Source: Blastobasis lacticolella
Taxonomy: Eukaryota > Arthropoda > Insecta > Lepidoptera > Blastobasidae
Direction: 5' to 3'
Assembly: GCA_905147135.1 (NCBI GenBank)
Contig: LR990065.1
Span: 1,860,001 to 1,924,000, forward strand
Length of the DNA: 64,000 bases
The translations under genes and the position numbers were made by a program. Of the stretch, positions 1 through 64,000 are shown in pieces. The notes beneath the pieces are model-generated. The model ran no database searches. It was not told the DNA's origin and saw nothing but the letters and a program-made list of their open reading frames with translations. The stretch's first letter is position 1. Each line of letters starts with the position of its first letter.

Positions 1-170
1 GACAAACGTTCCACATTCAGCAACCTTTTCATACATGTTCACACGTACATGATTATTATAATTATATTTAGATTCATGTGTGATTTTATAGTTAACCGGT
101 TTGAACCGCTTTTAGCTACCGATTAGGGAAGGGTAATTTTAATCTGATGTTGTTTTGTTTCCATCTCACA

Positions 171-450
171 GAGGTCAGATGGTAGTCGCTCCACTGTAAT
201 TACCGGGGTTCTAAAAAGGCCACATTAGTGTTTCACATTATTTCGTCCCAAACTTAAATCAACAGTGTCGCTAGTGTACATATTGACGTGACAATTCAAA
301 ATGGCGCCACTTAGTTCCAGTTTTAGCCAACGGATCAGGTTTGTGGCACTCCAATATGAATTATAATATTAAATCCTTGGCCTTTTTAGACCCCCTGATC
401 AGCCAAATCCTGGATCACGGCGGACCCCGGGCCCTCGCACAAAGCTAGTT
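171..450 (-). mobile_element. SINE family B, split copy
   Basis: GAGGTCAGATGG...CTCCACTGTAATTACC and AAATCCTGGATCACGGCGGA...GGGCCCTC are consecutive parts of family B, separated by the 191-bp MITE. Bases 1-170 show no recognisable feature. Confidence 0.65.
205..395. mobile_element. 191-bp MITE inserted in a SINE
   Basis: Starts GGGGTTCTAAAAAGGCCA and ends with the inverted TTGGCCTTTTTAGACCCCC. The flanks, 171-204 and 396-450, are two halves of one family B SINE in minus orientation. Confidence 0.7.
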
Positions 451-599
451 ACAACTTGTTTATTATTTTTTCAATGCGCACAATAAAGTAAAATAAACAA
501 CATAGTCCATGCTAAATAGGTTATCTCTAACAGTTACCGAGAACACGATAAAAGTACCCCATTCACTCTTATCTGAGTGCAATATAAAGAATATCTACG

Positions 600-745
600 T
601 TACGAGTGAGATAAAAAAGCGGCTCTGGCTATAGTACAAACTGCTTGCGAGACCAAGGTTACCAAGGGACCAAGGTTAGGCAACGCACGCGGAGTCCGTG
701 AACGGGATGGGTGGCCGGACGTACTTTGAGGCTGGTCGAACTTCA
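600..745 (+). repeat. 5S-rRNA-like SINE fragment
   Basis: GGTTAGGCAACGCACG...GGGATGGGTGGCCGGACGTA resembles the internal part of animal 5S rRNA (GTTAAGCAACG and GGATGGGTGACC). It is diverged and followed by T-rich sequence, so a retroposon or pseudogene rather than a working gene. The stretch 451-600 before it is AT-rich with no call. Confidence 0.4.
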
Positions 746-769
746 GCACTTTTTTTTTTTTTATTACTC

Positions 770-1185
770 TACTAGCCAGGCATTTGACCGCCACCTCACC
801 TGGTGGTAAGTGACGATGCGGTCGATGATGGAGCATGCCTGTCTAGGAACAGCCTATTCACTCTAGCCTTGAAGGCATCCAGATTATATTGATCAGGGAA
901 CACACTCGCAGGCAACGCATTCCACCCCTTAGCCGTACGCATTATAAAAGTCGAGCCAAAGCGGCTCGTGCGGATAGTTGGAAGATCCACGACATAAGGA
1001 TGAAGCGCTCGCCCGGATCGCGTCTCCCGATGGCGGAAAGGGGCCGGCGGAATGAGCACCGCAACGAGCAAGGTCTCCTAATGCCGTTGGCGATGCAAAG
1101 TCGACAGTCTTCCGACAGAGCCCTGGACTGGTTGAACAGTCTTGGAAGCCGATTATCCCCCCGTAACGGTGTAATAAAATAAACA
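770..1185 (+). mobile_element. Family E repeat, longest copy
   Basis: CACCTGGTGGTAAGTGACGA, TCTAGGAACAGCCTATTCAC and CGTACGCATTATAAAAG define this family. Other copies are at 7925-8038, 13441-13690, 14318-14440, 14948-15090 and 52655-52780 (minus). Read on minus, it yields LINE-like fragments such as TSRFGSTFIMRTAKGWNALP, so this is probably the 3' end of a non-LTR retroelement. Confidence 0.65.
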
Positions 1186-1192
1186 TTATCAT

Positions 1193-1548
1193 CTTGGCGT
1201 TAATGTCCCGGTTGTGCTCTCGCGCACGAGGGCCCGGGCGCCTTGGCCGTGACCCAGGATTTGGTAGATCAGATAATTACTTTCAGTGGAGCGACTGTCA
1301 TCTGACTTCTATGACCCTGCTATCGGAGGAACCTGACCAGAATGGATCATGGTTACAGATTCAGTCGCCTGAATGTGCAGCTTTCATCACGATGTTTTCC
1401 CTCACCGTAAGAGCATCGGTTAGCATTCAACTAATGTACATAACTCAGAAAAGAAAGAGTCAGTCGATACATGGCCGCAGAGGGATTCGAACCCGGTACC
1501 TCTCGCTTACGAGTCAGATACCCTAACCGCTCGGCCACCGACGCTCCT
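1193..1548 (+). mobile_element. SINE family B, full-length copy
   Basis: Opens TTGGCGTTAATGTCCCGGTT and ends with the tRNA-like GGATTCGAACCCGGTACCTC...CACCGACGCTCC, where GATTCGAACCC is a B box in antisense. About 355 bases. One of at least 14 copies or pieces in the window. Confidence 0.75.
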
Positions 1549-1551
1549 AGA

Positions 1552-1685
1552 CTGTCATCATCATCATTTTTGCGTTATGTCCTGGTCAACCTTGCTCGGT
1601 CTTCGGCATCCTTGGTGGTTATTGGCACGCATATCATTCTCAACAACGCCAAGCCGTCGTGCCTAGGCCTAGGTCCTAGACTGTC
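1552..1685 (-). mobile_element. LINE 3' coding fragment
   Basis: On minus it reads GCGTGCCAATAACCACCAAG, coding RANNHQGCRRPSK-like residues related to the RANKLTTKDAEDRAKW tail at 58265. Short and degenerate. Confidence 0.5.
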
Positions 1686-1839
1686 ATGATTACTGTTCTC
1701 ACAAAACCAACATCAACATTTTAGAAATAGCGGATCGCCCCTTTTCACGCTAGCCATTTCACAAATTACTTTAATAATAGAGTATGTTTTTTAGAAGTGG
1801 AGAACTAAAATAAAACAAGTATTTAGTATCAATGTAACT

Positions 1840-2092
1840 GGCCGTGTGGTGTCCGGCAGAGTAGAATAGCACCAACCCCTTACACTCGTGGGTGTCGTAC
1901 AAGGCGACTAATGTTTTCGAGGCAAAATATCTAGTCTCCGTAGGTTAAAATGGGCAGCAGCTTTTTCCATTGTCATATTTATACACTGCGATCTCCGACC
2001 CACTAAGCGTGGGGATTATGGCAATAACTCCCCTTTCGTGGGCGAGGCCCTAAGTCCTGCAGTGGACTGTTATGGGCTGTCATGATGATGAT
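1840..2092 (+). mobile_element. Family C repeat
   Basis: GGCCGTGTGGTGTCCGGCAG at one end and GCAGTGGACTGTTATGGGCT with ATGATGATGA at the other, about 250 bases. Nine other copies are listed separately. No coding frame is recognised; a SINE or LINE tail is likely. The stretch 2093-2447 holds nothing recognised. Confidence 0.7.
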
Positions 2093-2447
2093 TACTAGTT
2101 TTATTTATTTGAATATAATTTCGGCAAAATGGCTGCCGTGACCGACGCGTAGATGGCCTAATCTGGATATCGCCGAAAATTGTGTTTAACAGTTTAAATT
2201 ATACTCACGTGTTCTTACTGCGACCTAGAACGATTAGAGAAGACGATATTGTTACGTAGCATTTGATTAGCGAAAATCGTCTTTATGCCCTAAGCTGTAC
2301 GATTCAAAACTAGTTCTAAAGTTTACTTCGTAAGGTTGTTAATTATCTGTGTCAAGTTTATTAGAGCACATCACGAAATATATGAGTCATGCAAAGTACG
2401 TGCGTATGAAATCTGGACTTTAAGATCATGATTTCGTTCTAGTACAC

Positions 2448-2630
2448 TTTGTACACGCAGCGTGGGTAGGCCTCCCAAGGTGGACTGAGGACCCGGTAAA
2501 GATCGCATGTACCAGCTGGATGCGGAAAGAACAAAACCGGCCTTTGTGGCGAACTCTGGGGGAGGCCTATGCCCAGCAGTGGGCGTCTTCTGGCTGATAT
2601 GATGATGATGATGATGATGACACTTTTTAA
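2448..2630 (+). mobile_element. LINE C-terminal fragment with (GAT)n tail
   Basis: ACCAGCTGGATGCGGAAAGA and GGCCTATGCCCAGCAGTGGG, followed by GATGAT repeats. Elsewhere in the window the same block encodes DLVKIAG-SWMRKAQDR and GEAYAQQW, the end of a retroelement reverse-transcriptase polyprotein. Confidence 0.6.
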
Positions 2631-2639
2631 CCTCCGACG

Positions 2640-2880
2640 ATAGAAGAGATTTGTGTATCTGTGTGTCTGACTCTGGCATTGTAGCTCCGGAGCGGGTAGA
2701 CCGATTTCAATACTCGATGCTCAAATATTTATCGCCTCATAAATGGTACATACATTCATTTTGATGCGGTTTTATACAATTGAAAGCCAGTTTAGTAGAG
2801 ATGGTTCCTATCTTTGTTTCATTAAAATCGGTTTAGTAGTTTGGGAGATATTTGTGTGTATGTAAACTTGGTCAAGGGTG
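2640..2880 (+). repeat. Dispersed repeat (TAGCTCCGGAGCG family)
   Basis: Contains GTAGCTCCGGAGCGGGTAGA and AAATCGGTTTAGTAGTTTGG. Related blocks are at 8870-8960, 9745-9910, 15095-15260 and 44915-45065. Probably a retroelement 3' end. Confidence 0.45.
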
Positions 2881-2924
2881 TTCCGACGTTTTCTGGGTGG
2901 TTTGGTTATTATTATTCCGAAGTT

Positions 2925-3290
2925 AGAATGAGGGAAAACATCGTGATGAACATAGGCGTAGGAAGAGGACGGGCCGGGTGGGCCGTGCCCACCCCAGAAT
3001 GGTCTGGTGCCCACCCCAGGATGGGGTGCTGTGGGGTGTGTGACATGGCTTCATCGGCCACCTCAGGAGCCAGGCCCCCCTTGGAAAATAGCCCTAGATA
3101 CGCCAATGGGGAAATCATCGTGATGAAACCTGCACATGCAGGCGACTGAATGTGTAGCCATGATCCAATCTGGTCAGGTGTCCCTGTTGGCAGGGTCACC
3201 GAGGTCAGATGACAGTACCTCCACTGTAAGTAGCTGCTCTGTTAAATAATGTGAGCACAACCGGGTCATTAACGCCAAGATGATTATGTT
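2925..3290 (-). mobile_element. SINE family B, interrupted copy
   Basis: GAGGGAAAACATCGTGATGA, then after the insert CATCGTGATGAAACCTGCAC through CTCCACTGTAA. The repeated CATCGTGATGA flanks the inserted element. Confidence 0.7.
2953..3115 (+). mobile_element. G-rich retroposon (family S) with target-site duplication
   Basis: ATAGGCGTAGGAAGAGGACG...CCCCACCCCAGGATGGGGTG...GATACGCCAATGG. It is flanked by the direct repeat CATCGTGATGA from the host SINE. Other copies are at 35968-36070 (5' truncated) and 50050-50218 (minus). Confidence 0.65.
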
Positions 3291-3404
3291 ATTACATTCC
3301 ATTGAACTGTCATTGGATTATTTCCTAGGCTGATTGTAGCTCGATTGTGGACTAAAACGTCACTCTTGCTAGATTTTAGAAGCCAACACCAATAACTAGT
3401 GTAA

Positions 3405-3555
3405 GAATTTTTTCTTTTTTATACTACAAAGGTGGCAAACAAGCTTACGGCCCGCCTGCTGGTAAGCAGTCACCGCAGCCTATGGCCGTTTGCAATACCG
3501 GGGGCGTCACCCACACGTTGCCGACCCCGTAAAAACCTTTTCACCCCTTTCTTGC
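3405..3555 (+). mobile_element. Family D repeat
   Basis: CTTACGGCCCGCCTGCTGGT, CAGTCACCGCAGCCTATGG and CACGTTGCCGACCCCGT. Related copies are at 15636-15768, 20935-21032 and 42845-42967. A lepidopteran-style SINE by appearance. The stretch 3291-3404 shows nothing. Confidence 0.6.
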
Positions 3556-3639
3556 AGAGCTCCATTTAACTAAATATGTTACATACAGGTTAGTAGGTAC
3601 AAAAAACAAGAATTGTGTTTGGTATACTTAAATTTACTG

Positions 3640-3890
3640 TAAATAAAATAAAATAAATAAATATTCGTGGACAAATTTACACAGCGCCATCTTGCCTCAA
3701 ACTAAGCAAAGATTGTACTATGGGTGCTAGATAACTGACATACTACTTAAATACTTTTAAATACATACTTATCATATATACATAGAACACCCAGACCCGT
3801 GACAGAAATAAAAATTCATCGTTTAAATTTCTGCCCGGCCGGGAATCGAACCCGGGACCTTTTGCGTGGCAGACCGGCATGGCATGGCAT
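3640..3890 (-). mobile_element. SINE family A (tRNA-like head)
   Basis: ACAGCGCCATCTTGCC at the tail end and CCGGGAATCGAACCCGGGAC at the head, where GGTTCGATTCCCGG is a pol III B box on minus. The head carries a local GGCAT triplication at 3878. Confidence 0.75.
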
Positions 3891-4048
3891 GGCAGACTAA
3901 GGCAATCTTGTATCGTGGCCCGTATGTTTAACGGAGTTTATTTTACTGCTACGATTTCCACGGTTCAAACACAATGTAACTTACATAGGACACCACCAAG
4001 CTAAGTTCTAATATTAATAAATTTTAAAAACTTTCAACATAGACCGGT

Positions 4049-4176
4049 ATAGCTAGTGTCAAATAAGAAGAGTCTTGGCGGGTCACGTGGTTCGAGTTGC
4101 GCTGCATACGATTGCCTGCGCGAAATCCCCTCCACTGCCGTTTGACAAGTCTCTTCTTTCGTGACGCGGATTATAT
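4049..4176. mobile_element. About 128-bp palindromic MITE (family N)
   Basis: AAGAAGAGTCTTGGCGGGTC...GACAAGTCTCTTCTTTCGTG; other copies are at 14096-14230, 27495-27630 and 47475-47606. The ends are imperfect inverted repeats (AAGAAGAGTCTTG and CAAGTCTCTTCTT). Confidence 0.65.
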
Positions 4177-4204
4177 ATAACGAGAAAAAACTTGTACAAA
4201 GAGT

Positions 4205-4400
4205 TATTGGACGACCTGAGTGGTTCAATGGTCAACATGCCGGTCTGCCACGCAAGAGGTCCCGGGTTCGATTCCCGGCCGGACAGAAATTGAAATGATG
4301 AATTTTAATTTCTGTTACGGGTCTGGGTGTTCTATATATAATAAGTATGTATTTAAAATAGTATTTAAGTAGTATACCGCAACCACTCGACCACCGACGC
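4205..4400 (+). mobile_element. SINE family A joined to a family B tail
   Basis: A-box-like GAGTGGTTCAATGG and B-box GGTTCGATTCCCGG are both present. The tail stops at AAGTAGTATA and runs directly into CCACTCGACCACCGACGC, the end block of family B. The stretch 4401-4620 shows nothing recognised. Confidence 0.65.
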
Positions 4401-4639
4401 ATTAATGATAGCATGCCACTAGATAATTATATCGTTTCTAAAATGTTGCACTATTGATGCTGCATTGCTGTATTTACTAGTGTTTATTGAAGGTTGGCAC
4501 AGTGATGAGGTAGTGTGTTTAGAGGATGGAAGAGATTGCTTGTTACGAAGCTAGTTTGGACCAAAACTGTAGGGATGGGAGGAATGTGTGCAGTGCAGTG
4601 CATAAGGAAGGTAAATTTTTTTTTTCACTTCCTACTTTT

Positions 4640-4960
4640 ATTTATTTATTTATTATTTATTAAACAGTTTATTGTGCACAATAACATTTATACAATATTG
4701 ACATAAGGAAAACAACACAACAGGTACAGCTTATTTCATAAGAAATATCTTACAGCAGACCTACGGAAGAGACAGGGCATAATCAGAAAAGCAGACGGCG
4801 TGCACCTTAAAATACCTAACCTATAACTACCAAAAAAAAAATATACTACAATGAAATTATAATACCTAATTAAATACAAAGTTACATACAACATACATAC
4901 TTAAATACATACATATATACATACATACATATATACTATGGATAACAAATGGAAAGATAA
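4640..4960 (-). repeat. LINE 3'-end-like and AT-rich repeat
   Basis: TTTATTAAACAGTTTATTGT on plus looks like a polyadenylated retroelement end on minus. It is followed by ATACATACATACTTAAATAC simple sequence. Confidence 0.35.
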
Positions 4961-5004
4961 TACTCTTTAACTCGCTTTTTAAAGGTTTCAAGTGAAGGAC
5001 TGAT

Positions 5005-5170
5005 ACGTACTTTTTTTTTATGCTACGCAGTGATTAACTAGCAGACTGTCTACCGAACAAAAAGGCAGAACCGCATGCGTGGTCACTGTGAGGGCTGAGA
5101 TGAAATGCCTCAAGCCTGTAATGGCGCTGGCTACCTTATCCTTCACACCGGAATACAGCATTTTGCTACT
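5005..5170 (+). mobile_element. Family D-related repeat (TGCTACGCAGTGA type)
   Basis: TTTATGCTACGCAGTGATTA, GTGAGGGCTGAGATGAAATG and GGCTGGCTACCTTATCC. Same type at 11460-11690, 46530-46725, 53625-53920 (minus) and 59790-59885 (minus). Confidence 0.55.
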
Positions 5171-5204
5171 TACTACCATACTATTAAACAAATAAAAATA
5201 ATAT

Positions 5205-5310
5205 ACAAACTTGCTTGGACGAATTCACACAGCGCCATCTAGCCCCTAAATAAGCAAAGCTTTAGTTAAGGGTGTTAGATAACTGATAAACTACTTAAAT
5301 ACATTTAAAT
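5205..5310 (-). mobile_element. SINE family A, tail fragment
   Basis: ACACAGCGCCATCTAGCCCC to AACTGATAAACTACTTAAAT only; the tRNA-like head is missing. Bases 5310-5500 after it are a diverged AAATGCGAAAGATTGTATGG repeat. Confidence 0.6.
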
Positions 5311-5507
5311 CCAACTAATGTTCTACTTATAAATGCGAAAGATTGTATGGTTGGATGGATGACTGCGAAACGGGTTACGTGAATGTGCATGTATGAAAGA
5401 CGTTTGCATTTGTTACTCATCCTCGCGCCATCAAATAGATTTTGATGAAATACCTAACCTTCGACTCAGCGATCTTCCGTCCACCATTTTGAAAAAGTAA
5501 CTATTTT

Positions 5508-5730
5508 ATGGCCGTGTGGTGAACGACAGAGTAGAATAGCACTAACCCCTTACGCTTATGGGTGTCGTACAAGGCGACTAATGTTTTCGAGGCAAAAGAT
5601 CAAAAGTCTCCGTAGTCTGAAAAAAATGTTTCATTGTTATATTTAAACACTGCGATCTCCAACCCGCCTGCCAAGCTCGCCTTTCGTGGGAGAGGCCCTG
5701 CAGTGGACTGTTACGGGCTGTGATGATGAC
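5508..5730 (+). mobile_element. Family C repeat
   Basis: GGCCGTGTGGTGAACGACAG to CCTGCAGTGGACTGTTACGG, shortened in the middle. It abuts a family B SINE at about 5735. Confidence 0.65.
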
Positions 5731-5734
5731 TGCC

Positions 5735-5968
5735 ATTCGACCGCCGTGACCCTGCTACCTGGGGAACCAGACCAGATCAGATCATGGTTATACATTAAGT
5801 CGCCTGAAAGTGCAGGTTTCATCACGATGTTTTTCCTCACCGTTAAGAGCATCGATTAGCATTCAAGTAATGTACATAACCCAGAAAAGAGTGGCCGCAG
5901 TGAGATTTGAACGCGGTTCCTCTCGCTTACGAGTCGGTTGCCTTAATCACTCTGCCACCGACACTACA
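5735..5968 (+). mobile_element. SINE family B, 5'-truncated
   Basis: ACCGCCGTGACCCTGCTACC through TTCCTCTCGCTTACGAGTCG...CCACCGACACT. Directly downstream of a family C copy. The stretch 5969-6732 has no clear feature apart from a (TAAA)n end at 6365. Confidence 0.65.
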
Positions 5969-6732
5969 AAATACTTACATTATTTTATAATAAAAAGAAT
6001 ATAGTAGCCACAAACTCGTTATTTAATCGAAATGGTGGAAAGGCGGTGGTGATTTACCCTAAAGTGAAATGCTCTTTTGCAGTGTTGTAGCGTATATCCC
6101 CAGAATGAGTAAGACATAGGCCACGCCGAGGCTATAAATAGGTTATAATTTAATTTACCTCTTTCTAAAGTCGATGAAGTTCGTTTGATTTGATGTTGAT
6201 GAATTTGATTGTGGTTAAATAAGCTTATGTGTAATCTTTACTTGTAAGTAATCTTCCTGCACCGCATACCTTTTGTCAACTGTTATCTCTCCTCTCTCCT
6301 GGTAGACTGGTAGATAATGCTTTTTTAGCTTCAAGTCCGCCAATGTACTGTTTGTGCATGAAGTATAAATAAATAAATAAAAGTTCGCTCGGAGCCGCTC
6401 GAAAACGGCCTAACCTAATTTGACTAAGTCGTGGAGAAAGGTAGTTGGGTCATGAAATAATCCGACATGATATCAAACCTACTTAAGCTGAACGTTGTAT
6501 AAAAATATACATATTTTTGGGTTGCATCACCAGGTCATTCCCATTTTGTATGTATTTTTATTATACATTCAACCCAGATTTCGTGTATTTATAACATTGC
6601 AACTTTCCACTCGACGCGTCTTTAAAAATGTTTTGTAATTCTTTTTAACGCAGTGCCTACTTTGTGATGCAGAATCACGATTGCGTCACTGCTTGTATAC
6701 TGGTGACCAAAAATACTTACACATCATAATTC

Positions 6733-7012
6733 TCATCACAGCCCACAATAGTCCACTGTAGGATGTAGGCCCTCTCCCACGAAAGGGAGATTATTGCCAT
6801 AATCTCCACGCTCGGCAGGCTCGTTGGAGATCGCAGTGTCATAAATATCACAATGGAAAACGCTGCTGCCCATTTTCCAGCCTACAGAGACTAGATCTTT
6901 AACCTTGAAAACACCCAAGTCTTGTACGACAAGACTTGGGTGATTTCATGTTTCCCGCGAGTGTAAGGGGCAGCTGCTATTCTACTCTGCCGGACACCAC
7001 ACGGCCACACTT
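6733..7012 (-). mobile_element. Family C repeat, full length
   Basis: CAGCCCACAATAGTCCACTG to TCTGCCGGACACCACACGGC. Contains an internal CAAGTCTTGTACGACAAGAC short hairpin. Confidence 0.65.
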
Positions 7013-7919
7013 ACACATACTGCGTCTATTACTTATACATATATGTTTAATAAACTAGTAAAGATAATTAAGTCAAAGACATTTTTACTTTGTACACTAG
7101 TGTCGTTTACTTTATACACTTCAAAGTTGCATTAACTCCACGAGTTGTTGAATAAATATTGGCCTCTATGTAAGTTAGAAGTGACTAGTAACGATAGTTA
7201 AGAGATACTTTTTACTTTGTTTAACACACGTCAGTATTCCTCCAACTCCATAAGATGTTTAGGAAATATCGTGGTCTATGTAAATAGCTAGTTATTTTTG
7301 CTCGGCTCTGTAATGAGAATCGGCCTGTTTGTTTTAAATAGGAATTCCAAGCGTCCGTAGCGTAGCTTGATTGTTTTTAAAGTTACTTTTATTAAACAAA
7401 AACTAATTGCTTCAATTGATGTTTCAAAGTAAATCACAACAGCTATTGTCTCTTTGACGCGCGACGGTATCTCGTGTTTCTTTACTGACGCATACGGATA
7501 AAAGTCTAAAGCGAACTACACACCTTCAGTTTTAACAGAACAGTCGAACTGTTTAGTTAAAATTTACATCCCTAGTCTTTCACTATACATATTATCGGGT
7601 TTGTTACCACGGTTAGTATTGTTTTTATCTCGATATTTCGACGCAGTTGCATGCGTCATGATCACGAGTTGAGTTGAGGTGTCAATATGTGTAGTGAAAG
7701 TGTAGTGAATAACCACGAAGGTCTTAAAACCTATATGGCATCCCTAGTGTCTACCGACCTTCAGTTTTAACTGGTAGTTTTAACTGATCAGTTCGACTGT
7801 TCAGATCTGAAGTTAAGGTGTGCCCGCTTTAGATTAGATTTTCCGTTCAGTTTAACTGCATAGTTCTCCGTTTTGTCTACACACATACGTTTTAACTAAA
7901 CGATGAAAATTATTGGTAG
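7013..7919. other. No gene; AT-rich DNA with a diverged inverted repeat
   Basis: Nothing coding was seen. CACACCTTCAGTTTTAACAG (7520) and TCTGAAGTTAAGGTGTGCCC (7806) are rough inverted ends of a possible 310-bp MITE, with ACCTTCAGTTTTAACTGGTA repeated inside. Confidence 0.4.
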
Positions 7920-8155
7920 TAGTTTTTTTATTAGTTAGACTAGTTCGGCATTTGACCACCATCTCACCTGGTGGTAAGTGACGATGCGGCCGAAGATGGA
8001 GCATGCCCGTCTAGGAACAGCCTATTCAACCTCTTGAAGACGATTATTAGGAAATTAGGTGGATTACTCACGTCTTCAGGAGCTTCAATAGCTATGGTGA
8101 AGGTGTCCGACTCGTACCCCGTGGTACCGGGTTCGAACCCCATCGCCGCCATGCA
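7920..8155 (+). mobile_element. Family E fragment followed by a tRNA-like block
   Basis: ACCTGGTGGTAAGTGACGAT to AACAGCCTATTCA, then at 8085-8150 AGCTATGGTGAAGGTGTCCG and GGTACCGGGTTCGAACCCCA, which look like pol III A and B boxes of another SINE head. Not a full tRNA fold. Confidence 0.45.
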
Positions 8156-8179
8156 CCAATGGAAAGTCTTTTCTGGGTT

Positions 8180-8430
8180 ATGTTCTGAGTGGTTCAGTGG
8201 TCAACATGCCAGTCAACCACGCAAGAGGTCCCGGGTTCGATTCCCGGCCGGGCAGAAATTTAAATGATGAATTTTAATTTCTGTTACGGGTCTGGGTGTT
8301 CTATGTATAATAAGTATGTATTTAAAAAAGTATAAGTAGTATATCAGTTAGCTAACACCCATTGTACAAGCTTTGCTTAGTTTGGGGCTAGATGGCGCTG
8401 TGTGAATTTGTCCACGATTATTTATTTATT
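8180..8430 (+). mobile_element. SINE family A, full-length copy
   Basis: Head GAGTGGTTCAGTGGTCAACA, B box GGTTCGATTCCCGGC, tail GGGCTAGATGGCGCTGTGTG and a TTTATT-rich end. Best reference copy of the family in the window. Confidence 0.75.
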
Positions 8431-8461
8431 TTATTTATTTATTTACTAAGCCATGCTCTGA

Positions 8462-8682
8462 CGGTGTAGGAAAACGTCGTGATCTGAAATCTGCACATTC
8501 GGGCGACTGGATGTGTAACCATAATCCAATCTGGTCAGGTTCTCCTGGTACCAGTGTCATGGAGGTCAGATGGCAGTCGCTCCACTGTAATTACCTGACC
8601 TGCCGAATCCTGGATTATGATTAAGGCGGACCCCGGGCCCTCGTGCGCGAGAGAACAACCGGGACATTAACGCCAAGATGCT
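8462..8682 (-). mobile_element. SINE family B, partial
   Basis: AAAACGTCGTGATCTGAAAT to GGGACATTAACGCCAAGATG. The tRNA-like end is missing. Confidence 0.65.
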
Positions 8683-8799
8683 TTTTTTTTATGAACCATC
8701 TCGATGAAAATGAATTATTTTTATTGAATTAGGATTACGCTAATTAATTTTTTTTTTAAAAGTCCAAAATCTAACGGAAAACAAAGGGAAAGAAAGTCA

Positions 8800-9000
8800 A
8801 GCGAGCTCATCCAGGTAGGGGGCGACGCATGCAGACTGGTCAGCGCGTACGAGGGCTCACCCCGGCGAGACACCGGGCACAGATACACAATACACGATTA
8901 AACTGGCTTTCAAATAAACCGTATCCAAATCGGTCCATCTGTTCGGGAGGTACTATGGTACACAGACACCCAGACAGACAGCCTACAGCTACAAACGTCA
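8800..9000 (+). repeat. Dispersed repeat
   Basis: GGTCAGCGCGTACGAGGGCT followed by CAAATCGGTCCATCTGTTCG; the latter is a common retroelement 3' block also near 2700 and 44950. Confidence 0.4.
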
Positions 9001-9037
9001 GACTTATAACGCCGCTCATTTTTCGTCAGGGATCAAA

Positions 9038-9230
9038 CATACAATACAATACAATACAAAACTCTTTATTGCACACCATAGAACACAAGTACAGATACAA
9101 AAAATATGGTAGATAGTACAAAGGGCGGTCTTATCACTAATGTGATCTCTTCCAGACAACCTTAGTATGGAGAGAAGCACAGGATTAAAACAACAGACAG
9201 GTAGTGCACACAAAAGCATCACCTATGACA
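9038..9230 (-). mobile_element. Retroelement 3' end (ACAATACAATACAA type)
   Basis: ACAATACAATACAAAACTCT and GGGCGGTCTTATCACTAATG. A second copy with the same landmarks is at 10196-10400. Confidence 0.5.
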
Positions 9231-10195
9231 AAAATATACAAAAAAAAAAATACAACAAAATACCCACAGACGACATACGAACGACGACAGAGAACATACG
9301 GGGTTAAAATAATATGGTCTGTCAATAGATTTCTGGAAGGAGCTGGGCTGGCTATCATAGTTCCAGTTGCCAGTTCTCAATCACTCGTAAAGGAGCGACT
9401 TTGAGTCCAAATGCGGAAAATAGTATAGTCTGTCAGCTGAACGCGGTTGCGCACTCATAAACATCCTATATTTATATGTAGGTCGATGTTATATTATTAA
9501 TTCAATACAAATATTATTTCATCACTTCTGTGATAGGTTAGTGAGTGACTCAATAATTGCGAATTACTATTCTACAATATTGCAAGACACGTTGGTGTTA
9601 GTTGAGAATCATTATTGTTATGACTTCCAGCGTTTTTTATATCGCTATAAATTGTATTGCTGATTTTAATGCCCACTGCATTAACTATTTATTTATAGGA
9701 TTTCTTTAGAACTATGCCCCTGCTTTGCACAGATGCAGGCTGTAATTTCGCTACTAATATAAAACATGCGAAGGTCTGTTTGTTACGGTTTCACGGCTAA
9801 ACCACTGCACCGATTGTATGAAAATTTGCATGGAGAGAGTTTCTGATCCGCCTGTGGATGGATATAGGCTGCTTTTCATTCTCGTCCACTCGCTAGGTCG
9901 TAAGGTATAAAGGTTGACTTTAATTTATACCAAGGTGCGTTGTGCGCGTGCTCTAAGGCACCAACTCTGAAATCGCGGAAATAAATCGGCTGTTGCTTAC
10001 AAAACTGATAACGAATTCTGCCGAAATGTTTATGACATATTTATTCATTTAACCCATCCCGTGGTCGTCCCTTGACTGTGATGCATGCAACTGCGTCGAG
10101 ATATCGGGCTACTCGTCATCAAAGGTACGCGGTAGGAAACCCGGAATACGCCCCTTAAAATGTGTAATAACAACGACGTTTAAACATTATTCTTT

Positions 10196-10540
10196 ATTGT
10201 ACACAAACAATACAATACAATACAAAAACTCTTTATTTGCACACTAGATACATATATGGGATAAAATACATAATAAAAAGCAGTACAAAGGGCGGTCTTA
10301 TCACTAGCGTGATCTCTTCCAGACAACCTTGGTATGGAAAGTAAACGAAAAGTATTTTAGTCATTGATAGGTAGTGCACACAAAAACGATACAAAAATTT
10401 ACAATGAAAACAAAAATAATTGGAAAGCTAGTAACCTAGCACCCATTATCACCCCACTAAGGTCAAGTAATGGTCAAACATGACATAATGATACAGTACA
10501 GTAACAGAGATGTACAAAGGCGAGCTTAACTTTAACTTAA
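10196..10540 (-). mobile_element. Retroelement 3' end, second copy
   Basis: GCGGTCTTATCACTAGCGTG and CAGACAACCTTGGTATGGAA match the copy at 9038. The stretch 9231-9740 between them shows nothing; 9745-9910 is a diverged TTTCACGGCTAAACCACTGC repeat. Confidence 0.5.
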
Positions 10541-10629
10541 CTCATTAATTAATTAACTCATTATGTTATAGTTAACATCGTTTTTATTTTTAGCTTGTTG
10601 TCATGACCACATGCATACCCCCAATCGTT

Positions 10630-12110
10630 TTTTTATGTCATACGGTAGACAAACAGGCAAGCGGGGCTCCTAATTGAAAGTGGTCACCACTGCCTATAGA
10701 CATTAGCATCACCGAGAGTATCGCCAATGCGTTGCTTACCTCTATAACACGTTACTGTGGCAGCAAAAAGGCAAATGTCCCTCCACTGCCAAAGCCACGG
10801 TTCCCCAAATTCCCACCCCATGAACCCACCAGGCGAAAAGTTAGTAGGAAATAAAACAAACAACGGACATTCTGTCACAGATATTATGGAATGCCAACGC
10901 CCGCATGACGACGTCCTGCGTTTGATGTACTTATCATAATCGTTATGATCATCTCAGCCCTAGCAAGTCCACTTTTGAACATAGACCTCCCCCCCGTCTT
11001 CTACACCGTACGTCTCTGCGCCTCTCTTGCATTTGACATTGGTATTGAGGCGGGCAACGCATTGGTAGCGCCCCTGGTGTTGCTGATGTTCATAGGCGGC
11101 GGTGACCACGCACCATCAGGTGGCCTGCTTGCCTGTTCGTCGCCCGTACAACATAAATAAAAAGACAAATTTACTGGTGACATTCTTTAAAGGTCATTAA
11201 TTGCGCCTATACTCATTAATATTAAAAATAATCTATAAGATAACTACATCCGCATTAATGTACGTAGTAATCCAAGTGTCTATTCAACCTAAACCCACAA
11301 TAAGAAATAATGATTGCAATCCATCACTTATATCAGCAATCAGCAATCAACAATCACAATGATATGAATTCATAATGTCAATAATTAGATAGCGTTGGTC
11401 AATATTAAATTAATAGAATAAAGAGTAATACCTACAAAAATATCATAATATCTCCGACCGGATAATTTTTTTTTATTCTTCGCAGTGATACTGATAGGAA
11501 GCAGTAACTGTCGCCCATAACATCTATGATTAATGCATTTAGGATTCAGGTAACAAAAATGCAGAACCGCAGCTGCGTTGTCACTGTGAGGACTGAGATG
11601 AAATGCCTCATGCCCGTAATTTCGCTGGCTACCTTATCCTTATTCAAACCGGAACACAACAATGCAAGCATTATTGGTTGGCGGCAGAAATAGATAAGGC
11701 TTTGCGGACTCCTCAGGCTTGACAGAGTCTTACCACCTGATTATTTGGTCTGATGGCCCTACAAACACAAGATGGAGAGGTAGGGCATAGCGGGGTACCC
11801 CGTTCGAATTGGAGCCGCCCGACTGGGGAAGCACATCCACCTTACTGAATACCGCAGCTAAACAATACTCTTTTGAATAGTATTGTGTCTCTGCCGGCGG
11901 GTAAGATCTCCAGTGCTCCATGGGGTCGGGATTTGTGGAGCCGTTGCTTTGCAGTGGAGGGGCATTTGCCTTTTTGCTGCGCGAGCAACGTGTTACAGAG
12001 GTGGGCAACGCATTGGCGATACTCTTGGTGTTGCTAATGTCTATAGGCATTGGTGACCACTTTCCATCAGGTGGCCCGCTTGCCTGTTTGCCTACCGTAT
12101 GACAAATAAA
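10630..12110. repeat. Cluster of family D-like repeats upstream of exon 1
   Basis: Pieces at 10640-10860, 11035-11160, 11460-11690 and 11715-12110 share TTGGTGTTGCTGATGTTCAT or GGCAACGCATTGG landmarks in mixed orientation. No ORF with coding character and no promoter was recognised here; the missing first exon of the transporter may lie here unseen or beyond the window. Confidence 0.5.
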
Positions 12111-12165
12111 ACACTCGTTTCTCTGTCTGGATATGCTTTTAATCCCCCATTTCTCCTCTCAACAG

Positions 12166-12288
12166 TGAAGCTAGCGGACGAGGGCGGCGGCGCGGCGGGC
12201 GCGGGCCGGTTCACCATCGGGCCGGCGCCGGAAAGAGACTGGGAGGCGGTCCCGCCCGACGGGAAGTGGGGCTGGGCTGTGCTCGTAG
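12166..12288 (+). CDS. MCT-like gene, exon 1 seen (N-terminal tail and signature motif)
   Basis: The acceptor is a pyrimidine-rich tract ending CTCTCAACAG; the donor is G|GTAACT. The exon opens with TG, completing a codon begun in an unseen exon, and ends with one base of a Gly codon completed at 14442. It encodes a Gly/Ala-rich cytoplasmic tail, then PPDGKWGWAVLV, the SLC16 signature leading into TM1. Most family members have Gly where this one has Lys (DGKWGW). The exon is very GC-rich against an AT-rich background, consistent with coding sequence. Confidence 0.85.
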
Positions 12289-15200
12289 GTAACTAGACTG
12301 TAAAATGATAATAAAAATATACCAAATATTATTTCCGGTTCTTTTTGAACCGACATCGATTGAGATGAATACGAATAATAATGTGAAAATAAGCTAGTGG
12401 GAGTTAAAGCCTGTGTTGGGGGATTTTCAGACAGCTACTTTAAACATTTTAAAGTGTAGTTCGTGCCTCACTAGATGGCGCTGCTTAGACATGATTCTGA
12501 AGTATTTAATTTGGTAACCGAAATTACTCGGAAAGGTGTTTCGTGAAAATATAGTCGATTTTAGTACCTTTTTCTGAGAAGAGAGCGCAAAATATGTACG
12601 TTTTTAAACATCTAACCATTGATTTACTACCAACCGTAGATAAAGCACTTCATACAAAAATGCGCTTGAAATCTGTCGCCTAATTGACATTTGTACGTAG
12701 TAGCAAAATACGCACGCCCCAATCAAAATGCCATTACGTACAGTATCGTAATTTCAAAATATCAACTATTTTTAATACTTATAAAGCTCAAAATTGCTTT
12801 TCGCGCTGTGGATAATGCTGTGACTCCATTTCTTTTAGTGAGCAATCATTGTTTTCGCTTTAACGCATGCGCATGATTGAGACAACTGACGTGATGTCTG
12901 ACACTGACAATATGTCTATGACTAAAATAATTATTTTTGATGGTTTTTTATGTGTGAATCGCTATATATTATGCATGATAAGATGTATAATGTGTTTATT
13001 CACGCAAAATATGAAATCCCATCCATTTTTCGTCGTTTAAGGGCCATTGTTTTGACAATTTTTGAACGCGCACTTGGGCATGCTTACGTGCCGACGGCTA
13101 ATGACGGACTACGGAAAAGGACTGCTTGACTAGCGATTAAGCAGTCCTTCACCGGCCCACTTTTCAAGCGTTCATGTGCGATCTACGGTTAGTAATAAAT
13201 CAATGCATCTAACGGTCGCATATGGATTTATTTTTGAGATTCGTGTCTAATTAACGCCATCTATTACAGTTATTAGAACTATTTTTTCTTTTCTCTCGGA
13301 AATTCTCCCATTGACCGTCATCATATTAAGTGTGAGAGTGTCCCAGTTCGCAATATATGCATAACATTCCCTCTGAAAAAATCCCAAAATCCGTTCTAGG
13401 GCTCCGAATATACATATCTCGATGTGCTGAATACTGTTTGTAGACTAGCCAGGCATTTGACCGCCATCTCACCTGGTGGTAAGTGACGATGCGGCCGACG
13501 ATGGAGCATGCCTGTCTAGGAACAGCCTATTCACTCTCGCCTTGAAGGCGTCCAGATTATAATGATCAGGGAACACACTCGCAGGCAACTCGTTCCATTT
13601 CTTAGCCGTACGCATTACAAAGGTTGAACCAAAGCTGCTTGTGTGGATAACTGGAAGATCCGCGACATAAGGATGAAGCGTGACTGGTAGGATGACAATT
13701 AAATAATATATATACAAACAATATTTCGTCACGGACTGCCAAGGACTCCCGGGCGAATGTTCAGCCAGTATCAGGGTGTCCAGCGGAAGAGCTTGGTCAA
13801 TCTCGCTCCGCCAATGGTATTAGAGGTCCTAACGAGTGGCGAGCTCGTTGCGGTAATGAAGTAACGGATGCTTCGATTTGGCTGGAGCCGACCAACTGTC
13901 AGTTGCAGTCGATACTAATCCTTGCTGTGACAAAATAAGGTCGCTATTGGATTAAGCAGGATGCGTGTGCTAGCCGACCTTCGTCGGACGTCCAACTTCG
14001 TTCCCCGTACCGAAAAGCGAATTTATTTCATACTGCATAAGGGTTAGTATCAACTGCGAGTGACGGTTGGCCCACTCCAGCCAAAACAGAAAATCTTATA
14101 ACTAGCGTCAAATAAGAAGAGACTTGGCGGGTCACGTGGTTCGACTTGCGCTGCATACGATTACCTGCGCGGAATCCCCTCCACTGCCATTTGACAAGTC
14201 TCTTCTTTCGTGACGCGGGTTATACTAGTTTCAAAGTCACCAATCACCCATCCAGTTCCCGGATTCTGCAAGCGTTGCTCAACTTTAGTTTTTCTTTATT
14301 GTCAATAGACTTTGCATTTGACCTCAACTCACCTGATGGAAAGCGACGATGAGGTCGAAGATGTAGCATGCGTGCCTAGAAGATACTTATTCACTCTTAT
14401 ACTTGAGTTGTCGGTCTGATGATGACGGAATTGAATTCCAGGCGCCACGCTGGTGAACATCCTGATCCCTGGCACTATCAAGTCATCTGGCGTGCTATTG
14501 GTGGAATTCAACGAAGTGTTTAACGTCAGCCAATCGGCGTCTTCGGGCATCGTCGCGCTGTGCTACTTTCTATACAGCAGTCTGGGTAAGTTTGTTTCTT
14601 TAGTAGTTTTAGGTGGTTTGTTTCTCTTAACTATAATATAGGTTCCTATAATGTCGGGCGCGGTCCGGCTCTGCTAGGCATTGTCGGGCACTGACCGGCT
14701 CTGTCTGGTATTGTCGGACACGGTCCGGCCGTTGTCGGCGTGGGGTGGATGTGCTTCGGTCTTGGGGCGGCCAACATGTCACTGTGTGTTTCCTTCCTAC
14801 TTTCCTACCCCCGTCCTCTGTGACGATTGAAAGAGAAATGTCCTACGCAATAGAGAAATTTTGACGTTTGGTATTCGTTCATCGTGTGCACGATTTAATT
14901 AATACAACGATTATTATCATACATTTTATTTTTAATATACTAAATAGACAGGTATTTGACTGCCATCTCACCTGATGTAAAGTGCAGATGCAGTCTACGA
15001 TGGCGCATACCTGTCTATTAAGTACCTATCCACTCTTGTCTTAAAGAGACCCAAGTTGTAGCGCCCAGACATATTAAGAAACAAAGTTCCACGCCGCGTC
15101 TGTCTGTCTGTTCGCGATGAACTGAAAAACTACTGAACGGATGCGGTTTTTTACCAAAAGTCGTTGATAGGAAAGGCTCAAAATTTTTTAATGAGAAATA

Positions 15201-18200
15201 AATATCTTTAAACCTAAGATTTAAGTCTATAATTGATTCAGCCTAGGCCGGTCGCTAGTATTGTATATTCATCATAATCATCTTGGCGTTAATGTCCCGG
15301 TTGTGCTCTCGAGAACGAGGGCCCGGTGTCCGCCTCGACCATGATTCAGAATTTAATTACAGTGGAGCGACTACCATCTGACCCCCGTGACCCTACTACC
15401 AGAGGAACCTGACCAGATTGGATCATGGTTACAAATTCAGTTGCCTGAATTTGCAGGTTTCATCACGATGTTTTCCCTCACCGTAAGAGCATCGGCCAGT
15501 GTTAAACTAATGTACATAACTCATAAAATAGTAATTCGTACATGGCCGCAGCGGGATACGAACCCGGTACCTCTCGCTTACGAGTTGGATGCTAAACCAC
15601 CCGCCGACGCTCTCAGTATTTTAAGCAATTGCATTTTTTTTATACCACCAAACAAGTGGCAAACAAGCTTACGGCCTGCCTGATGGTGCGCAGTCACCGC
15701 AGCCTATGGACGTTTGCAATACCAGGGTCATCACCCACGCGTTGTCGACCGCGTATTAAGCAAGAATAAGTCCGACTGGCACTTGGCCGGCTTATAATCC
15801 ACGTTTCTCTCGACATTGCAGGGCCCCTATCCTCGATCCTGTCAGTGAGGTGGTCCTTCAAGACTGTGACCCTAATTGGGGGAAGCTTCGCAGCATTCGG
15901 TATGATCCTCAGCAGCTGGGCTTTCTCCATCAGCTATATGTACTTCAGGTGAGACTTTTATGTGTATGTAGCGACATCTATCGCTCCAATAGGGAAACTC
16001 AACGATACTCACATTACGAATACATGAACACAAGGTTGGCAAGCGTCCGCACATAGATGGCGTTGACCGTCCTACATCGCACTAGAGAAAAGTACCATCT
16101 CCGCAGTATATATGTCGCAGCCGGATGGTTAAATTAGCCTGTTAATTAAATGGCTAGCTTTTTAAGCAGTTACTTAATTGAATATTTGCCAAATTCATGA
16201 ACTTTGAAAGTTACGTCTAACGAACGATATTGCCCCGAGTTTACGGAGCTCCTCCATGCATTGTCACAACATTAACCTAACCCAACCGAATTAAAACCCA
16301 ATGCAAACTATTATTATTGTTTGAGATTATTGTGATTAAGTTAGCATTGTGACAATATTTGGAGGAGCTCCGTAAACTCGGGTCAATTTCTTTCTTTAAA
16401 CATTACTTTAAAAATTCTTAAAATTGGCAAATTTTCAATTAAATAATAGCGTAAGAAGCTAGCCGTTTCATTAACTGGCTAATTTAACCATCCGGCTGCG
16501 ACATATATACTACTTCCGACGATCAACTGTCGGGCCCTTTGTCCTCTGGTCACAACACCGTGCCAACACTCGCGGCTACGCCAAATGTCTTTAAGTGAAC
16601 AGACATACCTGTACACTTTTGGTATATTTAAAATAAAAACTGCCATTGCTTAGTATGGTCAACCTAGTATCATTTTCTAAATTCAGGCCCGTTTGCCCCT
16701 TTACACTCGCGGGTGTCGTACATGGCGACTAATGTTTTCGAGGCAAAATATTTAGTCTCCTTAGGCTGGAAGATGTGCAGCAGCGTTTTCCATTGTTATA
16801 TTAAAACACTGCGATCTCCAACCCGCCTGCCATGCGGTGAGATCATGGCAATAACCTCAAATTAGGAGGGAGAGGCCCTAAGTCCTGCAGTGGAGTGTTA
16901 TGGACTGTGACGTGGAGCGTGTTTTGGATTTCTACATGTTATTTATATGAAACAAAGCAATGAAATCACATAACAACGCCATCTAGTGGCAAATTGTGCT
17001 TTTTTTCGATTCAACTGCTTATTATATACCATTAATCTATAGAAAGCCATTTGCCGTACCTTTGAATACATTCACTTTAAGAGTATAAACCATAATTCAC
17101 GTACTAAACACTCGAAACGAATGAAAGAATGGAAAAATAAATTTTGTATTGAAATCGAACCCTTCTAATGTAATAATTCATTGGTTATATTTATCTTTGT
17201 CCTTGCCAATGGTGAGCCATGGGCAGGTGGAACAAAATTTTGCTACTTTTTGTATGGACCGGTGAATGGTCTTTGCAAATCACTGTTCAAGATTTGAGAT
17301 TGGCGGGACCGGTAAAGGCGGCTACATACTACAGTTGATACTGATCCTTACATAGTACAAAATGAAGTCGCTTTTCGGATGCTGAGTCGTGGTCGGACGA
17401 CCAAGGACCAACTGAAAAGCGACTCTATTTTACACTGCGTAAGGTATAGTATCACCTGTCTAGCTGCCTTCTAGATCGGTCCTGCCCCAGGGTCGTAAAT
17501 AGAATCCTAAAACTAGTAATAGACACTCCGATTTGACTGGAACCGACCAACCGTCAGTTGCAGTCGATACTAATCCTTACTATGTACAAAATAAAGTCGC
17601 TTTTGGATTAATTTGGATGCACGGGCGAGCCGAGTCCCGCCCTCAACAGCGACTTTATTCTATACTGCGTAAGGATTAGTGTCGACTGCAACTGACGGTT
17701 GGTCGGCTCCAGCCAAATCGGAACGTCTGTTTCTGGTTCCAGTATCGTAAGTCTTTAAAGAGAGATTTTCAAGGACCGATTAAAAAAAAAAAATATGAAT
17801 TAAATCACTTTTTGTACACTAGTTCCACTTTATTATATAATTTTTATTAAATTGCAACCGGTTTCGAATTACTCATCTTCAGGCAATTACTTTATATTTT
17901 GATTACAAGCTATATGTAGGTACCGACAAATAATAATTTAAAGTTGATGTGGGTACCGACAGTATACAATAATGTTAGGATGTCACAGTGCAGAGAAATG
18001 TACAGTATGTCAACATAATACAAATTACAAGTAGTCAAAATTTTTTAAGGTATGTCAATTGTTATACATTTAAGTAAATGGCAAAAAATATAAATTATAT
18101 CGAAGGTATGTCATTTAAAATAATTTAAAATAGGTGATGTCGATAAGGAAATTTGGTCATTAATTATATTATCTTTCTTCATTCTGTTCACTTCTATAGC

Positions 18201-21200
18201 TTCTAGTCCATCTAGTCTACGTCCTTTCCCAGCTATATGAAGGTATTTTATGCCATTATCTGGGTTAAAAATATGGTTTTCTTTATTAAGGTGTTCCGCA
18301 AAGGTCGATGTAGGTCGGTCTAGTCCATCTAGACGTAGACTAGATGGACTAGAAGCTATAGAAGTGAACAGAATGAAGAAAGATAATATAATTAATGACC
18401 AAATTTCCTTATCGACATCACCTATTTTAAATTATTTTAAATGACATACCTTCGATATAATTTATATTTTTTGCCATTTACTTAAATGTATAACAATTGA
18501 CATACCTTAAAAAATTTTGACTACTTGTAATTTGTATTATGTTGACATACTGTACATTTCTCTGCACTGTGACATCCTAACATTATTGTATACTGTCGGT
18601 ACCCACATCAACTTTAAATTATTATTTGTCGGTACCTACATATAGCTTGTAATCAAAATATAAAGTAATTGCCTGAAGATGAGTAATTCGAAACCGGTTG
18701 CAATTTAATAAAAATTATATAAAAAAGTGGAACTAGTGTACAAAAAGTGATTTAATTCATAATAATGGAGTTCCATCATGAAGTGACAACACAAAGTGTT
18801 AAATATTTAAAAAAAAAATAGTTCAAATTATTGTAATAGATGGCGTTGATTGGGCAAGATTCTCAATAATAAATCAAAAAGAGACCGTTGGATGATTTGG
18901 ATGTATAAAAATGTAGATTATTTACGCTCTCTTCGCAGAAAAGGTACAAGTAACTTCTGTTGCCAAATTTAATACTTGAGAATCCTGTCTATGCAGCGCC
19001 ATCTAGTGAGGCACGGTGGAACTACACTTTTTACTTTTTAAAGTAGCTGTTTGAAAATCCCCCATTGGTAGAGAAATGTCAGTGTTATAAATATAACAAT
19101 GGAAAACGTTGCTGCCCATTTTCCAGCCTACGGAGACTCCTAGATCTTTTGCTATGAAAATATTAGTCGCCTTGTACGACACCCGCGAGTGTAAGAGGTT
19201 GGTGCTATTCTACTCTGCCGGACACCACACGGCCACATATTTTTTTTATTTAGCTTTTATTTTTATTGAGTTTTTTTTTTATTATTTTTTATTTTTATTT
19301 AAGTAGTTTTTATTTTTATTTAGTTTATTATTTTTGTATGTTGTTTATTAAATAAATAATTGATATTTATTTAAATTCAACTATCCTCCAGTTTCGGCGC
19401 GATGGTGGGTACCGGCGCCGGGCTGGCCTTCCCGCCTACGGTCTACATCGTGACGTCATACTTCGTCAGGCTCCGCGGTCTCGCCAACGGGATATGCATG
19501 TCCGGGTCCGCTTTCGGCAGTATCATACTGCCGCCATTGCTGAGGTGGCTGCTCGAGACGTATGGATACCAGTGAGTTATAAACAAATAAATAATTATTT
19601 ATTATTATATTAGACGGGACTTGGACGCGACGTACCTTTATGATTTGTTTTCCCGACGTTTCGGTAGGGTTACACCCACCGTGGTCACGAGACGACTGCC
19701 GTGGGAGGTGACAGCTGCGGTGATGTGCTGGTAGACTCCTACCCTCACATAAAATTGTCAATTTTTTGTTGATTCGGAACTGCACGACACACAACACTGA
19801 CGATATCCACGGATGCGTCCGACGATAAATCTTGTGTCTTACGGTTGTTTATTTTGCACACCTCTGAATTCCACGACGCCGAAAGCTTATATCCATCCTC
19901 CCGATTGAAAGTTTTGTACTTTTTAATTTCAATCGTAATTTAATAATATGTGTAAAGAACGCGAGTTTAGTTTGAAACAAATAAATAATTATTTATTTCA
20001 GAATTTAAGCCATTCCATATTTTTAGTAGATGATGTGGGTAGGTACGTTAATATAGCGACATTAACATGCTATACACATGTAGCGACATCTATCGCTCCG
20101 ATAGGGAAACTCAACGATACACACACATTACGAGCACACGAGCTCAAGGTTGGCAACCATACGCACAAAGATGGCGCTGACCGTCCTATATCGCGCTATC
20201 GAAGTGTGCCAACTTCCGACGATCAACTGTCGGACCCATGGTCCCCTGGTCACAACATTCGGCCAGGTGGGTAATTACCCTTTTCTGCCTTCTCCGTCTT
20301 CGCTTGCCAACATTAGCGGCTACCTTATCCCTTCACCGCTAAACACACGCACTATAGTAGATGCTATATGGATCCGCGTTTGGCAGTATCATACTGCCGC
20401 CAGTGCTGAGGTGGATACCAGTGTGGGTAGGCCTCCCCGCCCGCAAGGTGGACCGATGACCTGGTAAGGATCGCAGGTACCAGCTGGATGCGGAAGGCAC
20501 AGGACCGGCCGCCGTGGAGGTCTCTGGGGGAGGCCTGTGCCCAATCACAACCACAGATTAAACATTTGACATTATATTGCACATTACATTAAGTGCAGTT
20601 TATTATTTTATACCGAATTACATCATTTCTGCATGAAAAGAACACATTTCTGCTAGAGACGAACACATTTCTGCGTGAAATGAACGCAATCGCTTTTATT
20701 TCACTCTAATGGCAACCCCTGTTTCCAAAGTTTCGAATACGAATAATAAAAGTCATCATCATCATCTTGGCGTTATGTCCCGGTTGTGACACCGCGCGAG
20801 GGCCCAGGGTCCGCCTTCCTGCTACTCCTGGCCCACTTCGCTCGGTCTCCGGCATCCTTGGTGGCGAGCTTATTGGCACGCATATCATCTTTGACCACGC
20901 CAAGCGATTTCGAATGTTGGCGTTTCGCGTTGGTGGCCAAAAAGCTTGCGGCTTGATGGTAAGCAGTCACCGCAGCCTATGGACGTTTGCAATACCAGGG
21001 GCGTCACCCACGCGTTGCCGACCCCGTAATCATTGGTGAAATTAAGAAATCGACTCGCAGGTCGTAAATTCGGGGGAAAACGAAACTAAAATTCCCGTTC
21101 GACTTATCTGTGGAGACCTATAATTGCCCTTTTATTTCTTATATCTATTGTATTATATGTCTGCCACGCAAGAGGTCCCGGGTTCGATTCCCGGCCGGGC

Positions 21201-24200
21201 AGAAATTGAAATAATAAATTTTAATTTCTGTTACGGGTCTGGGTGTTCTATGTATGTATAATAAGTATGTATTTAATAAGTATTTAAGTAGTATATCAGT
21301 TAGCTAGCACCCATAGTAAAAGCTTTGCCTAGTTTGGGGCTAGATGGCGCTGTGTGAATTTGTCCCCGAATATTTATTATATTTTTATTTATTTTATTAT
21401 TATAAAGCTGTTGGTCTTCTATATAATATATAATGTCACTGTTTCTCGTTTTAATATTAGAATGTACCTATCGTGTTATGAGTTTATTTTCGTTTGTATC
21501 TATAATCGTAACATGGCATTTATTTTTATTTATTTGTCTCAACTCCACAGAGGCGCAGTCCTCATCCTTGGCGGTATAATGCTGAACGTGTGGGCTGCGG
21601 CGTTGCTGTTCCAGCCAGTCGAACAACATATGGTTAGGCGCTACAAGGACGTAGAGGAAGACGAGGATTTGCCGCAGGTGAGTCAGTGGGTCAGAGTTTG
21701 GTGAGTCAGTGGGATGGGGAGGAAATAACGTTGTATGACGCATAAAAAGACGGTATGAGAAGAGGGTAAGGAAGGCGACGTTTTGCCGCAGGTGAGTCAG
21801 TAGGTCGGTGGGATGGGGTCGTGAGTCGGTGGGTTTGAAAGATGGAGAGAAACGGTTTATGACGAATATACAGTGTGTGGTAGCCTGATAAATAAGAACA
21901 TGTTTTGACGACTTTAGGTTGTGTTATGCTGGTGAGTGGTAGACTGAGAAATAGGAAGGTTTTTGACTGGTATATGTTGAGTTGTGATGTTGAGTGTATG
22001 TGTATGATCCTGAAAGTGTACTAAGAGAGTGATGGTGCGAGTGTACTTATGCTGGACGGTATAGGCTGGAGTATTTGCCGCAGGTGAGTCAGTAGATTGG
22101 TGGGTTGTGAGTGGATGTGTCGGTGGTATGGGGTCGGGAGTATCCGAGTTGGGGAGAAACGAAACGTATTACGCACAAAAACACGGTGTGAGAAGAATGT
22201 AGGAAGCTTTTTGACGAGTGTAGGTCGAGTTGTGATGGTGAGACAAGCTGAAAAATTAAAATTCTGAGGAATGAGAGTGTACTGTGAGAGTGAAGGTGGG
22301 AGTGCTTATCTTGTGGGGCTATTGGCTATCTCAGTGAACAACCGAATTTTACATTTATAATTTGTTAGACGCTATTGTCAGTGGCAGACGTACGATGACG
22401 TAGTGTAGAATTAATTAATGTCTAATTCAACACACAAATATTTGAATACAGATTGATAATGAGTAGAGAAGAGCTAGATACAGGCATGTATCAGTTGTTT
22501 TTACAACTGCTTGCCTGCATAATAGTAATAATAAATTCAGTTGCCAATTGAGTTGAGGAAGACGAGGATTTGCCGCAGGTGAGTCAGTGGGTCGGTGGTA
22601 TGGGCCTTGTGAGTCGGTGGGTTTGAAAGATGTAAAGAAAAGTTTTACGGCGATTTACGAACACAATGTGCAGCAGGTAGGAAGGTTTTTGACGAGTGCT
22701 GATAGTGAGGGTATATGTAATAAATAGTAATATTATATCGCCACGGGGTGCCCATCGGTTACCTAGTCTGTTCAACTAGACACAGAGTCTCAAGCTCGCT
22801 TCGCCAACGCTATTAGAGAGAGAATATGTGGTGATAAGAAAAGTAAGAATCGAAGATGATGAGTTGGTCGGCTTATAATGAGTGTAAGGTGGTAACTGCT
22901 GTGCACCTCTCACAGTTTGTAATGTGATAATACAGTGAAAAGTGGAAGAATGGTGAGTAAATGTACTCGATTTGCCGAATTGGTTGGCTGGTATGTAGAA
23001 TTGGTGTGACTCTTACGGTGAGGGAAAACATCGTGATGAAACCTGCACATTCAGGCGACTGGATGTGTAACCATGATCCAATCTGCGGGGCTATTCAGTT
23101 GACAACTGACTCAGTTGACAACTGTATTTGACACTAGATAATTCTACACCACGTCATCTACGTTGAAAACTGGCAATAGCGTCTACCAAATTAGAGTAGT
23201 GTCAGTTTTTTTTTGGCCAAATTCAGTTGTCCAGTGAGATAGCCGATAGGCCCTCTGGTCAGGTTTCCCTGGTAGCAGGGTCACGGAGGTCAGATGGCAG
23301 TCGCTCCACTGTAATTACCTGACCTGCCGAATCCTGGATCATGGTCACGGCGGGCCCCGGGCCCTCGTGCGCGAGAGCACAACCGGGACATTAACGCCAA
23401 GATGAGGGAGAGAGATGTAAATTTGGTGTAAGTAGAACAAGGGTAAAATTAATTTATAATAATGAAATCGTAATAGAAAGAGCGAATGGATGAAAGAAGA
23501 TAGACGAAAGAGGTATATGGCCCAAATTTGGACAACCGGCCCTTAACAGGGCGACCCAGAAAAACATTGACCGATCAGACCAGTAGCCGTATTCACAATG
23601 GCTCGGAAATCGGATTCGGATACGGAATCGACAAAGGACCCCGCAAAAGTTCTTAGGAAAATGCGGTTTCAGTTAATTTTGATGAAATTTTCATATGTTA
23701 TAGAGAGTAGAGTTTCCGTGGAATCTTATCGGGATTCTGAATAACAGTTTTCGAATCGATCGACACGTATTCGCCGCTCACAAATTTCGTGTCGAATCGT
23801 TCGGAAACGGTTTCGAATCATTGTGAATACGGCTACAGTAATGAGACTAAGTAACTGTAACAGTAACTGAGATTGCATTAAATTTCCTATTGGATGCTGC
23901 GATGTGGTATGGAATTGAAGAAAGTAAATATTTATGCTTGTATAATTTGTAACGTTTCGATATTATCGTGGACGTCCAAGATATTGGGTCAAGAAGGGAA
24001 CATTATTTAATATGACAGGTGTGTGACGTTTTAGGCGCGCATTTTAGTGCTTCGGGGTTGCCAGAGAACAAAAATATTGTCGTCTTGAGACGTTTCTTAG
24101 TTTACCGATAATTTGACTTATGCCTTTCAATACGTATGTCGTGAACGTGTACGATAATATCGTCAAGTTACAAATGATAAAACCACCTATTAGGCAGAAA

Positions 24201-27200
24201 TTGATGTGGTGTTGTGTGGCCGTACATGAAGTGTGATTTTTTTGCTTTGGTCAATTTTGTATGGGGGTGTTATTTTTTATTATAGATTATTTTGGCGGTA
24301 ATTTATATTGCCCATGAGGTTGGCGGTCGCTTCAAGCGTGTTCTTGGTGTAATTGAAGGAATGTGATATTGTTTTTTTTTATTAAATTGCAATACAATTT
24401 CACGTTCCATACAAAAATGTGTTTTTCAATATTTACGGTATAAAATTTAATTATTTTATAAAACATACGTATTATATGTCTGGTAAAGGCATCGTACATT
24501 TATCGGTTTCTATTTTTTACGATAAGTTTTTACTGAAAAAAAAAGAAAGAAAAGAAAAAGATGTGTTTTTTGAAAATGAAACAACATTTTGCACCATTGG
24601 GGGCCCGGTCACCATTTTGAAAAGTAAGCAGCATCTTACGATTTTTTTTATAAATAGTCTATGTATTCTGTCGTGTTGTCTGCATGGCATCGTTTGTGTG
24701 GTCAGATAAAAAATGAAAAAAAAAAAAAAAAAATTTTTTGCTTTTAATTTTCAATTACGACTAAATAAATTCGCACGATATATCTACATATTTTCCTTTT
24801 TCAAAATCTGACCACACAAATGTCTAACGCTTGACTATCTATCCTATATTATCTTTGTGTTGTCCAATATCATTACATAGTATCACCCATCACAGTATAA
24901 AATTTAAGTATGTTTCCTACTTTTTTCGCTTCGCTATGGCTTGAGTTTGTAGTATAGTATAGGCCTAAAGCCTTGCGTGATTGTTAAAGAAGTACTTATC
25001 AGAAATAGCTTGAACATGAAAAGCTAGGGGGCCTTGATAAAGTTGACCATCTTCATCACTAGATGGCGCTAGTGGCTCGTAACGCCTGTTATCAAAATTA
25101 TAATCTTGGCGTTAATGTCCCGGTTGTGCTCTCGCGCACGAGCGCCCGGGGTCCGCCTGACCATGATCCAGGATTTGGCAGATCAGATAATTACAGTACA
25201 GCGACTGTCATCTGACGTCTGTGACCATGGACAGGGGAACCTGACCAGATTGGACCATGGTTACACATTCAGTCGCCTGAATCTGCAGGTTTCATCACGA
25301 TGTTTTCTTGGTCAGTGTTCAAGTAATGTACATAACTCAGAAAGAGGCATTGGTACATGGCCGCAGTGGGATTCGAACCCGGTGCCTCTCGCTCACGAGT
25401 CTCCGCTTACTCGGCCACCGACGCTTCAATGTATATCATATCGTATATTAAAGTTCGCAGTCTTGTAGGTATTTAGATAGAATCGGTATATTTTAGTTCA
25501 CATTCACTTTATCGTCATCGCATAAGTTATTATGTCACAAGCGCATGCAAAAACCACTATGTAACTAGGATGTACAGAAAGAATATCGACCTATCCCAAA
25601 ACCAATATAAGATGAGCTGACATTGCTATGCGTGTCTGAAGAGACGCCAGCTCATCGTACACTGGTTTTTTGAAAGGTGTTAAGTAAGTTTCAATGGAAA
25701 AAGACAAAGCAATTCGGTTTACGGTTTCGCGATTTCAAGGAAGAAAGGTTGAAGGAAGGTTGTCAAAATACTGCTGTGCTATTGGACTGAAACAGCTGCT
25801 GTAAAAGGGCGGATCTATTCGACGACTCAGTAGAGCCCTCTGGCGGTTTAAAAAAGCCACATTGAGGGTTTCATATTATAATTCATATTACAGTATCACA
25901 AACTTATACTATCCCGTGGCCAAAACTAGAACTTAGTGACGCCATTATCAATGAGCCGTTTTCAAAGCTAGCTTCCTTACAGTTCGTACAGATGGCGCGC
26001 TCAAACGACCAAAACATTATTATAATCTCTTGAGTATAGAGTTCTATTGTTGTTATTGCCTCAGAACACATGAAACGGCATTACAAAGTTGGTAACCAAG
26101 TAACGTTTATTATACAAATTTTATTAAATTGCAACCGGTTTCGATGATTAAGTGGAACTAGTGTACATAAAGTTATTTAATTCATAATAATAGAAAGTGT
26201 TAAAAGTATTATATTAGACGAGATTTCACGCGACGTACCTTTTCGATTTGTTTTCCCGACGTTTCAGTTTCGGACCCACCGTGGTGTCACGAGTAGACCG
26301 TCACGAGAAAACAAATCGTAAAGGTACGTCGCGTGTAAGTCCCGTCTAATATAATAATACAGTTATTATTTGCTAAAGTGCTACCTTAAATATCTAAAGT
26401 TGAGCCCCGGAAACACTAACATACAATACCCGTTGAATTATCAAATCTAAAGTTAATTGCATCGAAATAAAGATAAATTACAACACAACACAGCCAAGAG
26501 ATTATAATAATAATACAGTCGTTAGGGCGCGCCATCTATGGGAACTGTTAGGAAGCTACTCTTGAAAACGGCTCATTGGCGTGTCGATGCCAACAATAGT
26601 GACGCTGCGGATAAGTTTGAGATGAATTAATATGAATCGTAATGTGAAACACTAATTGAATGTCAGGGCGCCGTAGGTTATCGTAAGGTATGAGATCGAA
26701 TTAAAGATAAAAAATGTAAACAAGTGGGTTGCTACTATAAAAAAAAATAACATAAAAATTGATTATTTAAAATCATTGAAATATTGATTAAAATTATTAC
26801 ATTCAAAATGAAATAAAATCATATGAATATTTTAAAATATTTAACTGAATAAATAGAGAACTACGTTTTTTCTTGTTACATATTTGTGCTGTTTCAATAA
26901 AATATGGGTAGTTTTCATTTATGCCATTATGGTAAGAAATTCTAAACCTTTGGTTCGTTCTTACAGTACATTATTGCAAAGGCTTGGAAAGTAAGGGATT
27001 GACCGACGCCGAGACATATTTAATTAATTTCTCAAATAATAATACATAAAATAATATAAGATTCAAAATGGAGGCCACTTCTTTCTAATATTGGACTATT
27101 CTAACTAGTGTTTTTGTACTAATAGTTTCCGAGTTACTTATTACGTTTTTAATCAATTGAATAAATGGGGGTAAATCGAATTGTTTCGTTTTCGAATGTA

Positions 27201-30200
27201 TACCAGCCATTGTTAAGCACACTGAAAAGTGTGCATGATGCATAATCATTTGGTTATGCAAACCAAAGGTTTTATACCCCTGGATAGTCTCTTTGACATT
27301 GACAGTTGTGTGTTTACATTTTTTATCTTTAATTTCATCTCCAACACGTCATCGAATACAGGAAAAAGTCCACTTTGAAGCGATATAAGACGTTTAGGAG
27401 ACCCCACAAAACGTTGGTCTGCCCATACACAACCTGGCACAAAAAAGTGTTTTGTTTTAGTTTCCCAACCTTCGACATTTCGCAGCGATAGTACTCACAT
27501 TATAATCCGCGTCATGAAAGAAGAAACTTGTCAAATGGCAGTGGAGGGGATTTCGCGAAGGAAATCGCCTACTAAGCAAGTCGAACCACGTGACCCGCCA
27601 ACGTCTCTTCTTACACGACACTAGTTGTACCTCTTGTGTGGGTTGTAGAAGTAAAAAAAGACCGGTCTGTCTCATATTCTCTTGGCAGTTTCGCAGCCAC
27701 ATTATACACACCAAAAAGGAATGTTACTTTAATGTGGCTGAAAAACGAAACTCGGACCTCCTAAACCTCTGCTATCGCTACCAAATGGAATTTTAAATAC
27801 TTAATAACGTAGGATGACTTGCGTCACTCTCACAGTCTATAATGTTACCTTTTGGACCCCCTGGAATCGCGAAAACCTCTACCGAGAGCAACAACAATAA
27901 TACTGAAGGCGGCGTTAAAAGGAACTAATCTGTCACCGATATTAAAACTACTGTAGGAAACAACTAGCGCTCCGCTCAAGGTCTTATCGTTGTAGCGCTC
28001 AATGGGGAGGCAAACAGAACTGAAACTAACATACGTTCCTTTTTGGCTGGAGCCGACCAACCATCAGTTGCAGTTGATTCTGATCCTTACGCAGCATAGA
28101 ATAAAGTCGCTTTTGGGCGCGGGTACATGGTCCGTCCGACCATTTACCGACAAAGGTCGGCTCGCCCCCGCATCCGCAATCCAAAAGAGACTTTATTTTG
28201 TACTGCGTAAGGAATAGTATCGACTGCGACTGACGGTTGGTCGGTGTCCAGCCAAATCGGAGCGTCTGTTAATTGGATAATGAGCTGTTTTCAAGACTAG
28301 CTTCATACAAATTCCTAAAGATGGCGTGCTCTAATGATAAAAAAATTTACTCTTGACTGTATGGGATTAATATTTATTTCGATGCAATTTGTTTTAGATC
28401 TATGTAATTAATTCAACAGTTTTTTAATGTTAGTGCTCCTTGGGGCTTTTTAGATTAGTATGGTAGCACTTCAGCAAATAATAATTTGCATTTTAATGCT
28501 GTTTATATTATTTTATTCAATGTTCTGAGGCGCTGGTCCTTATAGGCAAAGGTCGTGCAACCATGGTCGTAGGATAGACGTCGCCCGAGCTAGGTGACGT
28601 CGGAACCGCTCGTCGTACGACCATGGACGCACGAGCGTTGCCAATTAGGACAACGCTTTAGGTAATGAATAATAACAATCACTCATAGTTTTCTATACGA
28701 CAAAATCATTAGCCCCAGCAGTAACAGTCAAAACATTATATCAAGGCATGAAACGTTAGAGCGCGACATCGGTGGGAATTTTTTGGAAGCTAGTCTCGAA
28801 AACGGCTTTAACGTGTCAAAATGACAAGACTTAAACCAATCAACAGATTTCGGGTACAAGTCGCTTGTGGCGCCCTTTCCTTATGTGCCTCCCCATTGTT
28901 TTGTCGTTTCTTTTTTATCGAAACACCACAATTACTTCATTATGTTTCATTATTACCTAGCACTAGCACTCATCGAATGAAAACTAACATTCTTTTCCAA
29001 ATACCGCCGAAAATAATCACTTTCCTTACCGCTAATTCCACATTCTTTCCAGACGTAGGTACACAATGTAGTTTCATTTTCAAAAAAAAAATTTTTTTTT
29101 TGTCTTTTTTTTTTTTTTCTTAGACCAGCCAGTGTTGTGTGTCGTACAGTCAATAACCGTTGTAACGATGTTGTTCAGCTATAACGAAAGTGATTAATAT
29201 TCGGTCGTGGTAATTGTTACTAAATCGGGGCTGTGGCAGACGGTAACGGTGATGGACGGATTGTTTTCTATTTCATATATATAATTATGTATATGTAAGA
29301 GAAAACATGACAATATACAATATTTATAGAAAGCTAGATATTTTGATACTAATTATTGTTTCGTACTCGAAAACACTACTAGATGGCACTACTCTCTGTA
29401 TTGTGGATTCAACTACTGCGGTATAGTTAGCTAGTTATTGCGCTTATTACATTTGACTAAATTCAATCGTCTAAATTCAGAAAGAAAAAGCGTGAGAGCG
29501 AATCAAAGTGGAATGTATTGCTCATAGAATAAGGTCCATTTTTGTATCACTTATGTTATGTTACGTGTTGTTGTGCTTTTCAAAAGGCATGATACAAAAA
29601 TGGACATTATTTTATGAGCAATACATTCCACTTTGATTTGCTCTCACGGTTTTTGCTTCTGAATTTAGATAAATGTAATAAGCTCTTAATTCAGTAAAAT
29701 TATATCAGCACAATGCGTCCAAAAGCGGTGCGAACTTACGGTTGGCGTGTGGCAAAAAGTTGCAACAAAATGCGCGACAGAGGGCGCCACCATTGAATGG
29801 TCATCCTGGCGTTAATGTCCCAGCTGTGCTCTCGCGTGCGAGGGCCCGAGGTCCGCCTTGACCATACCTATGTGGTAGATCAGCACGACTAGCACAATTG
29901 TCCTCTCGCGCACGCCAAGCGTGAAAGGCTCGACCTAGATACTACTATCTCTTTCAACTTAGTATTGAGAGAAGGAATCAAAGGCTCTGAGCAGCGTGTG
30001 CTATGTCGCGGACACACTTGTGCCAGCCGTGCAGGTTATTACAGTGAAGCGACTGCCGTCTGACCTCCGTGACCATGTTCACAAGGAAACCTGACCAGAT
30101 TGGATCATGGTTACACATCCAGTCGCCTGAATGTGCAGGTTTCATCACGATGTTTTCTGGTTACCTGGTTTATGCCTTTACAGTTTTTACCTTTCGTTTA

Positions 30201-33200
30201 CCGGAGACGTGAATTCGAGGTCCTTGCGAGCAAGCGACGTTCGACCCTACTGCCAACACGGTAGAGGCGACATTTGCTTAGGCTTCTTTGAATAACAAAA
30301 ACCGAGAGATATTAAAGTAAATGTGACTGTATATACTTTGCGATATCAGTCCTTTATAAGGATAATTAATCCAAAAATAAGAGTGTAGTTCTGAATCTCG
30401 GAAGTTCTGAATGGCGATAAACGAAACTTCGACAAATTATGTATTGAGAATTTAGAAGTTCCATACATAATTTTTCCGAAGTTCCGTACATTGCGATGAT
30501 GAACATTCTCAATATTAGTACATCGCGAATTGAACTTCGAGATTCATAATAACACTCTTAAATTATACATGTCTTGAGTAGGTAACGCCATCTATTACTG
30601 AGTGAGAGTACTGTTGTGTTCTACTAATGTTTTTAAATCGCTATGGTACTGTCTGCCGCATTTGCCTTGGATAGCTGATTCTTAAGTTATGTAGAGCTCG
30701 TCTAGTCTAAGATGACGCGCCCCACTACTTAGTTAGTTGATTTCGATGTGTGAGTGCAAATATTAATAACGACACTTCATCTGTGTGGGAGCCAATGAAC
30801 GGCGCGTGCTCCGACGTTTGAATCTTACCGGCAACTGAATGACCAATTACAACGGCATTTGTATATGTATTGCGTCCATATTTTAAACTAGCTTGTGTGC
30901 GTTAATGCGATAGTGGGGCGCGTCATTTTAAATTAGACGAGCTCTACCTACAGAGGGAAAGGACCCTGCTAGCATACATAACAGTGGGGGTCAGTTCTCT
31001 CAGCAGCTGACTGTACGTTTCAATACAAGAAGACAAAACAATTGTGCGCGATAAAGATAATACTGAATGTGGCGTAAAAAGGAACTAACATCCGCCACTC
31101 GTGAAACTTTACTGAGGAACAGACAACTTGCGCCTCCTCACGGCCATTATTTTTGTTGTCATGCACAATTGTTTGTCTTTTTCTGTTGAAACACGTTCTA
31201 TAGTTCGTGCCAAATGGATTGGCAATAGTGTGCATTGATCTCTCTTGGTCAAGTAATGGCATTATTTCATGAAATATGCATGAGAACTGTTCTAAACTGT
31301 TCTATTTCATTCAATTGTAACGAATAAAACTGCTCACTTGCGAATTAGTTCTGATCGAGAGATCAATGACCGCTATTCCCAATCTATGTATTTGTTGGTT
31401 ACTATAGCTAGATTGTTCCGAGGAATCTTTGTCTGGATGGAAGCCAGTCACGGCTCCCACTTTCTTCAGGTGGAATATGTGATGATTGTAAAACGCAATT
31501 TTACGTGTATGTACACACCTGTCATTTCATAGATCTCTGACAGATCCAAATTGGCATTCCGAGACTTCAAGGCCAACAGATGGCACAACTGATGCGTAAG
31601 GTCTGTTGCCAAAATAGTGTCGTGCTATTGGACAGAAACGGCTGCAGAAAAATTACAATCTGTTCCAGCCAATGACAGGGCTATTTTGACAGCAGACCTC
31701 TCGTCGGAGTAGAGCCATCTCGTGGAACCACGGAAACCCTCATTTGTAGAATTAAACATTTACCCAAATGTAAAAATTTAAGTTTCATATCCGCCAATAA
31801 CAATTTTACATCGCCCCCATATCGTACCAGACAAGGATTCCGCGGACAGCGTCGCTATCACGCCCAAACTCTCAACTTGTCGACATAATCGCGCATCCCT
31901 TCCCAATTCCAGGACGACATTCTATTCGAGGAGGAGGAGCCCATAGAGACCTACAACATGTCCGACATATCCTACGATACTGGAGAGAAGAAGGCCCAGG
32001 ACGACAAAAAAGAATTGAACCAGAAGGAGTCGCATCCGATTCCGATAACGAATGGGGATAACACAGAACCAAGAACATTTACGAGTGAGAATCGAGATGT
32101 CTTACGATCCTTGACCAGCGAGAGAATCGACATATCTCGCAATCCAAGCGACAAACCCATACCAAGCAATCCAGCCGACAGAGACGCCAAGCTGAAGAAA
32201 GAATTCTCCGACCGAAATCTCCCTAAAGCGAACAGCCAACACTGCATGCCGTCACTTTCCTCCCAGAATCAGCTGCGGCAGAATCTGTCTAGGCGGAAGC
32301 TGTCAAACACTAGGCCAATAGCGAAGCCATACAGTTCGACTTCCATAACTAAGTTAGGATCGCAGGAGTTCGGGAGACGACTCAGCGTCGTACCACCAAA
32401 GAGGAACTATTCCACATCCAGTTTCAACTACGTTTCGACGCCATTCCACGGCTCGACGTTGTCCGCTTTCGATCAACCCAACGTGTTCGCTTCCCAGTTT
32501 TCGCTAAAATCCGTGACGGATAGCGTGGCAGATGTAGCCTATTGCTGCTTCTGCTGTAAGGTCAAAAAGAAGGAGAAGTCTGCCAACAAATTTTTCGACA
32601 TCTCCCTTCTGACTGACCCCACCTATCTCATCATATTGTTGTCGAGCAGTACCGTCGCGATATCCTGCACGAATTTCATAATCCTGCTGCCTTCCTACGC
32701 GAAGAACATCGGCTTCGATAAAGACCAGGGCGCTTACTTGTTATCCACAGTGTCGGCTTTGGACCTAGTCGGCAGAATAGGCGGTTCAGCCCTCTGCGAC
32801 TTGAATTTTATGCCGAAAAGCTTCTATTTCGTTGGCGGACTATTCTTCTCCGGTCTCACTCTAGCTATAATCCCGTTCCTATCGACATATACGTCCATAA
32901 GCATCGTCTGTGCGTGCTTCGGTCTAGCTTCGGGCGTGAACAACAGTGTCACGACGCTGGTAATGGCGGAGTTGTTGGGCGTAGAGAGGTTGATGTCGAC
33001 GTACGGGATTTCTCTGTTCGTGAACGGTCTCCTGCAGTTGATTGGGCCGCCGATTTGCGGAGTCTGGTTCGAGAGAGCGCAGAACTACTTCGCGATGTTC
33101 ATCACATTTGGTTTCATTTTTATAGGCGGTTCGGCCCTGTGGCTGCTTATGCCTTTTATTAATAGGCATAAGAAAAAAGTGGCCGCCAGACAGGCGGAGG

Positions 33201-36200
33201 ACGCAGTGAAGGTATAGTAGACGGTGTTATGTATACTCTTTCAATTTACATTTGTTATGAAATTATTATAATTACTTGACATTTTAATTTTTGAAACATA
33301 TGTGAGACGCCCAATAACGCAATCGTAGCACAAAACGACACTATTCCGTTATTGTTACATATGTATTTTCTTTACAAATAGCTTATATTTTCTTAACGTT
33401 TTAGACTTGACTAGTTTGGAGTTTTTTACATTTAGTTACCAATTATTTAGGCGATTGTTTAAGTGAGAATTTATTAATATGGACAGTATAATAGGTCTGT
33501 GGTATAATTGAGGTCTTGCGCGATTCAAAAAATAGATGGCGCCACTGGGAAGTAAGGTCTGTTGTCAAAATACTGCCGTACCATTGGACAGAAACAACTG
33601 CTGTAAAACGACGGATCGATTCCAGCCAATGACAAGCATTTATTTGACATCACCAGTAGCGCCATCTCTCTATCGGAATACTACAGTCCTCATCGAATTT
33701 AATCAAAATTGTTTTAACAAAAACAAAATTTTTTAGCAATTGGACCAAATAAAATTGTAATCAGATTTGATAATCTTAAGTTAATTTTACGGGATGGTAA
33801 AGAAAGTGTAAACAAAGATGCACTGATATAGTCTAGGCCTCTCTAGATTTGAAAAAATGGCCGCCGAATGACCATAGACCATAGTCTACAGGTACCGTCC
33901 TTGGCCGGCTCCGTATCCGCTCCCGTTAGGTTGCAGATATCTTGAACGACGGTGGCCGCTTTCGAGGTGGACCGACCCTCCGTGTGCCTACCTAGGCAAT
34001 AACGAGACCTGGACCACAATTTTAAAAAATGGTCCCTAAAGTGCTAGATAGAGGAAAAGTCTTTGTGTGAAAAGAAGTTTGGTATAGTCGAATATTTAGA
34101 CAAGCGTGCGATTTAAAAAAAATACCAAACGTCTTTTGTAATGGGATTCGACTCAGTTTTATGTAATCATCTTTTTTCTCACAATGTTTCGTATCTTGAC
34201 ACTCTCTCATTCTTTTTTCCTCAATACCCTGCTCTGCGCGCTTCCTTGACTTTCTTTTGAAAACTCTACCTTTTTCGTTACTTATTTCTTTTATCTCTTG
34301 TCGGGTTTTTCTTTTTACTTTTCCACAGTTATTTTCTTTTTATTCTGCGCAGTGATAAAACAAGCAGACAGCCCACCAGTTTGTTTTACATCATTTCAAA
34401 TAGGTATCGAAATTTTAGATACATAGAGAGAATATTATGTACAAAGGTCTATATAGGGCTTAGATATCAGTTCATACGAATGTATAGCATTTACAATGAG
34501 GCTTCCAATGGTATTTTTTATTTATTTAAAGACAAATATATTTTCTCTGAATTAGGTAAATGTAATATAAATATTTGATTCATCACAACGTTTCAATAAT
34601 GGTTGTAATGCAATAGTTTAATAAATAATCAATGCACGTACTATAGATAATAATAGTAATTATTTGGTGTTGCAAAGTTGTTGAGACATTTGTTAAAAAA
34701 TAGACCTAATTATACATTATGACAATCCTTATTTACCTGTTTCTAGTTAAGCGACACAAATCAGATTAAGGGACCGACAACTTCCTTAATCCGGTAACCT
34801 AAATCATCAGAGGGCAGATCGAAATGGAATATATTGCTCACAGAATGAGGTCCATTTTTGTATCGTAAAAAATTCTACAGTCATTCTTGTGGTATCATAA
34901 GCTAATGGAAAAGTCGATAAACAAAAATTGTGACTGATCCTCACTGCCAATTCATTTTGTCACGAATTCATATTGGTCTAAGAACCGGCCATACAATATC
35001 GTCCCTCATATATTATTTTAAAAAATCGAGCATTACACGAAATATACTCTCATCCTGGTTCTTCTATAAGGTTGTTATGGAGACAATCTACACTCATCTG
35101 TTATTTAATCAGGTTATATGTCAAATGAAAGGTATTTTGGTATTTCTTTCCCCAACAATATATGGTTGCCTACGCAAATCTTAGTCCGAACGGAAATATT
35201 GGTAAACACTCATAAAATAATTTTCATTCATTTACTTTATGAATTTTCACCGATATTTCCGTTAATTTTCGATTAAATAACAGATGAGGGTAGATTGTTC
35301 CCATGGCAACCCCATAGTAGGACCAGGATGAGATTAGTAACCCATATATTTTTTCCTTAATTATGTAATATTCTTTCGTGTAATGCGCGGTTTCTTTTTA
35401 ATAACAAATGAGTGAAGATATTTGTATGGTCGGATCTCTTACTATATAGCAAATATTGAGCGAATGAAGTCGACAGATTGTATACGATATTGACGGTTTA
35501 TTTAGTAGTCTGTTTACCACCGTTCCAAGTATTTATACGAATTTTTATGTCTTGCCAGTGCTGAAAACTGTATTAACTTTTACGATTTTATGTTCTACAA
35601 TTTTACATTATTGTTTTATAATGGACGTTATTGTGTCAACTTTTGTAGGTGTACCTATTACTTATTCAAGTATTTTTAATACATTCTTATTATTATGAAG
35701 TCATTCCCTATTCATTCCTCGTTTATGTGTAAAATAATATTATTTCTAGACATTTTTATGGATACATCACAGTTTTTTTTGTATGTACAATTTTTTTTAC
35801 AGTATGTAGTTAATTCACTGATACGTATTTTCTATTTTACCTAATTTTTTTTTATTAAATATAGGATTTTTAGCCTTGTACTTTTTGTATTTACTTTTAA
35901 ATAAAATCTTAATGTCTACTGTTATATTTTGATTTTACTTCATTAACCTTAATGTTGGTTATATACCCCAGGATGGGGTGTTACTGGCTGTACATTGGCG
36001 ATCGACTCGGCTTCATCGGCCACTTCAGGGGCCAGCCCCCCCCTGGAATATAGCCCTACATACGCTAATGGTTATATAGTACGAGATATTAGGTTTACCA
36101 TGACCTCCTTACACTTTAGAGACAAAGCAAACCGCTTGTAACAGATGCCCGGTTGCCACATGGTTTCCCCGAGCTGGGGTGGAGGGGTCCAGCACGCTTC

Positions 36201-39200
36201 ACTCTCGATACCCCACATGACATACCTTGTAACTTTCATTTTTTTTATTTTAACAAAATGGCGGCTGGTAGTCGCCATATTAAATTTGATTAATATCATG
36301 TCTTAAGCTTCAAATCTGCTTACATACCTACCTTCGTATTTAGTATTTATTATTACATTTATTTATATATATATACTAGCGGACCCGACAGACGTTGTCC
36401 TGTCTACACGTCTTTAATTTGAAAATTTCAAACTTTTTTTACAAAATTGTGAATCTAAACCATTCCCAGATCCCCTTGAACACACACAAAAAATTTCATC
36501 AAAATCGGTCCAGTCGTTTGAGAGAAGTTCAGTGACAGGTAGTACAACGCCCGTGCCGTACCTAAAAAATGGGCCCACAGAATACCAGTGAGCCGCTTCT
36601 TGCGCCTCACAGCGCATGCTGAGTGGGTACCATTTACGCTGGCCGCCGCGGTACGGATAGTGGCATGGGAGGCATTGTTTTAGATGTTTAATTATTTATG
36701 TTACCTTTGTCTGTAACAAATGTCATCTTTCTTCTTTCTATCTGCATATATTTAGAAATTATAAATTTGGTATGTTTTTCTTATAATTCGAGGACGAGTG
36801 TAAATTTGTGCGTGAGTGCTCCCCCTCCCCTGCACATCTGGGGGGAACCACGTGGCAAACGAGCTCGGCTCACATCAGCTCAGACCACCCCCAGGAACAC
36901 CTGTTCCAAGCGGTTTGCTTTGTCTCAAAAATGCTAGGTCGCCTAGAATACAGGACCTAAGATCTCCTACTAATTATAGTTGAAGATGAAAAGAAGGTAG
37001 CGTGTTTGCGATACCGGTAACGGAAGTTAAACAATGCGCGCCGATGTCGGTAACTGGATGGGTGACCGTTTCGTACTTTAAGGCAAAAGAACTCGCCACT
37101 CGCTAACCCCAAGGTTATTACCTCATCATAATACAAAACTTTTAAAAAAGGTAGGGAATAGCGGGGTACCCCGTTCGAATTGGAGTCGACTTAAAGTAGA
37201 GCTCGTCTAGTCTGAAATGACGCGCCCCACTACTTAGTTAGTTGATTTCGATGTGTGAGTGCAAATATTGATAACGACACTTCATCTGTGTGGGAGCCAA
37301 TGAACGACGCGTGCTCCTGCGTTTGAATCTCACCGGCAACTGAATGACCAATTACAACGGCATTTGTATATGTATTGCGTCCATATTTTAAACTTGCTTG
37401 TGTGCGTTAATGCGATAGTGGGGCGCGTCATTTTAGATTAGACGAGCTCTACTTCCATATTACAGAATACCAGAGCCAAACTAGATATACTATTTTAAAT
37501 AGTATTGTGTTCCTGCCGGTGAGTGCTCTATGAGAATTTGGCAGTGGAGGGGCCTTTGCCTTTTTGCTGCCAGAGCAACGTGTTATTTATTTATTTTCGG
37601 AAGACTTCAGCTATTACATTACAATGGACATCTTATGTAGTTAACAGGTAGCCAACTACAAGTCTCCATCTGTAGGTCTATAGGCAGCGGTGACCACGAA
37701 CCATCAGGTGGCCCGCTTACCAGTTTACTTACCGTATGACATAAAAGTAAAGCTCCCGAGTGGCGGCCACGTACCGGAAGACGCAGGTCTCCCACAAGGT
37801 GGATCGACGATCTGGCAAAGATCGTAGGGACGAGCTGGATGCGGAAGGCACAGGACCGGTCTTTGTGGAAATCTCTGGGGGAGGCCTATGCCCAGTAGTG
37901 GGCGTCTTTCGGCTGATATGATGATGATCATGATGACATGAAAATACCGTTGCCGAAGCGAGGTTGATAAAAGTCGACGTTGGGAAAGTTGAGACTGGTT
38001 CATTGGTCTTGGAAACCGATTTGCACTATTTATTTATTTGTTAATATATACATTAACACAGTCTAAGGATCATCATCTTGGCGTAAATATCCGCTGTCGC
38101 AAACGACGGCCCGCCATGACTATGATCCAGGATTTGGCAGGTCAAGTAATTACAGTGGAGCGACTGCCATCTGCTCCGTGACCCTGGTAACAGGGAAACC
38201 TGACCATATTCGTTCATGGAGCTCCATCCCGCCCGTGCCCACATCGCATTGCAAGAATGTACTGAGTTAGTGCTAAGCCTGTAGTTAGTGTATTTCTCTT
38301 CACCCCAATATCCAGAGGCAATTCAAACACAACTTAAAATTTGCTCTCCAATCATGGTTTGGCATACAACAACAATAGCCCCATACAGACAAAATAGCGC
38401 GCCATCTATGGGAATTAGTAGGAAGCTAGTCCTTGAAAACGGCTCTTTAGTACAAAAAGTGTGATTTTCATTTGCTGTAGCAATTTCTGCCTTACGGTGA
38501 AGCAAATTAAGTTGCATTTCAATAGTCTCAAAAGTGCTTAGTTTCCCGAACAGCTAAATCAGCTTACAATTACTACTATAGCGCTTATTACATTTGGCAA
38601 AATTCAAAAGTAAAAGGCGTGAGAGAAAATCAAAGTGTAATGGTGTAAGGTCCATTTTTCTATCACTTACATTATGTTTCGCGTCGCTCCGCTATTCAAG
38701 GCGTGATACAAAACGGACCTTATTTTATGCTTCTGTATTTAGACGACTGAATTTAGCAATATGTAATAAGCGCATTAGCACTTTCCTCCTCCCCAATCGG
38801 TCCCCCAATGCCGAGGATCGTGACCCTGCAGACGTAGGTAGGACGTTGTCCTAGCTGTGTCCTCCATGAGTCGCGACCGGCAACCTGAAGGACCGCCGTC
38901 ACCGGCATTTGTAGAAACTCCGACACCTGATTGAGCCATTGCTTGAGGCTTCGGCCTCTTACGGCAGACAAACAGGCAAGCGGGCCACCTGGTGGAAAGT
39001 TTTAATCGCCGCCTATGGACATCAGCAACACCAGGGGAGTCACCAATGCGTTGCTCGTCTCTGAAGAGACCTCTAATATACCTCTTAAACGATCCCATGT
39101 CATAGTCCAAAGGAAACACTGTGGCTGGGAGCACATTCCGCATCCGAATCGTACGAGCGAGAAACGTTCTTTCGAACTTTACTTTACTTAATTTATTTTA

Positions 39201-41129
39201 TTCAGAACACCAACTAATATAAGTAATAGTTACATAGTTATATATAGCGAAGCCATTAAACTGTGCTCGCAGGTTATTTAAATGATCCGGCTCGAAGGAC
39301 CATGTACAAGATCGAGGTTGATCAGGTCAGCTGAAGAAAGAAATACACACAAACTAGACATAATAAACCGTTTTATTAACTAGTTGCGTACAGTGCAGAA
39401 AAATATTTACCAAAAACTTTTAAACCTATTTAAAAAACGTTCCACAAATTAGCCACCGCGGTTTACAAATTCAGAAAATCTGAATCAACGCCATCTTACG
39501 TTAAATTAAAGTACTAAAACTCGACTTAATAGCTAATTGCCGCCATCGTTACGGCTTTATTACGACATCTAACAATTGCCTTGACTATCACAATATTATA
39601 CAATTGGATACTAGTAGTAAGATTATAGAGTAAACAGAATTAATTCTGTTAAAAATAATGTTGTAATAAATCGGATTGTAGTGTAAAAATCATATCTCTT
39701 CTTCCTCCTTCGTCTGCCAAGTCAATACCAAGGCGGACCCCGGAACCTCGTGAGCACAACCGGGACATAAACGCCAAGATATATTTTTCCCCTCCTGTCT
39801 TACACAGTACCAAGTCTCCCAAGTCGTCGGTATCACGGCGACCCATACTTTAATAATTTATATTATTACTGTCATAAATAAATAAGCTGACAGCGCCCTC
39901 CTCTCTTCCAGTTGGAGCCGTTCCCCGAAGAGGACCAAGAGTTCCCCAACCCGAAGCTGCTGCTCACGCCCGAAGATATCCCCGGGGACAAACTCTCCAA
40001 CGGGTCCCCTCCCTTACTGAACAACGTGCATACAGCTGAGGAGGAGAAACTCTCCCCACAAAAGCCTGACAACTTCGCCAGATCAGCTAGTGCAGCCCTC
40101 GTCCGCACACAAGAGGAACGGGTTAGAAAAATCTCCACGCCAGCGTCGTCCCGACATGGACTCCAACACATAGGCAGTAAGGTCTCAAATCATATGCCCA
40201 GCAATCCGTCGTTTCTAGAATCCGTGCCGGAAGGGAAGAGCAGCAGAGCGGGGTCGGCCGAAGCCTTTAGTAAGAAGCTTACTGTGCCCAAGACGCCGAA
40301 ACGTAGTCCGTCTACTTCCAGCTTCCAGTACATGTCGACCCCTTTCCACGGATCCACGCTATCAGCCTTCGAGAAACCCAGCGAATTCGCCTCCCAGTTC
40401 AGTCTGAAATCCGTGACGGACAGCTTAGCGCCCATCACGTACTGCTGCGGTCTAAGGAAGAAAGGCAGAAAAGGCGACGACGCTAAGAAGGAACCTAACA
40501 AATACTTCGACCACCAACTCCTGAAGGACCCAATCTATTTAGTGATCCTAATATCGAACTGCACATGTGCTATATCGTACACGAACTTTATACTGCTAGT
40601 ACCGTCGTACGCTAAAGAGTGCGGCTTCTCCAAGAACCAGGGCGCATTTTTGATATCGATAATATCGGCTCTAGATCTGGTGGGTAGAATCGGTGGGTCG
40701 GCATTGTCTGACATTATAACTACCCCCAAAAGATACTTCTTCATAACAGGACTGCTCCTATCCGGCTTGAGTCTCTCGTTGGTACCTACAGTATCGAGCT
40801 ACTGGTCAATAAGTGTGTTCTGTTCATTTTTCGGAATAGCTTCTGGCGTCAACGTTGGCGTCACAGCCCTTGTCATGACCGAGATGCTGGGGACAGAAAG
40901 GCTCATGTCCTCGTACGGGATCAGCTTGTTCATGAACGGTATTTTACAGCTCATAGGGCCGCCGTTATGCGGTATCTGGATCGAGTACGCCGGGTCGCAC
41001 AAGTCACTTTTCGTGACACTTGGCATCATATTGGTGCTGGGCGCCTCTTTGTGGTGCTTCGTACCTCTCATTAACAGGCGGAGGCGGAATGCCGAAAGGC
41101 GGAAAGAATGTTTAGAAGAGAAGGCGTAG
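12166..41129 (+). CDS. Monocarboxylate-transporter-like (SLC16, MFS) gene, 5' incomplete, two alternative last exons
   Basis: Seen: five exons (12166-12288, 14442-14585, 15822-15948, 19392-19571, 21551-21677) join in one frame with phases 1, 1, 2, 2 and 0, giving 233 residues with six hydrophobic segments. The last donor is in phase with two large terminal exons, 31913-33217 (434 residues) and 39912-41129 (405 residues), each adding six more segments and a stop. Family knowledge: the PDGKWGW motif just before TM1 corresponds to the SLC16 signature, a Lys in TM1 (14480-14482) sits where MCT1 has its substrate-binding Lys, and Asp and Arg four residues apart in TM8 match the conserved MCT pair. 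Such proteins carry monocarboxylates or related small molecules across the plasma membrane; the substrate here is unknown. The N-terminal residues and promoter were not found: exon 1 starts with the last two bases of a codon, so an upstream exon must exist. Which member of the large insect SLC16 set this is cannot be told. Confidence 0.9.
12410..13300. repeat. Composite inverted repeat in intron 1
   Basis: GGGGGATTTTCAGACAGCTA...CTAGATGGCGCTGCTTAGAC recurs in reverse at 18830-19070. Inside, CCATTGATTTACTACCAACC (12616) pairs with GGTTAGTAATAAATCAATGC (13180), and a perfect 11-bp hairpin AAGGACTGCTT/AAGCAGTCCTT is at 13117-13149. A large non-autonomous DNA element is likely. Confidence 0.5.
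13441..13690 (+). mobile_element. Family E repeat
   Basis: TAGCCAGGCATTTGACCGCC to ATCCGCGACATAAGGATGAA; lacks the 3' part seen at 770-1185. Confidence 0.6.
13866..14092. mobile_element. About 227-bp palindromic MITE (family K)
   Basis: GATTTGGCTGGAGCCGACCA...CAGTTGCAGTCGATACTAAT, with its reverse complement at the other end. Other copies are at 17330-17485, 17521-17732 and 28034-28270. Arms are about 80 bases. Confidence 0.7.
14096..14230. mobile_element. Family N MITE
   Basis: ATAAGAAGAGACTTGGCGGG to TTCTTTCGTGACGCGGGTTA, directly after the family K copy. A degenerate family E piece at 14318-14440 follows, ending near the exon 2 acceptor. Confidence 0.65.
14442..14585 (+). CDS. MCT-like gene, exon 2 (TM1-TM2)
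   Basis: The exon starts after GAATTCCAG and ends CTGG|GTAAGT; its 144 bases are 2 + 47 codons + 1. It encodes TM1 with the sequence LVNILIPGTIKSSGVLLVEF, whose Lys aligns with the substrate-binding Lys of MCT1, then an FNEVFNVSQSASSG loop and TM2 ending CYFLYSSLG. A degenerate family E repeat ends within about 30 bases of the acceptor, so the intron end was probably reshaped by insertion. Confidence 0.9.
14610..14890 (+). mobile_element. LINE 3' end
   Basis: GTCACTGTGTGTTTCCTTCC, TGACGATTGAAAGAGAAATG and AATAGAGAAATTTTGA. The same block, ending AATAAAGAAATTTTGAATTT, is at 61733-61970. Pol II-like polyadenylated tail. Confidence 0.55.
14948..15260 (+). repeat. Family E fragment then dispersed repeat
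   Basis: TTTGACTGCCATCTCACCTG to TAAGTACCTATCCACTC, then ACTGAACGGATGCGGTTTTT, a common retroelement 3' block. Confidence 0.45.
15280..15614 (+). mobile_element. SINE family B, full-length copy
   Basis: CTTGGCGTTAATGTCCCGGT to CTCGCTTACGAGTTGG...CCGCCGACGCTC, in intron 2. Followed by a family D copy at 15636-15768 that ends about 50 bases before the exon 3 acceptor. Confidence 0.7.
15822..15948 (+). CDS. MCT-like gene, exon 3 (TM2 end, TM3, start of TM4)
   Basis: The acceptor is CGACATTGCAG and the donor CTTCAG|GTGAGA; 127 bases are 2 + 41 codons + 2. The product begins GPLSSILSVRWSFKTVTLIG, matching the GPLSSIL...R.VTLIGG block of animal monocarboxylate transporters between TM2 and TM3, and ends ISYMYFS, entering TM4. 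Both boundaries are fixed by phase with the neighbouring exons. Confidence 0.92.
15955..16600. mobile_element. Repeat split by a 407-bp inverted-repeat element
   Basis: The outer repeat (GCGACATCTATCGCTCCAAT...CGACGATCAACTGTCGG) occurs without interruption at 20075-20260. The insert, 16105-16511, starts TATATATGTCGCAGCCGGAT and ends with its reverse complement; arms are about 90 bases and also pair around GAGTTTACGGAGCTCCTCC. Confidence 0.7.
16690..16912 (+). mobile_element. Family C repeat
   Basis: CGCGGGTGTCGTACATGGCG to GTCCTGCAGTGGAGTGTTAT; the GGCCGTGTGG end is replaced. Confidence 0.6.
16917..17150 (+). repeat. Dispersed repeat (AACGCCATCTAG type)
   Basis: GGATTTCTACATGTTA and ACAACGCCATCTAG recur at 46765-47000 with similar flanking AT-rich DNA. 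The stretch 17151-17325 shows nothing. Confidence 0.45.
17330..17732. mobile_element. Two family K MITEs side by side
   Basis: A diverged copy at 17330-17485 and a well-preserved one at 17521-17732 with arms ACCGACCAACCGTCAGTTGC and their complement. About 35 bases separate them. Confidence 0.7.
17794..18760. mobile_element. Penelope-like element fragments in head-to-head inverted pair
   Basis: Left arm 17794-18221 and right arm 18334-18760 are near-perfect reverse complements of about 427 bases around a 112-base spacer. Reading out from the centre, each arm encodes RRLDGLEAIEVNRMKKDNI and ends SPILNYFK with a stop (18111 on minus, 18444 on plus). On the minus strand the frame extends through the spacer with TFAEHLNKENHIFNPDNGIK and LHIAGKG, which resembles the C-terminal GIY-YIG endonuclease tail of Penelope-like retroelements. 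Both arms contain CCTGAAGATGAG...CGAAACCGG in the 3' region. Confidence 0.75.
18820..19237 (-). repeat. Intron 1 composite repeat (reverse) and family C copy
   Basis: AGCGCCATCTAGTGAGGCAC (18998) is the reverse of the block at 12460. At 19070-19237 a family C copy reads ATGGAAAACGTTGCTGCCCA to GCCGGACACCACACGGCCAC. A T-rich run leads to exon 4. Confidence 0.55.
19392..19571 (+). CDS. MCT-like gene, exon 4 (TM4-TM5)
   Basis: The exon starts after ATCCTCCAG and ends TACCA|GTGAGT; 180 bases are 1 + 59 codons + 2. It encodes a Gly-rich TM4 (FGAMVGTGAGLAFPPTVYIV), then TSYFVRLRGLANGICMSGSA and TM5, ending RWLLETYGYQ. The R-LRGLANGI and SGSAFG motifs are typical of SLC16 proteins at the cytoplasmic TM4-TM5 loop. 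Confidence 0.93.
19600..19740. mobile_element. Palindromic MITE, partial
   Basis: TATTATATTAGACGGGACTT, GTTTTCCCGACGTTTCGGTA and CACCGTGGTCACGAG. A complete palindromic copy is at 26205-26360. Confidence 0.55.
20045..20300 (+). repeat. Uninterrupted copy of the outer repeat seen at 15955
   Basis: GTAGCGACATCTATCGCTCC through GACGATCAACTGTCGGACCC. It gives the empty-site version for the insert at 16105-16511. Confidence 0.65.
20335..20905. mobile_element. LINE C-terminal fragments
   Basis: 20385-20545 (+) has ACCAGCTGGATGCGGAAGGC and GGGGGAGGCCTGTGCCCAA. 20752-20905 (-) reads RANKLATKDAGDRAKWARSS on minus, the same tail as at 58265. Both are remnants. Within the first, GCAGTATCATACTGCCGCCA (20382) echoes the transporter's exon 4 (19516). 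Confidence 0.55.
20935..21032 (+). mobile_element. Family D repeat
   Basis: AGCAGTCACCGCAGCCTATG to CCCACGCGTTGCCGACCCCG. Confidence 0.6.
21155..21385 (+). mobile_element. SINE family A
   Basis: CACGCAAGAGGTCCCGGGTT to TGGCGCTGTGTGAATTTGTC; the first part of the head is missing. It ends about 165 bases before exon 5. Confidence 0.7.
21551..21677 (+). CDS. MCT-like gene, exon 5 (TM6 and start of cytoplasmic loop)
   Basis: The acceptor is CAACTCCACAG and the donor CCGCAG|GTGAGT; 127 bases are 1 + 42 codons. It encodes TM6 (GAVLILGGIMLNVWAAALLF) and the first residues of the large TM6-TM7 loop, ending in the acidic VEEDEDLPQ. The exon ends in phase 0, so it can join either last exon without a frame change. 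Copies of its 3' end and donor recur in the intron downstream (21785, 22077, 22552). Confidence 0.92.
21655..22620 (+). repeat. Irregular duplications of the exon 5 end and its donor
   Basis: TTTGCCGCAGGTGAGTCAGT or a close match occurs at the true exon 5 end (donor 21678) and again with donors at 21792, 22084 and 22579. The last copy repeats the final 27 coding bases of the exon with one change (22552-22578). Following segments such as GAGTCGGTGGGTTTGAAAGA also recur, so the units are about 110, 290 and 495 bases apart with insertions between them. Confidence 0.85.
22325..22520. mobile_element. MITE inserted within the duplicated donor region
   Basis: GGCTATTGGCTATCTCAGTG and GAGTAGAGAAGAGCTAGATA. 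The latter block recurs at 56838-56925 and the former, inverted, at 23100-23250. Confidence 0.4.
23016..23404 (-). mobile_element. SINE family B split by a MITE
   Basis: CTTACGGTGAGGGAAAACAT...CCATGATCCAATCT, then an insert at about 23093-23253 with ends GGGCTATTCAGTTGACAACT and AGTGAGATAGCCGATAGGCC, then CTGGTCAGGTTTCCCTGG to GGGACATTAACGCCAAGATG. Confidence 0.65.
23583..23836. mobile_element. 254-bp MITE with terminal inverted repeats
   Basis: GTAGCCGTATTCACAATG at the left and CATTGTGAATACGGCTAC at the right are perfect 18-bp inverted repeats. Sub-terminal TTTCGAATCATT and GGCTCGGAAATCGG extend the arms loosely. Confidence 0.8.
23840..25100. other. No gene; AT-rich intron
   Basis: No coding signal. 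Contains poly(A) runs at 24540 and 24720 and a block (TTTTGAAAATGAAACAACAT, 24575) matching in reverse the block at 29060, so probably old retroposons. Confidence 0.4.
25104..25426 (+). mobile_element. SINE family B, full-length copy
   Basis: TTGGCGTTAATGTCCCGGTT to GGGATTCGAACCCGGTGCCT...CACCGACGCTTC. Confidence 0.7.
25740..25870 (+). repeat. AATACTGCTGTGCTATTGGA repeat
   Basis: GTCAAAATACTGCTGTGCTA and GTAAAAGGGCGGATCTATTC recur at 31595-31745 and 33540-33690, each time with CAGCCAATGACA in the better copies. Non-coding. Confidence 0.45.
26105..26200 (+). mobile_element. Short Penelope-like 3' end fragment
   Basis: Shares TTTATTAAATTGCAACCGGT and the AAGTGGAACTAGTGTACA end block with the outer ends of the inverted pair at 17794-18760, with the middle deleted. 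Confidence 0.6.
26205..26360. mobile_element. Palindromic MITE, 155 bp
   Basis: TATTATATTAGACGAGATTT, ACGCGACGTACCTTTTCGAT and the inverted AAAGGTACGTCGCGTGTAAG...GTCTAATATAATAAT. Nested in the inverted-repeat element above. Confidence 0.7.
26661..27440. other. No gene; AT-rich intron
   Basis: No coding signal. 27350-27480 (AGACGTTTAGGAGACCCCAC, AACCTGGCACAAAAA) is the start of a repeat whose second copy is at 54410-54515. Confidence 0.4.
27360..27740. repeat. Repeat with a family N MITE inserted
   Basis: Flanks GACATTTCGCAGCGATAGTA (27473) and CCTCTTGTGTGGGTTGTAGA (27631) are parts of one repeat. The family N MITE fills 27495-27630. In the copy at 54410-54885 the same position is filled by the 257-bp MITE. 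Confidence 0.6.
28034..28270. mobile_element. Family K MITE
   Basis: TTTGGCTGGAGCCGACCAAC to TCCAGCCAAATCGGAGCGTC, with AAAGTCGCTTTTGG in the arm. Confidence 0.7.
28265..28810. mobile_element. Second large inverted-repeat element
   Basis: GAGCTGTTTTCAAGACTAGC (28285) and GAAGCTAGTCTCGAAAACGG (28785) are the inverted ends. The centre has a GTGCAACCATGGTCGTA/TACGACCATGGACGCAC hairpin at 28555-28636. Confidence 0.5.
28811..29435. other. No gene; intron with poly(T) retroposon end
   Basis: TGTAGTTTCATTTTC followed by A- and T-runs at 29080-29120, the reverse of the block at 24540-24600. Nothing else recognised. Confidence 0.35.
29436..29686. mobile_element. Palindromic MITE (family M)
   Basis: TATTGCGCTTATTACATTTG...GTCCATTTTTGTATCACTTA and the reverse. 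Other copies are at 38578-38775 and a fragment at 34815-34870. Arms are about 100 bases with a short spacer. Confidence 0.75.
29803..30160 (+). mobile_element. SINE family B split by a short inverted-repeat insert
   Basis: GGCGTTAATGTCCCAGCTGT...GGTAGATCAG, then an insert at about 29881-30030 with ends CACGACTAGCACAATTGTCC and CACTTGTGCCAGCCGTG, then TTATTACAGTGAAGCGACTG onward. Confidence 0.6.
30379..30560. mobile_element. 182-bp MITE
   Basis: TAAGAGTGTAGTTCTGAATC at one end and GATTCATAATAACACTCTTA at the other; GAAGTTC motifs repeat inside. Confidence 0.65.
30691..30947. mobile_element. 257-bp MITE (family G), copy 1
   Basis: GTAGAGCTCGTCTAGTCTAA...ATGACGCGCCCCACTA, ending GGGGCGCGTCATTTTAAATT...GACGAGCTCTAC: terminal inverted repeats of about 37 bases. 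Copies at 37196 and 54519 have exactly the same length. Confidence 0.85.
31000..31400. repeat. Repeat block (GTGCCAAATGGATTGGCAAT)
   Basis: AGTTCGTGCCAAATGGATTG and GATCGAGAGATCAATGACCG recur at 42110-42310, 42640-42740 and 43360-43510. Also AATACTGAATGTGGCGTAAA, matched at 27900. Non-coding despite short open frames. Confidence 0.45.
31560..31760. repeat. AAGGTCTGTTGCCAAAATAG repeat before exon A
   Basis: Imperfect internal inverted repeat AAGGTCTGTTGCCAAAATAG/CTATTTTGACAGCAGACCTC, 31599-31700. The same element is at 33540-33690 after exon A, so exon A is bracketed by two copies. Confidence 0.5.
31913..33217 (+). CDS. MCT-like gene, alternative last exon A (loop, TM7-TM12, stop)
   Basis: The acceptor is a strong tract ending CCCAATTCCAG. 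The exon opens in phase 0 with DDILFEEEEPIETYN and stays open for 434 residues to TAG at 33215. The first half is a charged, Ser-rich cytoplasmic loop with a conserved STPFHGSTLSAF block. Six hydrophobic segments follow at about 32617-33165: TM7 near SSSTVAISCTNFIILL, TM8 with SALDLVGRIGG (Asp and Arg four residues apart, as in MCT1), then TM9 to TM12, and a basic tail ending AEDAVKV. The TM region is more than half identical by eye to last exon B. Confidence 0.93.
   Translation, partial: DDILFEEEEPIETYNMSDISYDTGEKKAQDDKKELNQKESHPIPITNGDNTEPRTFTSENRDVLRSLTSERIDISRNPSDKPIPSNPADRDAKLKKEFSDRNLPKANSQHCMPSLSSQNQLRQNLSRRKLSNTRPIAKPYSSTSITKLGSQEFGRRLSVVPPKRNYSTSSFNYVSTPFHGSTLSAFDQPNVFASQFSLKSVTDSVADVAYCCFCCKVKKKEKSANKFFDISLLTDPTYLIILLSSSTVAISCTNFIILLPSYAKNIGFDKDQGAYLLSTVSALDLVGRIGGSALCDLNFMPKSFYFVGGLFFSGLTLAIIPFLSTYTSISIVCACFGLASGVNNSVTTLVMAELLGVERLMSTYGISLFVNGLLQLIGPPICGVWFERAQNYFAMFITFGFIFIGGSALWLLMPFINRHKKKVAARQAEDAVKV
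33536..33700. repeat. AAGGTCTGTTGTCAAAATAC repeat after exon A
   Basis: AAGGTCTGTTGTCAAAATAC...ACAAGCATTTATTTGACATC. It lies in the probable 3' UTR of last exon A. Confidence 0.5.
33748..33753 (+). terminator. Candidate poly(A) signal for last exon A
   Basis: AATAAA lies about 530 bases after the stop at 33217, just past a repeat that carries TGTTGTCAAAATACTGC. A second candidate is in AT-rich DNA near 35909. Which is used cannot be told from sequence. Confidence 0.35.
33754..34950. other. No gene; AT-rich DNA after exon A
   Basis: No coding signal. TTTTTATTCTGCGCAGTGAT at 34337 is a family D-like remnant, and 34815-34870 is a family M fragment. Confidence 0.35.
34960..35445. mobile_element. 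Inverted-repeat element, about 485 bp
   Basis: TACACGAAATATACTCTCAT...TCATCTGTTATTTAA on the left pairs with TTAAATAACAGATGAGGGTA...CTTTCGTGTAATGCGC on the right. ACGGAAATATTGGTAA and CACCGATATTTCCGTT pair near the centre. Confidence 0.55.
35446..35960. other. No gene; AT-rich DNA
   Basis: Contains several T-runs and TTTTAAATAAAATC (35905), a possible distal poly(A) signal for exon A. Nothing else. Confidence 0.35.
35968..36070 (+). mobile_element. Family S retroposon, 5'-truncated
   Basis: CCCCAGGATGGGGTGTTACT to CATACGCTAAT, flanked on both sides by GGTTATATA, a target-site duplication. Confidence 0.6.
36075..36290. repeat. Repeat with GCAAACCGCTTGTAACAG block
   Basis: ACAAAGCAAACCGCTT here and AAGCGGTTTGCTTTGTCTCA at 36918 are inverted partners, with CCACATGGTTTCCCCGAGCT against GGGGGGAACCACGTGGCAAA. 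The two may be ends of one element from 36110 to 36940. Confidence 0.45.
36372..36545 (+). mobile_element. Dispersed element (ACTAGCGGACCCGACAGACG type)
   Basis: TAGCGGACCCGACAGACGTT to AAAATCGGTCCAGTCGTTTG. Nearly identical copy at 63483-63690, which continues into CATACACACTCACAGAAGAA. Confidence 0.6.
36995..37095 (+). repeat. 5S-rRNA-like SINE fragment
   Basis: AAGTTAAACAATGCGCGCCG...AACTGGATGGGTGACCGTTT resembles the 3' half of 5S rRNA better than the copy at 600-745. Confidence 0.45.
37196..37452. mobile_element. 257-bp MITE (family G), copy 2
   Basis: Well-preserved ends GTAGAGCTCGTCTAGTCTGA and TTAGATTAGACGAGCTCTAC, extendable to AAGTAGAGC/GCTCTACTT. Confidence 0.85.
37480..37760. 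repeat. Family D-like repeat
   Basis: GGGGCCTTTGCCTTTTTGCT and ACCATCAGGTGGCCCGCTTA; interrupted near 37585-37675 by AT-rich DNA. Confidence 0.45.
37762..37945 (+). mobile_element. LINE C-terminal fragment
   Basis: GGATCGACGATCTGGCAAAG, GAGCTGGATGCGGAAGGCAC and GGCCTATGCCCAGTAGTGGG, ending in GATGAT. Same tail as at 2448. Confidence 0.6.
38068..38220 (+). mobile_element. SINE family B, 5' part
   Basis: CATCTTGGCGTAAATATCCG to AACCTGACCATATTC; the tRNA-like end is lost. Confidence 0.55.
38578..38775. mobile_element. Family M MITE, second copy
   Basis: GCGCTTATTACATTTGGCAA to GCAATATGTAATAAGCGC. Confidence 0.7.
38790..39180 (-). repeat. Family D-like and retroelement-derived repeat
   Basis: CGGCAGACAAACAGGCAAGC and AATGCGTTGCTCGTCTCTG on plus; on minus short retroelement-like peptide blocks (NVLPATVFPLDYDMGSFKR) related to family E. 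The stretch 39181-39911 has only a family B fragment at 39715-39782. Confidence 0.45.
39912..41129 (+). CDS. MCT-like gene, alternative last exon B (loop, TM7-TM12, stop)
   Basis: The acceptor is CCTCTCTTCCAG. The exon opens in phase 0 with LEPFPEEDQEF (a Leu codon, not a start) and runs 405 residues to TAG at 41127. The layout matches exon A: acidic opening, Ser-rich loop, the STPFHGSTLSAF block, KSVTDS, then TM7 (SNCTCAISYTNFILLVPSYA), TM8 with SALDLVGRIGG, TM9-TM12, and a basic tail NRRRRNAERR. The loop before the conserved block is largely different from A. No exons for TM1-6 are seen between 33218 and 39911, so this exon most likely uses the shared exons 1-5, skipping exon A over an 18.2-kb span. 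Confidence 0.9.
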   Translation: MEPFPEEDQEFPNPKLLLTPEDIPGDKLSNGSPPLLNNVHTAEEEKLSPQKPDNFARSASAALVRTQEERVRKISTPASSRHGLQHIGSKVSNHMPSNPSFLESVPEGKSSRAGSAEAFSKKLTVPKTPKRSPSTSSFQYMSTPFHGSTLSAFEKPSEFASQFSLKSVTDSLAPITYCCGLRKKGRKGDDAKKEPNKYFDHQLLKDPIYLVILISNCTCAISYTNFILLVPSYAKECGFSKNQGAFLISIISALDLVGRIGGSALSDIITTPKRYFFITGLLLSGLSLSLVPTVSSYWSISVFCSFFGIASGVNVGVTALVMTEMLGTERLMSSYGISLFMNGILQLIGPPLCGIWIEYAGSHKSLFVTLGIILVLGASLWCFVPLINRRRRNAERRKECLEEKA

Positions 41130-42840
41130 GTCAATTAGGGTATGAGTTTGGTGACGTTTTTAAAGTTTAATTTGCGGGTGCAGCGAGGTCCGTGACGGTT
41201 AGGTTGCGGAGGTTCTGGCCGACGGTGACGATTTACCATCAGGTGGACTGTTTAAAATTTTTATAAAGGTGGAGAAAACACTTAGTACCTAGTTGAAGCA
41301 ATACATTTGTATCGCTCTCTCGGGCCAAGTCGGTCCAATAGAGAATTAGATGAGATATTTTGTGGGTAGACGTAAGCTTTTGTTTCAAGTGTACCCACCA
41401 TCTTTCTCTACCCTCAACTTTGATTATGTTAAACCTTTATGCAAGTGCAGGCGCAGCGTAAAGTCGTGTTATGCATGTAATGTGTTGTCGGGGGCGGCCA
41501 GGATTAGGGTGGCGTTAGTGACGCTAGCCGCCTGAGCCGCACGACACTGTCGCGACGGTCGGAAGTGAACCTTATCAGCCGAAACCGTATGTTGAGATAA
41601 CCCGTGGCACGCTGCACCCACCTATGTAATATAAAGCGGATCGAATAACAGGGATAATTATTTTTATTGTGAATTAACTAATTTACGGGTTTGGGTCATT
41701 GTTGGGTTCATCTTAGATAGAGGAATGGTTTTATCTTAGAACAGTAAGGTGCGTCTTTTAACTCAATAAATTTACTATCTATAGCGATGCCACCTACGGT
41801 ATTTGGCTCACGTTTTTTGGTTCTCATAGCTAGAGACATTCGAGTTGGCATTCGACAGTGAAGTGTGGAAGAATAGCGGGGAGGCCTTTGCTCCCAGCAG
41901 GGGGATGATTCTGATATAAATGAATAAATAACCTAGAGGCAAAAGTTAGGAGTAGGAAATCTGGCCGTGGTAGAACCTGTGATTGACCGCTCTGATGATC
42001 TAGCTAGAGGGAAGAATAAGGTTTCCACCACTAGGTAATCATATTGGCATATCAATATCCTGGTTACGCTGTCGAGCACGAGAGCCTGCCTTGAGCATGG
42101 TCCAGGAGAAAATTAACTGACATTTGATAACTTTGTGGCACTGTAAATGACTTGCTTGAGGTCAGTGACCGCTACACCGATTGCATGGCGAACCTTACGA
42201 CGTTCGTGTAATTTTGAACACATATATGGCATCGCTTTGCGCGTATAGTTCGTGCCAAATGCATTGGCAATTGCGTGCCTTGATCTCTCGATCAACTACT
42301 GGCATTTCTTAAAAATTCCAAGAGTACTGGAATTTATAAACTTTTGTAAACGGCATGAGCATAAGTGCCATTTCAAGAAAATTTTCCTTTGCCGGTATTT
42401 GGTGCATCTTTAGCCAAAATCAGGTTGCTAAAAGAAGTTAGCATTAGCTATCGCGTATGCCCAAAGGGCTCGTGCTTTACCCCCAGGGTATTGTTATATA
42501 ATAAGTGAAAATTTAATCAACAAATGCTATAAAAACCGTTTAACAACTGTACTGTAGTGCAAAGGAATATAATTCTTAAGGTAATCATACACATAATATG
42601 ATACGTATCTACCTTGCATGCTCTTGCATGTACCTAAACTAAAACTATTTTAAAGACCGCTCACAAATTAGTTTTGACCTAGAGATCGATGTCCGCTATT
42701 GCCAAGCCATTTGACGCGGACTGTAGCGTCATTTATTACGTATTGGGCGAAGAGTATGGACGTATACATATACGTAGAAAGCATAGTTTACGCCGATCTA
42801 CCAGCGTTAGCCGAACGTGGTTGATAAGTTACGATCTTTA
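41130..42840. other. No gene; 3' region of the transporter gene and repeats
   Basis: The first 640 bases may be the 3' UTR of exon B. 42045-42115 is a degenerate family B piece; 42110-42310 and 42640-42740 belong to the GTGCCAAATG repeat. The short frame at 41350-41535 shows no family resemblance. Confidence 0.4.
41765..41770 (+). terminator. Candidate poly(A) signal for last exon B
   Basis: AATAAA in ACTCAATAAATTTAC, about 640 bases after the stop at 41129. The 3' UTR between them has no clear repeat copy. Another AATAAA-like site is near 41925. Confidence 0.35.
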
Positions 42841-42844
42841 AAAG

Positions 42845-42967
42845 GTTTTTACGGGGTCGGCAACGCGTGGGCGATGCCCCTGGTATTGCAAACGTCCATA
42901 GGATGCGGTGACTGCTTACCATCAGGCAGGCCGCATGCTTGTTTGCCTACTCGGTGGTATAAAAAAG
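42845..42967 (-). mobile_element. Family D repeat
   Basis: ACGGGGTCGGCAACGCGTGG to CTTACCATCAGGCAGGCCGC, in reverse orientation. Confidence 0.6.
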
Positions 42968-43127
42968 GTCTTTCTCCGATCGGAACTTGTCGGCGCTGTT
43001 CAGCAGAAATACAGAGACTTTGTACCGACTGTGCGCGCCAACTACACGCGTCAAAGTCTGTAGTTAGTCCCAAATGGATTAGCGTGTGACTCAACTTATG
43101 GCATTTTTTCAAGAAAAAATAAAATAA

Positions 43128-43345
43128 TAAATGTGCTTAGACGATGCACACAGCGCCATCTAGCCCCAAAGTATAAAATCTTGTGTTATGGGTGTCAGAA
43201 AACTGATTAACTACTTTTTTTTAATACATACTTATGATACATACACCCGTAACAGAAATTATAATTCACTATTTCAATTTTTGCCCGGCCGGGAATCGAT
43301 CCCGGGACCTCTGCGTGGCAGGCCGGTTAACCAACCAGGTCGTAA
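43128..43345 (-). mobile_element. SINE family A
   Basis: ACACAGCGCCATCTAGCCCC to GGAATCGATCCCGGGACCTC and a partial head TTAACCAACCAGGTCG. Confidence 0.65.
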
Positions 43346-43519
43346 AATACATGAACATTGTTATAAACTTTTCTATTTCGTTCAATCGTAGCGAATACAA
43401 CTATATAAAGCGTTACGGCTATCGCTTTTGACTATTTACAAATTAGTTTTGACCGAGAGGTCAATGTCCGCTATTGTCAATCCATTTGGCACAGACTATA
43501 GCTAGGTTGACGCGCTAGC

Positions 43520-44460
43520 AAGCCGCCTGCCACAGCGGCTGTAGTCTTAAAAGAAAGAATTGATAAATGAGGGTATTCCGATTTCTAAAATCGACCTGGG
43601 GGCTTACCATGAGCTCTTATAGCAGGACCTAAAAACTGCCCTGCTTAGAACGAGACAGCGCTATGTCACATAAGCTTGTCTCTTTCCCAACTGAACTGTG
43701 TGGAAGTTGGATGGATTTTTCGCTTCCCCTGCTAACTTAAATACCAGAGATGCTACAGCAGTGCTAAGTATCGTAACGCGCGTATTAATTGAGCTCGTGC
43801 GCACACGCGGAGCGCCGATTTCGGACGCCATTGTTGCGTCGGCCGCAGCGAAAGTGAGTTCATGGTAAGGCCCCAGTGGGCGCTACTGTGGCGCCACCAT
43901 TTTTTAGTGTTGCCAGTGGAGAAGCAAAATCCTCTAAATATATCGAATATTATTATGCCACTTCCAATAATTATAATTACCTTAATTTAATTAATAATAT
44001 TTTATCGTAACTGTTGCTTCGCAATTAATTGTAATTTAATTCTATTAATTTTATTTTATAGTCGTTTATACTACTTAATTTATAATGGGTATTTTTTAGT
44101 ATCGATTAGTTGGCTACCAATATTTTTTAATATTACTACTATTGTATTATTATTATTAAATCAGATATTATTTTATTTAACATTTAAGATATACATCTTA
44201 ATTAATCATTTAAATTGTACCTATTTTTGTTTTGTCACCGCCACACAAACTATGTGGGAGAGAGTGATCGAATGAACCGACATACAAAATCAAGCGCTTA
44301 ATATATTGTCAATTGTAGAGATCGTGCCATTACAAAGAAATATTATTTAAAGAATAATGTATAACATTTATGCCTTATGTACTATAAAAAGTATATTATA
44401 GTTATTCCACAAATATTTTGTTTCATTGTTTCCCATGTATTGAACAGTAGGCGAATTGCG
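43520..44460. other. No gene; very AT-rich intergenic DNA
   Basis: No coding signal on either strand. Contains only A/T-rich low complexity from 43920 to 44200. Confidence 0.45.
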
Positions 44461-44640
44461 GAACGCTGTTGCCAACATATATTTGATTTCAATGATTGAA
44501 AATCATCGATTTCATGGATTCAGTTGCTAACAAAATTCTAAATCTAACTATTGAACCGATCATACGTAATCGCAAGAGTAACAGTTTCAATCATTGAAAT
44601 CAGAGAATTGTCGGTAACGTCGTAATCAGCCTACAAATGG
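44455..44640. mobile_element. MITE-like inverted repeat (copy also at 51735-51910)
   Basis: AACGCTGTTGCCAACAT and ATTGTCGGTAACGTCG at the ends, GATTTCATGGATTCAGTTGC inside. The second copy has GTTGGCAACAGCGTTTCG at its end, giving clear terminal inverted repeats. Confidence 0.5.
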
Positions 44641-44649
44641 CCGATAGGA

Positions 44650-45180
44650 CAGTAAGTTCTCGAGTGGCGATCACGTATCGCAAGATCACAAGGAGATCGC
44701 AGGTACCAGCTGGATGCGGAAGGCACAAGACCGGCCTCTATGGAGATGCTCTTACGGTGAGGGAAATCGTGATGAAACCTGCACATTCAGGCGACTGAAT
44801 GTGTAACCATACTCCAATCTGGTCAGATACCCCTACTAGCAGGGTCAATGAGGTCAGATGGCAGTCGCTTTACTCTCTACCGGCAATCGAAGCGCGGACA
44901 GCTGTAGGCTAGCTCTGTATCTGTGGTTTTGTATCAGTCTGGCTTCGTAGCTCCCGAACGGATGGACCGATTTGGAAACGGTAAAATTGTCTCTAGTTGA
45001 AAGCCATTTTAATCGAGATGGTTCTTAGCTTGGTTTCATTAAAATCGTTGCAGTAGTTTAGAAATTATTTTAATAAATGTAAAATTAGTAGTTGGATGGG
45101 AGAGCTGGTGGCTTACGGCGCGAGGATGCCGAAGACCGGGCAAAGTGGAGAAGAATGTGTAGGTAAGCGATGACGATGAA
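44650..45180 (+). repeat. LINE tails and a family B fragment
   Basis: 44690-44745 has GTACCAGCTGGATGCGGAAG; 44750-44875 is family B (minus); 44915-45065 is a TAGCTCCCGAACGGATGGAC repeat; 45085-45180 reads GEDAEDRAKWRRMCR-like, a LINE C-terminus. Confidence 0.45.
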
Positions 45181-45605
45181 TCTGAATTATAAGACAAATA
45201 AAAGTCCAGATAACGGGCAAGTGACTCTTTAACTTTATGACAACGATATTGTGAATTCTTGAAGTCCAAAATGCTGAGAAAAACGGCGATAACTTAAGTG
45301 TCATCTAAGATAGGAATAATGAATGAATTATAGTTATTATTAATACAATAAAAGGTAATAAAACATGAAATGTATAAAATCGTGTTAAAGTGTACATCTG
45401 GCATAAGTTTTATAGTTTTTATATAGTGCTGGTTTTACACGTGGCGGTAACGGACGATGATATGGTAGATCAAATAATTTGGACATAGAGATGCCCCCAC
45501 TCACAGCTGATGACACAATCTTTAGTTTGTGTCTTTTTTAATGGTGTCCAAAAGGGACGGCTCTAAGTTGTCAAATACCCCTCCTAAACACTGCTTTTGT
45601 CATAT

Positions 45606-45893
45606 TTGGTGGCCTTGGTCACCTTAATATTTTTGAGTCATTTGGTGGCCTTGGTCACCTTAATATTTTTGAGTCATTTGGTGGCCTTGGTCACCTTAAT
45701 ATTTTTGAGTCATTTGGTGGCCTTGGTCACCTTAATATTTTTGAGTCATTTGGTGGCCTTGGTCACCTTAATATGTTTGAGTCATTTGGTGGCCTTGGTC
45801 ACCTTAATATTTTTGAGTCATTTGGTGGCCTTGGTCACCTTAATATTTTTGAGTCATTTGGTGGCCTTGGTCACCTTAATATTTTTGAGTCAT
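45606..45893 (+). repeat. 36-bp minisatellite, 8 copies
   Basis: TTGGTGGCCTTGGTCACC plus TTAATATTTTTGAGTCAT repeats every 36 bases; the fifth copy has ATATGTTT. The period is a multiple of three, so an open frame of repeated LVALVTLIFLSH appears, which is not evidence of a gene. Each unit holds GGTGGCCTTGGTCACC, near-palindromic. Confidence 0.95.
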
Positions 45894-45929
45894 TTGTTGC
45901 GATGGATTGACAGTGTACATTCTCTATAG

Positions 45930-46525
45930 GTCGAGGCTCCACCTATGCTCTGTGTCCAATATCTTTGAGGTCGACAACCCGGCAGCATTAGTTATTAAAA
46001 TACGCCGAATATAATGAAAACCATTAAAATTAGATAAACATATTTATTTCACGAAATCTTACAAAAGAATATGATCACAAGGTTTTTAAGATATGTGTGT
46101 ACAGCTTGTTGCTTATTATGTTTGTGTACAATACTTATTACAGCATAAAACAACTTTCATATTCAATTAAATTACTTATTTAAATACTTATAAAAACTCT
46201 GATTTATCTTAGCCAATTAATTAAATATTCCTTTCTTTTTCAGAGATCTTACAGGATATCGAGATTATTTTTAAGCAAATTAAAAAAAAATTACGATTAT
46301 CATACAGAAATAAATTAAACAATAATGTAAATATTATAGAATTTATGTTAGAGACATGTACATATATCACAAGTATTACTAAAATTACTGCCTTGATACT
46401 TAATTATAGGCATACTAAATTATGTAACAATAAATGTAAAAACATTATTTAAACGAAAATATAGTTCGTAAGAAATGAATGAGTGCAACTTTTGATTGAC
46501 TCTCCTTCAAGGGTTTGACACTTTT
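45930..46525. other. No gene; AT-rich DNA
   Basis: No coding signal; low-complexity A/T runs. Confidence 0.4.
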
Positions 46526-46529
46526 TTAA

Positions 46530-47000
46530 TTTTTTTATGCTACTCAGTGACAAACGAGCAGACAGCCCACCTGATGGTAAGCGGTAACTGTCGTCCATAA
46601 CATATACGATTCTAATTTAGGTTGCAGGTAACAAAAGTACAGAACCGCAGGTGCGTTGTCACTGTGAGGACTAACATAAAATGCCTGTTGCCTGTAATTT
46701 CGCTAATCACCTTTTTAATGAATGTTTGTGCAATTGGCCGTTAGTAAATGTATCAAATTGAGCGCGAAATGGATTTCTACATGTTAATGATAAAAAAAAG
46801 CAATAAAAAAAAAATAGTGACATCACAAAACAACGCCATCTAGCGGCGACTTGTGGTTTTCTTTCGATTTATTTTACGATTTGAATGATTCACTTATAGC
46901 GACCCATTTTGTACACCTTTAAATACATTTACTAAGAAAATACAATTAATCAAAAATATTTAAACGAATGAAAGATTTGCAAGAAATTTTGTATAGGTGT
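46530..47000 (+). repeat. Family D-related and AACGCCATCTAG repeats
   Basis: TTTTATGCTACTCAGTGACA, GTTGTCACTGTGAGGACTAA, then GGATTTCTACATGTTA and ACAACGCCATCTAGCGGCGA, the second copy of the block at 16917. Confidence 0.5.
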
Positions 47001-47474
47001 TGAACCACCGTCGTATTAATATTTGTTCCTGTTATTTTTCATTTATCCATAACGTTTCATAACGTTAGTACACGCTAGTTATACTAACTGTATGGGGTTT
47101 TCTATAATAGGGCCATTATAGAGCGAATGCCTTATTTATTTAGACCTAAACAATATAAGTTAATGTAAAAAAAAGAAACAACGGTGTAAATACAACCATT
47201 TTACCATGAGCTACCATTACTTCTTAACTATGGGTAAAGTGTTTTTAACACATTTTAAAGGTAAGTTCCGGGTTTCCTGTACTCGTAAACAAAGGTACGC
47301 GGTAGGCAACCCGGGACTTAATTTAAAAGTATGTGATAATGAGCACGACAGTTCAAATGTTAATTTAAACTTTGTATGGAGACTATTGATTTTCACAAAA
47401 TCCATACAATTTCATACTATAAACGACGCCGTCAAACTATACAAGATGACTTCAAATTACCGTATGCGTATGCT

Positions 47475-47606
47475 TGTATAACTAGTGTCAAATAAGAAGA
47501 GCCTTGGCGGGTCACGTGGTTCGAGTTGCGCTGCATACGATTGCCCGCGCGAAATCCCCTCCACTGCCATTTGACAAGTCTCTTCTATCGTGACGCGGGT
47601 TATAAT
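47475..47606. mobile_element. Family N MITE
   Basis: TAACTAGTGTCAAATAAGAA to TCGTGACGCGGGTTATAATA, best-preserved copy. Stretches 47001-47474 and 47607-48220 show nothing recognised. Confidence 0.65.
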
Positions 47607-48224
47607 AACAAACAATTTTTGCTCAGATGCTTCATACATTTTGGCCGAATGCGCTTTTAGAATGAATTTTGTATGAAACAGCTGATTATTATCTGCGATT
47701 TCAGAGAGAGAGCACCAACCCCTAGTTGAAAGTCATCTTGTATTGATACGACTTCATTATTTTTGTTTTATGAAAATATTAATAATAGTCAAACTGTGCC
47801 AGAGTTGCGACATTTCTTGATGAAAATAAATTCCATACAGATAGTTCCTTCTGTATAACCTGGCTAAGTTACGCGTACCAAGATCTTCCGCTGAGGAAGC
47901 TAAGACTGGTTGAACAGTCAAGGTAGCCGATCGAAACTCCATGACGATATATTTATTTTTATCTCAGTTTCAGTTTATAATTGGGGTTCGGATCACGGAG
48001 TCAGCCCCCAGTTAGAAATATTTAACAAATACTAAAATGTGTAAGTATATTTTTATACACAAAATAGTGCAATATATTCATACACTCGCATTACTCCTAA
48101 AATGAGATGACAAAGTATCAAAATGGACTTCTTAAATAGTGAGCGTCAAAATGATGGGACCAATTATTGAATATTAAATATTTCTTCGATTTACTACCCA
48201 AATAGATAATAAATTTGATAAAAT

Positions 48225-48690
48225 ATTGCTAGCTCTCTGGATCAAAATAAATATTGAAAGAAAACTGGAACAGGTCACGCCATAATGACGTCATAACGGG
48301 GAACCACACGAAACGGCAACTCTTATTAAAAATCAATTATGTAATATAAAAAATAACCTTTTTTCTTTTTATAATATATTTTTAGTTTTTTCAAAGGCAG
48401 CAATTACGTAGTAAATCATGTCAATTAAAAGTTTTGAAACAAGTTAAGCAGATGTTTTCTGAAACATAAAAAACGTCCGGGGACCAGCGTTTTAGTTAAA
48501 TATATCAGATTTTCTCTGAAATAATTTTACTTAGCTCTTACATTTCAGGTGGTAATTATTAGGTAGTCAAATTTTACATAATTGATTTTTATTATAAGTT
48601 GCTGTTTCGTGTGGTTCCGCCATTATGCCCGGACCAGTTTTCTTTAAATATATCTTTTGATCCAGAGAGTTGGTAATTTTTTTATCATTG
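48225..48690. mobile_element. Inverted-repeat element, about 465 bp
   Basis: Left GCTCTCTGGATCAAAATAAA...GGAACCACACGAAACGGCAA pairs with right TTGCTGTTTCGTGTGGTTCC...TCTTTTGATCCAGAGAG. Arms are about 110 bases with an AT-rich centre. Confidence 0.65.
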
Positions 48691-50040
48691 AATAAAAACA
48701 CTGTGTTCCACAAGATGGAGGTTCATCAAGAGCGGACAATACTACTAAGTATTTTTTTATCAAATGTAACCAATAGTACTAATTAGTTAGTAAGTCCGAC
48801 ATGAATTTTTAAGATTCAACACTTGGTCCCGCCATTTTGACAGTAACCCTTAAATACTATATTTATAAGACACAATAGTGCAATATTCATCGTTTCTTTT
48901 TCTTATAATATGAATAAATTCTATTCGCATTAATGCAGTGACTGTAGAACAATTAAAACCGGCTAAGAAGCGACTTTGAAAGTTATCTCGAAATTATAGA
49001 AAAACTCGGGTTCCTGTAGCCAAGATGCGAAATTCCATTGCGATTGACGATCGGAACTTCTCGGCTGCGTTCGGCTAGCTTCGCCAGTTTACGAACGCCG
49101 ACCGAACTTAGCCGACAAGCTCCCGGGGCCTTAGCGTCGAATTCGAATTGAACGTCGCCATCTTTAGCCTATAGGGATAGGGACCAATCTCGCAACTACC
49201 CATTGTCGACATAGTTAAAAATGTCAGTTAAAAACAATCCTTACATACTTAAAAACTTTGTAAATGGCTGTCGCCTTTTTGAATGAAAATAACGAATATA
49301 ATTTTCATTTCATTGCATTTTTCAATCAAGCCTGTAAAAAGGATAAATTCATCTAAAAGTCGCCTAAATCTATTCACAATACATTGCTTTTATATCAATA
49401 TTATACTAACTAATGGACTCGCTCTTTTATTCTTTTAAAAGAGTTTTTTCTAGTTTACAAAGATGTTCATTTTTAACCCCATTGTTTAAATTGTTATATA
49501 AACAGCATTGTATGCTTCGAAAATTATTTAATGCTATTTTAAATAATTTAATGCGTATTTTAAATAAATAACGACATTTTAAACACAAAACAAGCAGCGC
49601 CTGAGATGCCTTGCTGCGATTTGTCCCTATCACTATAGGACAAAGACGGCGACGTTCAAACGAGTTAGGCGTTTATCGCAGTAGCCGCAATAGAACAGGA
49701 AGCGATTGCCAGTTCAAACAGTTTGCTTCTAAATTATTCTAAACCAATTTCTTAACATAAAAACGAAAATATTCAGCGTTTCCTACAACCATACGCAGTC
49801 AGACCTCCGATAGAACTATGTATATTTATTGCTAAATCTAAAAAGAACTCACTTTACCAAAAATTTGGTCACACTCGTCACTTATAAAACTTTATAAAAC
49901 TCTTTGGAGATTCTCTAAAAATATTTTGGACCATACAATTATGTACCATAAAGATGTGTCAGACGCCATATTGAGAATACATTTTTACCCCGCCATTTTT
50001 TTCTGCAAATTTTTAATAGTCCAATGAAATCTTCGAAACA
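48691..50040. other. No gene; AT-rich with a duplicated block
   Basis: 49260-49440 (CATCTAAAAGTCGCCTAAAT, TAATGGACTCGCTCTTTTAT) matches 51420-51600. 49060-49100 has a GGCTGCGTTCGGCTA/GACCGAACTTAGCCGA inverted pair. Nothing coding. Confidence 0.4.
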
Positions 50041-50049
50041 TACGAACAA

Positions 50050-50218
50050 CCATTGGCGTATCTAGGACTATTTTCCAGGGGGGCTGGCCCCTGAAGTGGC
50101 CGATGAAGCCGAGCCAATCGCCAATGTACGGCCAGTGAGCACCCCATCCTGGGGTGGGCACCAGACCATTCCGGGGTGAGCACGGCCCACCCGGCCACCC
50201 CCCTTTCTACGCCTATGC
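50050..50218 (-). mobile_element. Family S retroposon, full length
   Basis: CATTGGCGTATCTAGGACTA to TTTCTACGCCTATG, minus orientation. AACAAC before and after it may be a short target-site duplication. Confidence 0.6.
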
Positions 50219-50433
50219 CAACAACGTAAAATCCTTATCAAGTATTTAAGATATTAACATTAACTGAAATAGACTGTCATCGAAACAAGAACAATTCCCC
50301 TGAGAAAAACCACCTTTTAGCTGTAGTAAAGGTTTAGTGGAAAACGTTGGTAAGTTTGCTTGTTTTTAGCGAAATTGCCAAGATCTGCAGACCTGTTGTT
50401 TTACTTCTAGAATCCACACAAGAGGATATGTAA

Positions 50434-50919
50434 GTAGAGCTTGTCTAGGCTGAAATGACGCGCCCCACTCCTTAATTAGTTCATTTCGATGTGTAAGTGC
50501 AAACATTAATAACGACACTTCATCTGTGTGGGAGCGTCGACTGCTCCAATCGAACGACGCGTGCTCCTACGTTGAGTCTCACCGGCAACTGAATGACCAA
50601 TTACAACGGCATTTGTATATGTCATCATCATCACAGCTCATAACAGTCCACTGCAGGGCTTAGGGCCTCTCCCACGAAAGGGGAGGTTATTGCCATAATC
50701 TCCACGCCCGGCAGGCGGGTTGGAGATCGCAGTGTTTAAATATAACAATGGAAAATGCTGCTGCCCATTTTCCAGACTACGGACACTCTTGATCATTTGC
50801 CTCGAAAACATTAGTCGCCTTGTACGACACCCATGAGTGTAAGGGGTTGGTGCTATTCTACTCTGCCGGACGATTAATGCGATAGTGGGGCGCGTCATTT
50901 CAGCTTAGACGAACTCTAG
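50434..50919. mobile_element. 257-bp MITE (family G), copy 3, interrupted
   Basis: Ends GTAGAGCTTGTCTAGGCTGA and CGAACTCTAG, diverged from the other three. A family C repeat (50623-50872, minus) sits inside, and about 33 bases of the MITE present in the others are missing at the junction. Confidence 0.75.
50623..50872 (-). mobile_element. Family C repeat inside the MITE
   Basis: ATCACAGCTCATAACAGTCC to GGTGCTATTCTACTCTGCCG. No target-site duplication is seen at the junctions. Confidence 0.7.
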
Positions 50920-51172
50920 GTTCGTTTGTTTTTAGCGAAATTTCCAAGAGGCTGTGAGGCAGACCGGTTTTACTTCTAGAATCCACACAAGAGTATATGT
51001 AAGTACTCATTATCGTCCTAGCTCATAGTTTCGTAGATTTCATTATATTCATAAAATATTTGACAGGTAAATGCAGGACAAGAAAGGAAAAAGAAAAACG
51101 TGGTTTGACGCCACAAACCGCTGTTCCACTACCAGTTGTGAAACATGTACAGTAGCACACCTAATGCCTACG

Positions 51173-51400
51173 TGGATTAAATATTCTTGTTTGACAACCA
51201 GTTACGAAAATATGAAGTGTTGTTTTGTAACAGTTGCATAAACTATTCTTGTTTGACAACCAGTTACGAAAATACGAAAGATAAATGTCGTTTTGTAACT
51301 AGTAGCGACAATCGCATTAAATATTCTTGTTTGACAACCAGTTGCGAAAATTAGTAGTGATGTTTCGTAACTAGTTGCGACAGTTGCGAACGTGCAAGGC
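51173..51400 (-). repeat. Short tandem repeat, 3 copies of about 65 bp
   Basis: TATTCTTGTTTGACAACCAG recurs at 51181, 51243 and 51319, each followed by a TTGTAACTAGT- or TTCGTAACTAG-like block that pairs with CAGTTACGAAAA. It lies beyond the PDZ gene's probable poly(A) site. Confidence 0.65.
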
Positions 51401-51574
51401 GTCACACGGTTCCTTCCTTTTAAGATCAGTGCGATTTCGCCATTTTGTATGAAAATAATGAATATAATTTTGATAGGTGTAAATTTATCTAAAAGTCGCC
51501 TAAATCTACTCACAATATATTGCTTTTCCATTTATATCAATATTATACCAACTATATAACTAATGGACTCGCTC

Positions 51575-51580
51575 TTTATT
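51575..51580 (-). terminator. Candidate poly(A) signal for the PDZ gene
   Basis: AATAAA on the minus strand (TTTATT on plus) about 515 bases beyond the stop at 52096. It lies in a block that has a second copy near 49260-49440, so the signal itself may be part of a duplicated segment. Confidence 0.3.
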
Positions 51581-52095
51581 CTTTAAAAAGAGTTATTTTA
51601 ATGTATAATAAAGTTTTATGAGTTGAAAATAAATAAGAAACAAAAATGAGTATCTTGCAGTCACTCGATAAACATTATAAAAGAAAATTATTTTTTAGAT
51701 GGCGTTATTTCAATAGAAGTTGATTAGTTTAGCAAACTTGATCAATAGGCTAATTACGTAAACCTGTTGCTAACAATTCCCTGATTTCATGGGTTCAGTT
51801 ACTAACAAAGTTTCCATTACGATAAACTGAATCTATCATACGCAATCGCAAAAGTAACCATTTCAATCATTGAAATGTTGGCAACAGCGTTTCGTTAATA
51901 GCCCACAGATGCCACATAACATAAATAGCACAATTAAATTAATTTTAGACAAGTGTTTGACCACATCCATGAATTGCTAATTCGTTTAAACTTTAATGCA
52001 TTGAAAAGTAAAATAAAATCGTTTACGAAAATACATCGACCTGTATGTATATCCGACCTGTACAGTATTGGTCCGTCGTTAAAGCAATTTGGACC

Positions 52096-52227
52096 CTACC
52101 TGCTGGACAGTAGGCTCTTATTCGCTTTGATAGCTGCCCTTATCTTCTTGACTAGCGGTGAGGGTTGGATGAGCACAGACACCTCGGTGCCGTGAAGACT
52201 TAGACGGTTCATGTCTTCTTCGCCACC
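52096..52227 (-). CDS. PDZ gene, last exon (PDZ2 end and basic tail)
   Basis: The acceptor is CATATTTTATACAG, and the exon opens in phase 0 with GGEEDMNRLSLHGTEVSVLI, the helix and last strand of PDZ2. It continues QPSPLVKKIRAAIKANKSLL and ends SSR with TAG at 52096-52098. The stop sits inside AGCAG|GTAGGG, a fair donor consensus, so a spliced form continuing into a further exon cannot be excluded. No such exon was seen. Confidence 0.82.
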   Translation of the reverse strand, partial: GGEEDMNRLSLHGTEVSVLIQPSPLVKKIRAAIKANKSLLSSR

Positions 52228-55200
52228 CTGTATAAAATATGGAAAAATAAAAATAATAGTCTTAAATATAAATATGCTTGGACAAATTCACACAGCGCCA
52301 TCTAGCCCCAAAGTAAGCATAGCTTGTGTTATGGGTGTTGGCTAACTGATCAACCAACTACATAACATCACAGCCCGTAACAGTCCACTGCAGGACTTAG
52401 GGCCTCTCCCTAAGTCCTACTAACTATATACTTTTTTTTAAATACATACTTATTATACATAGAACACCCATAACAGAAATTAAAATTAATCATTTCAATT
52501 TCTGCTCGGCCGGGAATCGAACCCGGGAACTCTGCGTGGCGAACGGCATGTTAACCACCGAACCATTCACGTCATCTTGGCGTCAATATCCAATATCTCG
52601 GTTGTGCAGTCACGCGCAAGGGCCCGTGGTCCGCCTTGACTAGATATACTCATCTAGACGTAATCTAGTCGCCTTCAAGGCTAGAGTGAATAGGCTGTTC
52701 CTAGACAGGCATGCTCCATCAATGGCCTCCACGTCACTTACCACCAGGTGAGATGACGGTCAAATGACTGGCTGCTATAAAAAAATCAGGATTTGGCAGA
52801 TCAAGTAATTACAGTGCAGCCACTGCCATCTGACCTCCATGACCCTGCTACCAGGGGAACCTGACCAGATTGGATCATGGTTACACATCCAGTCGCCTGA
52901 ATGTGCAGGTTACACCACGATGTTTTCCCTCACCGTAAGAGCATCGGTTAGTGTTCAACTAATATACATAACTAACTCATGGCGGCATGGAGTCTTTACG
53001 GTTAGAATGAAGAAGAAATTGCTTCGTGATGTATAATAAAGTACAACACTTTTATTCCACATGTCTTTTTCTCTCCCTTCACCTCTCCTTCTCACTCTAT
53101 CTATCTCTCGCTGTGTGTGGTGCTCACCTTGACGAGGTTGACGGGGCGGCCGTTGACCTCGGTGACGGCCCAGCGGCCGGCGGGCGGCAGGCCGGCGCGC
53201 GCCGCGGGCCCGCCCGCCAACACCGACACTACGTTGCATTCGTTGTCTAGCTTCATGCCTGCCATTTGGGAATGGGGATTTAGGCTACTGCCTGCGAGTT
53301 TAGACTTTCCAAATAGACAGTACATTCATCATCACAGCCCATAACAGTCCACTGCAGGACTTAGGGCCTCACCCGCGAAAGGGGAGGTTGTTGCCATAAT
53401 CTCCACGCTCGGCAGGCGGGTTGGAGATCGCAGTGTTCTAAATATAGACATGGAAAACGCTGCTGCCCAATTTACAGCCTACGGAGACTGCAGAGGTTTT
53501 GCCTCGGAAACATTAGTCGCCTTATACGACACCCACGATTGTAAGAGGTAGGTGCTATTCAACTCTGCCGGACAAGGCTTACGGTCACGGACAGTAGATT
53601 AGGTGATAGGATGTATATGATAGGAGTTCATTAGGTGGTAGGACTGTGTCAAGGCTGAGGAGTCCGCCTGGGTGAGTACCACCGCCTTATCTATTTCAGC
53701 CGCCAAGGTACAATGCTTGCATTGTCGTGTTCCGGTTTCAAGGATAAGGTAGCCAGCGCAATCACAGGCATAAGGCCTTTCATCTTAGTCCTTACAGTGA
53801 CAATGCACCCGTACCACTGCGTTTTTGTTGCTTGCAACCTAAATGCATGAATCCTAGATGTTACGGACGACAGTTACCGCTTACCATCACGAGGATTGTC
53901 TGCTCTATTGTCACTGCGCTACACAAAAACAAAAAGAAACTTTAAGCAATAGAAAAGTCACAGAGCTTTTTATAACACTCGTATTTTCGTCGAGGTTTAA
54001 AGAAAACCTACCTATACTCTCCAGATCCCGCTTTGTGAGCACGTAGATCTTGCCAAGCGGCACCCGGTGGAACAACATGTCAACCTGCAACGAGGGAATC
54101 GGACATGCAATGTTAATCATTCAATCAGAAATATGAATAGACTGTGATGGTGATGTAAGTTATCCTATAATCTGTTTAAACTGACTTGTCTTATTTGGTG
54201 AACAAACAATGCCCAAAATAACGACTTGCCGTATCAATCACGCTACGTATATTGTGTATAGATGTCGAGAATTATACAAGGAACACATAGAATGTGAATA
54301 TCAACGAATACTGCCTCGCATTATCCATTTAAATAGGTAATTTCCTTAACAAAATAAGACAAGTCAGTCTGGACAGATTATAGGTCATCGGTACTAGAAA
54401 AAAAACACTTTGTAGTGATAGCAGACGTTTAGGAGACACAAATCTTTGGTCTGGCCGTGCACAAGCTGGCACTAAAACTTTATTTTAATGACTTAAACTT
54501 CGACTTTTTGTAGCGACAGTAGAGCTCGTCTAATCTAAAATGACGCGCCCCACTATCGCATTAACGCACACAAGCAAGTTTAAAATATGGACGCAATACA
54601 TATACAAATGCCGTTGTAATTTGTCATTCAGTTGCCGGTGAGATTCAAACGTAGGAGAACGCGTCGTTCATTGGCTCCCACACAAATGAAGTGTCGTTAT
54701 CAATATTTGCACTCACACATCGAAATTAACTAACTAAGTAGTGGGCCGCGTCATTTTAGTCTAGACGAGCTCTACTTACATATTCTCTTGTGTGGGTTCT
54801 GTAAATAAAAAGAACCAGTCCACTTTTCTGTTACATTAAAATAACTTTTCTTTTTGGTGACTACTATCGCAACAAAGTGGAAAAGTGTGTGTGTGTGAGT
54901 GTGTGCGTGCTTGCATGCGTCCGTCCGTCTCCGCAGTGCGCGTGCGTGCCGTGCGTGCGTGTGTGTGTGTGTGGGCCGTGGCCAGCGCCGCGCCCCCCAC
55001 GTGTGTGTGTGTGTGTGTGCGTGTATGTGTGTGTGTGTGTGTGGGCACTCACGGTGCGCCCCCTGGCGGCCTTGGCGAGCTGCGCGGCGTGCGCGGCCGT
55101 GGCCGGCGCCGCGCCCCCCACGGCCCCCCGCAGTGTGTGTGTGTGTGTGTGGGCACTCACGGTGCGCCCCCTGGCGGCCTTGGCGAGCTGCACGGCGTGC

Positions 55201-58200
55201 GCGGCCGTGGCCGGCGCCGCGCCCCCCACGGCCCCCCGCAGTGTGTGTGTGTGTGTGTGGGCACTCACGGTGCGCCCCCTGGCGGCCTTGGCGAGCTGCG
55301 CGGCGTGCGCGGCCGTGGCCGGCGCCGCGCCCCCCACGGCCCCCCGCAGTGTGTGTGTGTGTGTGTGGGCACTCACGGTGCGCCCCCTGGCGGCCTTGGC
55401 GAGCTGCGCGGCGTGCGCGGCCGTGGCCGGCGCCGCGCCCCCCACGGCCCCCCGCAGTGTGTGTGTGTGTGTGTGGGCACTCACGGTGCGCCCCCTGGCG
55501 GCCTTGGCGAGCTGCGCGGCGTGCGCGGCCGTGGCCGGCGCCGCGCCCCCCACGGCCCCCCGCAGTGTGTGTGTGTGTGTGTGGGCACTCACGGTGCGCC
55601 CCCTGGCGGCCTTGGCGAGCTGCGCGGCGTGCGCGGCCGTGGCCGGCGCCGCGCCCCCCACGGCCCCCCGCAGTGTGTGTGTGTGTGTGTGGGCACTCAC
55701 GGTGCGCCCCCTGGCGGCCTTGGCGAGCTGCGCGGCGTGCGCGGCCGTGGCCGGCGCCGCGCCCCCCACGGCCCCCCGCAGTGTGTGTGTGTGTGTGTGG
55801 GCACTCACGGTGCGCCCCCTGGCGGCCTTGGCGAGCTGCGCGGCGTGCGCGGCCGTGGCCGGCGCCGCGCCCCCCACGGCCCCCCGCAGTGTGTGTGTGT
55901 GTGTGTGGGCACTCACGGTGCGCCCCCTGGCGGCCTTGGCGAGCTGCGCGGCGTGCGCGGCCGTGGCCGGCGCCGCGCCCCCCACGGCCCCCCGCAGTGT
56001 GTGTGTGTGTGTGTGGGCACTCACGGTGCGCCCCCTGGCGGCCTTGGCGAGCTGCGCGGCGTGCGCGGCCGTGGCCGGCGCCGCGCCCCCCACGGCCCCC
56101 CGCAGTGTGTGTGTGTGTGTGTGGGCACTCACGGTGCGCCCCCTGGCGGCCTTGGCGAGCTGCGCGGCGTGCGCGGCCGTGGCCGGCGCCGCGCCCCCCA
56201 CGGCCCCCCGCAGTGTGTGTGTGTGTGTGTGGGCACTCACGGTGCGCCCCCTGGCGGCCTTGGCGAGCTGCGCGGCGTGCGCGGCCGTGGCCGGCGCCGC
56301 GCCCCCCACGGCCCCCCGCAGTGTGTGTGTGTGTGTGTGGGCACTCACGGTGCGCCCCCTGGCGGCCTTGGCGAGCTGCGCGGCGTGCGCGGCCGTGGCC
56401 GGCGCCGCGCCCCCCACGGCCGCCACGCGGTCCCCGCAGCGCCCGCCGCAGCGCCCGCCCGACAGGCCCCACCACGCCACCCTGGAGGACAGTAGGAACC
56501 TACTGTAACATGTTCACAATTACAGCCCATAACAGTCCACTGCAGAACTTAGGGTCTCTCCCACGAAAGGGGAAGTTATTTTTATAATCTCCACGCTTGG
56601 CAGGCGGGTTGGAGATCGCAGTGTTCTAAATACGACAAACAAGAGAAAACGCTGCTGCCCATTTTCCAGCCTACTGAAACTCTAGATCTTTTGCCTCGAA
56701 AACATTAGTCGCCTCGTCCGACACCCACGAATGTAAGGGGTTGGTGCTATTCTATTCTGCCGAACACCAGACGCCAATATGGAATAAGTTGCCCGAATGC
56801 GTGGTGACAGCACAAAATACTAATCAATTCAAAAACAATTTGAATACAGATTGATAATGAGTAGAGAAGAGCCGGATACAGGCATCAGTCGTTTTGACAA
56901 CTGCGGGCCTGTTTAATAATAATAATAATATGTGGCCGTGTGGTGTCTGGCTGAGTAGAATAGCACCAACCCCTTGTACTCGTGGGTGTCGTGGCGACTA
57001 ATGTTTTAGAGGCAAAAGATCCAGAGTCTCTGTAGGCTGGAAAATGGACAGCAGCGTTTTCCATGGTTATATTTATAACATTACGATCTCTCCCAACCCG
57101 CCTGCCAGGCGTTGAGATTATGGCGCTAACCTCGCTTTTCGTGGGAGAGGCCCTAAGTTCTGCAGTGGACTGTTGTGGGCTGTGATGATAATATATGGCT
57201 TCAATATTGTCACTTCGTCACTCACGACAAACTTCGTGTTGAGTAAAAAAGGAGGCACTATGCCACAACAATTAATAACAATTTTGGCGTTAATATCCCA
57301 GTTGTGCTCTGGCACGCGAGGAATGTGCAAATCAGGTTGATCTGATCAGATGGATCGTGGTTACACATTCAATCGCCAAGTTTTATCACGATGTTTTCCC
57401 TTGCCGTAAGAGCACGGTTAGCATTCAACAAATGTACATCACTCTGAAAAGAGCTCGGTCCTTCATGTCTGAAGATCGTGGCCATGGTGGGATACCATAC
57501 GGGAACGGATAAATCGTCTGCAGCGACTCATGTCTGTGTCAATTTTGGTGATTTCATAGGAAGTGCCTTTGTGTGCCTCTTTTAGTTGATCAGACCATCT
57601 AGTCGGTGAGCGGTCCCCCAGGTCTTTTGCCCTCTGTGTCGCGTACGATGATGGGTTTCTCGAGACTGTCATCCCTACGCCTCCTCACATGACCAAAGTG
57701 GCTCAGAACGCGTTGGTGAAGCACGCTGATGAAAGACGATCCTTTATCTGCAGTTGGGATAGGATTGATGCATTTGTGCGTTTGCCACGGCTACGGTCAC
57801 TCACCAGACTTGCTGCATGTAGTCGATAAACAGGCGCGGCTCCCAGGCGGGCGCGGCCACCGCCACGGCCGCCCCGCGGCGTTGCTCGGCCCGTAAGGCG
57901 GCCGCCTGACGGGCGCGGAGTGGTTGGAGCGCGGGCAGGGGTGGGGAGGGCGCTGGTTGGGCAAGAGTTATTAATAATAATAATCGTGGACAAATCCACA
58001 CAGCGCCATCTAGCCCCAAAGTAAGAAAAGCTTGTGTTATGGGTGCTAGATAACTGATAAACTACTTATATACTTTTAAATACATACTTATTATACATAG
58101 AACACCCAGACGCGTAACAGAAATTAAAATTTACCATTTCAATATCTGCCCGGCCGGGAATCGGGTTATTGGTCGTAAACACTGACGGTCTTATTTATAA

Positions 58201-61200
58201 AAACCTATAGGTTCATTAGCTTGCTACTAAAATATGGTTCTCGAAAAACGTTGTTCATAATTCGAAACGCCCACATTCCGGGTAGCTAGAATGCCGCCGT
58301 CGATGGTATGACCACGTCTTGCCTAGACAGGCAAGTGACGTGGGAAACATAAGTGTCTGGTCATGTCTCCCCCACTGGGCCAGGGAAGGAGAGGCTGGCC
58401 CAGGAAGCGATGGCTTGAGGTAGTCAAGAATACCATGCGTGCCAATAAGCTCACCACCAAGGATGCCGAAGACCGAGCGAAATGGATCCTGAAAGGTGGA
58501 CCCTGGGCCCTGGTGTGCCAAGCCGGCACAACCCGGACATAACGCCAAGATGATAATGATGATGATGATGAAAAACATTATTCATAAACGCATAAAACGC
58601 TCAATAACGCCTCCATAACTTAAAGAAGGCTGACCCCTTCTATAAACCTCTAATAAACCTATATTAGTAAAAAACATGGCCACAACACACGAACAGCTGA
58701 TTTTATCCGTTTAGTGATTGATTGTGATTGGCACGTGACTCATTCTTGACTTTTATCCTGAAGAGGATAGGCAAAGGGGCATCCATACAGCTATGACTTC
58801 TATAATTTTCCTTGGAACTCCGTTTTGATAGCAAATTTCAGCACATTAAACTTTGTTTTAAGACTTTGCTACAAGCGATTTAATGTTCTTGACGTTAATG
58901 TTAACGATAAATTCAACATAATGATACGAATCTGTATTTTTTCAGACCTTTAGCTATTAGAGGTTTATGAAACGTTTATGAATAAGGAATTTTAAAATAG
59001 GTCTTAAATAGTATTTAAAAATAAATAATATTTGTTCAAATATTATTTATTAAATAAATAATAAATATAAATAAATAATACTTGATCGAATATTATTTAT
59101 TTTTATTTAATTGCGCGATAAAAGCTTGTTACGAAAACATATTTTCATTTGAGAACTTATTTATTAATTTGAATGCTCTAAAAAGAAGATACAAGCTTTC
59201 TTGGCGTGTCCATCATATTGAATTTAGTGTGACGTCATTCCATTTTCTCAGAAAACTATTGAACTTTAAACGCATATCATGGGAATGGAGAATATCATGG
59301 GCGACAGTTACCGTTTACCATCAGGCGGGCTGTCTGCGCGTTTGTCACTCATATTCATCGTATCAGCCAAAAGACGCTCACTGCTGGGCATAGTTCACCC
59401 CTGAGATCCCCACAAAAGCCGCCTTCCGTATCCAGCTAGACACGGCGGGTCTCTTGTTGAAAACATGGCGATTCGCAGATACGATAAATAAAATAAAATA
59501 ATATGCTTCGACAATTCCCACAGCGCCATCTAGCGCCAAAGTAAGCAAAGCTTGTGTTATGGGTGCTAGATAACTGATATTCATATTCATTTATTCATAG
59601 TATTAAATATACATCGTCATTTCACGATAAACTACTTACATACTTTTAAATACACACTTATCATAAATATTACACCCAGATCCGCAACAGAAATTAAAAT
59701 TCATAATTTCAATTTCTGCTCGGCCGGGAATCGAACCCAGGACCTCTGCGTGGCAGACACTCAGGTCGTCAACCATGAAGTCAATATCATAAATACAAGG
59801 TATGAGGCATTTCATCTTAGTCTATACAGTGACAACGCACCTGCGGTTCCGCATTTTAGTTGCTTACAACGTAAATGCATGAATCTCATTTGCTATTATT
59901 GCGGGTCATTATGCTGAGTAAGGTTATTTTTACACAAACACCACCAAAACACAATATCTATCACAATAAATAAATAATCAGATAGGTATAACACTGTGTA
60001 ATGTATGTTCTCCTTATAATTGTATTATTTTTATGTCTTTACGTTTTCTTGTATCTTTTTCAATGTTGTGGTGTTGTTGTTTGTGTTAACAAATGTTCTT
60101 TCTTTCTATCTTTCTATTATGGGTTACCACTTACCATCAGGTGGGCTGTTTGCTCGTCTGTCACTGCGTAGAAAAAAAGGTCTTACCATTAGTCAGAGAA
60201 GAGCTACGTCGCCTGGCGGGGTCTCGTGCCTCGCCCCGCCCGCGCCTTGGTGCCTTCGCCGGGGGTGTGCTGGGGACAAACATACATACGGTGTGTTTCT
60301 AACCAATTTTATTAATAATAATAAATAATCGTGGAAAAATTCACACAGCGCTATCTCGCCCCAAACTAAGCAATGCTTGTACTATGGATGCTAGCTAACT
60401 GATATACTACTTATATATATTTTTAAATACATACTTATTATACATAGAACAACCAGACCCGTAACAGAAATTAAAATTCATCATTTAAATTTCTGCCTAG
60501 CCGGTAATAGAACCCGGGACCTATTGCGTGGCTGACTGGCATGTTGACCACTGAACCATTCAGGTCGTCCACCATTTTACATCATCATTACAACCTTTAA
60601 CAGTCCAGTGAACTACTAATAAATTAACACTACGCTTGCCTACCAAGTTGGAGATCGCATAGGCGAAAGATCTGTGGTTCTATTTTTGAATACTTACCAC
60701 GAGTGTGAAAGAGATAGGTAGCGCACGCGAGCGCTCGCGTGAAAGCGACCAGTTCAAAAGAAGGGTCCCTAGAGTGTCCGTAGGCTAGAAAATGCACCAG
60801 ATCTTTTGAATCGGAAAAAACCGTCGTTGGCCGTAATAGCACCGACGTTTGCATTGATGTAAACAAATGGAAAAATTAAAACATTGAGTATTGGTGATTC
60901 ATTGATAAAAGGTCTGAAAAGGTCTAAAAGGCCCTACAGTGAAGATCTTTCACAGTAACATGCATCGCAATCTTGTAGCATTGTGGTAGCATTTATCAAT
61001 ATTTTGTTTGTTGAGATTACATTTTAGTAATTTTAAGTGGATATTTGCTTATAAAAGTGAAGCAAAATTGATGACCCATGGCGTGAACACGTTATCTCTC
61101 ATCATGTTAGCCGCGTGGTATTCGGCAGAGTAGAATATCACCAACCCCTTACACTCGCGGGTGTCGTACATGGCGACTAACGTTTTCGAGGCCAAAGATG

Positions 61201-62442
61201 TAGTCTCCGTAGGCTGGAAAATGGGCAGCAGCGTTTTCCATTGTTATATTTATAGCACTGCGATCTCCAACCCAAGCCAAAGCCAAGCGTTGAGATTATG
61301 GCAATAACCTCCCTATTTGTGGGAGAGGCCCTCGGTCCTGCAGTGGACTGTTATGGGCTGTGATGATGATGATGTTAGCAAACTTAATAAGGTGAAAAAA
61401 ATATTCGCTCTTGGTCATTTCTGTTGCAGAGGCTGTCCATTATCATACAGCGTGTCAACGCGGCTAGTACTATGGCCACCTTTAAAAAGACTACCAATGT
61501 ACTAAATTAAACATTAATGTTTAAATAATTATAATAATTAATAGAGTAGGGTGGTAGCGACTACCTACCACATACAGCATGTGTGATGCACGCTCACTTA
61601 AAAGTCTGTCTGGCGGTGGCGTGGGGGCCGGCTCGCTCTTTTCCCTCAAATATGGTTGAATTGGACGATGGCTGGGCCCTGCGTTATACTCGTGAACGGG
61701 TGCTGCCTTGGTGGACTGGCTTACTCTCGCTGTAGTTTTAGGTGGTTTTTTCTTAATTATACTAGACATACCTTTATAATATAATATAGCGTTTCGGCTC
61801 TGCCTGGCATTGTCGAGCACGGTTCGGTTGGCGAGGGATAGGTTTATCTACGGCCATGGGGCGGTCAGCGTGTCACTGTGTGTTTCCTTCCTACTTTCCT
61901 ATCCCCCTCCTTTTTGACGATTGAAAGAGATATTTATTGTCCTAATCAATAAAGAAATTTTGAATTTTGAATTAGTTGTAGATAATATAATTTAAGTAGA
62001 AGTAATTTAATTTAAGACCTCAATATTGCCTCCACCGCTTCTTGGATGTCCTTTCAGACTGTTTAAGGTTGGCTGGAAGAAATCCCATTGTGGGATAAGC
62101 CCGCCTTTGCTGTGTAAAATTATTTTAGTATCTCCTGTATTTATTAAGCAATAAAGAGTTTACATACATACATACTACGAGTGTTTTATACATCTAGTTT
62201 TAAGTTTCTTGACGAAGTTATATGGATATGTAATTTTGCGGTTTTAGTTTTGACTGTCTTGATATTCATTGTTTTTGAATTTAAAAAATATTAGCAGCAT
62301 TACCTGTCCTGCTGCAAAGGCACAGGGTCCCGTGCAGGCACGCTGGGGGCGGGCTTCCGCGTGAGACCCCGCAACCGGCTGAGGAGGGACAGCTCGGTGA
62401 GCCCCCGCTTCCAAATCGGCTTGTTGGCGGGTTCGGTTTTGT
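52096..62442 (-). CDS. Tandem-PDZ domain protein gene, 5' incomplete
   Basis: Seen on the minus strand: seven exons (62304-62442, 60187-60269, 57805-57952, 56349-56481, 54012-54084, 53128-53258, 52096-52227), all with consensus splice sites, keep one frame through phases 2, 1, 2, 0, 1 and 0 for 278 residues to a TAG. The order is a basic Ser/Pro-rich region, the C-terminal half of PDZ1 (GDRVAAVGG to AKAARGRTVDMLF), a short linker RVPLGK, PDZ2 (IYVLTKRDLESIGMKLD through HGTEVSVLIQP), and a basic tail ending LLSSR. Family knowledge: PDZ domains bind C-terminal peptides and scaffold membrane proteins; two PDZs this close recall the syntenin and X11/Mint arrangement, but the gene was not identified. 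The gene converges on the transporter gene. PDZ1 lacks a recognisable N-terminal half, so an exon may be missing or the domain degenerate. Confidence 0.8.
52262..52573 (-). mobile_element. SINE family A with a family C piece inserted
   Basis: ACACAGCGCCATCTAGCCCC, then a 50-base family C piece (52367-52417, CAGTCCACTGCAGGACTTAG), then CGGGAATCGAACCCGGGAAC. In the last intron of the PDZ gene. Confidence 0.65.
52566..52975 (+). mobile_element. SINE family B split by a family E piece
   Basis: CGTCATCTTGGCGTCAATAT...GGTCCGCCTTGACTAGATAT, family E (minus) at about 52655-52780, then AGGATTTGGCAGATCAAGTA to CACCGTAAGAGCATCGGTTA. Confidence 0.6.
53128..53258 (-). CDS. PDZ gene, exon 6 seen (core of PDZ2)
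   Basis: The acceptor is CAAATGGCAG and the donor GTCAAG|GTGAGC; 131 bases are 2 + 43 codons. It encodes MKLDNECNVVSVLAGGPAAR, then AGLPPAGRWAVTEVNGRPVN. With SIG from exon 5 the carboxylate-binding loop reads SIGMKL, in the place of the canonical GLGF. The GGPAARAGL and EVNGRPV motifs are standard PDZ features. The exon is GC-rich. Confidence 0.88.
53326..53585 (-). mobile_element. Family C repeat
   Basis: CACAGCCCATAACAGTCCAC to GGTGCTATTCAACTCTGCCG, in the intron between the PDZ2 exons; a family D-type piece follows at 53625-53920. Confidence 0.65.
54012..54084 (-). CDS. PDZ gene, exon 5 seen (PDZ1 end, linker, PDZ2 start)
   Basis: The acceptor is CTCGTTGCAG and the donor ATAG|GTAGGT; 73 bases are 24 codons + 1. 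It encodes VDMLFHRVPLGKIYVLTKRD and ends LESI. VDMLF is the last strand of PDZ1 and KIYVLTKRD the first strand of PDZ2, leaving almost no linker. Confidence 0.8.
54410..54885. repeat. Repeat carrying the 257-bp MITE (second copy of 27360-27740)
   Basis: CAGACGTTTAGGAGACACAA...TTGTAGCGACAGTA and TCTTGTGTGGGTTCTGTAAA flank the MITE and match the repeat at 27360. The stretch 54121-54409 contains nothing recognised. Confidence 0.6.
54519..54775. mobile_element. 257-bp MITE (family G), copy 4
   Basis: GTAGAGCTCGTCTAATCTAA to TAGTCTAGACGAGCTCTAC; near-perfect terminal inverted repeats. Confidence 0.85.
54877..55042. repeat. GT/CA microsatellite flank of the minisatellite
   Basis: Runs of GT, GTGC and GTCC repeats with one degenerate minisatellite core near 54975-55000 (GGCCAGCGCCGCGCCCCCCA). 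It marks the 3' edge of the expanded array within the PDZ gene's intron. Confidence 0.85.
55043..56421 (-). repeat. 108-bp minisatellite carrying an exon end and splice donor, about 13 copies
   Basis: The landmark GGGCACTCAC recurs exactly every 108 bases from 55043 to 56339, 13 times. Read on the minus strand, a unit holds 72 bases encoding the end of PDZ1, the donor ACC|GTGAGT, and a CA run. Copies are nearly identical; the one at 55151 has CTGCACGG for CTGCGCGG. The unit is 36 codons and has no stop in several frames, so long open frames cross it on both strands without being genes. Confidence 0.97.
56349..56481 (-). CDS. PDZ gene, exon 4 seen (C-terminal half of PDZ1)
   Basis: The acceptor is CTGTCCTCCAG and the donor ACC|GTGAGT; 133 bases are 1 + 44 codons. 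It encodes GGRCGDRVAAVGG, a good match to the PDZ G-D-x-I/V-x-x-V-N/G-G turn, then the helix AAHAAQLAKAARGRT. The last 72 bases plus the donor form the coding part of the 108-bp minisatellite to its 3' side, so at least 12 further copies of this exon end follow in the intron. Which copy of the donor is used cannot be told from sequence; this is the one nearest the acceptor. Confidence 0.75.
56516..56775 (-). mobile_element. Family C repeat
   Basis: TTACAGCCCATAACAGTCCA to CTATTCTGCCGAACACCAG, 40 bases upstream of the PDZ1 exon acceptor. A piece of the 22440 MITE-like block is at 56838-56925. Confidence 0.65.
56933..57190 (+). mobile_element. Family C repeat
   Basis: TGGCCGTGTGGTGTCTGGCT to GGACTGTTGTGGGCTGTGAT, inverted relative to the copy at 56516. 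Confidence 0.65.
57284..57450 (+). mobile_element. SINE family B, internal deletion
   Basis: TTTGGCGTTAATATCCCAGT, then TGGTTACACATTCAATCGCC and CACGATGTTTTCCCTTGCCG. Confidence 0.55.
57459..57765 (-). mobile_element. LINE C-terminal coding fragment
   Basis: On minus it reads LEKPIIVRDTEGK-like sequence with a frame break, then TRWSDQLKEAHKGTSYEITK and VSHHGHDLQT, the usual ending of an endonuclease-type LINE ORF2. Confidence 0.55.
57805..57952 (-). CDS. PDZ gene, exon 3 seen (Ala-rich region ahead of PDZ1)
   Basis: The acceptor is TCTTGCCCAACCAG and the donor GTCTG|GTGAGT; 148 bases are 2 + 48 codons + 2. It encodes a Pro/Leu stretch, an Ala/Arg-rich helix-like segment (RQAAALRAEQRRGAAVAVAA) and PAWEPRLFIDYMQQV. 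A second in-frame acceptor, CGCCCGTCAG at 57906, would give a shorter 101-base exon but breaks the phase match with exon 2. Confidence 0.7.
57985..58165 (-). mobile_element. SINE family A, head-truncated
   Basis: CACAGCGCCATCTAGCCCCA to CTGCCCGGCCGGGAATCGGG, stopping in the B box. Confidence 0.65.
58265..58575 (+). mobile_element. LINE C-terminal coding fragment with (GAT)n
   Basis: Reads RAAVDGMTTSCLDRQVTWET-like then RPGRRWLEVVKNTMRANKLT and TKDAEDRAKW with one frame break, ending in GATGATGATG. Same tail as at 20752 and 1552. Confidence 0.6.
58576..59490. other. No gene; AT-rich DNA with partial repeats
   Basis: AATATTATTTATTAAATAAA repeats near 59030-59100; 59300-59350 is a family D piece; 59365-59470 has AAGACGCTCACTGCTGGGCA, a LINE tail on minus. 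Confidence 0.4.
59495..59770 (-). mobile_element. SINE family A with a 45-base insert
   Basis: CACAGCGCCATCTAGCGCCA to CGGGAATCGAACCCAGGACC; TTCATATTCATTTATTCATA interrupts it at 59579-59625. Confidence 0.65.
60187..60269 (-). CDS. PDZ gene, exon 2 seen (Arg/Ser-rich linker)
   Basis: A small 83-base exon between TTTGTCCCCAG and AATG|GTAAGA. It is 1 + 27 codons + 1, and both phases fit the neighbouring exons. It encodes TPPAKAPRRGRGEARDPARR followed by RSSSLTN, a low-complexity basic segment with an RRRSSS stretch that could be a phosphorylation site (inference). It is GC-rich against AT-rich flanks. Confidence 0.65.
60325..60575 (-). mobile_element. SINE family A
   Basis: ACACAGCGCTATCTCGCCCC to TAATAGAACCCGGGACC and the head TGAACCATTCAGGTCGTCCA. 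It lies just upstream of PDZ-gene exon 2. Confidence 0.65.
61108..61375 (+). mobile_element. Family C repeat, full length
   Basis: GTGGTATTCGGCAGAGTAGA to GTGGACTGTTATGGGCTGTG and (GAT)n. Confidence 0.7.
61733..61970 (+). mobile_element. LINE 3' end with AATAAA and T/A-rich tail
   Basis: TAGTTTTAGGTGG, TGTCACTGTGTGTTTCCTTC and AATAAAGAAATTTTGAATTT; matches 14610-14890. Confidence 0.6.
62304..62442 (-). CDS. PDZ gene, exon 1 seen (basic N-terminal region)
   Basis: The acceptor reads CTTCTTTTCCAG and the donor GACAG|GTAATG; 139 bases are 2 + 45 codons + 2. It encodes KTEPANKPIWKRGLTELSLL, then a basic stretch and PVPLQQD. It needs a phase-1 exon further upstream, which was not found before the window edge. 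No domain is recognised. Confidence 0.7.
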
Positions 62443-62464
62443 CTGGAAAAGAAGGTATACTTAG

Positions 62465-62775
62465 ACGTACACTTTCACTACACTTTGGCGTGAGGGATAT
62501 CGCAGATAAGATCGAGGAGGCTCGTCTGCGCTGGTTTGGTCACGTGTTGCGTAACCCTCAGGGATACGTGGGAAATAGGTGCCAGAATCTGCCGGTATCA
62601 GGAAAGAGGCCCTGTAGGCGACCCAAGAAGCGATGGGTTGACATCGCTGCGTCGGATGCGAGAGCCAACGGCCTACGACGCGAGGATGCCGAAGACCGGG
62701 CGAAGTGGAGGAGAATGGGTAGGAAAGCGAGCCCTGGCAGAGGCCGGGATAAGCGCTAGGACGATGATGATGATT
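62465..62775 (+). mobile_element. LINE ORF2 C-terminal fragment
   Basis: A continuous frame reads IADKIEEARLRWFGHVLRNP, then KRPCRRPKKRWVDIAASDAR and REDAEDRAKWRRMGRKASPG before a stop and GATGATGATG. The K-x-EARLRWFGHVLR motif is the usual end of RTE/Jockey-like reverse-transcriptase proteins. It sits directly upstream of PDZ-gene exon 1, on the opposite strand. Confidence 0.75.
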
Positions 62776-62879
62776 CACACAGACCACGATAAGTCCGTAT
62801 TGACTGACAGCTTAGTAAAAATTATAAAGTGTGGATAAGTAAGTTCAGGCTTCAGTAGCAGTAGGCAGGGCACATAGCT

Positions 62880-63335
62880 AGCAGAACAAGATGGCCGATG
62901 GGGCAGTAAAGTTTGCGCAAGTAAGTTTAGTAAGACCGACGACCTGGTAAAGATCGCAGGTCGCTGGATGCGGAAAGCACAGGACCGGCCCTTGTGGAGA
63001 TCTCTTGGGGCCTAGCTGTTGGCGTAGCTCGGCTGATATGATGATGTTCACAGAAGACCATCTATCCTAACCTAGGCGAAGCTGGTACTTTGGAAAACTA
63101 CCAGAATGGCCTACACACATTACTAGAATACATTTAATAGACTACATTGTAATGGTTATCTTGGCGATAGTGTTCTCGTTCACAAGGGCTTTGGGACCGC
63201 TTTGATCATAATCTAGGATTTAGCAGACCAGGCAATTACATTGGAGCGACTGCTGTCTGACCTTTGTGGCCCTGATAACAGGGAACCTGACCAGATTGGG
63301 TCATGGTTACACATTCAGTCGCCTAAGTCGCTTCC
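62880..63335 (+). mobile_element. LINE tail and family B SINE
   Basis: 62930-63050 has GACCTGGTAAAGATCGCAGG and GCTGGATGCGGAAAGCACAG; 63157-63335 is a family B copy with GGGAACCTGACCAGATTGGG. Confidence 0.55.
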
Positions 63336-63482
63336 TCATGATGATTTTTTATTTTTATCTGTGATGCCACTTCGGGGATCTCGCTAGTGCAAAACAAAAC
63401 ATACGGCTTCACAGACATCTGGCATTAATTATTATTTACTTCTGATGATTCAATCCGAAGCTATAAACAAATATATGAATAC

Positions 63483-63690
63483 TAGCGGACCCGACAGACG
63501 TTGTCCTGTCTACACGTCTTTAATTTGAAAATTTGAAACTTTTTTTACAAAATTGTGAATCTAAACCATTCCCAGATCCCCTTGAACACACACAAAAAAT
63601 TTCATCAAAATCGGTCCAGTCGTTTGAGAGAAGTTCAGTGACATACACACTCACAGAAGAATTATATATATAAAGATTTCCAGCATCATC
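63483..63690 (+). mobile_element. Dispersed element (ACTAGCGGACCCGACAGACG type)
   Basis: Matches 36372-36545 almost base for base over 160 bases and ends CAGAAGAATTATATATATAA. The remaining 63691-64000 shows nothing recognised. Confidence 0.6.
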
Positions 63691-64000
63691 TACATGCGAT
63701 CCGGGGCGGAACGGAATTGAATTCTCGCCGGATTCAAACCGGAGCATGAATGCACGAATTTTACAAGGTTTTATTTAACTTACACTGTTTGTATGTTGTA
63801 AGTTGTTCGTTAAAACCATTTTTCGACCATTTCGTTTATATCCTTGGGCTCTTTCCGCCGCGCGATAAAAGCTTGTTATGATTTATTTATTTCATTTAAG
63901 AACTTATTTTCGTTCCGTTCCGGATGCTATGTAGTCCGAGCCTAACTATAAATAATTAAATTAAATTAAAAATAATTTATTTCAGACAATGTCCATACAT

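Follow-up and report, generated by a model that had tools for sequence, protein, structure and literature searches.

Drosophila hermes (hrm), an SLC16 transporter, is reported to carry pyruvate but not lactate, according to the passage of PMC13373199 that cites Velentzas 2018. For human MCT2, the portion of PMC7228944 that deals with the substrate site names Tyr34, Lys38, Asp293, Arg297, Phe351 and Ser355 as its residues and reports, from docking, that the Ser355 position in TM10 contacts the carboxylate of the substrate. Laboratory chimeras of MCT1 and MCT4 located the AR-C155858 site in TM7–10, within the C-terminal domain (PMC4357239, in excerpt); to the extent that the excerpt covers them, these chimeras indicate that the C-terminal parts are exchangeable and important for ligand binding. 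At the level of gene structure, tandem exon duplication, as in PpSerpin-1, permits alternative splicing and functional diversity (PMC12758981, likewise in excerpt).

We analyzed a 64,000-nucleotide stretch of the genome of the moth Blastobasis lacticolella (hereafter, the window), which appears to contain the larger part of a lepidopteran gene, putatively of the hermes group, for an SLC16/MCT-type transporter. Relatives of its product are named hermes or hrm in source records from Battus, Epargyreus, Anticarsia, the caddisfly Arctopsyche and some flies, and on this basis the lepidopteran gene appears to be of the hermes type. Very probably, it is a single gene whose shared N-terminal half (N) is spliced to either of two terminal exons, A or B, to give two 12-TM transporters. 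Whereas the MCT1/MCT4 chimeras were engineered from two genes, the lepidopteran exchange would be offered by one. Duplication of the PpSerpin-1 type likewise gives alternative exons, but the exon swapped here encodes half of a polytopic membrane protein.

Shared N-terminal exons and paralogous terminal exons

Joining of exons across AG/GT borders yielded an N-terminal half of 233 amino acids, in a single open frame over five coding exons (12166–21677; forward strand, as for all features below), which encodes TM1–6 of an SLC16/MCT-type transporter. The first coding exon found (12166..12288) is entered in phase 2 and contains the N-terminal tail, a PPDGKWGW motif and the start of TM1. It is followed by an exon for TM1–TM2 (14442..14585), with the TM1 lysine that corresponds to MCT2 Lys38, an exon for TM2–TM3 (15822..15948), and an exon for TM4–TM5 (19392..19571), with the sequence YFVRLRGLANG and the equivalents of Arg143 and Asn147. 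The last shared exon (21551..21677) encodes TM6 and the start of the loop; its final residues are ...EEDEDLPQ, and it ends in phase 0 at GCAG|GTGAGT, directly before the gtgagt donor. The phase-2 entry of the exon at 12166 places the start-codon exon upstream of it; a motif search and tblastn found none in the 64,000-nt window. Thus, the exon that a previous, sequence-only reading of the window had called exon 5 is the fifth found and may hold a later place in the gene.

Two exons downstream each open in phase 0 behind a CAG acceptor and carry the loop, TM7–12 and a stop codon: exon A, of 434 amino acids (31913..33217), and exon B, of 405 amino acids (39912..41129). Our exon joining gave the same borders and phases as the sequence-only reading had given for these two exons and for the last shared exon. 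Both match Pfam MFS_1 (exon A, E 7.4e-12; exon B, E 1.2e-17). Identity between the two halves is 51% across 378 aligned residues and 60% in the core, where 159 of 265 core codons specify the same residue; dN is 0.32 and dS is saturated (3.4) by NG86, and the flanks of the two exons share only matches of 12–13 bp. This degree of identity, together with the saturated dS and the dissimilar flanks, marks A and B as old, constrained paralogues. An assembly error, which the sequence-only reading had named as something that could undo its proposal, is ruled out by the same divergence and by the presence of both exons across Lepidoptera.

In the loop before TM7, a stretch resembling STSSFxYxSTPFHGSTLSAF is present in A, in B and in the caddisfly protein, and partly in a fly protein, which suggests a conserved role of the loop. 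At the other end of the exon, the last two residues are KV or KA in many A-type proteins, KA in many B-type proteins as in the caddisfly protein, and KV in the protein P0050, discussed below. Since these endings are common to A, B, the caddisfly and P0050, they probably represent a C-terminal peptide feature that predates the duplication. We had considered that the sequence AAG|GTATAG before the stop of A might be a conserved cryptic donor that joins A to B, and set this candidate aside, as the peptide feature would better explain the shared ending.

Candidate poly(A) signals (AATAAA) follow both terminal exons, the nearest to A at 33748..33753, with more at 34620 and 35900, and the nearest to B at 41765..41770; their placement is compatible with a choice between last exons but is no evidence of use. 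We envisage two outcomes for the last shared exon, which ends after TM6: it would be spliced to exon A, the transcript being cleaved and polyadenylated ahead of B, or exon A would be skipped and it would join exon B. Most likely, the decision would be whether the transcript ends after A or skips A to reach B. The products would share the N-terminal six-helix bundle but not the C-terminal one. For B. lacticolella itself, we infer that both joins are used, that the choice of poly(A) site would be the step at which the decision is made, and that the A and B forms would differ in function.

The sequence-only reading had noted that no TM1–6 exons lie between A and B. This held, and tblastn with the window's own sequences and those of relatives as queries found no second complete TM1–6 set elsewhere in the window either. 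Apart from two short copies, the extra N-half matches in the window had E values of 0.4 or weaker. One of the copies, at 20364–20417, is a degenerate 54-bp partial copy of the exon at 19392–19571, located in the next intron; the other, at 22552–22578, is 27 bp long and repeats the final part of the last shared exon. The 19-mer TTGCCGCAG|GTGAGTCAGT, which comprises the end of the last shared exon and its donor, occurs in exact form at 21669–21687, 21783–21801, 22075–22093 and 22570–22588; that is, in four copies within 920 bp, against 0.02 expected from shuffles. Local repeats place additional copies of this 5′ splice site in the intron preceding the A/B choice, where they may act as decoy donors.

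The window contains other repeats as well. An intron of the N-terminal half harbors a perfect inverted repeat (17794–18223 and 18332–18761), with 430-nt arms that are 100% complementary and 108 nt apart, which looks like a very young fold-back element. A GC-rich tandem repeat at 55026–56421 consists of 12.9 copies of a 108-nt unit (99% match) and has several open frames on both strands, and another at 45604–45896 consists of 8.1 copies of a 36-nt unit (99% match).

Joined proteins in related Lepidoptera

We searched protein databases with the N+B sequence and with a query scored on the A half, each time scoring about 8000 candidates sharing most words, and kept the best 120 of 708 and the best 120 of 702 matches, respectively. 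Many of the matches listed are lepidopteran proteins, several of which are named hermes/hrm or monocarboxylate transporter 12/13/9. We sorted 168 proteins by their N, A and B content and compared 19 A/B pairs. In 12 of the 19, an N+A and an N+B protein of the same species, mostly predictions as database isoforms are, share an identical block of 172–281 residues that stops exactly at the exon junction. These pairs come from Loxostege, Maniola jurtina, Papilio machaon, P. xuthus, Danaus plexippus, Pectinophora, Manduca, Plodia, Bicyclus, Chilo, Plutella and Chrysodeixis, the B form of the last being a truncated model of 501 amino acids. The sequences diverge at the first residue past the junction, which reads ...Q|LE.F in B and ...Q|D(D/E)IL. 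in A, where the first D is sometimes missing. Four of the remaining seven pairs (Battus, Aricia, Epargyreus and Choristoneura) set a B form against a fused or A-truncated model, and the other three (Vanessa, Pieris and Cydia) are comparisons across species.

Both joined forms are also represented in transcript-sized contigs. Contigs of 2872 nt and 2727 nt encode N+A proteins of 656 and 636 amino acids (P0057 and P0073), and one of 3204 nt encodes an N+B protein of 680 amino acids (P0042). As the exons in the window span more than 20 kb, contigs of 2.7–3.2 kb almost certainly derive from spliced RNA, unless their introns are tiny. Thus, the proposal of the sequence-only reading that the choice of last exon puts either C-half on a shared N-half is borne out in relatives by these contigs and the 12 pairs, and the same arrangement in related Lepidoptera, for which it had recommended a search, is seen at the protein level.

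Some of the 12 pairs also differ at their N-termini. Alternative N-termini occur in several relatives, for example in Manduca X3, Plodia X3, Danaus X2, and Anticarsia X2 and X4; the variants (P0016, P0017, P0024, P0029 and P0034–P0037) are short, mostly of the form M..KYK.., as opposed to the long M...KSSKKV. The gene therefore seems, from these protein models, to pair several first exons with the two last exons, and the earlier idea that both transporters arise from one promoter is left unsupported.

Age of the duplication and competing readings

We built a tree of 99 C-half segments (tree 1), omitting P0010, P0016, P0017, P0023, P0044 and P0049, which are near copies or low-quality or mixed models, and most of the rows with a C-half only. 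In this tree, whose bootstrap was not fully settled, all 35 A rows form one clade (support 100/100), and 50 of the 51 B-labelled rows form a second clade (100/99), the exception being P0152, which is placed with the caddisfly Arctopsyche. In a second tree of 39 rows, rooted with human MCT1/MCT2 (tree 2), A and B together form a clade (99/93); P0050 (96/54) branches outside it, followed by Arctopsyche with P0152 and then by other insects. The root branches of tree 2 are very long, so that the grouping of A with B is support rather than proof. The stem branch is longer for A than for B in both trees (0.73 versus 0.41 in tree 1; 0.55 versus 0.32 in tree 2).

We also placed a further 38 non-lepidopteran or unnamed rows in a quick tree. 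Of these, 34 came from a query with the Arctopsyche protein, for which the best 120 of 553 matches, with few caddisfly rows among them, were kept; the others were P0112, P0113, P0114 and P0118. All 38 had an outgroup sequence as best match and a position outside A and B. In the non-lepidopteran proteins compared, including these, the C-half falls outside both A and B at the protein level.

Taken together, the trees support, short of proof, that A and B are sister clades postdating the split from caddisflies. A tandem duplication of the C-half exon in the lepidopteran lineage would fall between that split and the divergence of Plutella and Eumeta from the other Lepidoptera, with both copies kept since. 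P0050, a protein of 734 amino acids with a single C-half, may represent the state before the duplication. We considered two other histories. A root between A and all the rest would imply an old duplication lost elsewhere, but the tree rooted with MCT1/MCT2 joins A with B. A-type halves outside Lepidoptera were suggested by P0113 (Anopheles funestus) and P0118, whose top score in the first sorting was to the A half of the window; both match the outgroup best, lie outside A and have Val at the TM10 position described below.

How else might the locus be read? It is improbable, in our judgment, that two genes overlap here, N+A being a transporter and B (or A) either a separate C-half unit or one that draws its N-half from beyond the window. 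Databases list numerous models of about 370–420 amino acids that comprise a C-half alone, some from large contigs (P0139 from Leptidea, P0151 from Colias, P0156 from Arctia, P0162 from Parnassius and P0164 from Iphiclides), and Parnassius (P0052/P0162) and Iphiclides (P0062/P0164) each have a B-only model whose contig equals in length that of an N+A model. Such short models are, however, expected if the predictor or a short contig covers just the single large exon. Two genes would also hardly account for the 12 species in which N+A and N+B have an identical N-terminal block joined in the same place, nor for a window without another N-half in which exon B retains its phase-0 acceptor.

Still harder to credit is that exon A is internal, with a donor near its 3′ end that leads to an in-frame join with B and an 18-TM N+A+B protein. 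Seven models with a complete N-half do present such a chain (P0001–P0007, 1006–1046 amino acids), and five of them (from Vanessa, Battus, Aricia, Danaus chrysippus and Zerene) have the same type of join, ...L(L/F)MP|LE.F. Yet exon A of the window has no GT after ...LLMP and terminates in a stop codon, A-type proteins elsewhere finish shortly past TM12, and the joins are of other kinds in Diatraea, Leptosia and Spodoptera, while Epargyreus X2 exits A before TM7. Gene predictors, moreover, often fuse adjacent coding exons. The least credible reading takes exon A to be a decaying and seldom used duplicate; the longer stem branch of A would fit this, but its 434 codons are open, its clade extends across Lepidoptera including Plutella and Eumeta, its Asp293 and Arg297 equivalents are kept in 34 of 34 sequences, and A-type joined proteins occur in transcript-sized contigs. 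We therefore favor a single gene with alternative last exons.

Structure, pocket residues and possible selectivity

AlphaFold models of the Loxostege N+A (P0054) and N+B (P0011) proteins have mean pLDDT values of 61.9 and 61.8, respectively, most helices being predicted more confidently than the N-tail and the long loop, where confidence is low. Ranked by E-value, the top 12 PDB matches of the P0054 model are MCT1, MCT2 and MCT8, with TM-scores by target of 0.81–0.90 against MCT1/MCT2 chains, and MCT2 ranks first in sequence searches with P0054 and with P0011. The SLC16 signature before TM1 is [DE]G[GS][WF][GA]W; the motif reads DGKWGW in the window, with Lys in the third place, DGGWGW in P0050 and DGGYGW in Arctopsyche. 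In its predicted fold, to which MCTs are the nearest solved structures, and in the TM1 lysine and the TM8 Asp/Arg pair, the protein conforms to the SLC16/MCT family.

For the pocket, the comparison took in 34 A rows, 49 B rows and 14 outgroup rows, after dropping two Leptidea rows from a broken model. The equivalents of Asp293 and Arg297 in TM8 are kept in all 97 C-halves and that of Lys38 in all 16 N-halves, such that the lepidopteran protein shares these residues as well as its predicted fold with human MCT1/MCT2 (SLC16A1/SLC16A7). By contrast, Phe351 is replaced by Ser and Phe262 by Thr in 97 of 97 C-halves, and Tyr34 by Pro in 16 of 16 N-halves. The substrate pocket thus differs from the one in MCT1/2, and the sequence does not reveal the substrate.

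The Tyr34 and Lys38 positions lie in the shared half, and among the other four sites of MCT2 only that of Ser355, mapped through an alignment at about 20% identity, differs between A and B. This TM10 position is occupied by Asn in 32 and Cys in 2 of the 34 A sequences, by Val in 41 and Thr in 8 of the 49 B sequences, and by Val in all 14 outgroup sequences and all 38 further rows; B mostly retains the outgroup state here, whereas A does not. The two forms also differ at positions 356 and 359 of TM10, 289 of TM8 and 255 of TM7. In total, 23 core positions are at least 90% uniform within each of A and B and yet differ between them; the commonest residue among 13 outgroup rows is that of B at 12 of these, that of A at 7 and neither at 4. 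The sequence-only reading had held that the choice of exon exchanges half of the transport path while pointing to the Asp/Arg pair of TM8 in the C-terminal bundle. The exchange does change positions in TM7, TM8, TM10 and the loop, but the pair itself is the same in both halves, so the swap leaves it unaltered.

From these comparisons, we infer that the likeliest difference between the A and B forms would be one of selectivity or kinetics, exerted through TM10. We suggest, tentatively and at somewhat less than even confidence, that the choice of last exon is a selectivity switch, in which one N-terminal bundle is combined with a C-terminal bundle bearing Asn (A) or Val/Thr (B) in TM10. On that reading, which we hold with the same reserve, one gene would have supplied two transporters of different substrate range since early lepidopteran history. 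A bolder possibility is that some butterflies make the 18-TM N+A+B chain as well.

A search of the open-access literature by titles and abstract openings returned no account of an exchangeable C-half arrangement, and we found there nothing on how old it is or on the TM10 difference. Predicted isoforms in public protein databases already record the raw facts. Duplicated alternative exons are known; the swap of a whole six-helix half would, as far as that search goes, be a new form of them.

Many Lepidoptera seem to exchange the C-halves of an MCT naturally, within one gene and by a single RNA-processing choice. As the N-half is identical in both products, comparison of N+A with N+B would isolate the part that the C-terminal bundle plays in selectivity, proton coupling and targeting. 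The locus offers a clear case in which duplication of a terminal exon was retained for long instead of duplication of the full gene, an old arrangement that may change the cargo of the transporter.
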